This document shows, in pieces, positions 1 to 44,491 of a DNA stretch of 44,491 nucleotides. Every line of letters starts with the position of its first letter. Position 1 is the stretch's first letter. The stretch is from Rhizobacter sp. (GTDB lineage Bacteria; Pseudomonadota; Gammaproteobacteria; Burkholderiales; Burkholderiaceae_C): the NCBI GenBank assembly GCA_025361845.1, contig JANYJL010000220.1, positions 1 through 44,491 on the forward strand. The letters are read 5' to 3'. The notes under the pieces were generated by a model. It made no database searches and was not told where the DNA came from. It worked only from the letters and a program-made list of their open reading frames with translations. A program made the translations under genes and the position numbers.

Positions 1-272
1 ACGCGGTGCGGTGCAAAGCCTTCGTAGAGGGCGTGCTCGAAATGCACCGCCTCACCGGTCAGGCCCGCGCCCTTCTTGATGGCGCGTTCCAGCGTTTCCT
101 TCGGCATCGAGACCTTGCGCGCCTGCTCGACCACCAGCCGCAGCCGCGAATTCGCCGCCGGGTCGTGGCCGTGGCGCGCCGCGATCATGATGTCTTTCGC
201 CAATTTGCCGAACAGCCGGCCCTTCGCATTCGCGGCCAGGTCCTTGTGTTTTGCTTTCCACTGCGCGCCCAT
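1..272 (-). CDS. YebC/PmpR-family regulator (N-terminal part, cut by window edge)
   Basis: This is the first 90 codons of a YebC/PmpR-family protein; the rest lies left of the window. The family are cytoplasmic proteins of about 240 residues, described as DNA-binding regulators and, more recently, as ribosome-associated translation factors. The N-terminus shows the family pattern: a basic start ([18 protein letters not shown]), then [32 protein letters not shown], the [13 protein letters not shown] segment, and the turn HALYEGFAP. The start MGAQW differs from the common MAGHSKW start, so this may be the YeeN-type paralogue rather than the main YebC. It is transcribed away from the sugar operon and shares the intergenic region with it. 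The family call is firm; which subgroup it belongs to is uncertain. Confidence 0.88.
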
Positions 273-370
273 GTGTGACCTTCCTTGGTTTGCCGTCTGT
301 AGCCTGCGCGCGAGTGTCGGCGGCCTGGCGCTTGATGGCGCGATTTTAGGTGGCGACCCGCGGCCATGGC

Positions 371-399
371 TCGCCAAGCGCAACAGGAGCCGCTATACT
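371..399 (+). promoter_or_regulatory. Likely sigma-70 promoter of the sugar operon
   Basis: A good -10 hexamer (TATACT, 394-399) lies 17 nt downstream of a weak -35 (TCGCCA, 371-376, four of six matches to TTGACA). It points into the sugar operon. Transcription would start near 405-407, inside the inverted repeat that follows directly. The assignment rests on hexamers and spacing only. Confidence 0.5.
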
Positions 400-419
400 T
401 TGTATCTCATCAATACAAA
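399..419 (+). promoter_or_regulatory. Operator-like inverted repeat overlapping the transcription start
   Basis: Perfect inverted repeat: left arm TTTGTAT (399-405), 7-nt spacer (406-412), right arm ATACAAA (413-419). It touches the 3' edge of the -10 hexamer, a classic repressor position. The AT-rich arms stand out against GC-rich surroundings. The ROK-type repressor encoded at 5933-7126 at the end of the same operon is the obvious candidate ligand, although a LacI- or GntR-type protein from elsewhere is also possible. Confidence 0.6.
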
Positions 420-431
420 TGCGAGTCGCCC

Positions 432-515
432 GTGCTGAAACGGCAACATCCTCGTGCGCAGGTGCGCGCTCGTGGCCTGAAACCGCGGCCCATCACTTGT
501 GGGCGCGCCCGGTGA
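432..515 (+). CDS. 27-residue basic reading frame, possible leader or gene remnant
   Basis: GTG-started frame of 27 codons ending in TGA at 513-515. The TGA overlaps the GTG at 512-514 of the next frame (GTGA overlap), the same coupling style used within the operon. The peptide begins VLKRQHPRAQVRARGL and is rich in Arg and Lys. It is the first possible cistron after the promoter and operator. It may be a leader peptide, or the joined ends of a deleted gene; the frame after it is itself a deletion scar. It could also be chance in GC-rich DNA. Confidence 0.25.
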   Translation: MLKRQHPRAQVRARGLKPRPITCGRAR

Positions 516-733
516 ACGACGCCTCCTTGCAGCTTCGCTTCTTGGCGGCCTGCGCCATCGCCCGCGAAGCGGGGCAACTGGTTCGCCCCCGCTTCGAACA
601 ACGCGACGAGGTGCTGAAGCTCGCGTTCATGGGCCCGCAGGACTATCCGACAGGCAACCGGGTCATCGGCTGCACACCCGCCCTGCACGACGCGCTCGTC
701 AGCGCGATGGCGGTGCGAGGCGCCTTCGCTTGA
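512..733 (+). pseudogene. Inositol-monophosphatase-family remnant with internal deletion
   Basis: GTG-started frame of 73 residues. The first half (RFLAACAIAREAGQLV, then FMGPQDY) matches the N-terminal helix and GPQD turn of inositol monophosphatase-family enzymes. The second half (GNRVIGCTPALHDAL) resembles the extreme C-terminus of the same family. The roughly 190 residues between them, which hold the metal-binding motifs (GEE, DPLDGT and WDxAAG), are absent. The simplest reading is an in-frame internal deletion that left a non-catalytic scar. It sits 13 nt before the dehydrogenase gene, as expected for a former first enzyme gene of the operon. The family call is by eye from short segments. 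Confidence 0.55.
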
Positions 734-746
734 TCTGGGGTTCACG

Positions 747-1520
747 ATGACCGAACGACCCAGCGCCCCGTTTTCCCTCGCCGGTGAAACGGCGCTCGTG
801 ACTGCTGCCACCCGTGGCATCGGCCGCGAATGTGCCATGGCGCTCGCCCGCGCCGGCGCGAACGTGGCCATCGGTTGCCGCGACATGCCGACAGGCGAAT
901 CGCTCGCGCAAGAGTTGCGTTCGCTCGGCGCACGCGCGATGGCGGTCTCGATGGACATGAACCTGCTCGCAGCGATCCCGCTCGCCGTGGCGGCGGTGGA
1001 AGAAGAACTCGGCCCGCTCTCGATCCTCGTCAACAACGCGGGCCACAGCCGGCCGGCACCGGCGCTCGATGTCGAGGTGGCCGACTTCGATGCGATGTTC
1101 GATCTGAACCTGAAGGCGGCCTTCTTCGCCTCGCAAGCCGCCGCCCGGCGCATGGCCGTGCATGGCCGCGGCGCGATCGTCAACATCGCTTCGCAGGCCG
1201 GTCTGGTGGCGCTGCCGGGCGAGTCGGTCTACTGCATGAGCAAGGCCGCGATGATCCACATGACACGCTGCCTCGCGGTCGAGTGGGCGCCGCGGCAGAT
1301 CCGTGTCAACGCCGTCGCGCCGACCTTCATCCGCACCGACGGCACGCAGCGCTGGCTGGGCGATCCGGCCTTCCTGAAATCGCTGCTGGCGCGCATCCCG
1401 CTCGGCCGTGTCGGTGAGCCGCAGAACGTGGCCGAGCCGGTCGTGTTCCTGGCGTCGCCGGCCGCGGCCCTGATCACCGGTGCCACCCTCGTCATCGACG
1501 GTGGCTGGACGGTCGTCTGA
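747..1520 (+). CDS. SDR-family NAD(P)-dependent oxidoreductase
   Basis: A 257-residue classical short-chain dehydrogenase, the usual length for the family, which oxidises or reduces a hydroxyl/keto group with NAD(P). Visible motifs are the cofactor-binding TAATRGIG (19-26), NNAG (96-99), catalytic Ser149 in NIAS, and YCMSK (162-166) with Tyr162 and Lys166. The C-terminus has the usual PxG (here RVGEP) and TGATLVIDGG segments. The closest general type is the gluconate 5-dehydrogenase or polyol dehydrogenase group, but the substrate cannot be read from sequence. It is followed after 23 nt by the Gfo/Idh/MocA gene and is probably the first intact enzyme gene of the operon. Confidence 0.93.
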   Translation: MTERPSAPFSLAGETALVTAATRGIGRECAMALARAGANVAIGCRDMPTGESLAQELRSLGARAMAVSMDMNLLAAIPLAVAAVEEELGPLSILVNNAGHSRPAPALDVEVADFDAMFDLNLKAAFFASQAAARRMAVHGRGAIVNIASQAGLVALPGESVYCMSKAAMIHMTRCLAVEWAPRQIRVNAVAPTFIRTDGTQRWLGDPAFLKSLLARIPLGRVGEPQNVAEPVVFLASPAAALITGATLVIDGGWTVV

Positions 1521-1543
1521 TCTTCACACCAAGGAATTCGAAC

Positions 1544-2620
1544 ATGCCGAAAAAGGAAGAACGTCGTCTGCGCATCGGTGTGCTCGGCTGTGGGCCGATC
1601 GCCCAGGCCGCGCATTTCGAGAGCTGCACCAAGGCGCGCAACGCCGACCTCTACGCGATCTGCGACGTGGCCGACGACCTGCGCGAGCGCATGGCCGCCA
1701 CCCACGCGCCGCAGCGCCAGTACGCCGACTACGCCGCAATGCTCGCCGACCCCGAGGTCGAGGCGGTGATCATTGCGACCTCGGACGCCTTCCACGTGCC
1801 TGCCTCCATTCAGGCGCTGCAAGCGGGCAAACACGTGCTGTCCGAAAAGCCGCTGGGCGTGACGGTCGAAGAGGTCACCGCCTTGCAAGCCGCCGTCGCG
1901 GCGAGCGGCCGGGTCTTGCAGGTCGGCCACATGAAACGTTTCGACGCCGGCTTGCAAGCCGCCAAGTCGTTCATCGACACCGAGATGGGCCAACTGCTCG
2001 CGCTGAAGGCCTGGTACTGCGACTCGACCCACCGCTACCCGATGACCGATGCGGTGCAGCCACTGATGGTGACGAGCGCCGCGCGCCGCAAGCCCGCGCA
2101 GGACCCGAAGGCCGACATGCGGCGCTACCTGATGCTCGCGCACGGCTGCCACCTGGTCGACACGGCGCGCTATCTCGCTGGCGACATCGTGTCCGTACAG
2201 GCGCGCCTGTCGGAGCGTTTCGGCGCGCGCTGCTGGTTCGTCGATACCGAGTTTGCCAACGGCACGCTCGGCCACCTGGACCTGACGGTCGCGGTGCGCA
2301 TGGACTGGCACGAGGGCTTCCACATTTACGGCGAACACGGCAGCGTGATGGCCAAGACCTACAACCCCTGGTACTACAAGAGCAGCGACGTCGAAATCTT
2401 CCACGAGAAGGACGCGACCACGCGCCGCCCGCTCGGTGCCGATGGCCACTTCTACCGCCGCCAGGTCGAAGCGTTTGCCGACGTGATCCTGCACGGCGCG
2501 CCGATGACGGGCGCGAACGTGCACGACGGCATCGAGTCCGTGCGTGCGATGGTGGCGATCGCGCGCAGCGCGGAATCGGGCCAGGCCGTGCGGCTGGCCG
2601 ACGTGGAAGGCGGGCTGTGA
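1544..2620 (+). CDS. Gfo/Idh/MocA-family oxidoreductase
   Basis: A 358-residue NAD(P)-dependent oxidoreductase of the glucose-fructose oxidoreductase/inositol dehydrogenase family. The N-terminal Rossmann fold has GVLGCGPIA (12-20). The family motif EKPLG is at 101-105, with Lys102 expected to be catalytic. The C-terminal alpha/beta domain has HGCHLVD (200-206), where His203 is the likely second catalytic residue. The start is supported by AAGGAA about 7 nt upstream. Such enzymes oxidise or epimerise sugars, inositols and sugar acids. Its stop overlaps the next start by 1 nt (TGATG), so the two are probably co-translated. Confidence 0.93.
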   Translation: MPKKEERRLRIGVLGCGPIAQAAHFESCTKARNADLYAICDVADDLRERMAATHAPQRQYADYAAMLADPEVEAVIIATSDAFHVPASIQALQAGKHVLSEKPLGVTVEEVTALQAAVAASGRVLQVGHMKRFDAGLQAAKSFIDTEMGQLLALKAWYCDSTHRYPMTDAVQPLMVTSAARRKPAQDPKADMRRYLMLAHGCHLVDTARYLAGDIVSVQARLSERFGARCWFVDTEFANGTLGHLDLTVAVRMDWHEGFHIYGEHGSVMAKTYNPWYYKSSDVEIFHEKDATTRRPLGADGHFYRRQVEAFADVILHGAPMTGANVHDGIESVRAMVAIARSAESGQAVRLADVEGGL

Positions 2621-3447
2621 TGCAGCTCGGCATCTTCTCGAAGACCTTCGATGGCAAGGAGCCGCTCGGCGTGCTCGGCGCAGTGCGCGCGGCCGGCTAC
2701 GCGGCGGCGCAATACAACATGGCGTGTTCGGGCCTGGCCGCGATGCCGGATGCGATGGCGCCCGAGGTGGCGAACGCGGTCGCGCAGGCGGCGAGGGCGC
2801 ACGGCGTGGAGATCGCTGCGGTCTCCGGTACCTACAACATGATTCACCCGGACCCGCAGGTGCGTGCGGCCGGCCATGCGCGGCTCGATGTTCTGGCGGC
2901 CGCTTGCGCCGGCCTGGGCACCCGCCTCATCACCCTGTGCACCGGCACACGCGATGCGAACGACCAGTGGAAGGAACACGCCGACAACCACGGCGTCGAA
3001 GCCTGGCGCGACCTGCTGGCGTCGATGGAAATCGCCATCGCCATCGCCGACCGATACGACATCCAACTCGGCATTGAACCCGAGCTCGCCAACGTCGTCA
3101 GCTCGGCGCCGCGTGCACGTGATCTGATCGATCAGCTGCAAAGCCCGCGCCTGCACATCGTGCTCGACCCGGCGAACCTGTTCGAGGTGGCGACACTCGC
3201 CGAACAGCGCAGCACGGTGGCCGCTGCGATCGATCTGCTGGCCGACCGCATCTCGCTCGGCCACGCGAAGGACCGCCATGCCGATGGCCGCTTCGCCACC
3301 GCCGGCACCGGCGTGCTCGACTACCCGCACTACCTCGCCTGCCTGAAGCGCGTGGGCTTCGACGGCCCCTTGATCACCCACGGCTTGAGCGCGCAGGAGG
3401 CACCGGGTGTCGCCGTGTTCCTGCAACGTGTGCTCGCCGAGTCATGA
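2620..3447 (+). CDS. Sugar phosphate isomerase/epimerase (xylose-isomerase-like TIM barrel)
   Basis: A 275-residue TIM-barrel protein of the AP-endonuclease-2/xylose-isomerase-like superfamily (IolE, hydroxypyruvate isomerase and 3-epimerase relatives). Likely metal ligands are Glu153 in GIEPE, Asp183 in VLDPAN and the His in GHAKD (213-217). The final metal-binding Glu usual near the C-terminus is replaced by His254 in PLITHG, which may mark a distinct subfamily. Enzymes of this type often act on keto-sugar intermediates made by a neighbouring Gfo/Idh/MocA dehydrogenase, which fits the gene order. ATG at 2620 is chosen because it overlaps the previous stop; the next gene overlaps by 4 nt. 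Confidence 0.88.
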   Translation: MQLGIFSKTFDGKEPLGVLGAVRAAGYAAAQYNMACSGLAAMPDAMAPEVANAVAQAARAHGVEIAAVSGTYNMIHPDPQVRAAGHARLDVLAAACAGLGTRLITLCTGTRDANDQWKEHADNHGVEAWRDLLASMEIAIAIADRYDIQLGIEPELANVVSSAPRARDLIDQLQSPRLHIVLDPANLFEVATLAEQRSTVAAAIDLLADRISLGHAKDRHADGRFATAGTGVLDYPHYLACLKRVGFDGPLITHGLSAQEAPGVAVFLQRVLAES

Positions 3448-4271
3448 AGTTCGAAGACCTCGAACGCCGCGAGTTGCAACGCGGAACGCAGCGGCTGAGT
3501 TTTGTCGATGCCGTGCGTGGCCGTGTGCCCGTGCTGCTGCAACATGGGCTGTGCGGCGGCGCCTTGCAGACGGCCGAGGCCTTTCCAGACGACCCTGCGC
3601 TGCGCCTGCTGACGCTCGAATGCCGCGGCCATGGCGCCTCGCCGCTGGGCGCACCTGAAGACATCTCGATCGCCACGTTCGCCGACGACGTGATCGCACT
3701 GATCGAATCCTTGCAACTTGCGCCGGTGGTCCTCGGCGGCATCTCGATGGGCGCCGCCATCGCGCTGCGCATCGCGGTGCACCGGCCCGAGTTGGTCAGC
3801 GCGCTGCTGCTCGTGCGGCCGGCCTGGGTGACCGATGCCGCACCCGCGAACATGCAGCCGAACGCCGAGGTGGGCGAGCTGCTGCGCCAGCATGCGCCCG
3901 AACACGCCCGGGCGATCTTCGAACAAGGCGCTACCGCACAGCAACTCGCGCAGGGAGCGCCCGACAACCTGGCCTCGCTGCGCGGCTTCTTCGAGCGCCA
4001 GCCGCAGGCCGCCACCGCCGAATTGCTGACACGCATCTCGGCCGACGGGCCGGGCATCAGCCCGGACGAGGTGCGCGCGCTGGAGTGTGCCGCCCTCGTG
4101 ATCGGCAGCCAGGCCGATGCCATCCACCCGCTCGCTCATGCGATGGACCTCGCGGCTTTGCTGAAGCGTTCGAGGTTCGTCGAGATCACCCCCAAGTCCG
4201 TCAGCCGCGAGGCCTACCTTCGCGACATGCACACCGCCCTGGCCACTTTCATCCACGAGGTTCTCCCATGA
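3444..4271 (+). CDS. Alpha/beta hydrolase
   Basis: A 275-residue alpha/beta-hydrolase-fold protein. The oxyanion-hole segment is HGLCGG (34-39), the nucleophile elbow is GISMG with Ser101, and the likely acid and base are Asp225 (GSQADAIHP) and His263 (DMHTAL). RGHGAS (61-66) is the usual strand-4 turn. The family includes esterases, enol-lactonases and C-C hydrolases. Within this operon a lactonase, opening a sugar lactone made by one of the dehydrogenases, is a reasonable inference but not shown. The gene overlaps both neighbours by 4 nt (ATGA). Confidence 0.9.
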   Translation: MKFEDLERRELQRGTQRLSFVDAVRGRVPVLLQHGLCGGALQTAEAFPDDPALRLLTLECRGHGASPLGAPEDISIATFADDVIALIESLQLAPVVLGGISMGAAIALRIAVHRPELVSALLLVRPAWVTDAAPANMQPNAEVGELLRQHAPEHARAIFEQGATAQQLAQGAPDNLASLRGFFERQPQAATAELLTRISADGPGISPDEVRALECAALVIGSQADAIHPLAHAMDLAALLKRSRFVEITPKSVSREAYLRDMHTALATFIHEVLP

Positions 4272-4969
4272 ACAGACCGCCCTCCGACTGGTTCGACCAC
4301 CTGCCCACCGACCGGCTCATCGCCGAGTTCTCCGTCTGGTCCGCCGACCTGCTGCACATCGGTGCCGATCTCGAACGCATCCGCCCGTACGCCGACCTGC
4401 TGCACATCGACGTGGCCGATGGGCACTTCGCACCGGCCTTCCTGTTCTTCCCCGACCTCGCCGCGCGGGTGCGTGCCGCCAGCGCCGTGCCGATGCACGT
4501 GCACCTGATGGTCGAAGACACCATCGTCGCCGCACAGATCGAGCAGTTCGCCGATGCCGGTGCCGACGTGATCACGCTGCATGCCGAGAACGCGAGTGTC
4601 GCGACCGGCGCGCTCGACTTGATCACACGGCGCGGCCTCAAGGCCGGCCTGGTGCTGAAGGTGGAGACGCCGGTGGCGACGCTCGCGCCCTACCTCGACC
4701 AGATCCACTTCCTCACCCTGCTGGGCACCTCGATCGGCGTCAAGGGCAAGGGCCTGCACGAGAACGCGCTGGCTCGCCTGACGGAAGCGCGCGAGCTGGT
4801 GCGGCGTGCCGAGCTGCGCCACCGCATCGTCGTGGTCGCGGATGGCGGCATCCGCCACGAGACGGTGCCGCTGCTGCGCACCGCCGGTGCGGAAGCGGTG
4901 GTGCTCGGCTCGCTGGCTTTCGGCGACACGAACCTGCCCGCGCGCATGGAATGGCTCGCCGCACAATGA
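4268..4969 (+). CDS. Ribulose-phosphate 3-epimerase family enzyme
   Basis: A 233-residue TIM-barrel enzyme of the ribulose-5-phosphate/allulose-6-phosphate 3-epimerase family. The metal and acid-base residues are all present: His46 and Asp48 in HIDVADG, His79 in HVHLMV and Asp192 in ADGGI. The phosphate-binding end has GTSIGVKGKG and VLGSLAF. The usual DVMDG motif reads DVADG. As a second epimerase beside a ROK kinase, it could be an AlsE-like 6-phosphate epimerase rather than the housekeeping pentose-pathway enzyme. ATG at 4268 is chosen because of the ATGA overlap; it also overlaps the following kinase by 4 nt. Confidence 0.88.
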   Translation: MNRPPSDWFDHLPTDRLIAEFSVWSADLLHIGADLERIRPYADLLHIDVADGHFAPAFLFFPDLAARVRAASAVPMHVHLMVEDTIVAAQIEQFADAGADVITLHAENASVATGALDLITRRGLKAGLVLKVETPVATLAPYLDQIHFLTLLGTSIGVKGKGLHENALARLTEARELVRRAELRHRIVVVADGGIRHETVPLLRTAGAEAVVLGSLAFGDTNLPARMEWLAAQ

Positions 4970-5916
4970 CATCTCCCACGCTCGCGGTCGGCATCGACCT
5001 GGGCGGCACGCAGGTGCGGGCGGCCCTCATCGATGCCCAAGGCGCGCTGCTCGCCCGCGCCGCCACCCGCACCGACATCGCGGGCGGGCCGCGTGCCGTG
5101 CTGCGGCAGATCGAGGGCCTGTATGCCGAGGTCGGCCGCGGTGTCGATCCGGCTGCGCTGGCCGGCCTCGGCGTCAGCGCACCCGGCCCGCTCGACAGCG
5201 AGACCGGCGTGGTACTCGGCATCCCGACCTTGCCCGGCTGGGTCGACATCCCGATCGTCGCCTGGTTGCACGAGGCCTTGCGCGTTCCCGTCACGCTGGA
5301 GAACGACGGTGTCGCCGCCGCCATCGGCGAGTGGCACTTCGGTGCGGGCCGCGGCCTGAGCGACTTCGTTTATGTGACCGTGAGCACCGGCATCGGCGGC
5401 GGCGTGATTGCCGATGGGCGCGTGCTGCGTGGCCGGCGGCGGCTGGCCGCGCACCTGGGCCACATGACCACGGCGCCCGAGGGCGAGGTCTGCCTGTGCG
5501 GCAACCGGGGCTGCTGGGAAGCGCAGGCCTCGGGCACGGCATTCGGCGACCGCGCGCGCCGGCTCGCGGCGCTGGCGCCCGACAGTGCGCTGCATGCGCT
5601 CGGCGCGGCGGTCGATGCGCAGCGCGTGATCGATGCCGCGCGGGGTGGTGATGCGCTCGCAGGGCAACTCGTTGCCCACGAGGCCGAACTGCTGGGCATC
5701 GGCATCGTCAGCCTGCTGCACCTGTTCAGCCCGCAGGCGGTCGTGATCGGCGGGGGTGTGTCGGCCGGCTTCGATCTGCTGCACCCCGGCATCCAGGCTC
5801 AGGTGCAGGCGCGTGCGATGCCACCGTTCCGCGAGGTGCCGGTGGTCGCCGCGCAACTCGGCCCGAACTCGGGCCTGGTCGGCGCGGCCTGCCTTGTCTT
5901 GCCGCGGGCCACCTGA
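4966..5916 (+). CDS. ROK-family sugar kinase
   Basis: A 316-residue ROK-fold kinase, cytoplasmic, expected to phosphorylate a sugar with ATP. Motifs: phosphate-1 loop DLGGT (11-15), END with catalytic Asp114, STGIGGG (140-146), and a zinc site formed by His166, Cys176, Cys178 and Cys183 in CLCGNRGC. One feature is odd: the ExGH sugar-contacting motif reads HLGH (163-166), so His163 replaces the usual Glu, and the loop before it is arginine-rich (GRRRL). Substrate preference may therefore differ from glucokinase or N-acetylmannosamine kinase. It overlaps the epimerase by 4 nt and is followed after 16 nt by the ROK repressor. Confidence 0.9.
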   Translation: MTSPTLAVGIDLGGTQVRAALIDAQGALLARAATRTDIAGGPRAVLRQIEGLYAEVGRGVDPAALAGLGVSAPGPLDSETGVVLGIPTLPGWVDIPIVAWLHEALRVPVTLENDGVAAAIGEWHFGAGRGLSDFVYVTVSTGIGGGVIADGRVLRGRRRLAAHLGHMTTAPEGEVCLCGNRGCWEAQASGTAFGDRARRLAALAPDSALHALGAAVDAQRVIDAARGGDALAGQLVAHEAELLGIGIVSLLHLFSPQAVVIGGGVSAGFDLLHPGIQAQVQARAMPPFREVPVVAAQLGPNSGLVGAACLVLPRAT

Positions 5917-5932
5917 CTGCACATGACCTGCC

Positions 5933-7126
5933 ATGTCCATGCCCCGCGCCGTCAGGCACATCAACGAAACCCGCATCCTCGATTCCCTCTACCGCCACGG
6001 CAGCAGCACGCGCGCCGACCTGGCGCGTGAACTCGGCCTGATGCGCTCGACCGTCGGCAACCTCGTTGCCGGCCTGATCGAACGGTCGATGCTGCTGGAG
6101 ACCGAGGTGGCGGGCGCCGCGCCCACCGGCCGCGCCGGCCGCCCCGGCCAGTGGCTGCTGCTGCATGCGGGCCACTCCGCCTTCATCGGTGCCGACATCG
6201 GTGTCGGCCACCTGTCGGTGGTGGCGGTGGACCTGCTGGGGCATGTGATCAAGAGTCGCACGGTGGCGCACGAGCCCGCGGGCGGCGACATCGACACGAC
6301 GATCGGCGCCATCGCCGGCCTCGTCCGCGCGCTCGTCAAGCAGTTGCCGGCTGAGCAGCAGGTGCAGGGCCTGTGCGTCGTCGTGCCGGGCCTCGTCGAC
6401 CGCGAAGGTGTGGTCCTGCGCGCGCCGGTGCTGGGCTGGAACGCGGTGCCCGTGCAGAAGCTGCTCGCGGCCCGCTTGAAGTGGACCGGCAAGCTCACGT
6501 CGGAGAACGACGCGAACGCCTTCGCCGCGGCCGGCTTGTACAACCGCTCGCCGGCCGCGAGTGCCGATGCCTTGTTCGTCTACCTCGACGCGGGCGTGGG
6601 CGGCGGCATGGTCTCGCAAGGCCAGTTGCTGCGCGGGCGCCACGGCTACGCGGGCGAGATCGGCCACATCCATCTCGGTGAACACGGCTTCGACCCGAAG
6701 ACCGCGGTGCAAGGCTCGTTCGAAAGCTATGTCGCGCGCGACGCGGTGCTGGCGCGCTACCGGCACCATGGTGGCGCGGCGGGTGGTATCGATGCCTTCG
6801 TGGCGGCCCTGAGCGCGCAGCAACCCGCCGCGCTGCGAACGATCTCGGAATGGGCCTGGTGGTTGGGCCGCGGCCTCGCGTCCCTGATCAGCACGCTCGA
6901 CCCGGGGCGCATCGTGCTCGGCGGGCCGGTGGCCGCGCTCTACGCGTTTGCGGAGCGCGAGACATTGGCGTCGGTCGAGAAGCACCTGGTGATGCCCTTC
7001 GCCTTGCCCATCATCGAGGTCTCGCCGCTCGGGCCGGACGCCTGTGCGATCGGCGGTGCGATGGTGCTGCACCACGCCCTGCTGTCGATCGACGAACGCC
7101 TCGTCTACGGGGCCGAGTCGACGTAA
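5933..7126 (+). CDS. ROK-family transcriptional repressor (NagC/XylR type)
   Basis: A 397-residue protein with an N-terminal winged helix-turn-helix (about residues 8-60; RADLARELGLMRSTVGNLV) fused to a ROK sugar-binding domain. GADIGVGHL replaces the kinase phosphate loop, while SENDANAF, DAGVGGGMV and GEIGH are present. The zinc cysteines of ROK kinases are missing, as in many regulators. It most likely senses the operon's sugar or its phosphate and represses the promoter near 394-419; that pairing is inference. A second in-frame ATG at 5939 is possible. Its last 22 nt overlap the convergent epimerase/dehydratase gene. Confidence 0.9.
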   Translation: MSMPRAVRHINETRILDSLYRHGSSTRADLARELGLMRSTVGNLVAGLIERSMLLETEVAGAAPTGRAGRPGQWLLLHAGHSAFIGADIGVGHLSVVAVDLLGHVIKSRTVAHEPAGGDIDTTIGAIAGLVRALVKQLPAEQQVQGLCVVVPGLVDREGVVLRAPVLGWNAVPVQKLLAARLKWTGKLTSENDANAFAAAGLYNRSPAASADALFVYLDAGVGGGMVSQGQLLRGRHGYAGEIGHIHLGEHGFDPKTAVQGSFESYVARDAVLARYRHHGGAAGGIDAFVAALSAQQPAALRTISEWAWWLGRGLASLISTLDPGRIVLGGPVAALYAFAERETLASVEKHLVMPFALPIIEVSPLGPDACAIGGAMVLHHALLSIDERLVYGAEST

Positions 7127-8004
7127 CGCCGCCAGTCGTGCGCCGGCTGGAAGCCGAGCAGGCGCTTGATCTTCGCGTTGCTCAACAGGGTTTCGAACTC
7201 ACCGAGCGTCTTCTTCAACGGCACGGTCGGGAAGAAGCGCGCCAGCAACTCGGCCGTCGGCAGATCGGACGACACGTTGTCGGCGGCGACGTTCATGACC
7301 TCGAAGCCGAGGCCGTCGGTCTCGACACCCAGCCGCGCCGCGGTGGCCAGGTCGCGCGCGTCGATGTAGCTCCAGGTGATGCGCCGGCGTTGCACCGGGT
7401 TCTTGAAGAAGCCCGGAAACTTCGCGTAGTCCGCCGGCTCGATCACATTGCCGATGCGCAGGCAATAGAGGTCCGCGCCAGTGCGCGCATGGAAGGCCTT
7501 GGCGGTGGCTTCGTTGACGAGCTTGGACAACGCATAGCTGTCCATCGGATCGACCGGGTAGTCCTCGTCGAGCGGCAGGTAGGCCGGATCACGCTCGTCT
7601 TCGGCGAAGACGATGCCGTAGGTCGTTTCGCTCGAGGCGAGCACGACCTTCTTGATGCCGAACTTCGAGGCCGCATCGAGCACGTTGTACGTGCTCATCG
7701 TGTTGATGCGGAAGACCTCGTTGTCGGGCGTGATCATCACGCGCGGAATCGCCGCGAAATGAATGATCGCGTCGACCGGCGCCGGCTTCAGGCTACCGGA
7801 GAACTCTTGCCCGACCGTGGTGCTCGCCAGCGCATTGAAGACCTGGCCCGCGTCGGTGAGGTCGGTGATGAGGGTGCGCGCGGGGGAGTCGCGCAGCACG
7901 GTGCGGTCCAGGTTGAGCACCTGGTGGCCGTGGTCCAGCAGGTCCTTCACGACCCATTTGCCGGCGACGCCGCTGCCGCCCGTGACGATGATGTTCTTGG
8001 CCAT
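7105..8004 (-). CDS. NAD(P)-dependent epimerase/dehydratase (extended SDR)
   Basis: A 299-residue extended short-chain dehydrogenase related to UDP-sugar 4-epimerases. The nucleotide-binding motif is TGGSGVAG (8-15), the catalytic Ser is in LASSE (122-126), and Tyr157/Lys161 lie in YALSK. The start at 8004 is supported by GAGGAA 4 nt upstream; an upstream in-frame ATG at 8055 would overlap the H-NS stop and lacks this site. It lies downstream of the H-NS-family gene with a 10-bp hairpin in the gap. It may act on a nucleotide sugar or a free sugar; the substrate is unknown. The 3' end overlaps the convergent ROK repressor by 22 nt. Confidence 0.9.
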   Translation of the reverse strand: MAKNIIVTGGSGVAGKWVVKDLLDHGHQVLNLDRTVLRDSPARTLITDLTDAGQVFNALASTTVGQEFSGSLKPAPVDAIIHFAAIPRVMITPDNEVFRINTMSTYNVLDAASKFGIKKVVLASSETTYGIVFAEDERDPAYLPLDEDYPVDPMDSYALSKLVNEATAKAFHARTGADLYCLRIGNVIEPADYAKFPGFFKNPVQRRRITWSYIDARDLATAARLGVETDGLGFEVMNVAADNVSSDLPTAELLARFFPTVPLKKTLGEFETLLSNAKIKRLLGFQPAHDWRRYVDSAP

Positions 8005-8022
8005 GGGTTCCTCGAGACGCTT

Positions 8023-8047
8023 CGGGTCGCTCGGTGTGAGCGACCCG
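8023..8047. terminator. Perfect 10-bp hairpin between H-NS gene and epimerase gene
   Basis: Left arm CGGGTCGCTC (8023-8032), 5-nt loop, right arm GAGCGACCCG (8038-8047). On the plus strand it is followed by CTTTT, but no plus-strand gene ends here. On the minus strand, the direction of both flanking genes, no U-tract follows. It may be an mRNA-processing or attenuation hairpin that separates H-NS-gene from epimerase expression. Confidence 0.45.
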
Positions 8048-8051
8048 CTTT

Positions 8052-8525
8052 TCATGCCTGAGCGGTCGGCTCGGCTGCTGCCGAGGTCGATACGGCTCGC
8101 TTGGCTTTCGACTTGGCCTTGGCCTTCTTGCCCGCGGCCTTGGCGGCAGGTTTCGCTGCGGCCGAGCCACCGTCAATGAGGAACGCAGTGCGGTCGCTGA
8201 CGCCGACGATCCAGTTCGGCGGCTTGCCGCGGCCGGTCCAGGTCTTGCCCGTGGCGGGGTCGCGGTACTTCGGTGCGCCTGGGTTGACGGCGACTTTCGC
8301 CTGCTTCTTGCCGGTCTTCTTCCCAGTCTTGACGGCAGCCTTCTTGGCCGCGCTCTTGCCACTGGCGGCCTTGCCCGAGAGGCGCAGGTCGTCGGCCGTC
8401 AGGCCGTAGTGCGCCATCGCATCGCGGATGCGATCGACCACACCCTTGATCTCGGCCTGGCGTATCTGTTCGGCCTTGTGCTTGAGTTTCTCGATCTGCG
8501 CCATCACGGCTTTGTAGGTTTCCAT
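8052..8525 (-). CDS. H-NS-family nucleoid-associated protein with H1-like tail
   Basis: A 157-residue H-NS/BpH3/MvaT-class nucleoid protein that binds AT-rich DNA and silences genes. Residues 1-45 form the predicted coiled-coil oligomerisation region (AQIEKLKHKAEQIRQAE). A lysine/alanine linker (51-80) follows, then the DNA-binding motif at 86-106 (KYRDPATGKTW, TGRGKPPNW) typical of Burkholderiales. Beyond this motif is a further tail of about 40 residues of Lys/Ala repeats, resembling histone H1 and longer than in basic H-NS proteins. The start is supported by AGGA 5 nt upstream. It lies 66 nt downstream of the helicase stop and probably has its own promoter there, though no clear hexamers are visible. 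Confidence 0.93.
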   Translation of the reverse strand: METYKAVMAQIEKLKHKAEQIRQAEIKGVVDRIRDAMAHYGLTADDLRLSGKAASGKSAAKKAAVKTGKKTGKKQAKVAVNPGAPKYRDPATGKTWTGRGKPPNWIVGVSDRTAFLIDGGSAAAKPAAKAAGKKAKAKSKAKRAVSTSAAAEPTAQA

Positions 8526-8591
8526 CGACGTCCTAGTTGATTTATGGGTCGTAACGCGGCCCCGATGTTAGCGAAACAGACGAATGGGCAT

Positions 8592-10913
8592 TCAGACCGG
8601 GATACCGGCGATGCGCCACCAGGCCGGCAGCAAGGCCCGCACCTCCGCCTGGCGGTAGCGTTCGTCCATCAGCCAAAGCCATCCGCGGTCTTCGGGCGAG
8701 CGGATCACTCGGCCCGCGGCCTGCACCACCTTCTGCAAACCCGGCACCCGATCGGCATAGCCATGCCCCGCGCCGAACAGGGTGTCGAGCCGTAGGCGGA
8801 ACTGGTCCTGCACCAGCGATACGGGCGGCAGGCCGAGCGTGGCGATGAAGGCGCCGATCAAACGTGTACCCGGCAGGTCGATGCCTTCCGCGAACGCGCC
8901 GCCCAGTACCGCGAAGCCGATGCCGCGACCGTGCGGCGTGAAGCGCGCCAGGAAGTCCCGACGCGGCGCTTCGCCCATCGCACGCACCTGGCGCCATTGC
9001 GGCAACGCGGGGTGGCGCAATGCGAGCCGGGCCGCGGCCTGATCGAGGTAGTCGAAGCTGCTGAAGAAGGCGAGGTAGTTGCCCGGGTGCTCGGCGTACT
9101 GCTGCGCGAGCAGGTCGACCAGGGCATTCATCGATCCCTCGCGATGCGGGTAGCGCGTGGACAGGCGCTGCGCGATGTGCACGCTCAGGTGCTCGGGCGG
9201 GAAGGCCGGTGGCACGTCGAGCCAGACGGTGTTCTCGGGCAGGCCGAGCAGGTCGCGTTGGTAAGGCTCCGGGCCGAGCGTCGCCGAAAACAGGATGGCC
9301 GTGTGGCAGGCGGCGATGCGCGGTCGCAGGAAGGCGCCCGGCACGATGTTGCGCACGGAAAGCGTGGCTTCCGCGGTCTCGATCTCGGCCGGGCCGGGCG
9401 CCGCCGGCCGCTCGATGTCGCGCTCGATATCGAATACCGAGTGGGTGTCGAAGCGCTCGATCACCCGTTGCAGCGCGAGCGCCTCGAAGTAGAAGTCCAC
9501 CAGCCCGCCGGTGGCGAGCGGCTTGTCTTGCAAGTGTTCGCCGATCGCGGCGTTCAGGGCTTGCAGTGGCTCGGCGAGCGCATCGGGCACCGTGTCGAAG
9601 GCCTGGTAGTCATCTGCCTGGGCTTCGGCCGCATCGCTCACGGCGCGCAGCCAGCGGTTGAAGCGGGGCCGCAAGGCGGCCGGCGCCGTGCGCATCGCGC
9701 TGCGGATCTGCGCCAGGCTCATCGCGGCGCTGTACATCGTGCGCGTCCGCTCGATCAGATTGTGTGCTTCGTCGATCAGCAGGCCGAGGCGCCAGTCGAG
9801 CGCCTGCGCGAGGCCGAACAACTGGCCGCTCGGGTCGAAGGCGTGGTGCACGTCGCCCACCACCACGTCGGCCCAGCGCATCAACTCCTGCCCGAGGTAG
9901 TAGGGGCAGATGCCGTGCGCCAGTGCGACGCGGCGCTGCGCGGCCGGGTCGAGCCAGCCTTCGGCAGTGGCCTCGGCGCGGGCGGCCGGCAGGCGGTCGT
10001 AGAAGCCTTGTGCGAGCGGGCAGGCATCGCCATGGCAGGCCTTGTCGGGGTGCTCGCAGGCCTGCTCCTTCGCGACCAGGGTCAGCACGCGCAGGGCGCG
10101 GCCGGGCGTGGCCTCGCGCAGGCGCTGTAGCGCGTCGAGGGCGGTGATGCGGCCGGTGCCCTTGCAGGTCAGGTAACCGATCTTGTCGAGCCGCTGGCCC
10201 GGCATCGCGCGCAGCAGCGGGTACAGGGTGCCGAGCGTCTTGCCGATACCGGTGGGCGCCTGGGCCAGCAGGCAGCGGCCATTCGTGGCGGCCCGGTAGA
10301 CGGCTTCGGCCAGGGTGCGCTGGCCGGGGCGGAATTCGCCGGGCGGGAAGGGGAGTTCGGTCAACGCGGCATCGCGCGCGGCGCGGTGGGCGGCCTCTTG
10401 TACGGCCCAGGCGGTGAAGCTCAGGCAACGCGCCTCGAAAGCAGCATCAAGGTCCGCTGCACTGGAAAGTTGACGCAGCACCGTTTCGCTTTGTGTGCCG
10501 GCATCGACATAGACGAGGGCGAGGTGCACCTCGTCCAGGCCGCGCTGGCGGCACAACAGCGCGCCATAGGTTTCGAGCTGGGCCCAGTGCAGGTGGCGGC
10601 GGTTCTCGGGGATGTCGTCCGGGTGTCCACGGATCGTCTTGATCTCCTCAACGCAGTGCCGCGCGGCATCGTAGCCATCGGCGCGGCCGCGCACGCGCAG
10701 GATGCCGCTGAACCCTTCGAGCGCCACTTCGCTTTCGTAGTCGGGGCCGCGGCGCGCCACCACGGCGGCTTGACCCGCCAGGCCTTCGAGCGCCGTGGCC
10801 GAGGGTGTGAAGCGGCGGTCGAGGTCGCCGCGCTTGGCGACGAATTCGCAGAGGCTGCGGACGGAAACCGTGTACGTCCAGGGGGTGCTCGGCAGGTTCT
10901 CGGTGGACGGCAT
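8592..10913 (-). CDS. DinG/XPD-like Fe-S DNA helicase with N-terminal PD-(D/E)XK-like region
   Basis: A 773-residue superfamily-2 helicase. Walker A is APTGIGKT (219-226), the Walker B box is DEAH (381-384), motif VI is QAAGRVIR near the C-terminus, and late motif FFSSFDYLD is present. Four cysteines at 286, 293, 298 and 336 match the XPD-type iron-sulfur cluster, so this should be a 5'-3' helicase. Residues 1-150 contain VEEIKTI (88-94) and QLETYGALL (112-120), the pattern of a Cas4/RecB-like PD-(D/E)XK nuclease, suggesting a nuclease-helicase fusion. It could act in repair of forks, R-loops or damaged DNA. The gene is 16 nt downstream of the transporter and probably co-transcribed with it. 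Confidence 0.88.
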   Translation of the reverse strand: MPSTENLPSTPWTYTVSVRSLCEFVAKRGDLDRRFTPSATALEGLAGQAAVVARRGPDYESEVALEGFSGILRVRGRADGYDAARHCVEEIKTIRGHPDDIPENRRHLHWAQLETYGALLCRQRGLDEVHLALVYVDAGTQSETVLRQLSSAADLDAAFEARCLSFTAWAVQEAAHRAARDAALTELPFPPGEFRPGQRTLAEAVYRAATNGRCLLAQAPTGIGKTLGTLYPLLRAMPGQRLDKIGYLTCKGTGRITALDALQRLREATPGRALRVLTLVAKEQACEHPDKACHGDACPLAQGFYDRLPAARAEATAEGWLDPAAQRRVALAHGICPYYLGQELMRWADVVVGDVHHAFDPSGQLFGLAQALDWRLGLLIDEAHNLIERTRTMYSAAMSLAQIRSAMRTAPAALRPRFNRWLRAVSDAAEAQADDYQAFDTVPDALAEPLQALNAAIGEHLQDKPLATGGLVDFYFEALALQRVIERFDTHSVFDIERDIERPAAPGPAEIETAEATLSVRNIVPGAFLRPRIAACHTAILFSATLGPEPYQRDLLGLPENTVWLDVPPAFPPEHLSVHIAQRLSTRYPHREGSMNALVDLLAQQYAEHPGNYLAFFSSFDYLDQAAARLALRHPALPQWRQVRAMGEAPRRDFLARFTPHGRGIGFAVLGGAFAEGIDLPGTRLIGAFIATLGLPPVSLVQDQFRLRLDTLFGAGHGYADRVPGLQKVVQAAGRVIRSPEDRGWLWLMDERYRQAEVRALLPAWWRIAGIPV

Positions 10914-10929
10914 GGCCCTGAATGGCTCC

Positions 10930-11982
10930 TCAGTGCCGGTGCGTGTGATGTTCGTCCGGCACGTGCGCGTGGGCGTGCCGCAGCGCTGCATGCTGGTGTG
11001 GGTGGCTGTGCGAACCCACCGGCATGAGGTCGTGCACGTGCGCGTGATGCCCGTCGTCGTGCATGTGCGCATGTTCGTGCAGCGTCGCTTCGTGGGCATG
11101 CGCGTGGGTGTGCCGCTCGGCGAGGTGCAACACAATGCCCAGCAGCATCAACGCCGCTCCGCCGAACATCCACGCACTCCCGTTGCGCTCGCCCAGCGCT
11201 ACCGCGAGTGCCGCGCCGAAGAAGGGCGCGAACGCGAACACCGAGCCCGTGCGGGCGGCGCCAAAGGCACGCTGCGCCAGCAGGTAGAAGCGCAGGCTGA
11301 GGCCATAGCCGCTGGCGCCGACCGCGAGCAGGGCGAAGGCCGGCCCCGGGCGAGGTGGCGGTTCGGCGAACGCGAGGGCGAGCACGGTCGTGGCGAGGGC
11401 ACCGAGCGCGCCCTTGAACATCACGACCTGGCCCGGGTCGCGCTCGGCCAGCGTGCGGGAGAGGGTGTTGTCCAGACCCCAGGCCGCCGTGGCGACCGTG
11501 ACGGCCAACAGCCCCAGCGTGGCGCCGCCACCGGACGCCGCGCGGTCGAACACGAGCAGCATGCCGCCCAGCGTCAGCAAGGCCATCGCCAGCACCACGC
11601 GGCGGTCGAGTGTCTCGTGGTACCCGAGCCGGGCGAGCACGGCGGTGAACACGGCCTCCAGCGTCAGCATCAGCGAGGCGCTCGTCCCACTCGTGTGTTG
11701 CAAACCCCAGGCCAGCGCGACCGGACCGATGACGGCACCGAACAAGGCCATCCACAGCAAACGCGGCACATCGCCCTGGCGCAGCCGCGCTTCGCGCTGG
11801 ACCGGCTGGCGCAGCAGTGCGCCGACCAGCGCCGCGCCGGCGTACAGGAAGGCGGCGGTCGTGAAACTGCCGATGCCCAGGCCGAAATGCTGGACGAGGG
11901 GCGTGCTGATGCCGAACAGCACGGCGGCGGCCAGCGCCGTCAGTGCGCCGCGCAGGGCAGGGAGAGTGGGCGACGCGGGCAT
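10930..11982 (-). CDS. EamA/DMT-family transporter with histidine-rich C-terminus
   Basis: A 350-residue inner-membrane protein with about ten hydrophobic segments forming two EamA repeats (residues 10-140 and 155-288). The last 62 residues (289-350) form a cytosolic or periplasmic tail with 23 histidines in HxH-type runs (for example HTHAHAH and HSHPHQH), which should bind nickel, cobalt, zinc or copper. EamA proteins usually export amino acids or metabolites, so the tail suggests metal export, metal sensing or metal storage. It is divergent from the small membrane-protein gene at 12106 and precedes the helicase gene. Substrate unknown. Confidence 0.85.
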   Translation of the reverse strand: MPASPTLPALRGALTALAAAVLFGISTPLVQHFGLGIGSFTTAAFLYAGAALVGALLRQPVQREARLRQGDVPRLLWMALFGAVIGPVALAWGLQHTSGTSASLMLTLEAVFTAVLARLGYHETLDRRVVLAMALLTLGGMLLVFDRAASGGGATLGLLAVTVATAAWGLDNTLSRTLAERDPGQVVMFKGALGALATTVLALAFAEPPPRPGPAFALLAVGASGYGLSLRFYLLAQRAFGAARTGSVFAFAPFFGAALAVALGERNGSAWMFGGAALMLLGIVLHLAERHTHAHAHEATLHEHAHMHDDGHHAHVHDLMPVGSHSHPHQHAALRHAHAHVPDEHHTHRH

Positions 11983-12105
11983 GTACGCACTCTAGACCAA
12001 GCGTCCCCCTAAGCCTGGGGATGGCTGGCGTCCTCGCGAACACCGAGCATCTGCGGTCTGCTTGTCCATGCCGCTCCGGCAGGGCGCAGCGCCGAGGGCT
12101 TGCCC

Positions 12106-12264
12106 ATGGACTTCATCGAGCGCATCTTCGGCTTCTCGCCGGATGACGGCAGCGGCTGGTTCGAGTTCCTGCTGTTCGCCATTCCACTCGCCGGGGTTGC
12201 GTGGCTGTGGCGCCGAAGACAGCAAAACAAGGCCCAACGCACACGCGACCAAGCCCGCCGCTGA
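12106..12264 (+). CDS. Small single-span membrane protein, 52 residues
   Basis: A 52-codon gene with a good ribosome site (GAGGG 8 nt before ATG). The protein starts MDFIERIFGFSPDDGSGW, has one hydrophobic segment (about 19-36, FEFLLFAIPLAGVAWLW) and a strongly basic C-terminal end (RRRQQNK, then RTRDQARR), which predicts the C-terminus in the cytoplasm. It is divergent from the transporter and 24 nt before the next gene, so it may head the large operon. No function recognised. The charge pattern and ribosome site argue against a chance frame. Confidence 0.6.
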   Translation: MDFIERIFGFSPDDGSGWFEFLLFAIPLAGVAWLWRRRQQNKAQRTRDQARR

Positions 12265-12288
12265 TTGCCGAGAACCCGATCCGTCGGC

Positions 12289-12912
12289 ATGATCAAGCTC
12301 ACGCGTCTGGCCCTGGATTCGCGGGCGCTGGCCGGTGACCTGCGGCTGATCGACCCCGGGCTGTTCCAGCCCAAGCCGCTGCCCTCGGGCGGCGTTGCGG
12401 GCGCGGTGCATCTCAAGCCCGATGATCTGCAGCGCCTGGTGCGCAGTGCCGCCGTGTCTTTGTGCGGCCTGGGCGACGAGGCGCAAGACGCAGCCTTGCG
12501 CCGCACCGTGCTGTGGCGCGATGGCGAAAGCGATCTGCTGATCTTCCCCGGCGGCATGGAAACACGCCTGGCCGAAGGCATCGTCGCGCTGAGCCTGCCG
12601 GTGTTCTGCGATCAGACCGAGGGTGTGCTGATCCACGTGTCTTTCTTCGTCGGCACCGAGTCGCGGCCGGCCGGGCTGGTGGTGGCCACCGAGGAACGCC
12701 CGCGCGGCCCTGCCGCGGTGGTCGATGTCTGGGGCGAGCGTGTGGTCGCTCTGGCCTGGCGCGTGCTGCTCGGGCTGGCGACGCAGGTTGCCGCTGAATC
12801 GGGGCGCGATGAAGACGGTGCGCCACTCTTGCCGGTGGCCCTGTCGGCGAATGTCGACGGCCTGTCGGTGCTGCCGATGGCGCGCCACGCGATGGACCGG
12901 GCCAGCGCGTGA
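12289..12912 (+). CDS. Uncharacterised 207-residue protein at head of the giant-protein operon
   Basis: I do not recognise this protein. It is 207 residues, soluble, with no signal peptide or clear membrane span. It begins MIKLTRLALDSRALAG and contains hydrophobic beta-like stretches (DLLIFPGGMETRL, GIVALSLPVFCDQTEG). The segment PVFCxxxEG followed by GT is also found near residues 118-134 of the giant protein encoded next, hinting at a shared fold or origin. ATG at 12289 is preferred over TTG at 12265, which abuts the previous stop. The gap to the giant gene is 70 nt. Coding is supported by the strong GC-rich third-position pattern and gene order. Confidence 0.7.
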   Translation: MIKLTRLALDSRALAGDLRLIDPGLFQPKPLPSGGVAGAVHLKPDDLQRLVRSAAVSLCGLGDEAQDAALRRTVLWRDGESDLLIFPGGMETRLAEGIVALSLPVFCDQTEGVLIHVSFFVGTESRPAGLVVATEERPRGPAAVVDVWGERVVALAWRVLLGLATQVAAESGRDEDGAPLLPVALSANVDGLSVLPMARHAMDRASA

Positions 12913-12982
12913 GCACGCCGGGCCGCTCCAAGGGCTCAAGCTCCCGCTCGGCGGGACGACGCGCAGCGTCCAGGGTGCCCCA

Positions 12983-15900
12983 ATGACCACGGACGAACTC
13001 GGCATCCTCGGTGAGTTGGCCGAGGCCCTCGGCCTCACCAACAACGGCAGCTTCCAGGACGATTGGTTGTCCGACCCCGGGCGCCACCTCAGTGCGATGC
13101 TGGCCAACCGGCGCCAACGCGAGGCGCTGGTCGCCTTCATCGACGACGTGCTCGGCGGGCCGGAGCGCGAAGCCAGCCCCGATGGCCTGACCTGGCTGCC
13201 GATAGCGCAGGCGCATGCGCCCGAGGTCACGGTCTACGCGGTGCTCGACGACCGGCCTGCCGATTTCGTCGCCATCGGGGTCGGCGTGCGGGTCGCGTCC
13301 ACCGCGCCGCAGGCATCGCTGTCGGTCCATGTGCCGGTGTTCTGCGCCGCGAAGGAAGGGCACAGCGTCGCCTCGCCGGTACTGCTGGGAACCGCCGCAG
13401 CGCGCGCCAACGTGTCACTCGACATCACCACCGCCACCAGCGCCGCCGTGCCCGGCCAGGCGCACCTGGGTGGCGTGGCGCTGGCCTTGTCGGTGCCCAC
13501 CGGCGCGGGCGGCGCGGCGCCGCAGTTCTCGCTCAGCCTGCGCGGTTTGCAGATGCCCGGCGCGCCAACCCCGCGCGACCTGACGCTCGCTGTCTCCGAC
13601 CTCGCATCGCTCGAATCCTCGGTGCTCGAATTGGTGCTCGGCCTGGCGCGCGCGCAGGCCGCGGCCATACCCGACGGGCCGCTCGCCGCGCTCGCCGGCC
13701 TGGTCGGCCTGCGCGATGGCGTGGCCTTGCCGCCACTGCCTTTGCAAGACCTGGCGCGCGACGGCGTGGTGGTGCTGGCGCGCTGGCTCGGCGACAGCCT
13801 GCTGCAGCCGGGCCCACGCGCGCTCTGGCTCGGCCAGTTGAAGCTGCTGCTCGGCGGTGCGCCCGATCCTTTCGATGCGGACACCATCGGCTTCCCGATC
13901 GGCCCGCTGCGCCTGAGCATCGCGGTGCCGGCCACGCCGGGTGCCGCGGGCCTCGTGCGCATCCAGCCCACCGTCGGCATCGAATGGCGCGCCCAGGCCG
14001 GTGTGTGGCTGCGCGCCGAGGCGGTGCTGTGTTCGCTCGATCTGGGCAATGGCGCGGCGCGCGCCCTGCCTTCGCTGAACCTCGGGCTGGTGCTCGGCCT
14101 CGCGGCGGGTGGCACACCACTGGTCGATGTGGCCGCACCCACTGCGCTGCATGTCGATTCGCTGCGCGCCGGCTTCGGCCTCGACGCACAACGCCGCCCG
14201 AGTTTGCTGCTCGCTGCCGATGGCGTGAACATCGCCGGCCATCCGCACGGCACGCTCGATCTGTCGAGCCCGGACGCCATCGCGCAGGTCGGTGCCACCG
14301 TCTTCAGCGACGTGGCCGATGCCGTGCTCGGCCGCCTCGGCCCGGCCGCCGACGCGGTGCGTGTGCTGCTCGGCCTGAGCGCACCGACCGGGCACCCCGA
14401 GGTGGCGACCGTCGCCTTGGGCGCCTTCCTGCAAGACCCGCTCGCGGCCGTCCGCGCCCACTGGCTCGGCCTGCTGCACGACCACGCCGCGGCCGTGCCC
14501 GCCGTGCTGACCGAGCTGCGCGATCTGGTGGCCGACCGCGCCGGTGCCGCGCTCGACATCAGCGGCCTCGGCCGTGCCGATGCGCCTTGGCAGATGGCCC
14601 TCGCCGGCCCGGTCGTCTTGCAGGCCTGGACGGTCGGCGACCGCCTGCGTTTCGGCCCGGCCGTGCGCTTCACGGTGGACAACATCGGCCAGCGCTGCAC
14701 GCGGCTCGAAACGAACATCGCGATCACTTTGGTCGACATCGACCTCGCGCATGCGGGGGCGGCTTTCGTCTCGTCCATCGATCTCGCGCTCAAGCTGCGC
14801 GCGCGTGGCCGCGACGAGGCGCTCCTCGGTGTCGGCGGGCTGCGCCTGCGTGCCGATCACGTCGCCCTGGTGTTCGCGTGGTCGCCAGCGAACGGTCTCG
14901 ACTTTTCCTTTCAGGCGCCGAACCTGGTGCTCGATGTCAACGGCGTCGATGTGCCGGTGCAGGTTCCGCAACTCGGCGCCGGCGGCCGGGTGCTGTTCAG
15001 CGCCGCCGATTGGTCGGCCCTGGAGCAGTTGCTCGCCGCGCTCGCGAATGCCGCTGCACCGCCGTGGCTGGACGACCTGATCGGCCTGCTTGGCTGGCAG
15101 CGCCAGGGGCGTGTGTCGGCCGGGGTGGTGGCGGCGCGCCTGAGTTTGTCGGCCTTCGTGCTCGACCCGGCAGCGGCCTTGCAGCAATGGCTCGCCGACA
15201 CCCTGCGCGGCGACCACGAACTGCTGCAACGTGCCTTCAACGGCCTGGCCAGTTTGCTCACCGGCGCGCGCGGTGGCACGCATGGCGTGCTGCTCGGCAC
15301 GGGCTCGCCGCAAGACCCGTGGCGGCTGCCGATGGGGCGCGCGGTGGCCTCGGCCGAACTGCTCGCCTGGGTCGGGCCGGACGGCCCGCTGCCCATCGCC
15401 GCGTCGGTCAACGATGCACTGCGCAGCTGGCGCCCCGGCATGGACGCGCTCGCGTCCGTCGACTTGCAGCAGGCCTTGATCGAACAAGCGCGCAGTGGGG
15501 CCGACCTGGCCGCGCTGATCGACGGGCGCGACGACATCGCCGCCGGCTTCGACGCCCTGGTCGTGCGCTGGACCGGCAGCGATGGCCTCGTGCTGCCGCC
15601 CACGAGTGCACCGGCCAGCGTCGCCATCCACCGCGTGCTCAACACCGCGCAGCGCGAGTTGCTCGCGACGATCGATCTGGAAGACCTGCTCGGCAGCGCA
15701 CCCGTGACCGTGGTGCACGTGGCCGTGGCCGCACCCGGCGCGATGCCCTGGGCCGAGATCCCCGCCGATCGTTTGATCGACCTGCGTGCGCCGGGTTTGC
15801 AGGCGGCGGCCTTCGCATTGCCGACGGCCGCTACCGGGGATTGGTTCATCGCTCTCGGCGGGCGCGATGCCTGCCGCAACCCGAGCGGCGATGCGGATGG

Positions 15901-18900
15901 CACACAGGGCCAGGCCGAGCGCATCGTCCGCGTGCTCGGTGCCTTCGCGGCGCTGGGTGGCGACCTGGTGCTCGTGGCCGAGGCCGCGGCGGGCCATGCG
16001 GCACGGCGCGCGGCTGAATCGGTACCGGCCGTGACCGCGCTCGTGACGGCGGGCACGCCGCTCGGCCCGGTGTCGCTGCAAGTGCTCGACAGCGCACCCG
16101 CCGCCGACGCGCTGCGGCTCTTGCAACAACTGCTGCCGCCCCCGCCCGCGGCCGACAGTGACGATCCTGGCGACGACCCCGACCTTCACCTGGCGCGTGG
16201 CCTGATCGGTGGCCTCACGTCGCTGATGCAATCGGACGATCCCGGCCGCGAGCTGCGCCCGCCGACGGTGCCGCCCGGCGCGGCGCGTGCCGGCCTCGCG
16301 GTGCACATGCTGTTCGGTGAGATCGCCGACACCACGCGTTTGCAGCGCGCCATCACCGCCGTGGTCGCCGCCGGCATGGCCGACCGCGCCGCCTTGCGCG
16401 CGGCGCACAGCTACACGCCACCGGATCGGCTGGTGCTCGCCGTGCGCGCCAGCCTGTCCTCGCCGGCTTTGGCGGCAGGCCAGGTGCGTGTGGACGGCCA
16501 CGCGCAACTCGTGCTCGGCGAATTGCGCGCGCAGGCAGGTGCCGTCAGCCTGCACACCGACCGGGTGTTGAACGTCCACCTCGGTGTGGGCCGTCACAGC
16601 GCGTGGTTGGTTGGTGGCCCCGACCCCGGCCGCGCGCCGGGCGACGCCGTGCCGCACCAGTTGCGCCGCGCCAGCCTCGACCTCGCCTTGCCGCTCGGCG
16701 GTGGCGCCGGCCCGGCCGAAGCGCAGGCCTGGATCACGCTGCACGAAGCGCGTGTCTTCGAACTCGCGCGTGAACGCTGGCGGGTGCAGGCCAGCGGCTT
16801 GGCGAGCGAGCTTGCCGGCTTCGATGCGGCCACCACCCTGCTGCCCGAAGCGCGGGTGCTCTTGTCGAGCCTTGCGCTTGCATTGGGTGGCGAGACCAGC
16901 GGGCCGGGTGTGGCGCTCACCTTGCTGTTGCGCTCGCTCGAATTCATGGACGCGGCCAGCGGCAGCGTGCCCGATGCCATCGAACACCTGCTCAACGACC
17001 CGGCGCAGCAACTGCGTTCGCTGGTCGGCGATGCGACGCGCCGCGATGCGCTGGTCGCTGCCTTGCGTGCGCTCTGGCCCGGCTTGCCGGCGGGTGCGCC
17101 GGATCTGCCCGCGGTGCCCGGGGAAGTGGTGGTCGGTGCCGGGCCGCTGGTCGCACGCGTGTCCTTCGCGCCCTGGCGCGTCGAGGTGCAGGCCGGTGCC
17201 GCTGCCGGCGCGGGTGCAGCCGGCGCGGTGGCCGGTGTCGGCGCCGGGGCCTTCGGCTGGTTCGACTGGCAGGCTCGCCTCGTGGTCACAGTGGCCGGCA
17301 TCGGTGACGGTTCGGTGCGCATCGGCGTGGGTGCTGGCGCGGCCGTGGGCAGCACCGCGATCACCGGCGGCCTGCAACTTGAACTGAACCGTGCGCTGCG
17401 CTTGGCACTCACCTGGGACCGCCCCGGCGCGGTGGTGGCCGACGCGCTGGAACTCTGGCCGAATCCGCAGCCGCAGGATTTCGAACGCGCCCTCGTGCGC
17501 CTGGTGCCGGCCGAGCTCACCCGCATCGCGCTCGAGGGCCTGCGCCAGCTCGACGAAACCGCGCGCCCCGTGATCGATGCGGCCTTGTCCGCCTTCGGCC
17601 TGCTGGGTGTGGCCGACACGCAGGGCCGGCGCCGCGTGCCGCTGCCGGCGGCGCTGTTCGCCGACCCGGTCGCGTGGCTGCGCAGCGAGGCCGCGCTCGG
17701 CCTGGCTGGCGGCTTCGCGGCGGCCAAGCTCGTGCCTTTGTTCGATGCGCTGAAGCCGCTGCTCGGCATCGGCGGCGCCGGCGGCAGCCTGGACCTCGCG
17801 ACCGGCATCACGCTGCGGGCCGAGGCCGACACCTCGGGTCATGCGCGCCTGGCCTTGGCACTGGACAGCAGTGCCTTCGAACTGCCCCTCGCCGCGGCGG
17901 CGCGGCTGGTGTTCGGCGGCAGCTTCCAGCTCACGCTCGCGCCCGGCAGTGCGGCGCGTGCCGGTGCCGAAATCTTCGTCGGCCTGCGCGCCGACACCCC
18001 CGGCCGCTCGGCAGTGCACCTGGTGCTCGGCGAGCTGACTCGGCTGTTCCTGCGCCCGGCGGTCGGTGCCGATCTGGCCCTGTTCCCGAACCCCGCTGGT
18101 CTAGGCCAGTTGGCGCAAGGCCTGGCTGAAGAGGCTGTGACGCAAGCCCTGCCGCTGGTGTTGAACGCCCTCGCCGCCTTGCAGCCGGATGCGGGCTTGA
18201 AAGGCCAGGTCGGCACCCTGGTCGCGCGCATCGGCGACGCGATGGCCTTGCGCAGTGCCGGGCAGTTCGTGCCGGCGGCCTTGCAGACCTGGGCCGCAAA
18301 CCCGGCGGCTGCCCTGGCCGCGCGCCTGCCCGCGCTGCTCGCCACGGCGCTCGATGGCCTGGCGCAGGCGCTCTCGCCGCTGCTGCCCGGCGGCACCGGC
18401 GCATCGTTCGGCGCCGGGGTGTTGACGGTCCATGTCGGCGGCTTCGAGCTGACCGTACAGCCTTCGCCCTTCACGGTCGGCATCACCGGCACCTTGGCTG
18501 GCCTGCCGGCCATCGACCACGCGCGCCTGGCCTTGACGCTCGATGCGAGCGGCCTGAAATCCTTCGAGCTGCAAGTCGGCCCCGCGAGCATCGACGCCGG
18601 CGGCGTGCTGCTGCGCCCGGCCTTCAACGTGGTGGCCGGCAATGCGCCCGTCGGCGGCGCGCGGGCGCAGCTCGCGCTCGGCCTGCCGGGCGATCGGCTG
18701 GTGGGTGCGCGCTGGATCATCGGCGGCCGCTTCGACCTCGTGCTCGTCACCGCCGGCGCGGAAGACACGAACCTCGAAGCCGTCGCGCTCGGTCTGCTCG
18801 AAGCGGTGCTCGATCTGGTCGCGTCCTTCGTGCTGCGCACCGAGGCGGTGACACAACTGCTGGCCAAGCGGGTCGGCAGCAAGTCGATCCGCGAGGTGAT

Positions 18901-21900
18901 GGCCGGCGCGCTGCTGGTCGATGCCGCCGGTGCGCCCGCGTTGGTCGATCAGCTCTTCAATCTGCAACTGCTGCTCGCCCGCCTGCAACGCCTGGCTGCC
19001 AACGTGGCCTCGGCCAACCCGAGCATCACCATCGATGGGGCGCTGACCATCGGCCTCGCCGGCAGCAGCCCCGGCGATGGCAGCCAGCTCGTCGGCGTGC
19101 GCCTGTCGCTGCCGCGGCCGGCCAATCTGTTGCCCGCCAGTTCGGCGATCACGCTCGCGCTCGAGAACGACGCCCGCTGGATCAGCAGCGCGGCGGGCGC
19201 GGTGCCCGAAGGCATCGTCATCGACCTGCTCAAGGTCGGCCCGGCGGCGGGCGCTTTCGCCTTCACGCCAGGGGTCTCGGTCAACGGTGTCGGCCTGCGG
19301 GTCGGGCGACGCGAAAAGCCCTTGCTGGAAGCCGGCTCGTTCTCGATCGGCTCGGTCGCCTTGCATGTGTTCGCGCAGGTGAACGCCGGCACACGCGCTG
19401 GCGGTGTGCAGTTGCAGTTGTCCCAGCTCGCGGCCGGTGTGGCCAGCGCGAGCGGCGGCAATGCGGTGGGGCAGGGCATCCTGGGTGATGCGGGCTCGGG
19501 CAGCAACCGCCTCGCGCCCGCCTTCAGCCCGGCACTGAGCGTGCAGAAAATCGGCAGCGGCCCGGTGCTCGTGGGCCTGCGCGCGGGCGATGGCACCGGC
19601 CCGTGGTGGCTCGCCATCCAGCGCGGTTTCGGGCCGCTCTACGTCGAGCAGGTCGGCTTCGGCGTCAGCCTGCAGGGAGACCAGTTGCGCAGCATCTCGC
19701 TGCTGCTCGACGGGCGCGTCTCGCTGCTCGGCCTCACCGCCGCGGTGGACGATCTGCAGCTCACCTTCGTCGTCGCCTCCAACGCCTCCTTCTTCGACCC
19801 CTCGCGCTGGGCGGTCGATCTGGCCGGCCTGGCCTTCGACGCCAACATGGGCGGCCTCACCCTGCAAGGTGGCCTGCGCAAGTTCGGCAGCGGCGACACC
19901 ACGCAGTATGTCGGCATGCTCATGGGCCGCTTCGCGGTCTACGGCCTCTCGGTGTTCGGCGGTTACGGGCACGGCGTGCAGAACGGCCAGCGCTTCGCGT
20001 CCTTCTTCGCCTTCGGCGCGATCAACGGGCCGATCGGCGGCGTGCCAGCCTTCTTCGTCACCGGGATCGGCGGTGGCCTCGGCATCAACCGCCAGTTGCT
20101 CATCCCGTCGGACATGTCGCGCTTCGACCAGTACCCGCTCATCAAGGCGCTCGACCCGGCCGCGCGCCCGAGCGGCGATCCGATGGGCGAGTTGATCGCG
20201 CTCGGCGGCTACTTCCCGATGGAGCGCGGCTCCTTCTGGTTCGCGGCCGGCTTGTCCTTCACCAGCTTCGCGCTCGTCGATGGGGTGGTGGTCGTGTCGG
20301 TGCAGGTGGGCGATGGTTTGCAGATCGCGTTGCTCGGCCTCGCACGCATGGCGCTGCCGCGCCCGCAGGCGGCGATCGTCTCGATCGAGCTGGCGCTCGT
20401 CGCGCGTTTTTCCACCAAGGAAGGTGTGCTGTGGGTGCAGGCGCAACTGACTGACAACTCCTGGATCCTCTACCCCGAAGCGCGCCTGACCGGCGGCTTC
20501 GCTTTCGTGAGCTGGTTCGGCGGCCCGAACCGCGGCCAGTTCGTGCTGACGATCGGTGGCTACCACCCGAAGTTCCACCGCGCCGGTTACCCCGAGGTGC
20601 CCCGCCTCGGCCTGAACTGGCGCGTCGGCCCCTTCCTCACGATCAAGGGCGAATCGTATTTCGCGCTCACCTCCGAGGCGGTGATGGCGGGTGTGCGCGT
20701 CGAAGTCTCGGCCCGCTTCGGCCCGGCCTGGGCGCAGGTGATCTTCGGTGCCGATGGCATCGTCTACTTCGACCCCTTCCATCTGGAAGTGCACGCCTAC
20801 GCGTCGATCCGCGCCGGCGTGACGATCGATGTGTGGATCGGCGAGATCACCTTCTCGATCTCGATCACGGCCGACATCTTCATCGAAGGGCCGAGCTTCC
20901 ACGGCATCGCGACCTTCTCGGTCGGCCCGGTCGACCTGGCGGTCGAGTTCGGCGATGCGGACCAGCCACCGCGCCCGCTGCTGCTGTGGGGCCCCTTCAT
21001 CCGCAAGTACCTCGAAGACGCGGGCGGCGACACGGCGCGTGTGCTCGCCGCCGCCACCGGCAAGGGCGCGTTGCCACCCGGCACCGGCCCGGGTGGCGCG
21101 ACCGACACCGGCACGGCCGATGGCTCGACCGACAAACCCTTCGAGGTCTATGCCGAGTTCGAGATCACGCTGACGAATTCAGTGCCCACGCGCCGCGTGC
21201 TGCTCGGCGCGCGCACGATCGAGAAGACGCCGAGCCACAGCATCAGCCTCGCGCCGATGGGCCTGGCCGACGTGAGCACGGTGCTCACCGTCACGCTCAC
21301 GCGCGACAGCGACCACAGCGTACACACCGATGCCTTCAGCGCCGAGGTGCACAGCGCGCCGTCCTTCCCGCTCGGTGTGTGGGGCCCGCCGCAGAAGGCC
21401 GACAACCCGAAGATCCCGAGCGGCGATGTGCTCGAAGCCATCGACGGCCTGCGCCTCTACACCGTGGCCGACATCCCGCCCGGCCTGCCGCCGATCGACT
21501 ACAAGCGCCGCGTCGAAGCCGGTGTGCGGCACCCGCTGCCCTTCGTCAGCGAGCAGGCGACACGGCCGCAGTTCACTGCGGCATCGGCCGCGCTGCGTGC
21601 TCAGGTGCCGGCCACGGCCGACGACAACGCGGTGCTGGCCATCGCCGCCCAATGGGCCGCTCGTGCTGACGGCCGCAGCCGCACTTCGGTGGCCTCGCTG
21701 CGCGGTGAACGCGCCGCGCCGCCGCGGCTCGGTTCGCTGACCGACGGCCTGGCCATCGCGACCGGCCCCACGGCCGTGGTCGACCTGGTCGAGCCGGGCC
21801 GGCGCGCCGCCGTCAACACCTTCGTGCAGCGGCCGAAAGTGGTGGCAGTGCTCGGCACCGGGCTGGACGAACCCGAGCGCGCCGGGCAGCGCACCACGGT

Positions 21901-23122
21901 CGGCAAGCCGCCGGCTGATGCGGTGCTGATCGTCGCGCCGCCGACGCTCGCGCAGGTGGCGGACGATGTGAACCCTGCCATCCCCGCGGTGCTGAAGCTC
22001 GTCAACGCGACCCGCGGCACCACGCTCGGCAAGACCCTGGTGGCGGCCGATGCCGCGGCGCTCACACGCATGGCGCGGGCACCGCTGGCGGCGGTGCGCG
22101 GCCGCGGTGCGACGCGCGAAGTGCGCGAACGTTTGTCGGCCTTGAATGGCGCGCTGCTGCAAAAGCCCGGCCAACGCGGCGCGCTGCCGGCCGGTGCGAC
22201 GGTGGCCGCCGGCGAGGTGGTCGTGATGGCCCTGCCGAACGCCGCGCGCGATCTGAATGACAAAGCGCCGCGGCCGCAGCTTGCACTCAGCGGCGCGAGC
22301 GCGCGCGTGGTCTTCTTGCGCCATGGTGGCGAGGTGATGGGCGACAACGAGCTGCCCGATGCAGGTGGCACGCTGCCCGTGCCGCAAGGCGCCGAGACCA
22401 TTGCCGTCGCCGTGGGCCTGCCGGCAGCGGCCCAGCGCCCCGGCTTCAGCGGCTGGCATGCGGGCAGCGTGCTGCCGAGCCTCGGCCACGGCTGTGCGCT
22501 CGCGGCGCAGGCGGTGGTGCAGGTCGAGGGCCGCGTGCGCGCCGTGCGCCAACGCGGCCTGCCGCGTGAAAGCGGCTGGCTTCGTGCGGCCGATCTGGTC
22601 GAGGGCACGGCGCTCGTCAACACACGTTTTGCGTCGGCCGTGACGCTCGTCATCGTGGCGCTCGACGACCCGAGCGGCAACACCGCGCGGCGCGGCCTCA
22701 CGCTCGCGCTCGAAGGTGCGCAGCGTGCCCTCGGCCTCGACGGTGAGCCGATCGCACCGACGCTCGTGGTGCGCGGCCAGCGGGTGATGCTGCTCTACCC
22801 GTTGCTGCCGAGCGGCAATGGCGGCGTGAGTGTCAGCGTGGCAAGCGAAGACGGCTGGCACCTCGTCGGCGTGATGGCTGCGCTGCCCGGCGCCGACCCG
22901 CAGGCGGTGGCCGAACAACTCGCGCAGCGCGGGCTCGACCTGCTGGTGCGCGGCGCGGTGGCGGCCGGCACCGCGCTCGCCCACCTGGCCTGGCTGCCGG
23001 CGCAACGCAACGGCCGCGAGCTGCCCGAACCCACCGACACCGGCACGCCGCGCAGCGTGCGTGCCGCCGTGCCCGTGAAACGACAGCCCGCGCCTCGCGC
23101 GGCAAAACGTGGAGTGAAGTGA
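12983..23122 (+). CDS. Giant protein, 3379 residues, with DUF6603-like region
   Basis: One uninterrupted gene of 3380 codons. It starts MTTDELGILGELAEALG; there is no signal peptide. Residues 1-2150 alternate leucine-rich helices with long amphipathic beta stretches, and a degenerate module of the form (F/L)xxDPxxxLRxW recurs near 480, 726, 1340 and 1557. Residues about 2190-2680 (from GFGPLYVEQVGFGV to LLLWGPFIRKYLED) resemble DUF6603, a domain of unknown function in very large bacterial proteins. A Gly/Thr-rich linker follows (about 2695-2715), then a beta-rich C-terminal part and a basic tail (KRQPAPRAAKRGVK). The stop overlaps the next start by 1 nt. Role unknown: a structural scaffold or lipid-transfer-like bridge are guesses. 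The DUF6603 match is from memory, not a search. Confidence 0.8.
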   Translation: MTTDELGILGELAEALGLTNNGSFQDDWLSDPGRHLSAMLANRRQREALVAFIDDVLGGPEREASPDGLTWLPIAQAHAPEVTVYAVLDDRPADFVAIGVGVRVASTAPQASLSVHVPVFCAAKEGHSVASPVLLGTAAARANVSLDITTATSAAVPGQAHLGGVALALSVPTGAGGAAPQFSLSLRGLQMPGAPTPRDLTLAVSDLASLESSVLELVLGLARAQAAAIPDGPLAALAGLVGLRDGVALPPLPLQDLARDGVVVLARWLGDSLLQPGPRALWLGQLKLLLGGAPDPFDADTIGFPIGPLRLSIAVPATPGAAGLVRIQPTVGIEWRAQAGVWLRAEAVLCSLDLGNGAARALPSLNLGLVLGLAAGGTPLVDVAAPTALHVDSLRAGFGLDAQRRPSLLLAADGVNIAGHPHGTLDLSSPDAIAQVGATVFSDVADAVLGRLGPAADAVRVLLGLSAPTGHPEVATVALGAFLQDPLAAVRAHWLGLLHDHAAAVPAVLTELRDLVADRAGAALDISGLGRADAPWQMALAGPVVLQAWTVGDRLRFGPAVRFTVDNIGQRCTRLETNIAITLVDIDLAHAGAAFVSSIDLALKLRARGRDEALLGVGGLRLRADHVALVFAWSPANGLDFSFQAPNLVLDVNGVDVPVQVPQLGAGGRVLFSAADWSALEQLLAALANAAAPPWLDDLIGLLGWQRQGRVSAGVVAARLSLSAFVLDPAAALQQWLADTLRGDHELLQRAFNGLASLLTGARGGTHGVLLGTGSPQDPWRLPMGRAVASAELLAWVGPDGPLPIAASVNDALRSWRPGMDALASVDLQQALIEQARSGADLAALIDGRDDIAAGFDALVVRWTGSDGLVLPPTSAPASVAIHRVLNTAQRELLATIDLEDLLGSAPVTVVHVAVAAPGAMPWAEIPADRLIDLRAPGLQAAAFALPTAATGDWFIALGGRDACRNPSGDADGTQGQAERIVRVLGAFAALGGDLVLVAEAAAGHAARRAAESVPAVTALVTAGTPLGPVSLQVLDSAPAADALRLLQQLLPPPPAADSDDPGDDPDLHLARGLIGGLTSLMQSDDPGRELRPPTVPPGAARAGLAVHMLFGEIADTTRLQRAITAVVAAGMADRAALRAAHSYTPPDRLVLAVRASLSSPALAAGQVRVDGHAQLVLGELRAQAGAVSLHTDRVLNVHLGVGRHSAWLVGGPDPGRAPGDAVPHQLRRASLDLALPLGGGAGPAEAQAWITLHEARVFELARERWRVQASGLASELAGFDAATTLLPEARVLLSSLALALGGETSGPGVALTLLLRSLEFMDAASGSVPDAIEHLLNDPAQQLRSLVGDATRRDALVAALRALWPGLPAGAPDLPAVPGEVVVGAGPLVARVSFAPWRVEVQAGAAAGAGAAGAVAGVGAGAFGWFDWQARLVVTVAGIGDGSVRIGVGAGAAVGSTAITGGLQLELNRALRLALTWDRPGAVVADALELWPNPQPQDFERALVRLVPAELTRIALEGLRQLDETARPVIDAALSAFGLLGVADTQGRRRVPLPAALFADPVAWLRSEAALGLAGGFAAAKLVPLFDALKPLLGIGGAGGSLDLATGITLRAEADTSGHARLALALDSSAFELPLAAAARLVFGGSFQLTLAPGSAARAGAEIFVGLRADTPGRSAVHLVLGELTRLFLRPAVGADLALFPNPAGLGQLAQGLAEEAVTQALPLVLNALAALQPDAGLKGQVGTLVARIGDAMALRSAGQFVPAALQTWAANPAAALAARLPALLATALDGLAQALSPLLPGGTGASFGAGVLTVHVGGFELTVQPSPFTVGITGTLAGLPAIDHARLALTLDASGLKSFELQVGPASIDAGGVLLRPAFNVVAGNAPVGGARAQLALGLPGDRLVGARWIIGGRFDLVLVTAGAEDTNLEAVALGLLEAVLDLVASFVLRTEAVTQLLAKRVGSKSIREVMAGALLVDAAGAPALVDQLFNLQLLLARLQRLAANVASANPSITIDGALTIGLAGSSPGDGSQLVGVRLSLPRPANLLPASSAITLALENDARWISSAAGAVPEGIVIDLLKVGPAAGAFAFTPGVSVNGVGLRVGRREKPLLEAGSFSIGSVALHVFAQVNAGTRAGGVQLQLSQLAAGVASASGGNAVGQGILGDAGSGSNRLAPAFSPALSVQKIGSGPVLVGLRAGDGTGPWWLAIQRGFGPLYVEQVGFGVSLQGDQLRSISLLLDGRVSLLGLTAAVDDLQLTFVVASNASFFDPSRWAVDLAGLAFDANMGGLTLQGGLRKFGSGDTTQYVGMLMGRFAVYGLSVFGGYGHGVQNGQRFASFFAFGAINGPIGGVPAFFVTGIGGGLGINRQLLIPSDMSRFDQYPLIKALDPAARPSGDPMGELIALGGYFPMERGSFWFAAGLSFTSFALVDGVVVVSVQVGDGLQIALLGLARMALPRPQAAIVSIELALVARFSTKEGVLWVQAQLTDNSWILYPEARLTGGFAFVSWFGGPNRGQFVLTIGGYHPKFHRAGYPEVPRLGLNWRVGPFLTIKGESYFALTSEAVMAGVRVEVSARFGPAWAQVIFGADGIVYFDPFHLEVHAYASIRAGVTIDVWIGEITFSISITADIFIEGPSFHGIATFSVGPVDLAVEFGDADQPPRPLLLWGPFIRKYLEDAGGDTARVLAAATGKGALPPGTGPGGATDTGTADGSTDKPFEVYAEFEITLTNSVPTRRVLLGARTIEKTPSHSISLAPMGLADVSTVLTVTLTRDSDHSVHTDAFSAEVHSAPSFPLGVWGPPQKADNPKIPSGDVLEAIDGLRLYTVADIPPGLPPIDYKRRVEAGVRHPLPFVSEQATRPQFTAASAALRAQVPATADDNAVLAIAAQWAARADGRSRTSVASLRGERAAPPRLGSLTDGLAIATGPTAVVDLVEPGRRAAVNTFVQRPKVVAVLGTGLDEPERAGQRTTVGKPPADAVLIVAPPTLAQVADDVNPAIPAVLKLVNATRGTTLGKTLVAADAAALTRMARAPLAAVRGRGATREVRERLSALNGALLQKPGQRGALPAGATVAAGEVVVMALPNAARDLNDKAPRPQLALSGASARVVFLRHGGEVMGDNELPDAGGTLPVPQGAETIAVAVGLPAAAQRPGFSGWHAGSVLPSLGHGCALAAQAVVQVEGRVRAVRQRGLPRESGWLRAADLVEGTALVNTRFASAVTLVIVALDDPSGNTARRGLTLALEGAQRALGLDGEPIAPTLVVRGQRVMLLYPLLPSGNGGVSVSVASEDGWHLVGVMAALPGADPQAVAEQLAQRGLDLLVRGAVAAGTALAHLAWLPAQRNGRELPEPTDTGTPRSVRAAVPVKRQPAPRAAKRGVK

Positions 23123-25170
23123 TGCCCGCGATCGGTCAATTCGTACTGCACAGCATGGCCAACCCGCCGCTGAAGGCGGGCGAGTACACGCTCGCCGGCC
23201 AGGTCGATGTCAACAAGGCCAATGGCGAAACCGTCGGCCCGGTGCAGACGCAGGAAACGCATCTGCGCGTGACGGCGCCGCGCTACAAGCTGCCGCCCGA
23301 GCAGATGCTCTCCACCTTCCCGCCGGCCAACAGCGAAGGCGCCTACGAATCGCGGCTGCCGCAGATCGTGCTGAAGCGCCGCACCTTGCCCTGGGAACGT
23401 GAACCGGAGCCCGGCAACACCACCACGCCGTGGGTCGCCTTGGTGGTGATTGCCGAAGGCGAGGGCACGCTCTCGGGCGACAAGCCGGTGGCCGAGTGCG
23501 TCACGCCGGGCCTGGTGCTTGCCGGCAAGAACGATGTGCCGACCGGCATCTACCTGACCGTCACGCGCAGTGTCATCGACAAGGTGTTCCCGATGCGCGA
23601 GGAGCTGCCCTTGCTCTGCCACGTGCGCGAGGTGGACGTCAACGACACCGAACTCGCGAACGGCGATGACGATGGATTTCTCGCCACCGTGATCGCCAAC
23701 CGCCTGCCGCAGTACGACCGCACGAACAACAAGCCGGTGCGTTACCTCGCCTGCCTGATCAATGTCGAAGGCCAGCTCGCCGAACTGGCCAAGCCGCCGC
23801 CGCCGACGCTGAGCTTTCTCGCCACCAGCGTGGTGTTCGACTACCGCGCCTACACCGCCGCCACGAGCGACAGCGATCACGTGGTGATGGGCAGCAGCAC
23901 CACGGCCGCCGTGCACGCGGCGGCCGCATCACGCGCTGCCGGGGTGGGCGCAGCCGCGGGTTTCACGAAGGCGGCCGCGGCACCGGCGCCGGTGGCGGCT
24001 GCCGCCAAGGCCGGCGGCGCAGCGCAACAGTGGTCCACCACGGCGCAGAAGGTCGAGCACGTCGCGCTCACCGCCTCGCAGGACGAAGCCGGCCGCCTGG
24101 TGCGCGACGTGATGCTCGAGGGCTACCGCGGCAACTTCGAATACGCCTTCGTGCTCGAACGCACCTACCGCTTTCCGGTGCTCGCGCACTGGTCATTCAC
24201 CGTCAGCGGCGAGGGCGGTTTCGAAAGTTTGATGCGTGGGCTCGATGTCGGCCTGCTCGGCACCGAACCGGCCGCGCCGAAGCTGAAGGCCGGCGAGCCG
24301 CCGCCACCGCCCTTGGCGCGCCCGCCGGCAGAGTTCACCGAGACCGGCCACGTCGGCCTGCCGCACCTCACGCGCCGCGGCGACCGCGTGCGCGCCTGGT
24401 ACCGCGGCCCGCTCGGCACCTACCCGACCACACGCGACGCGCCGGGTGAGGGCGGGCGTCTGCCGCTCGCCCACGTGAGCGATCAACTGCGTCGCAGCGT
24501 GCCCGATGGGCGCGAAGATCTGTCGCTCGCCGCGGCCTTCGAGATCGGCCGCTTGCTCGCCCTCTCGCAGCCGGCCGTGGTGCGCGCCATGCTCGCCTGG
24601 CGCGCCGAACAGTTCGGCGCCGAGCGTGCGCGCCAGTTGCTCGCGGTGCTCAACGATGCACCCGCGCTCGGCGGTGTGCTCAAAGGCGCGAAGGCCGGTG
24701 CGGGCCTGGCCGAGATGCTCTCACGCCACCTCGTGCTGACGGCCGCGGCGCAACCTGCCAAGGTGTTCGCGCCCTCGCGCGTGCTGGTCGATGCGGGCCG
24801 GCCGCTGCCCTTCGCGCGCGAAGGCGGGCTCGACCGCTTGATCAGCGAAGGTTTCGGCTTCTCCGCGGCCGCCGTCAAGAAGCTGCGCGGTGGCCTGGGA
24901 ACGGTCGCGGCCTTGCAGAACACCGAAGTGCCGGTGGCCGAAGTCTCGGCGCTCGAACCCTTGCTCGGCGGTGTCGCAGCCGACCGCATGCGCGCGAGCC
25001 TGGGCGCGCATGTCGACAGCCTCACCGCCGACAGCCTGGGCCGTGTGAGCACGGGGCCAGGCGGGGGAATATCGACCCATGGGCCGCTCGGGCTGCGGCG
25101 CAAGACCGAACGCGAACCCGATGCGCTCGATGCGCTGATCGCCGGCGCGCTGCACAGGAGCCCGCGATGA
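23122..25170 (+). CDS. Uncharacterised 682-residue protein of the giant-protein operon
   Basis: Not recognised. The start ATG at 23122 overlaps the giant gene's stop and has GGAG 8 nt upstream. The protein has an N-terminal mixed domain (1-255; for example TPWVALVVIAEGEGTL, SFLATSVVFDYRAY), an Ala-rich flexible linker (about 262-310), and a C-terminal domain (about 311-660) with HWSFTVSGEGGFESLM, GHVGLPHLTRRGD and EIGRLLALSQPAVVRAML. No signal peptide or membrane span. Co-translation with the giant gene and the 4-nt overlap with the next gene suggest that the products act together, possibly in fixed ratio. Two-domain structure with a disordered linker is inferred from composition. Confidence 0.75.
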   Translation: MPAIGQFVLHSMANPPLKAGEYTLAGQVDVNKANGETVGPVQTQETHLRVTAPRYKLPPEQMLSTFPPANSEGAYESRLPQIVLKRRTLPWEREPEPGNTTTPWVALVVIAEGEGTLSGDKPVAECVTPGLVLAGKNDVPTGIYLTVTRSVIDKVFPMREELPLLCHVREVDVNDTELANGDDDGFLATVIANRLPQYDRTNNKPVRYLACLINVEGQLAELAKPPPPTLSFLATSVVFDYRAYTAATSDSDHVVMGSSTTAAVHAAAASRAAGVGAAAGFTKAAAAPAPVAAAAKAGGAAQQWSTTAQKVEHVALTASQDEAGRLVRDVMLEGYRGNFEYAFVLERTYRFPVLAHWSFTVSGEGGFESLMRGLDVGLLGTEPAAPKLKAGEPPPPPLARPPAEFTETGHVGLPHLTRRGDRVRAWYRGPLGTYPTTRDAPGEGGRLPLAHVSDQLRRSVPDGREDLSLAAAFEIGRLLALSQPAVVRAMLAWRAEQFGAERARQLLAVLNDAPALGGVLKGAKAGAGLAEMLSRHLVLTAAAQPAKVFAPSRVLVDAGRPLPFAREGGLDRLISEGFGFSAAAVKKLRGGLGTVAALQNTEVPVAEVSALEPLLGGVAADRMRASLGAHVDSLTADSLGRVSTGPGGGISTHGPLGLRRKTEREPDALDALIAGALHRSPR

Positions 25171-26174
25171 ACGCCAACCTCAACCTCAGCGCAACGATGG
25201 CGATGCAGTTCGTCGCGCAGTTGCTTTCCACCGTCACGTTCTCGACGCAGGAAGACGACGCCGAGTTCGGCAAGCGCGTCGTGCCCGGCGAGCTGCGCGG
25301 CTGGCTCGCGCGCTTGCGGCTGCTGGAGGGCGTGCCCTTCTCCTACCTCGTCGCCGACGAACAACTGCTGCCGCGTGAATCGATCCGCTTCTTCTACCTC
25401 GACCGCGCCTGGACCGATGCGCTCGTGCAAGGTGCGCTCGGTGTCGGCACCGTCAATTCGAGCGACCGCGCCGAGTTGGCGGCGCTCTACCGCGTGGTGC
25501 GCGACGAGCTCGACGAAGAGGAGCGCCGTGTGCGCCTGCCCGGCGGCGAAACCGTTCAGCAAGGCCCGGCCGGGCCGGTGAGCGGCTTCGTGCTGCGCTC
25601 GCGCGCGGTGGCGGGCTGGCCCGGTCTGCACGTGCGCGCCTACGACCGCGAACTCGGTGTCGCCGACGATGCCGCCATTCCGGAGAGCGACCCGCGGCGC
25701 TTGAAGCTGCTGCGCATGGAGCGCCTCGCGCCGGCCGTGCTGCTGGTGCTGTTCGACGGCATCCCCGCGGTGGTGCACATCGAGGAGCCGCGCCAGGGCA
25801 TCCAGTTCGGCGTGCGTCTGTCGCCGGTCGGTGGCGACCCGAACAACTTGCAGGCGGGCGTGAAGGCGCGCAACGCGAAGACCGCGCTCGACACCAATGC
25901 GAACGCGGCCGACCTGGTGCCGGTGCCGTTCAGGCCCGGCTCACCGGGCGTGATCGACATCCGCAAGCTCAACGAAGCCTTGCTCGCAGCGCCAAACACG
26001 AACATGGAAGGCTCGGTCGATGGCGCCGAGTTCGCGTTGCAGATGCTGCGTTTCCCGTACCGCCAGGTCTTCGGCGATCCGAGTGTCAACGGCGCGCCGC
26101 CGCTGGTGAACGTGTTCCGGCCGACGCTCGCGCTGAGTGTCGCCAAGCTCGCCACCCTGTTCAGCCGGAGTTGA
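25167..26174 (+). CDS. Uncharacterised 335-residue protein of the giant-protein operon
   Basis: Not recognised as a named family. Overlaps the previous gene by 4 nt (ATGA). The sequence shows RGWLARLRLLEGVPFSYLV, then LLPRESIRFFYLDRAW and LVQGALGVG, followed by a Glu/Arg-rich helix and SGFVLRSRAVAGWPGLHVRAY. The C-terminal part (DGAEFALQMLRFPYRQVFG) reads like a compact alpha/beta domain. There is no signal peptide and no strong membrane segment. It is followed after 5 nt by the 1297-residue gene. Tight coupling suggests a stoichiometric partner in a larger assembly; the function is unknown. Confidence 0.75.
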   Translation: MNANLNLSATMAMQFVAQLLSTVTFSTQEDDAEFGKRVVPGELRGWLARLRLLEGVPFSYLVADEQLLPRESIRFFYLDRAWTDALVQGALGVGTVNSSDRAELAALYRVVRDELDEEERRVRLPGGETVQQGPAGPVSGFVLRSRAVAGWPGLHVRAYDRELGVADDAAIPESDPRRLKLLRMERLAPAVLLVLFDGIPAVVHIEEPRQGIQFGVRLSPVGGDPNNLQAGVKARNAKTALDTNANAADLVPVPFRPGSPGVIDIRKLNEALLAAPNTNMEGSVDGAEFALQMLRFPYRQVFGDPSVNGAPPLVNVFRPTLALSVAKLATLFSRS

Positions 26175-26179
26175 GCGCC

Positions 26180-29100
26180 ATGGCGAACTTCGACAACCAG
26201 ACGATCACCAAGCAACTGCTCGGCGCACGCTGGAGTGCGTTGGCGCGCACCGGCTTGTCGCTCGATGCGGTCGGCCGTTTCGACACCACGCTCTTGCGCG
26301 ACACGCGTGTGCTGGTGCCGATCGACGTGCAGGCTTTGTACGTGCCGGCCGGCAGCGGCGAAGCGATGACGCGCCTGCCGCTTGCCATCGCTGCACCCGA
26401 TGGGCAGGCGATGCCCGTGGCCACGAGCTACCTCGCCGATGGCCCGGCGCGGCCGGCCGGCGTGCATCTGCGCTGGGCCATGCCCGATGCCTTGCTGCGC
26501 GGCTCGCTCGGCGACAACGGCGCGACGAACCGGCTTGCGCTGCCTGCCTTGCCGGATCGCTGGGTGGTGCTGCGCGTGCTGGCGCCGAAGGGCAGTGCCG
26601 TGCCGAAGCTGCGCGGCTGGGTGATCGAGGCCGATACCACGCGTGTCGTGCCGCTCGAACAGTGGCCGGCGGGCGCCGCGGCCGTCACCGCCACCGGCCG
26701 CAGCGTGCCCGCCGAAGGTTTGACGGGCTCCTGCGGCGGCTCGCTCAACTGGACCGGCGTGTACGACGCCACGCTGAACCGCTTTGCGCTGCACGATCCG
26801 CTCGACGACCTGGTTGCGCTCGCGCCTGCCGGTGTCGAAGGCGATCAGGTCGCCTACCTCGTCGCCGGCTGGTGGAGCCAGCCCACGCTCGATCCGCTCG
26901 ATGGCGCGCAGACCGACAGCAGCCTGCACGAGCGTCTGCGCCAGCTCGGCTGGGCCCTGATCGAAGACCGCGAAGACACCGAGAAGCAGCAACAGGAACG
27001 CCGCGTGCTGCAAGACAAGCAGGCCTCGGTGGGCCTGGACGTGGCCACGCGCTACGCGACCAAGGCGGTCGCGCTGCAGGCGGGCGTGCGCGCCGCACCG
27101 ACCGCGGCGGCTGCGACCAAGCTCAAGCCCGGCCTGCAACAAGCGACCGCGGCCTTTGCCGACCGGGCCACTGCGGTGATTCAAACGGAGCCGCACTGGC
27201 CGCGCAGCAGCTTGCTCCATGGCAGCCTCTACGGCGTGCCGATCAGCGGCCCAGTGACCATTGACAACCGGCCCGCCGCGAGCGAGCTGGATGCTGTCTG
27301 GGGCGAACACGGCGAAGACATCGCCGCCACGCTCGCCTCCACCGCACTCGCGCCAACCGATGCCGCCGCGCGCCGCGCCTATGAACGTCTGCTCGCCGCC
27401 TTCACCGGCAACCTGATCGACCGCATCGACAGCGGCGACGGCCTGGTCGATGTGGAAGAGTGGGAGCACGTCGCCGGTTACGCCAGCCGCCCCGGCGGCG
27501 ATGGCGGCACCGACCGCTTGCTCGAAGGTGCCGATGCCGGGCCGCTCGCCGCGGGCCGCCACGCGCGCGGTGCGGTGGCGCGTGCTTCGGCCGCGGCGCT
27601 GAAGGGTGATGCGGGTACGGGCACCAAGGTTTCGTTCGGCAAGCAGCGCAAAGATCTGCGCATCGTGAGCAAGGACGAGCAGCGCACGCAGATGCACGAA
27701 TGGGGCGAGACCGACAAGGAGCGCGCGCAAAAACAAAGCACGCCCGCGCAAGCCGGCCGCGCCGAACCGGCGGTGCGTGAAGTCAAGCTCGCCGCACCGC
27801 GCCTCTACACGCCCGGCGAGCCGATGCTGGCCTTGCGCGGCGCGCGGCGCAGCCTGATTCATGGCGGTGACGGGCGCCACTCGGCCGATGGCAAGCTCAA
27901 CTGCCGCTATCCCTCGCAGGTGATCCGCGCGATCGAACAGGTGATCGATGGCAGCGAGATCCTGCCGACGCTCGGCACGGCGGCCGTGCCGGATGAAGTG
28001 CTGCTGCTCGCGCGCGAACTGCTGATGCACAACCCGTATTGGGCGACCTGGCTGGCCGGTGTGGCGAGTGCGCGCCACGGCCTCGACGGCGCAGCCACGC
28101 GCAAGCGCATGGTCGCTGAAGCGGCCTTGCGTTTCGGCAGCACCGAGGCGGTCTACGACGGCACCAGCGGCGCCTTCTCACGCAAGGTGAGCATGGCCGG
28201 TGGCGCCACACGCGCGACCACGGACGCGCGCATCGCCGACCAGTTGCGCCGCTTCTCGCTGTTCCAGGGTGTCGACCCCGACCCGGTCGGCGTGACGGCC
28301 TGGTCGCAGCCCTGGATTCCGCTCTGGCTCGAATGGGAGCTGGGCCTCGAACTCGACGACACACTTGCCGGCTGGTCGCTCGGCACGGTCGATCTGCAAG
28401 CGGGTGAGGCGATGCCCGCCACGCCGATCGCCCGCACGGTGCAGGGCCGCAGCCCGCTCACCACCGGCGTGGCCAACAACCTGAGCGGCGCGGTGCGCTC
28501 CTGGCTCGCCGCAGAAGACCAGCGCGACAAGAACAACCAGGGTGAGGCGAGCGAATCGACCGAAGCCGCGCTCGCGCGCATCGCCGCCGCGGTCGATCAG
28601 CTCGACGTGCTGAGCGCCAACTTCGACGGCCTGCGCGAACAGCTGCTCGGCCTGGCCTACGACGGCGGCTTGCCGCGCTTGCGCCTGCCGGACGGCACGC
28701 TCGGCGACTACCCGCGCAATGGCGAAACGCCGCTGTGGTTGCGCGGTGGTGCGCTGCGTTTGCGGCGCGCGCGCCTGGTCGATGCCTTCGGCCGCACGCT
28801 CGATGTTCCGCTCGAACGCCTGCACGCGCCGCAACGTCTCGCCTTGCCCGCCACCGCGCCGGTGCCGGCCGGTGCGCGCGGCGAAGCGCTGCGCCTGCCG
28901 CCGCGCCTCACGCTGCCGGCGCGCCTGATGTTTCGTCTGGTCGATCCGGCCGCGCGTGGCGACGAAGCCGCCGAAGCGAACGTCGACCAGGTCGAACCCA
29001 CGCGCATGGTCAACCCGGTGATGGGCTTCCTGCTGCCCGACCACATCGACGAAGCGCTCGAAGTGTTCGACGCGGCCGGCGCGCCGCTCGGCCAGTTGAT

Positions 29101-30073
29101 GCATGAGCCGATCGGTGGCGGCGTGGTCTGGGAAATCGCGCCCGGCCGCGAAGGCCCGGCCGATGCGGGCCCGTTGTTCGGGCTGAGCGGTGGTGCCACG
29201 CACTTGGGCCGGCTCGCCGCCGGCACGGTGACGGCCGACGCGCAGGTGCGCCAGGGTGCGAGCGCGGGTGCCGACGACGAGTCCGCGCTGTCGGCCTTGC
29301 TGCGCTCGATCGACACGACGATGTGGAGCGTCGATGCGCTGCGCAGCATGGGCACCGAGCACATCGCCGGTCTCGTCGGGCGGCCCATCGCGGTGGTGCG
29401 CGCGCGCTTGCGGCTCGATATTCAAAGCGACTACGGCCTCGACGCCGTGGCTGCCACGCTGGCCCTCGCCGACCGCGCCTTCACCGTGCGCATCGGCGAG
29501 ATCACGCGCAGCGACGACGCCGTGCTCGGCTACTTCATCGACGACGACTACGCGCACGTGCACGTGGTCGACAAGGTGGTGGCGCAACTGGCGATCGACA
29601 GCGGCCGCCTGCGCGGCCAACTCGCCGGCATCGACACCGCGGCGCAGGTGCCGGGCACGCGGCCGATCACCCACCCGTACGTGGTCGCCGAAGACGAATT
29701 GCAACTGCGGCCGGGGCAGACAGTCATGATCACCCTGCTGATGCACCCGGCCGGCAAGGCACACGCCACTTGCGGTGTGCTGCCGCGCAAATCGCTCCAG
29801 CTCGCGCGCGATTGGGTGGCGCCGGCGCTCGCCGTGATCGCGCCTTCGGCCCGCATCGGCCCGGTGCTGATCGACCCGGCCCAGGTGCGGCTGCCGAAGA
29901 TCTCGTCCTTCCCGAAGAACCAGCTCTTCACGCGGCGCGACACACCGGCGAGCTGGAAAGACGACCCCATCCTCGCCGCCACGCAGGAGGCCCTGTTGCC
30001 CGAGTTGCCGCACGAGGTGCAGGAGGGTTACATCCGCATCGCGCCCGAGCCGGCGCCGAAGAGGGGCAGCTGA
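26180..30073 (+). CDS. Uncharacterised 1297-residue protein of the giant-protein operon
   Basis: Not recognised. ATG at 26180 is preferred over an in-frame TTG at 26171 that overlaps the previous stop. The N-terminal third holds VLVPIDVQALYVPAG, GVHLRWAMPDALLRG and LPDRWVVLRVLAPKG, suggesting beta-rich binding modules. A charged helical stretch (about 255-285, EDREDTEKQQQERRVL) may be a coiled coil. The middle (about 580-700) has LLLARELLMHNPYWATWL and the C-terminal third is again beta-rich (EDELQLRPGQTVMITLLMHP). No signal peptide. It follows the 335-residue gene by 5 nt and precedes the propeller gene by 2 nt, so it belongs to the same translational unit. Confidence 0.75.
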   Translation: MANFDNQTITKQLLGARWSALARTGLSLDAVGRFDTTLLRDTRVLVPIDVQALYVPAGSGEAMTRLPLAIAAPDGQAMPVATSYLADGPARPAGVHLRWAMPDALLRGSLGDNGATNRLALPALPDRWVVLRVLAPKGSAVPKLRGWVIEADTTRVVPLEQWPAGAAAVTATGRSVPAEGLTGSCGGSLNWTGVYDATLNRFALHDPLDDLVALAPAGVEGDQVAYLVAGWWSQPTLDPLDGAQTDSSLHERLRQLGWALIEDREDTEKQQQERRVLQDKQASVGLDVATRYATKAVALQAGVRAAPTAAAATKLKPGLQQATAAFADRATAVIQTEPHWPRSSLLHGSLYGVPISGPVTIDNRPAASELDAVWGEHGEDIAATLASTALAPTDAAARRAYERLLAAFTGNLIDRIDSGDGLVDVEEWEHVAGYASRPGGDGGTDRLLEGADAGPLAAGRHARGAVARASAAALKGDAGTGTKVSFGKQRKDLRIVSKDEQRTQMHEWGETDKERAQKQSTPAQAGRAEPAVREVKLAAPRLYTPGEPMLALRGARRSLIHGGDGRHSADGKLNCRYPSQVIRAIEQVIDGSEILPTLGTAAVPDEVLLLARELLMHNPYWATWLAGVASARHGLDGAATRKRMVAEAALRFGSTEAVYDGTSGAFSRKVSMAGGATRATTDARIADQLRRFSLFQGVDPDPVGVTAWSQPWIPLWLEWELGLELDDTLAGWSLGTVDLQAGEAMPATPIARTVQGRSPLTTGVANNLSGAVRSWLAAEDQRDKNNQGEASESTEAALARIAAAVDQLDVLSANFDGLREQLLGLAYDGGLPRLRLPDGTLGDYPRNGETPLWLRGGALRLRRARLVDAFGRTLDVPLERLHAPQRLALPATAPVPAGARGEALRLPPRLTLPARLMFRLVDPAARGDEAAEANVDQVEPTRMVNPVMGFLLPDHIDEALEVFDAAGAPLGQLMHEPIGGGVVWEIAPGREGPADAGPLFGLSGGATHLGRLAAGTVTADAQVRQGASAGADDESALSALLRSIDTTMWSVDALRSMGTEHIAGLVGRPIAVVRARLRLDIQSDYGLDAVAATLALADRAFTVRIGEITRSDDAVLGYFIDDDYAHVHVVDKVVAQLAIDSGRLRGQLAGIDTAAQVPGTRPITHPYVVAEDELQLRPGQTVMITLLMHPAGKAHATCGVLPRKSLQLARDWVAPALAVIAPSARIGPVLIDPAQVRLPKISSFPKNQLFTRRDTPASWKDDPILAATQEALLPELPHEVQEGYIRIAPEPAPKRGS

Positions 30074-30075
30074 GC

Positions 30076-33000
30076 ATGGCCCGCCTGCGCAAACCCAAGG
30101 CGAGTGAGGTGGTGGCGGCCGCGGCCGCGGCCGCGCCGGCGCCCGCGCCTGCCCTGGCAGCGCGCCAACGTTATGGCGCTGTGCGCAAAGACCCCGCCAA
30201 GCGCGGCCGCGCGAAGGAGCGCCAGGCTTTCCTGGCCGAGCGGCGCGGCAGCGTCGATGCCGCCACCATCGATGCCGCCGTCCAGGCGCGCCGCCGCCAA
30301 GTCGCCGCGGCGAACGCCCTGCGGCCGCCTGCCGGCGCGCGCGGCGTGCCCGTGCCGGCCGAGCAGCACCTGTGGCTGCCGATCGGCCCGACCGTCGTGC
30401 TCGGCGGCCAGGCGAGCGGCCTGCCGCGCGTCTCGGGCCGCATGAACGATGTGCATGTGTCGAGCGACGGGCAACGCGCCTACGCGGCCTCGGCCAACGG
30501 CGGTGTCTGGTACAGCGACGATGCGGGCGAATCCTGGCGCCCGCTCGGCGGCTGGACCACCACCGCACCGGCCGGTACGGTGCCCGCGATCGATCAGCAA
30601 TCGAGCGTGTTGACCTGCGGCTGCATGCTGGTGCGCTTCGACCCCGGTGGCAACGCCGCACTCGACGAAGTGCTGGTCGGCACCGGCGAGTTGATGCCCT
30701 GGGGCATCGGCGTGCCCTTCGGCCAGAACTCGGGCGTCGGCGTGCTCTACGGCGACCACCCGGCCACGGCGCCGCTGTTCGGCTCGCCCTGGCAACGCGA
30801 GGGCAACAACCTGAGCGGCAAGGGCATCTTCCGCATGGCGCGCGACCCGGCCTCGCCCACGCGGCTCGATGCCGCCACCATCGTGGCCGCCACCTCGGCG
30901 GGTTTGTACACACGCAGCGGCGCACCGAACGCGGCCTGGACGGTGGTGCCCGCGGCCAACTTCCGCCAGCTCGATGGCGTGACCCCACTCGCCGTGGCCG
31001 ACGACACGCTCACCTGCACCGATGTGTGCTGGCTCGCGGGCGGCGTGGTCTTCGTGGCCGTCAGCAACGCGGCAGCGGCGGACCCGGCGCTCTACGTCAG
31101 CACCGCCGGCCTGGCCGGGCCCTTCATGCCGATCGTGCTGGCGGGGCTGGCGCAGGTCGATACCAACGGCAACCATGCGCCGAGCCGCCTGAGCCTGGCG
31201 CCCGCGCCCTCGGACGCCACCGTGCTCTACGTGCTGGGCTCGGGCAACCTCGTGTGGCGGCTCGACAACCAGGTGCCGGTGGCGGTGCAGAACATCCCGC
31301 CCAACCTGCTCGGCGGGCAGGACGACTACAACCAGGCCATCGCCGTGCACCCGACGCGGCCTGAGCGCCTGCTGCTCGGCGGCGCCACCGAACTGGTCGA
31401 CAGCCAGTACAGCGCCTCGCTCTACATCGCCAGCGTCACCGCGCCGGCGGCAGGCAGCTGGCGCTACGGCTTCGCGGCCATCGCACCCGGCGCCGACCCG
31501 ACCGCCGATGATTCCTTCATCGGCAGCGGTGTGCATGCCGATGTGCACATCGCGCGCTTCGTCACCGTGGGCACGCGCAACGAACTGTGGATCGGCTGCG
31601 ACGGCGGCATCTTCCGTTCGCTGCGCGGCAACGATGACAACCGGCTCGTCAAGCGCAGCTTCATTGCGCGCAACACCGGCCTGGCCACGCTGCAATGCGG
31701 CTACCTGGCCACATCTCCCGCGGCGGACGGCTTCGTGGTGGCCGGCGCGCAAGACAACGCCCTGCTCGAACGCATCGGCGTCAACCTGTGGCGGCGCCGC
31801 TTCATCCATGGCGACGCGGGCAGCGTGGCTTTCGACCCGGCGGCCCCCCATCGTTACGTGGCCGAGATTCACAACGCCTACTGGAATTGCACCGACGCGG
31901 CGTTCACGCCACCGGTGTTCCGTGCCGGCGCCGCCACGGTGGCCGAGAAGGCCGAAGGCAAGGAGACCGGCTTCTACACCGGTATCGATGCGGTGCGTGT
32001 GCCTGGGGTCGGCGCTGCACCCGCCACCAGCCGGCTCGCCATCGGCAGCACGCGCATCTGGTTGACCGCCGACTGGGGCGCCACCTGGCGCAGCCTCCCG
32101 AGCCTGGGTGACCCGCTGGCCAAGGGGCTGCTGGCCGCCGCGCAGAACAACGACACCGATGCGTGTGTCGACGATGGCAACGTGCCGCCCGTGCGCGATG
32201 CCTTCCGCGGTCAGGTGCTGGCCTGCCGCTGGGCCAGCCCGGATCGCCTGTACGTGCTGTGCCGCAAGGAAGTGCTGAAGTACGAACTGATCGCCGATGC
32301 CACCGTGGCCGGCGGCCTGCGTGCCACCAAGACCGCGCTGTCGAAGCAGGGCGCGCACAAGAAGGAGGGCCGGCAGGCCGCGGCCACCGTGACCTCGCCC
32401 GGCCAGCGCCTGCCCGAGGTCGGCGAGTGGAGCGACATCGCCGCGCACGACAACGGCCGCGGCCCGCATGGCTCCTTCTACGTGGCCGCGACCGGCGACC
32501 CGGCCACGCCCACGATGGACACGCTCTGGTGGTTCGACGGCACGGACCGCTGGCATGCCACCGGCCTGCGCACCGACGCGGCGCACCCTGAGCGGAGCGT
32601 GCCCGCCCCTGCTTATGCGGTGGTGGTAGACCCGCGCGACAACCGCAACACCGTCTACGTGGGCACCGCGGTCGGCGTGTGGCGCGGGGTGTTCGATCCC
32701 GGCGCCACGACGTGGGCCTGGTCCCCGATGACGAACGGCCTGCCCGAGGCCATCGTGCACGACCTCCATCTGCACGACGAAGCGGCCACCGGCCAGCGCC
32801 TGCTGCGTGCGGCGGTCCATGCACGCGGCATCTGGGAAGTCGATCTGGCGCAGCCGAATCTGCAGGCGCGCAGCTTTGTGCGCGTGCACGACTTCGACAC
32901 GCGGCGTGGCAGCCCGACCCCGCTCACCGATCCGCGCAGCGCCGCGCCCGCCAGCCCCTTGAGCTGGCACACGAGCCCCGACCTGCGGGTGCGCCCGCTC

Positions 33001-33849
33001 CGCGGCAGTCGCCCGCCGACGGCGACCATCAAGCCGACGGCCACGGCCCCATGGGTCGGCAACACGCCGGATCCATACGGCCTGTGGGTGTTCCAGACCG
33101 CATTGCATGCACGCGGTGCGGGCGACCCGCTCGTCAAACCCGATGGCATCTGGACGCCGGTGTTCGAGGCCCGTTTGCGTGCGGCCAACGGCAACTCCAA
33201 CCGGCTGACGCGGGCGTTCTGGAACACCGTGGTCGGCTCGGGCGCAGCTTTCCCCGATGCGTATGCCGATCCGTGGAACGGCAGCGTGCCGAGCGAGGCC
33301 GACCTGTACGAGCTGATCGTCGATCTGCCCAAGCCCGGCGGCTCGCCGGCCTCGATCGCCATCGGGCGTGGGAACGCCAGGGTCGACGTGCAGGTGCACC
33401 ACCGCCACAGCGATACGCTGCCCGCCGACCAGGTGCGCGTGACGCTGCTGGCGCGTGACGTGTCGGGCAACGACGCCAACGACGCGGCCTGGGCCGCCTT
33501 GCCCTGCGCGTGGACCGGCCCGGTGCAGGTGGCGCTGCGTGCTGGCGGTCCGCTGCCCGCGTTCGGCAGCCTGCCCGCACTCGCCGATGGCTGGCGTTTT
33601 GCCGACATCACGCAGCCGGTGCGCAACCCCACCGGGCCGCTCGACCCGCGCCTCTCGCGTGTCGTCACGTTCGACGTGGACCTCGGCGCCATGCTCGGCC
33701 CGCCGCAGGTGCCGGCGGTGCCGCGCCGCCTGATGCTCGTCGCTGTGATCCACACCCAAGCCGATCCGGTCGACATGACGGGCGGCAATCTGCGTGCGGT
33801 GGTCCTGGCCAATCGTTTCGTTGCCGCGCGCAGCCTGGAAGTGGTCTAG
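30076..33849 (+). CDS. BNR/sortilin-type beta-propeller protein, 1257 residues
   Basis: The N-terminus (1-100) is basic and Ala/Pro-rich, not a signal peptide. From about residue 105 to 930 the sequence shows repeated propeller blades of the BNR/VPS10 type: GGVWYSDDAGESW (about 142-154), GTRNELWIGCDGGIF, IWLTADWGATW (about 662-672) and VYVGTAVGVWRG, ending in HARGIWEVDL. Residues about 950-1257 form a separate beta-rich C-terminal part. BNR propellers occur in glycosidases and in binding receptors; I see no catalytic set, so a ligand- or partner-binding role is more likely. It starts 2 nt after the preceding stop and is the last gene of the block; 118 nt without a clear terminator separate it from the cytochrome gene. 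Confidence 0.8.
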   Translation: MARLRKPKASEVVAAAAAAAPAPAPALAARQRYGAVRKDPAKRGRAKERQAFLAERRGSVDAATIDAAVQARRRQVAAANALRPPAGARGVPVPAEQHLWLPIGPTVVLGGQASGLPRVSGRMNDVHVSSDGQRAYAASANGGVWYSDDAGESWRPLGGWTTTAPAGTVPAIDQQSSVLTCGCMLVRFDPGGNAALDEVLVGTGELMPWGIGVPFGQNSGVGVLYGDHPATAPLFGSPWQREGNNLSGKGIFRMARDPASPTRLDAATIVAATSAGLYTRSGAPNAAWTVVPAANFRQLDGVTPLAVADDTLTCTDVCWLAGGVVFVAVSNAAAADPALYVSTAGLAGPFMPIVLAGLAQVDTNGNHAPSRLSLAPAPSDATVLYVLGSGNLVWRLDNQVPVAVQNIPPNLLGGQDDYNQAIAVHPTRPERLLLGGATELVDSQYSASLYIASVTAPAAGSWRYGFAAIAPGADPTADDSFIGSGVHADVHIARFVTVGTRNELWIGCDGGIFRSLRGNDDNRLVKRSFIARNTGLATLQCGYLATSPAADGFVVAGAQDNALLERIGVNLWRRRFIHGDAGSVAFDPAAPHRYVAEIHNAYWNCTDAAFTPPVFRAGAATVAEKAEGKETGFYTGIDAVRVPGVGAAPATSRLAIGSTRIWLTADWGATWRSLPSLGDPLAKGLLAAAQNNDTDACVDDGNVPPVRDAFRGQVLACRWASPDRLYVLCRKEVLKYELIADATVAGGLRATKTALSKQGAHKKEGRQAAATVTSPGQRLPEVGEWSDIAAHDNGRGPHGSFYVAATGDPATPTMDTLWWFDGTDRWHATGLRTDAAHPERSVPAPAYAVVVDPRDNRNTVYVGTAVGVWRGVFDPGATTWAWSPMTNGLPEAIVHDLHLHDEAATGQRLLRAAVHARGIWEVDLAQPNLQARSFVRVHDFDTRRGSPTPLTDPRSAAPASPLSWHTSPDLRVRPLRGSRPPTATIKPTATAPWVGNTPDPYGLWVFQTALHARGAGDPLVKPDGIWTPVFEARLRAANGNSNRLTRAFWNTVVGSGAAFPDAYADPWNGSVPSEADLYELIVDLPKPGGSPASIAIGRGNARVDVQVHHRHSDTLPADQVRVTLLARDVSGNDANDAAWAALPCAWTGPVQVALRAGGPLPAFGSLPALADGWRFADITQPVRNPTGPLDPRLSRVVTFDVDLGAMLGPPQVPAVPRRLMLVAVIHTQADPVDMTGGNLRAVVLANRFVAARSLEVV

Positions 33850-33967
33850 CTCACTTGGGCCCTGGACACCCCTAGCCTTTGGGAGAGGGTCGCCGCTTTC
33901 GCACTCAGGGTGAATATTCCGGCGCAGAATGATTTTCAACATCGAACACCACGAAGGGAACGTCGTC

Positions 33968-36517
33968 ATGAGCGTGAATCGCGGGCGGGTTGGAGGGACG
34001 AGGGCGACGCTGATCCTGGCCTGCATGGCGGGCTTGATGGGCCTGTTGCTCGTCGCTTGCTCCAAGTCGCCGCAGCCCGGCGAGGTGCTCGACGAAGCGA
34101 AGGCCGTGGGTCGCAGCGGCGCCTCCTTCGTGCATGCCGCCGAGGACTACTTCCACGACATGGACGGCGCCGTCGCACTCACCCCGCAAGAGGTGGCCGG
34201 GCGCAACATGTGGCTGGTCTGGACCGGCGGCAACGATCGCTTGTGGAACCAGATGACCGACTACACCTTCGGTGCCTTCGACCTGCTCAAGATCGTCAGC
34301 TCGCACCCGAGCCAGGGCTACTCGCGGGCCAACCGCTGGAGCTACCTCGGCCTCGTCAACGAACCCTGCTTCGACAACGCCGCCGGCCCGGACAAGAACC
34401 GCCGCGGCCTCTGGCTCGACGTGCATGGCAAGGACTGCGCACCCGACCCCTTCGAAGACGAGACCAAGTACCCAGGTGTGGCCACCGGCTCGCGCGGCAA
34501 GCCGCTCGGCGATGGCACGACGCAACCAGTCGGTTCGTATTACGGCTATGCCACCGGCGTGCTGGGCCTGCGCCTGTTCCCGAACCCGGCCTTCGACGAA
34601 AAAGCCGCGAAGGCCTGGGACGCCGAGAGGTACTACACCGATCCAACCTATTACAACCGCAAGGATCTCGTGCGGCCCTACCGCGTCGGCATGTCCTGCG
34701 GCTTCTGCCACGTCGGGCCGAGCCCGGTGAAGCCGCCGGCCGATGCCAACCAGCCGGCCTTCGCGAACCTGAGTTCGTCGGTCGGCGCGCAGTACATGTG
34801 GGTCGACCGCCTCTTCATCCACAACGCCAACAAGCCCGAGGGCCAGAAGAACTACATGTTCCAGCTGGCGCACACCTTCCGCCCCGGCGCGATGGACACC
34901 TCGCTCATTTCGACCGACGGCATCAACAACCCGCGCACGATGAACGCGGTCTACGATTTCATGGCGCGCATGGGTGTGGCCAAACGCCTCTGGCACGAGA
35001 AGCTCGCGGGCGGCGAACTCGACAACAAGCAGTTGAACGATTCCTTCCCCACCGGCCCGCTGAGCGAGTTCTTCGACAAGGCGAGCGGCACTGTGAAGAC
35101 GCCGCACGTGCTGAAGGACGGGGCCGATTCGGTCGGCCTGATCGGCGCGCTGAACCGCGTCTACCTGAACATCGGTTTGTTCAGCGAGGAATGGCTGCTG
35201 CACTTCAACGCGGTGGCGGGCGGCAAGACGGTCACGCCGATCAAGATCGCGGACGCGCAAAAGAACTCGTCGTATTGGCAGGCCACCGAGGCCGGCACGC
35301 CGAACACCGCGCTGTTCTTTCTGAAGGCGGCGCAACCCGACCGCCTGAAAGACGCGCCCGGTGGCGCCGCCTACCTCAACGCCGATGCCGCCACGCTCGA
35401 ACACGGCAAGCAGGTCTTCGCCGACACCTGCGCGCGTTGCCATTCGAGCAAAGCGCCGAAGCCGCCGGCCGACATCAATCTCGATGCAGACCAGTGCGCG
35501 GGTGCGCCCTACCTCGGCTGCTTCAAACGCTACTGGTCGTGGACGCAGACCGATGCCTACAAGACCCAGATGCGCGAGATCGTGAAGGCGCCCGATTTCC
35601 TCGAAGGCAACTATCTCTCCACCGAAGCGCGCATCCCGGTGACGCTGCTGCGCACCAACGCGTGCAGCCCGCTGGCGACGAACGCGCTGGCTGGCAACAT
35701 CTGGGACAACTTCTCCTCGCAGTCGTACAAACAACTGCCCACGGTCGGCACCATCACGATCAGCGACCCGTTCACGGGCGATGCCATGCCCTACGAAATG
35801 CCGGCCGGCGGGCGCGGCTACACGCGGGTGCCCTCGCTCATCAGCGTGTGGTCGACCGGGCCCTACCTGCTCAACAACACGGTCGGCCCGTTTGATACCG
35901 ACCCCTCGGTGGCCGTCCGCATGAAGGTGTTCGACGCCTCGATCGAGCAGATGCTCTGGCCCGAAAAGCGCGAGCGTGATTCCATCCTCGGCACCAAGGT
36001 GCCCGGCACCATCGACCGCACCACCCAGCGCAGCGACGTGACCATTCCCATCGGCTTCGTGCCCGATGCCTTGCAGCCGCTGCAAGGTCGCCTGCACCGC
36101 TGGTTCCCGTGGCTGGTCGACGAGGGCGGCGACATCGTGCTCGGGCCGATCCCGAAGGACGTGCCGGTGAGCCTGATCTCGAACCTGAAGCTGCGCGCCG
36201 AGAGCAGCGATCCGTCGGTCATCGCCGCCCATCTGAAAGACGCTGGCGAGTTGCTGGTGAAGCTCAAGGTCGATCTCGCCACCGCACCCGCCGACGCAAG
36301 CGATGCCGACCTGCGCCTGAAGTTCGCCAACCTCAAGAAGCCGATGATGGCGCTCAGCAAGTGCCCGGATTTCGTTGTCAACCGTGGCCACTACTTCGGC
36401 ACCGCCGAGTTCAACCAGCAGGATGGCCTGAGCGCCGACGAGAAGGCCTTCGGCACCGAGCCCGTGCTGGCAGACGCCGACAAGCGTGCCCTGATCGCGT
36501 TCCTGAAGACGCTGTGA
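33968..36517 (+). CDS. Diheme c-type cytochrome lipoprotein, 849 residues
   Basis: The start at 33968 has AAGGGA 8 nt upstream; an earlier in-frame ATG (33929) lacks a ribosome site and would spoil the signal peptide. Residues 1-30 are a basic and hydrophobic signal ending in the lipobox LVAC (Cys31), predicting a membrane-anchored periplasmic lipoprotein. There are two heme-binding motifs, CGFCH (244-248) and CARCH (488-492). The large size with two hemes resembles an uncharacterised cytochrome family and, loosely, RoxA/MauG-type proteins. It probably passes electrons from the flavoprotein encoded 19 nt downstream into the respiratory chain, or uses a peroxide or oxygen itself; which of these is unresolved. 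Confidence 0.88.
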   Translation: MSVNRGRVGGTRATLILACMAGLMGLLLVACSKSPQPGEVLDEAKAVGRSGASFVHAAEDYFHDMDGAVALTPQEVAGRNMWLVWTGGNDRLWNQMTDYTFGAFDLLKIVSSHPSQGYSRANRWSYLGLVNEPCFDNAAGPDKNRRGLWLDVHGKDCAPDPFEDETKYPGVATGSRGKPLGDGTTQPVGSYYGYATGVLGLRLFPNPAFDEKAAKAWDAERYYTDPTYYNRKDLVRPYRVGMSCGFCHVGPSPVKPPADANQPAFANLSSSVGAQYMWVDRLFIHNANKPEGQKNYMFQLAHTFRPGAMDTSLISTDGINNPRTMNAVYDFMARMGVAKRLWHEKLAGGELDNKQLNDSFPTGPLSEFFDKASGTVKTPHVLKDGADSVGLIGALNRVYLNIGLFSEEWLLHFNAVAGGKTVTPIKIADAQKNSSYWQATEAGTPNTALFFLKAAQPDRLKDAPGGAAYLNADAATLEHGKQVFADTCARCHSSKAPKPPADINLDADQCAGAPYLGCFKRYWSWTQTDAYKTQMREIVKAPDFLEGNYLSTEARIPVTLLRTNACSPLATNALAGNIWDNFSSQSYKQLPTVGTITISDPFTGDAMPYEMPAGGRGYTRVPSLISVWSTGPYLLNNTVGPFDTDPSVAVRMKVFDASIEQMLWPEKRERDSILGTKVPGTIDRTTQRSDVTIPIGFVPDALQPLQGRLHRWFPWLVDEGGDIVLGPIPKDVPVSLISNLKLRAESSDPSVIAAHLKDAGELLVKLKVDLATAPADASDADLRLKFANLKKPMMALSKCPDFVVNRGHYFGTAEFNQQDGLSADEKAFGTEPVLADADKRALIAFLKTL

Positions 36518-36536
36518 CTGGCCGGCCCACTTGCCA

Positions 36537-38399
36537 ATGAGTGATGCCGATGAAGGCGACTGGGACTACGTCATCGTCGGCTCGGGAGCCGGCGGCGGCA
36601 CGCTCGCGGCGCGCCTGGTCGAGGCCGGCATGCGTGTGTTTTTGCTCGAAGCGGGCAGCGACCCGCGCACCACCGAAGCCGCGCGCCTGCCTGAGGACTA
36701 CGACGTGCCGGCCTTCCACGCCTTCGCCTGTGAGAACCCCGCGATGAGCTGGAACTTCCAGGTGCGCCACTACGCCGACGAAGCGCGCCAGGCGCGCGAT
36801 TCGAAGTACGAGGCCGCGGCCGGCGGCGTGCTCTACCCGCGCGCCGCGGCGTTGGGCGGCTGCACCGCGCACAACGCGATGATCTACATGCGCCCGCACG
36901 ATTCCGACTGGAACCACATTGCCGCGTTGACCGGCGATCGCAGCTGGCGCGCGGCCGCGATGCGCCGCCACGTCAAGCGCCTGGAGGCCTGCCACCACCG
37001 GCCGCTGTGGCGCGCGCTGCGCCGCTTCGGCCTCGACCCGACCGGCCACGGTTGGGACGGCTGGCTGCACACCGAACGTTCGGTGCCGCTCGAAGCCTTG
37101 GGCGACGAGGAGATGCTCGGCCTCGTCGCTCAGACCACCCGCGCCTTCACTCGCAGCCTGCCACACCCGCTGATGAGTGCGCTGCGCTGGCTGCGCGGTG
37201 CCGGGGACCCGAATGCGCGTGGTTGGGGCAGTGGCAGTTTCGAAGGCCTCTGCTACACGCCGATGTCGACCTCGGGCCACCAGCGCACGGGTGCCCGCGA
37301 ACGGGTCTTGCAGGCCGCGGCCGCGCACCCGGATCGTTTGCACATCGAACTCGATGCACTCGTCACGCGGGTGCTTTTCGATGCCGAGGGCGCGGCCAGC
37401 GGCGTCGAGTTCCTCAAGGGCCGCCAGCTCTACCGCGCCCACACCGCACCGACTGCGGCGCTGGGTGTGCGCCGCCACGTGCGTGCGCGGCGCGAGGTGG
37501 TGCTGTGCGGTGGCGCCTTCAACACGCCGCAGTTGTTGATGCTCTCGGGCATCGGCCCGGCGGCGCATTTGCGCGAGCACGGCATCGACGTGCGTGTCGA
37601 TCTGCCCGGTGTCGGCAGCAACCTGCAAGACCGCTACGAGGTCGCTGTCACGCACCGCATGCGCCGGCCCTGGCGCGTGCTCGAAGGTGCGCGTTATGAA
37701 GCGGGCGATCCGGTCTGGCAACGCTGGCAACAATCACGCTCGGGCATGTACGCGGCCAGCGGCGCGACCGTCGCGATGGTGCGCCGCTCCGAAGCATCGC
37801 AGCCCGAGCCCGACATCTTCTGCATGGCCTTGCCGGCACGCTTCGAAGGTTACCGGCCCGGCTTCTCGGACCTGATCCGCGCGCATGCCGACCGCCTGAC
37901 CTGGGCCGTGCTGAAGGCACACACGCACAATCGCGCGGGCACGGTGCGCCTGCGTTCGGCCGACCCGCTCGACACGCCGCTCGTGAACTTCCGCTACTTC
38001 GAGGAAGGCGACGACCAGGCCGGCGCCGACCTGCAATCGATCGTCGAAGCGATCCGTTTTGTGCGCCAGCTCACGGCCCCGCTGATCGCCTCCGGCCTGA
38101 TCGCCGAAGAGCAATTGCCCGGCCCCGATGTGGCGAGCGACGAGGCCCTCGCCGCCTACGTGCGCGACACCGCCTGGGGCCACCACGCCTCCTGCTCCTG
38201 CCCGATCGGCGCGGCGGCCGGTGGTGGTGTGCTCGACAGTGCCTTCGCCGTGCACGGCACGCAGCGCCTGCGCGTGGTGGACGCTTCGGTGTTCCCGCGC
38301 ATCCCCGGTTTTTTCGTCGCCGCGGCCGTCTACCTCGTCGGCGAGAAGGCGGCCGAGACTATCCTGAACAGCGCGGTGCCGCCGCGTCGAATCCACTGA
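36537..38399 (+). CDS. GMC-family FAD-dependent oxidoreductase
   Basis: A 620-residue glucose-methanol-choline flavoprotein. The FAD-binding GSGAGGG (15-21) and LLEAG (36-40) are at the N-terminus, then the signature GGCTAHNAMIYMRP, and GAFNTPQLLMLSGIG in the middle. The active-site His is in GHHASCSCPIG (His549 or His550). The second catalytic residue, normally His or Asn, is not evident: the segment reads IPGFFVAAAVYLVGEKAA, typical of a subset of the family. No signal peptide is visible, so it is probably cytoplasmic or exported with a partner. The likely reaction is oxidation of an alcohol, with electrons to the neighbouring cytochrome or to oxygen giving hydrogen peroxide, which would explain the peroxidase downstream. 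Confidence 0.92.
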   Translation: MSDADEGDWDYVIVGSGAGGGTLAARLVEAGMRVFLLEAGSDPRTTEAARLPEDYDVPAFHAFACENPAMSWNFQVRHYADEARQARDSKYEAAAGGVLYPRAAALGGCTAHNAMIYMRPHDSDWNHIAALTGDRSWRAAAMRRHVKRLEACHHRPLWRALRRFGLDPTGHGWDGWLHTERSVPLEALGDEEMLGLVAQTTRAFTRSLPHPLMSALRWLRGAGDPNARGWGSGSFEGLCYTPMSTSGHQRTGARERVLQAAAAHPDRLHIELDALVTRVLFDAEGAASGVEFLKGRQLYRAHTAPTAALGVRRHVRARREVVLCGGAFNTPQLLMLSGIGPAAHLREHGIDVRVDLPGVGSNLQDRYEVAVTHRMRRPWRVLEGARYEAGDPVWQRWQQSRSGMYAASGATVAMVRRSEASQPEPDIFCMALPARFEGYRPGFSDLIRAHADRLTWAVLKAHTHNRAGTVRLRSADPLDTPLVNFRYFEEGDDQAGADLQSIVEAIRFVRQLTAPLIASGLIAEEQLPGPDVASDEALAAYVRDTAWGHHASCSCPIGAAAGGGVLDSAFAVHGTQRLRVVDASVFPRIPGFFVAAAVYLVGEKAAETILNSAVPPRRIH

Positions 38400-38454
38400 C
38401 ACGCACTGACGATTCATTGTTTGTTCACCGCGGGCAACCGCCAAGGAGATGACC

Positions 38455-38886
38455 ATGGCCTACGACGCAGCCCAACTGCTCGACATGACACAGACCCAGC
38501 TCGACGACCTGTTCCGCGCCAGCCCCGCCGGCCCCATTCCGGACGGCATGGCCAAGGGCACGGCCATCATCGCGCCGGGCACGAAGTACACCGAAACCAT
38601 CGCCGAACTCATCAACCACTTCGGCTGGCAGGGCAAGGTGTTCGACGCGAAGAAGGGTGTGCTGAAGAACAAGATCCTGATCTTCGGTTTCGAGGCCATC
38701 CTGGCGCGCGTCTACATCGACAAGAGCTGGCTCGACGGCAAGGACTGCGTGGTGCTCGACTACTCCGAGACCTCGATCCTGGCGCACTACATCCGCGACG
38801 AGATCCGCCTCATCGGGCCGGGCTTTTACCTCGGCAAGGTGTACTGGGCGAAGGACCGGTTGATCGACTTCTGCCTGCAATTCTGA
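38455..38886 (+). CDS. Conserved 143-residue protein of unknown function
   Basis: The start at 38455 is chosen because AAGGAG lies 6 nt upstream; the earlier in-frame ATG at 38449 abuts that site. The protein is soluble and beta-rich in its second half: GKVFDAKKGVLKNKILIF, then VVLDYSETS, IRDEIRLIGPGFYLGKVYW and RLIDFCLQF. This pattern looks like a small barrel or lipocalin-like binding protein, and I recall similar unnamed proteins in other bacteria, but I cannot name a family. It stands between the flavoprotein (55 nt gap) and the membrane protein and may bind the substrate or product of the redox cluster. Confidence 0.8.
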   Translation: MAYDAAQLLDMTQTQLDDLFRASPAGPIPDGMAKGTAIIAPGTKYTETIAELINHFGWQGKVFDAKKGVLKNKILIFGFEAILARVYIDKSWLDGKDCVVLDYSETSILAHYIRDEIRLIGPGFYLGKVYWAKDRLIDFCLQF

Positions 38887-38910
38887 GTTTGTGACTGCGT
38901 GTGATTCAGC

Positions 38911-40209
38911 GTGACGCCGCAATCGCACTTCATGATCGTCGCGCCGCTCGCAGCCGGCCGCGAGCCGGCCTTGCGTGCGCTGTTGGAGACGATGAATGCC
39001 CAGCCCGGTCTCGCCGATCCGTTCAACGCCGTGTTGCCCTTCGGCGTGTTCGAGGGCCTGCACTACGCGCGCCTGGTGTTGCTGGACGATGACTTGCAAG
39101 CCGACCTCGAACGGATCGGCCAGCCGCGCCCGCGGCTGCCGACCGTGCTGGCTTTCATGGGCGATTGCGACGGCCCGGCGCACGAGCTGCTGGCCACGAT
39201 GGTGAGCCGTGCGGCCGAGGGCCTGCGCCGGGTCTTCGCGCATTGCGAAGGTTTTGCGTTGGAGGCCGATCTGCTGGCCTGGCTGCTCGTCCATGACCGG
39301 CCGATCGCGGCGACGTATGTGAACTGGGTGGGCCGCACGGTGCAGCAGATCCGCGAGGAGAGCGCCTTGCAGCGTGCGCTCTCGGCCCACGTGCCGCGCC
39401 GGCCGCTCGCACCCGGCGGCGCGGCGCTGCGCCTGCGCGCGGATCTGCGCGCTTTCATCGACCATGAAGTGGCCGCCGGCCGCCTCGACCTCACGCGCCC
39501 TGCGCCCACACCGCCCGGCTGGTGGATCGCGAAGATCGTGCATCTGCTCGGCGTTCCGCTGGTGGGTTTGATCCTGTTGCCGCTGCTCGTGGTGTTGGCG
39601 CCGCTGATCGCGCTGCAACTGCGTGCGCTCGAAAAGAGCGACCCCGAAATCTGCCCGCGCCCGCAGGCCGCCGCGCTGCGCGAACTGCAGGACCTCGAAG
39701 ACCACGATGTCTCGAACCAGTACACCGCCATCGGCCCCGTCAAGCCCGGCCTGTTCCGCCGCGCGCTGGTGAGCGTGCTGCTGGTGCTGATCGACTACGC
39801 CTGCCGGCATGTCTTCACACGCGGCCACCTCGCCCGCGTGCAGACCATCCACTTCGCGCGCTGGGTATTCCTGGACGACCGCAGCCGCGTGCTCTTCACC
39901 AGCAACTACGACGGCAGCCACCAGGGTTACATGGATGACTTCATCAACAAGGTGGCCTGGGGCTTGAACCTCGTGTTCAGCAATGGGGTCGGCTGGCCGC
40001 GCACACGCTGGTTGATCTTCGGCGGCGCGCGCATCGAACAACGTTTCAAGCCCTACCAGCGCCGCCATCAGGTGCCGACCCAGGTCTGGTACAAGGCCTA
40101 CCCCGGGCTGACGCTCGGCGACATGGGGCGCAACCAGCGCATCCGCGACGGCCTCTTGCAGCCGCGCATGAGCGACGAACAGGCTGTCGCCTGGCTGGGG
40201 CTGTTGTGA
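38911..40209 (+). CDS. Membrane protein with internal duplication, partner of the DyP peroxidase
   Basis: A 432-residue protein, GTG start. Two copies of one domain flank a membrane hairpin: copy 1 (51-114) has HYARLVLLDD, a GDCDG turn and AAEGLRRVFAHCEG; copy 2 (314-361) has HFARWVFLDD, a NYDG turn and VAWGLNLVFSNGVG. The hydrophobic region at about 205-237 could form one long or two short membrane spans. The repeated unit looks like a ferredoxin-like alpha/beta domain of the kind found in DyP peroxidases. The stop overlaps the DyP gene start by 4 nt (GTGA), so the two are co-translated. It may anchor the peroxidase at the membrane. No enzymatic residues are recognised. Confidence 0.8.
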   Translation: MTPQSHFMIVAPLAAGREPALRALLETMNAQPGLADPFNAVLPFGVFEGLHYARLVLLDDDLQADLERIGQPRPRLPTVLAFMGDCDGPAHELLATMVSRAAEGLRRVFAHCEGFALEADLLAWLLVHDRPIAATYVNWVGRTVQQIREESALQRALSAHVPRRPLAPGGAALRLRADLRAFIDHEVAAGRLDLTRPAPTPPGWWIAKIVHLLGVPLVGLILLPLLVVLAPLIALQLRALEKSDPEICPRPQAAALRELQDLEDHDVSNQYTAIGPVKPGLFRRALVSVLLVLIDYACRHVFTRGHLARVQTIHFARWVFLDDRSRVLFTSNYDGSHQGYMDDFINKVAWGLNLVFSNGVGWPRTRWLIFGGARIEQRFKPYQRRHQVPTQVWYKAYPGLTLGDMGRNQRIRDGLLQPRMSDEQAVAWLGLL

Positions 40210-41744
40210 GCGCGCCGGTGGCTGCTTCGGTGGAGCTGGGCGACATCCAGGGCATCGTGCGCTTCGGCTACAAGCGCCACACGCAGGCGGCCTTCCTGTT
40301 GCTGCGTGTGCGCGACCGTGATGCCGCGCGCGCCTGGCTGGCGAGTGCGCCCGTGAGCAGCGCCGCCACGATCGAGCCTCCGCCCGATACGGCCATGCAG
40401 GTCGCGCTCAGCAGCCCCGGCCTGGTCGCGCTCGGTGTGGCGGACGACATCGTGCAGGGCTTCTCGTCCGAGTTCGTCAGCGGCCTCGGCAACGACGCCA
40501 GCCGCGCGCGCCGCCTTGGTGACGTCGGCACCAACGCGCCGCTGCACTGGCAATGGGGCAGTGGCGAGCGGGTGCCGCATGTGCTGTTGATGCTCTATGC
40601 CGTGCCCGGCCGGCTCGCTGCTTTTCAGCGCGAAGTGCTGGCCGCATGTGCTGCGGGATTCGAGTTGATGGCGAACCTGCCGAGCACCGACATGCACGGC
40701 ATCGAACCCTTCGGCTTCGTCGATGGCATCTCGCAACCGCAACTCGACTGGCAGCGCCAACGCCCGGCGCGTGATGCTGAGCAAACGACCTACACCAACC
40801 TCGGTTGCCTGGGCGAATACCTGCTCGGCTACCCGAACGAATACGGCGGCTACACCGACCGCCCGGTGCTCGACCCGCAGCGCGACGCACAGGCCGCGCT
40901 GCTGCCGCGTGCCGAAGATGCGCCCGACCAGGCCGACCTGGGCCGCAACGGCAGCTACCTCGTGATGCGCCAGTTGCGGCAAGACGTGCACGGCTTCTGG
41001 CAGCACCTGGACCGCCAGGCCGGCGGCGACCCGGCGCTGCGCGAGCACCTGGCCGCGGCGCTCGTGGGCCGCACACGCAAGGGCGAACCGCTCGTGCACT
41101 ACGGTGCCGCCGCGCCCTTGGTGCACAACGGGTCGGCCGCCATGGCGGCCGGGGGCGCCGTGGTCGACCTGAACGACTTCGATTACGCCGGCGACCCCCG
41201 CGGCCTGCGCTGCCCGCTCGGTGCGCACGTGCGCCGTGCCAACCCGCGCAACGCCGACCTGCCGCCGGGCGAGCCGGGCCTGTGGTCCTGGCTCAAGCGC
41301 ACGCTCGGTTTCGATGCCGATGCGTTGGCGCACGACCGCATCGCCTCGACCCGCTTTCACCGGCTGCTGCGCCGCGGCCGCGAGTACGGCGCGCCGGTCA
41401 TGCTGTCGCAGGCCCTCGAAGCGGCGCCGGCCGCGGCCGAAGTCGGCCTGCACTTCATCTGCCTCGGCGCCAACATCGCGCGCCAGTTCGAGTTCGTGCA
41501 ATCGGCGTGGATGGCAGGCCTGCATTTCGATCGGCTCTCGGGTGAGAGCGACCCGCTGCTCGGCACGCGCGAGCCCACGCCGGAAGGCCGGCCCACCAAC
41601 GAGTTCTCGATGCCCCAGGCCGATGGCCCCGACCAGTGCCTGGCCGGGCTGCCGCAGTTCGTCACCGTCACGGGCGGGGCCTACTTTTTCCTGCCCGGCA
41701 TCTGTGCTCTGCGCTACCTGGCGACGGCGCCACCGAAGGAATGA
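40206..41744 (+). CDS. DyP-type heme peroxidase
   Basis: A 512-residue dye-decolorising-type peroxidase. The distal GxxDG motif is GFVDG (170-174) with Asp173, the proximal heme ligand is His341 in GAHVRRANPR, and the distal Arg region is in LHFICLGANIARQFEF (415-430). It is long compared with bacterial EfeB-type enzymes and has no Tat signal, so it should act in the cytoplasm or at the inner face of the membrane. It would use hydrogen peroxide or lipid peroxides, plausibly from the upstream flavoprotein. GTG start overlapping the membrane-protein stop; the next gene overlaps or follows closely (stop at 41744). Confidence 0.92.
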   Translation: MSAPVAASVELGDIQGIVRFGYKRHTQAAFLLLRVRDRDAARAWLASAPVSSAATIEPPPDTAMQVALSSPGLVALGVADDIVQGFSSEFVSGLGNDASRARRLGDVGTNAPLHWQWGSGERVPHVLLMLYAVPGRLAAFQREVLAACAAGFELMANLPSTDMHGIEPFGFVDGISQPQLDWQRQRPARDAEQTTYTNLGCLGEYLLGYPNEYGGYTDRPVLDPQRDAQAALLPRAEDAPDQADLGRNGSYLVMRQLRQDVHGFWQHLDRQAGGDPALREHLAAALVGRTRKGEPLVHYGAAAPLVHNGSAAMAAGGAVVDLNDFDYAGDPRGLRCPLGAHVRRANPRNADLPPGEPGLWSWLKRTLGFDADALAHDRIASTRFHRLLRRGREYGAPVMLSQALEAAPAAAEVGLHFICLGANIARQFEFVQSAWMAGLHFDRLSGESDPLLGTREPTPEGRPTNEFSMPQADGPDQCLAGLPQFVTVTGGAYFFLPGICALRYLATAPPKE

Positions 41745-41749
41745 CGACC

Positions 41750-42976
41750 ATGGACTCCAACACCAGCCGCCCCGTGCCGCGGGCCAACACCGGCTCGGCG
41801 CTCAAGAACTGGGTGTCCGACACCCTGCTCGCCCTGGTGCAACTGGAGCGCCGTTTCGACCCCTTCGTGCGGCCCGCCCTCGATGCCGTGCTGCGCGATC
41901 CGATCGCGCGCGTTGTCACCGCCCTCATCAACGCGCAGCGCCCGAACGAGGGCCTAAAGATTGCCGAGGAACGCCTGCTGCCCCGCGAGGAAGAGTTCGT
42001 CGATTCGATCATCGCCAGCTTCCAGCAGCAGATGCGTGCGCTGTGGAAGCCGGGTGGCTTCGAGCGCGGTGGCAACACCAAGACGCAGGGCGTGGTGCGC
42101 GGCGAGTTCATCGTGCACGAGGGCCTGCCTGAGAACCTGCGCCGCGGCATCTATGCCACGTCGCGCAGCTACCCGGCCTGGGTGCGTTTCGCTGGCCCGG
42201 GGCCGTATGTCACGCCGGACATCGACGACGTCGGTTTCATGAGCATCGCCGTCAAGCTGATGGGCGTGCCCGGGCCGAAGCTGATGGATGAAGAGCAGCA
42301 CACGCAGGACATGTTCGGCGTTTCGCCACCGATCTTCGTGACCCCCGACGTGCGCGCGAATGCGCAGTTGCAGATCGAGAGCCTGAAGAACGCGCAGATC
42401 TTCTACTTCCTGAACCTGCAGCGCCCGCATGTGCTCGACGCCATCATGCAGGCGCTGTGGACGAAGACGCAGAGCAGCCCCCTCGAGGCACCGTACTTCA
42501 GTTGCGTGCCCTACCTGATGGGCGAGGGCCAGGCGATGATGTATTCGTTCTGGCCGAAGACGACAACGCGCACCAAGATCCCGCGCCTGCCTTTGCGCCC
42601 GCCGGACGACTACCTGCGCAATGCGATGGTGGCCTCACTCGCGCAAGGCGACGTGGAACTCGATGTGCGGGTGCAGTTGCAGACCGACCCGCACTTGATG
42701 CCGCTCGAAAATGCTGGTGTGCTGTGGCCCGAACGTTTGTCGCCGCGTGTCTCGGTCGCCACGCTGCGTTTGCCGCGCCAGACTTTCAACTCGGAAGCGC
42801 AGATGGCCTTTGCGAGAAGGCTCTCCTACAACCCCTGGCACAGCATTGCCGAGCACCGCCCGCTCGGCAACCAGAGCCGCGCGCGGCGCCGCATGTACCT
42901 CGCGCTCTCGACCCTGCGGCACCAGATGAACGCGGTGCCGCACTACGAGCCGAGCGGCGACGAGCGCTTCGATTGA
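41750..42976 (+). CDS. Catalase-fold heme protein, distal His apparently lost
   Basis: A 408-residue protein of the catalase-related superfamily. The core segment reads KTQGVVRGEFIV (111-122), PAWVRFAGPG (142-151) and DIDDVGFMSIAVKLMG (157-172). The proximal heme side is RLSYNPWHSIAEHRPLG (357-373), where Tyr360 fits the heme ligand. In true catalases the distal catalytic His lies just before AKG; here the aligned stretch is GGNTKTQG, with Asn109 in that place, so ordinary catalase activity is doubtful. Catalase-fold relatives include allene-oxide synthases acting on fatty-acid hydroperoxides. ATG at 41750 has GAAGGA 9 nt upstream; ATG at 41741 overlaps the DyP stop and is the alternative. 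It is the last gene of the redox cluster. Confidence 0.85.
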   Translation: MDSNTSRPVPRANTGSALKNWVSDTLLALVQLERRFDPFVRPALDAVLRDPIARVVTALINAQRPNEGLKIAEERLLPREEEFVDSIIASFQQQMRALWKPGGFERGGNTKTQGVVRGEFIVHEGLPENLRRGIYATSRSYPAWVRFAGPGPYVTPDIDDVGFMSIAVKLMGVPGPKLMDEEQHTQDMFGVSPPIFVTPDVRANAQLQIESLKNAQIFYFLNLQRPHVLDAIMQALWTKTQSSPLEAPYFSCVPYLMGEGQAMMYSFWPKTTTRTKIPRLPLRPPDDYLRNAMVASLAQGDVELDVRVQLQTDPHLMPLENAGVLWPERLSPRVSVATLRLPRQTFNSEAQMAFARRLSYNPWHSIAEHRPLGNQSRARRRMYLALSTLRHQMNAVPHYEPSGDERFD

Positions 42977-42986
42977 CCGCCGAGGC

Positions 42987-43322
42987 TCAGGGCTTGTCGA
43001 CCACCTCGACCCGAATCGACGAATACCAGGCGGCGAGATTGCCAATCTCCTCGTCGGTCAAGTGCTTGGCGATCAGCGACATGATTTCGTGCACCCGCCG
43101 GCCTGCTCGGTAGGCTTTGAGTTGCTCTCCGATGTAAGCCTCCGGCTGCCCGGCCAGGTTCGGGGTGTTGGGCATCGTCGCCAGGCCCTTCGGGCCGTGG
43201 CAGGCGACGCACAGTTGTGCGCGCTCGCTGCCGCTCTGGGCGTCGGCAGCCAGCAAGGGGACACTGATGAGCAGCGCCGCGCCAGCGGCCAGTACTCGGA
43301 CATGGATGGGAGCAATGTGCAT
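42987..43322 (-). CDS. Small periplasmic class I cytochrome c
   Basis: A 111-residue cytochrome c. Residues 1-26 form a signal peptide (VLAAGAALLISVPLLAADA). The heme motif is CVACH (38-42), followed by GPKGLATMPNTPNLAGQP and a likely distal Met in EIMSL (near 81). The pattern LAGQPEAYIGEQLKAY is that of one c4/c553-like domain. The ribosome site GAGG lies 6 nt before ATG. It lies downstream of the PQQ-type sugar dehydrogenase and is its probable electron acceptor, but a strong terminator separates the two. The 3' end converges with the catalase-fold gene with 10 nt between stops. Confidence 0.92.
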   Translation of the reverse strand: MHIAPIHVRVLAAGAALLISVPLLAADAQSGSERAQLCVACHGPKGLATMPNTPNLAGQPEAYIGEQLKAYRAGRRVHEIMSLIAKHLTDEEIGNLAAWYSSIRVEVVDKP

Positions 43323-43340
43323 CGCGACCTCGCAGAGTTG

Positions 43341-43374
43341 AAAAAAAAACGGGCCGGGTTTTCCCGGCCCGTTT
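43341..43374 (-). terminator. Strong rho-independent terminator after the sugar dehydrogenase gene
   Basis: Read on the minus strand: stem ACGGGCCGGG / CCCGGCCCGT (10 bp, extendable with AAA/TTT), 4-nt loop, then a run of nine U. The plus-strand positions are 43349-43358 and 43363-43372 for the arms and 43341-43349 for the A-run. It lies 32 nt after the dehydrogenase stop. Confidence 0.92.
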
Positions 43375-43405
43375 GACCATGCACCATCGGGCGCCTGGTT
43401 TCAGC

Positions 43406-44491
43406 CTACTTGGCATCGCCCACGTAAGTCACGCGGTACAGGGCGCCGGCGTAGTCATCGCTGATGAGCATGGAGCCGTCCTTCATCACCGCCACGTCGA
43501 CCGGGCGGCCACGGTAGATGCCGGTCTCGCTGTCGAGGAAGCCGTCTGCGAAGACCGTGCTCTTGTCGGCCGTGCCGTCCGCCTTCATCGGCACGAAGTT
43601 GATGAGGCCGCCCGTCGCCTTGGTGCGGTTCCATGAGCCGTGCGCAGCAACGAACACACCGCCCTGGTACTGCGCCGGGAACATCTTGCCGTTGTAGAAG
43701 GTCATGCCGAGTTGCGCCTGGTGCGCCGGGAACTCGACCTGCGGCTTGGTCCAGTTGGCGGGCGGCTTCATGTCCTTCAGATCAGGTGCTGCCGACGAGC
43801 CGGCGATCTGCACATTGTTGCCATGGATGTACGGGTAACCGAAGTGCTCGCCCCCCGCCTTGGTGACGTGGTTGAGTTCGCCGGGCGGCGTTTCGTCGCC
43901 CATGCCATCGGTCTGGTTGTCGGTGAACCAGACGGTCTTGTCCTTCGGGTTGATGTCCATGCCGACGGAATTGCGAACGCCGCGTGCCACGACTTCGCGC
44001 TTAGAACCGTCGAACGCGTTGAACTTGACGATGCCGCCGATGCCCAGTTGTTCGTACATCGCCACCTTCTCTTTCGGCTGCACGTTGTAGGGCTGGCCGA
44101 GCGTGACGTAGACCATGCCGTCGTCGCCGACGCGGCAGGTGCGTGCGCCGTGGTTGAAGGACTCTTCTTCCGGCGGAATCAGCTTGCCTTGGGGCACTAC
44201 TTCGATCACCGCGACATCGGGGGTCTCATAGAAGAACTCGGCACCCGGAAAGTTCAGCACGCGGTTGTGCTCGGCGACGATCAGGAAGCCGTCTTTCGTC
44301 CAGCACACGCCATTCGGATTGGTGAATTTAAGCGAGGGCGCGAAAGATTTGACCTCGGTCGCCACACCCCCGCCGTTGCGGTCGGTGACGGCCCAGACGG
44401 TGGTCTTGCGCGTACCGACGAACAGCATGTTCGTGTTGGGCGCTACGGCCATGTGGCGCGCGTCCGGAACGACCGCGTACAGGTCGATCTT
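43406..44491 (-). CDS. PQQ-type sugar dehydrogenase (sorbosone/glucose dehydrogenase B-like), N-terminus outside window
   Basis: About 361 residues are visible; the frame is open to the right edge, so the start and any signal peptide lie outside. It is a six-bladed quinoprotein of the soluble glucose/L-sorbosone dehydrogenase family. Typical segments are NPNGVCWTKDGFLIVAE, GIGGIVKFNAFDG, ARGVRNSVGMDINP, WFTDNQTDGMGDETPPGELN, HQAQLGMTFYNGKMFP, AHGSWNRT, and the end RPVDVAVMKDGSMLISDD. Such enzymes oxidise aldoses in the periplasm with PQQ and pass electrons to a cytochrome c, probably the one encoded at 42987-43322. A terminator follows the stop by 32 nt. Confidence 0.9.
   Translation of the reverse strand, partial: KIDLYAVVPDARHMAVAPNTNMLFVGTRKTTVWAVTDRNGGGVATEVKSFAPSLKFTNPNGVCWTKDGFLIVAEHNRVLNFPGAEFFYETPDVAVIEVVPQGKLIPPEEESFNHGARTCRVGDDGMVYVTLGQPYNVQPKEKVAMYEQLGIGGIVKFNAFDGSKREVVARGVRNSVGMDINPKDKTVWFTDNQTDGMGDETPPGELNHVTKAGGEHFGYPYIHGNNVQIAGSSAAPDLKDMKPPANWTKPQVEFPAHQAQLGMTFYNGKMFPAQYQGGVFVAAHGSWNRTKATGGLINFVPMKADGTADKSTVFADGFLDSETGIYRGRPVDVAVMKDGSMLISDDYAGALYRVTYVGDAK

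What the first reader, a model, noticed from the sequence alone, without database searches (positions are those of the whole stretch)
12106..33849. A 21.5-kb co-directional block built around a 3379-residue DUF6603-like protein
The giant gene is followed by genes for proteins of 682, 335, 1297 and 1257 residues, with junctions of -1, -4, +5 and +2 nt. None has a signal peptide, a named enzyme motif or a clear relation to secretion systems. Such tight coupling of very large genes costs the cell much and implies one co-produced assembly. I know of no described system with this set: giant beta/helical protein, linker protein, small partner, 1297-residue partner and BNR propeller.
Basis: partly seen in the sequence, partly recalled or inferred. 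Interest (0 to 1): 0.85.

Follow-up and report, generated by a model that had tools for sequence, protein, structure and literature searches.

The report
Conserved giant DUF6603 gene system
A tightly packed run of very large genes around a protein of unknown function turns out to be one unit found from proteobacteria to Streptomyces and Paenibacillus, with a related version in salt-loving archaea, in which the core stays the same while the last gene is swapped, but nobody yet knows what it does.

Summary
In detail: five co-directional genes (3379, 682, 335, 1297, 1257 aa) at 12983-33849, with possible starts -1, -4, +5, +2 nt from the previous stop. A sixth, upstream gene (Z, 207 aa) was missed. 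DUF6603 and the 1297-aa protein (D) occur in the same 9 of 398 Pseudomonadota genomes, the window's own included. A-B-C-D stand in one order on one strand in 20 of 20 complete loci that carry them (Pseudomonadota, Actinomycetota, Bacillota), three of them not used in the profiles; protein distances correlate at 0.90-0.95. B, C and D have no convincing Pfam match in 38 sequences. A distant second architecture (DUF6603, a B-like gene, two more unnamed large families) fills 10 of 10 other DUF6603 loci scanned, haloarchaea included. The core is constant; the last gene varies: propeller-like E, fibre-like proteins with like stems and different tips (one PLAT), a metalloprotease. Structure predictions failed (pLDDT 28, 34). 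Best reading: a structural core with an exchangeable binding or hydrolytic end piece. That it is one inherited unit is well supported; how it works is inference. No paper in the searched library names DUF6603.

The parts
12289..12912 (+).
   Evidence: Profile (built from seven loci) matches in 10 of 11 giant-type loci with upstream DNA; distances correlate 0.92-0.97 with A-E; no PHROG or PADLOC match. In the Pfam scan of A9 one member, not named by the tool and possibly Z, matches LacZ_4 at E 0.006
12983..23122 (+). A, giant protein of 3379 aa with the DUF6603 core
   Evidence: homologues in the 30 complete loci scanned
13514..15385 (+). at least three diverged tandem repeats of about 230 residues in the N-terminal part of A (residues about 178-403, 404-634, 657-801)
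   Evidence: profile self-comparison, probability 93-97% for the best pairs; no match to the N-terminal parts of six short A proteins
19616..21121 (+). DUF6603 core of A
   Evidence: PF20248, E 7e-117
23122..25170 (+). B, 682 aa; N-terminal part homologous to the gene after DUF6603 in archaeal-type loci
   Evidence: profile comparison 98.6%, E 1e-15
25167..26174 (+). C, 335 aa; fused to the end of B in 7 of 10 short-type loci
26180..30073 (+). D, 1297 aa
   Evidence: same 9 of 398 genomes as DUF6603
30076..33849 (+). E, 1257 aa, probably an Asp-box (BNR-like) propeller protein; the variable last position of the unit
   Evidence: weak profile match to solved BNR protein 3b7f, E 0.006 over 47 residues; in 8 of 10 giant loci

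Best explanation
Shown: A-B-C-D is one inherited unit kept across phyla in one order and orientation, with Z in front and E behind in most giant forms, while the last gene is replaced from lineage to lineage. Inferred: the core proteins are structural parts of one large soluble complex made in the cytosol from a single transcript; A (with its DUF6603 domain and, in the giant form, a long, partly repeat-built extension) is the backbone, B/C and D are assembly or adaptor subunits, and the last gene supplies an exchangeable end piece that binds or cuts a target (propeller-like E here; fibre-like proteins with changing tips, or hydrolases, elsewhere). Weaker inference: the target lies at a cell surface, since the end pieces include lipid- or sugar-binding type domains.
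For: Same 9 of 398 genomes for DUF6603 and D, the window's own included. A-B-C-D in order on one strand in 19 of 19 complete loci and in a further one, Emb896c; G498, G562 and Emb896c were not in the profiles. Distance correlations 0.90-0.95 over 19 loci, 0.92-0.99 among giants with E and Z included, at most 2 of 2000 label shuffles as high. Invariant columns of A (28) and B (21) hold no D, E, H, K, C, S, T, N or Q; those of D five D and one H of 42; those of C one D, one S and one E of 10 (with the fragment rows named in that script dropped): this looks structural rather than catalytic. No 19-residue hydrophobic segment over the threshold in B, D, E. End pieces: T proteins follow D in 5 of 6 actinobacterial short-type loci (Sclav, SNBC, Emb896a, Emb888, Emb896c; not Emb896b; only Emb896c was not in the T profile); in 3 of 3 tandem pairs the stem is alike and the C-terminal tip differs; one tip is PLAT, E 8e-16, and a 1920-aa reading frame behind D in Emb896b ends in Fib_succ_major, E 7e-12; an astacin/matrixin-like protease follows D in G134.
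Against: No structure: both predictions failed and no profile hit in the PDB for the A core, B, C or D. No measurement of expression, interaction or location. No export signal recognised in the window proteins, so a surface role lacks a route; the one signal-peptide-like start that I saw by eye is in the 880-aa protein behind D in G194, and the hydropathy scan did not flag it. Correlated distances can come from joint transfer of a linked block without contact between the proteins. Nearly invariant polar residues exist (A H358; B E115, H168, E217, D467; C E71, D100; D H208, C578, D960), and D has the run H208-D209 with D241 and H433, so a catalytic or metal site in D or B is not excluded.
Confidence: 0.42

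Rival explanations
1. A released or surface-borne antagonism machine, working like (not descended from) contractile injection systems or toxin complexes: the core carries a receptor-binding tip and delivers or presents hydrolases to other cells.
For: Patchy spread (among 100 relatives only the window's own genome; 9 of 398 over the phylum), plasmid carriage, variable tips, cell-wall or surface type neighbours: PG_binding_1 in L073, CVNH, two GH25 lysozymes and a glucosaminidase gene near the Rhizobium copy, S8 peptidase in Nocardia, protease in G134. The only PHROG match of A-E and Z is B to a tail-fibre family, E 0.22, not significant.
Against: No hit of D or the A core in phage records or of the D, A-core and B profiles in viral contigs (C could not be searched); sheath family in only 2 of 13 carriers and on other contigs; CIS_tube in 0 of 13, without a positive control. 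Immunity genes were not looked for systematically. The Rhizobium lysozymes lie 10 kb or more behind the run and may be unrelated.
Confidence: 0.25
2. An intracellular scaffold or compartment that holds hydrolases (PhoD-like, MBL-fold, peptidases) as cargo, a housekeeping or stress function rather than a weapon.
For: No export signals recognised in the window proteins by hydropathy; hydrolase genes directly upstream of DUF6603: PhoD-like in L072 and G742, MBL-fold in Emb896b and, just under the cut-off, in G290, with a near-identical copy in G360.
Against: In giant loci the upstream place is taken by Z (10 of 11); patchy spread speaks against housekeeping; PLAT and lectin-like tips fit poorly.
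Confidence: 0.18
3. A is a lipid- or polymer-binding protein of repeated beta/helical units and the operon handles an envelope polymer.
For: Repeats of about 230 aa in A; PLAT tip; phosphatase and MBL neighbours.
Against: No Pfam or NCBIfam match of A outside DUF6603 above cut-off; the N-terminal 2169 residues have only three PDB matches, E 0.24 to 0.96, none to a lipid-transfer protein; the fold of the core could not be predicted and that of the repeats was not tried.
Confidence: 0.1
4. Chance neighbours: unrelated large genes that happen to lie together.
For: None found beyond the absence of functional data.
Confidence: 0.01

Closest known systems
Pfam DUF6603 (PF20248), family of unknown function
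   Same: The core of A is a clear member.
   Different: The Pfam entry describes one domain; the constant partners B, C, D carry no family name (three matches of single sequences at E 0.015-0.045 only).
Extracellular contractile injection systems and their tail fibres (PMC12923769; listing and 12 found passages seen)
   Same: Exchangeable fibres with variable C-terminal binding domains, beta-propellers and lectins. A similar spread over soil bacteria and archaea is recalled, not tested.
   Different: No sheath, tube or significant phage-type match in the unit; sheath family in 2 of 13 carriers, CIS_tube in 0 of 13 without positive control.
Tc toxin complexes (recalled)
   Same: Very large multi-protein units with a propeller-bearing member.
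   Different: A-E have no Pfam match to any Tc family; order and sizes differ.
Giant1-5 extracellular proteins of Apilactobacillus kunkeei (PMC12863079; listing and start of abstract seen)
   Same: Five consecutive very large genes.
   Different: Those are described as extracellular surface proteins of 3,000-8,000 aa; here no signal peptide was recognised. Not compared by sequence.
BNR / Asp-box propeller proteins (PDB 3b7f)
   Same: The E profile matches weakly over 47 residues.
   Different: No Pfam match for the window's E. In the scan of E, Z and T sequences one unnamed member matches LacZ_4, a beta-galactosidase domain, at E 0.006.

Membership tests
DUF6603 (PF20248) | profile match above the curated cut-off | tested here: met
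   391 bits against 27
Contractile injection system / tailocin | tube, sheath and baseplate genes with the fibre gene | tested here: not met
   Only PHROG match is B to a tail-fibre family at E 0.22; sheath in 2 of 13 carrier genomes, on other contigs than the unit; CIS_tube 0 of 13 but nothing rang in controls; baseplate families not searched genome-wide
Tc toxin complex | TcA/TcB/TcC domains in Pfam | tested here: not met
   No such Pfam match in A-E, nor in 38 B/C/D or 19 E/Z/T sequences
Anti-phage defence system | match to a PADLOC model | tested here: not met
   only one match, E 0.036, in C; tests described systems only
Sialidase / BNR glycosidase (protein E) | family profile match and catalytic residues | tested here: inconclusive
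   No Pfam match for E; one unnamed member of A9 matches LacZ_4 at E 0.006; one weak PDB profile hit; catalytic residues not assessed
Polymorphic toxin system | variable C-terminal toxin domain with adjacent immunity gene | tested here: inconclusive
   Variable C-terminal tips shown for T proteins in actinobacteria, but no toxin domain found in those scanned; immunity genes not searched for
Giant secreted surface protein | signal peptide or cell-wall anchor | tested here: not met
   Hydropathy scan only, no dedicated predictor: nothing over threshold in B, D, E; two segments inside A (981, 1933) and one inside C (187), none N-terminal

The most novel reading that the evidence does not exclude
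DUF6603 marks an undescribed, non-phage-derived class of protein machine, shared by bacteria and haloarchaea in at least two operon architectures, in which a constant core carries exchangeable receptor-binding or hydrolytic tips.
Probability: 0.3. Interest if true: 0.93.

Novelty: categorically new. Interest (0 to 1): 0.74.

Why it matters
A block of 8 kb (short form) to 21.6 kb (this window) kept in order in Pseudomonadota, Actinomycetota and Bacillota, with a related block in haloarchaea, and with no family name on three of its four core genes, is a clear target for structure and genetics. Short forms (A about 850-910 aa, fused B-C about 715-750 aa, D about 1,050-1,150 aa) exist in Streptomyces and Paenibacillus, so the open question 'what is DUF6603 for' becomes testable with modest constructs. 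If the tip-exchange reading is right, it would be a targeting machine unrelated to phage tails.

Tried and rejected
Structure prediction: A core with 3 rows, mean pLDDT 27.7; C-terminal part of D with 4 rows, mean pLDDT 34.1. The rows allowed were too few; the models were not used and no fold search was made with them.

Length-ruler idea (A = variable number of one repeat): not supported, because the N-terminal parts of six short A proteins do not match the repeats of giant A (1.3% probability), although they have a repeat of about 103 residues of their own (85%, same call).

Z as a piece of A: not supported (0.3%). D as a relative of the two large families of the archaeal-type operon: not supported (0.1% and 2.4%, the latter over 27 columns). 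C as a relative of the end of the archaeal-type B protein: suggestive only (24.5%, E 8e-4).

Viral origin: no match of D or the A core in phage records or of the D, A-core and B profiles in viral contigs. Genes F-K behind E (33929-42976) as part of the unit: rejected; no F-K homologue in L002-L005 and only one distant GMC match near the other loci; the F-G pair recurs in a Sinorhizobium plasmid without DUF6603 annotated beside it.

Search with the last-position family of the archaeal-type operon (A13) over 398 Pseudomonadota genomes: 0 hits, uninformative without a positive genome. Paper searches that led nowhere; I used listings, and found passages of one paper.
Full report
What is there. The window is a whole contig (C261) of a 4.5-Mb draft genome. 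On the + strand, A (12983-23122), B (23122-25170), C (25167-26174), D (26180-30073) and E (30076-33849) follow each other with ATG codons -1, -4, +5 and +2 nt from the previous stop. A carries DUF6603 at 19616-21121, E 7e-117. B, C, D and E match no Pfam family above cut-off; the NCBIfam scan of A-D gave nothing above cut-off (E not scanned there).

Sixth gene. A gene of 207 aa, Z (12289-12912), lies just upstream. A profile made from seven loci finds it in 10 of the 11 giant-type loci whose upstream DNA I hold (window, G334, G101, G103, G375, G173, G345, G498, G100, G134; not G562).

Co-occurrence. DUF6603 was found in 1 of 100 relatives, which is the window's own genome, in 9 of 398 genomes drawn over the phylum and in 6 of 369 over the class, the own genome counted each time and G134 shared by the last two. 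A profile of D hits exactly the same 9 of 398 genomes; if genomes were independent the chance of the same nine being drawn would be 1.6e-18, but they are not: G290 and G360 share a genus, two other pairs a family, and seven of the nine supplied rows of the D profile besides the window. In plasmid records, the window's D and C each hit the same 8 of 72,556, three of them the same S. clavuligerus plasmid; B hits 7 of the 8. One of the 8, Paenibacillus sonchi, has no DUF6603 and its D is split into two frames: it looks like a decayed copy.

Order. In the profile scan, checked again, A-B-C-D stand in this order on one strand in 19 of 19 loci with complete sequence: ten giant-type (window, G101, G103, G173, G334, G345, G375, G134, G498, G562) and nine short-type (G194, G290, G360, Paenibacillus polymyxa, Streptomyces NBC_01276, S. 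clavuligerus, two in Embleya NBC_00896, one in Embleya NBC_00888). A third Embleya NBC_00896 locus, fetched afterwards, has A-B-C-D-T. G498, G562 and that last locus were not in the alignments behind the profiles. Rows not counted: P. sonchi (no A), G100 (A and D-E on different contigs), G102 (A in two frames, contig ends in B), and G742 and G673, which belong to the other architecture below. C is fused to the end of B in 7 of the 10 short loci.

Co-evolution. Pairwise distances between A, B, C and D correlate at 0.90-0.95 over 19 loci. Among giants, with E and Z, 0.92-0.99; at most 2 of 2000 label permutations reached the observed value. This shows joint inheritance; it does not prove contact.

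The variable end. E is found in 8 of 10 giant loci, and also in G100 and G102, whose units are split over contigs. G134 has an astacin/matrixin-like protease after D instead (Astacin E 6e-6 above, Peptidase_M10 E 4.5e-5 just under cut-off); G562 has a protein without Pfam match. In actinobacterial short loci a T protein follows D in 5 of 6, tandem in three. In the three tandem pairs (blocks of 50 residues): SNBC 0.72-0.90 for five blocks, then 0.38, 0.22, 0.12; S. clavuligerus 0.32-0.96 for seven blocks, then nothing alike because one copy ends; Emb896a 0.26-0.34 for two blocks that probably precede the true start, 0.68-0.88 for five, then 0.26-0.32. One T ends in PLAT (E 8e-16), a long reading frame in Emb896b in Fib_succ_major (E 7e-12; its start is uncertain) and a G194 protein has a B_lectin match below cut-off. 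Upstream of A there is an MBL-fold gene in Emb896b and, just under cut-off, in G290, with a near-identical copy in G360. In P. polymyxa a PLD-like gene lies 2.5 kb behind D.

Second architecture. Searching plasmids with the A core gave 19 records, 12 of them without a hit to the window's B, C or D, among them four haloarchaea. I opened eight of these twelve (left out: Gemmatirosa, Natrinema and two further S. longwoodensis records). Profiles of A and the B-like gene were made from seven of the eight, those of the two following families (called LETRF and GRQWQ here after motifs seen by eye) from five and four of them plus G742. DUF6603, the B-like gene and LETRF follow in order in 10 of 10 loci scanned (L070-L077, G742, G673; in L071 B-like and LETRF are spread over several frames), GRQWQ in 7 of 10; in L070, L071 and G673 the held sequence ends before it, and for L070 and L071 one search places it directly behind in the record. 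L077 (Paraburkholderia) was in none of the alignments. A tblastn with GRQWQ finds 14 plasmid records: the 12 above; Rhizobium lusitanum, which one search had missed but whose record has an annotated DUF6603 gene in the same run; and S. anthocyanicus, where no DUF6603 is annotated within 14 kb. B and the B-like family are homologous (98.6%, E 1e-15); DUF6603 cores too (E 5e-32); D has no counterpart there. PhoD-like genes precede DUF6603 in L072 and G742; the first gene in L073 looks like a degraded PhoD by eye and has PG_binding_1.

What kind of proteins. Of the invariant columns, A has 28 and B 21 with no acidic, His, Lys, Cys, Ser, Thr, Asn or Gln residue; C has 10 with one D, one S, one E; D has 42 with five D and one H (after dropping the fragment rows named in that script). 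Nearly invariant polar positions exist, among them H208, C578 and D960 in D, so catalysis is made less likely, not excluded. Nothing in the PDB matches the A core, B, C or D by profile at E up to 1; the N-terminal 2169 residues of A have only three matches at E 0.24-0.96; E matches one BNR protein weakly. The two structure predictions failed. B, C and D: 38 sequences gave three Pfam matches of single members at E 0.015-0.045 and no more.

Not phage, not a contractile system. The only PHROG match is B to a tail-fibre family at E 0.22. No match of D or the A core in phages or of D, A core and B in viral contigs. Among 13 carrier genomes, phage sheath occurs in 2, on other contigs; CIS_tube in 0, but with no positive control.

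How it most likely works. Steps shown: one unit; constant core; changeable end. Steps inferred: a soluble multi-subunit scaffold with A as backbone, B/C and D as adaptors and the last gene as a binding or cutting end piece. Location and purpose are open; a surface- or neighbour-directed role is my second guess, mainly from PLAT, lectin-type and cell-wall-type neighbours.

Literature. Searches for DUF6603 and PF20248 / pfam20248 / IPR046538 (the last number is recalled and may be wrong) found 0 papers in an open-licence library of 5.39 million; subscription papers and preprints were not searched. Of PMC12923769 I saw the listing and 12 found passages; of PMC12863079 the listing and the start of the abstract.

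Changes made on checking: wording on Pfam, PHROG and near-invariant residues made exact, the own genome named in the counts, one PDB search added and the order recounted.

Noticed in passing
window 33929-42976: Separate + strand run: cytochrome c (862 aa), GMC oxidoreductase, 145 aa, 432 aa, DyP-like, and a 446-aa protein that looks catalase-like by eye. The cytochrome recurs in 21 rhizobial plasmid records (46-47% identity in the eight listed), in the one opened next to a GMC gene and without DUF6603.
   Followed up: partly
window 17697-17782: ARAGORN calls a tRNA-Thr inside the coding frame of A; probably a false call.
   Followed up: no
L007 11623-17031: Paenibacillus sonchi plasmid copy lacks DUF6603 and has D in two frames: looks decayed.
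   Followed up: partly
L033/L034 (G360): D is broken near its C-terminus into two frames, unlike its relative in G290.
   Followed up: no
L061 (G102): Giant A is split into two overlapping frames; draft genome, may be an assembly error.
   Followed up: no
L008 690-5746: CATRA conflict-system and CHAT-domain genes lie about 5 kb upstream of the Streptomyces NBC_01276 unit.
   Followed up: no
L081 17753-29644: CVNH domain, two GH25 lysozymes and a glucosaminidase gene downstream of the Rhizobium lusitanum DUF6603 run.
   Followed up: no
L080 13944-15749: Lone member of the GRQWQ family on a Streptomyces anthocyanicus plasmid, no DUF6603 annotated within 14 kb.
   Followed up: no
L071, Halobellus plasmid: A second DUF6603 place in the same record was reported and not examined.
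   Followed up: no
L038 1179-3818 (G194): The 880-aa protein behind D starts, by eye, like a signal peptide; the hydropathy scan did not flag it.
   Followed up: no
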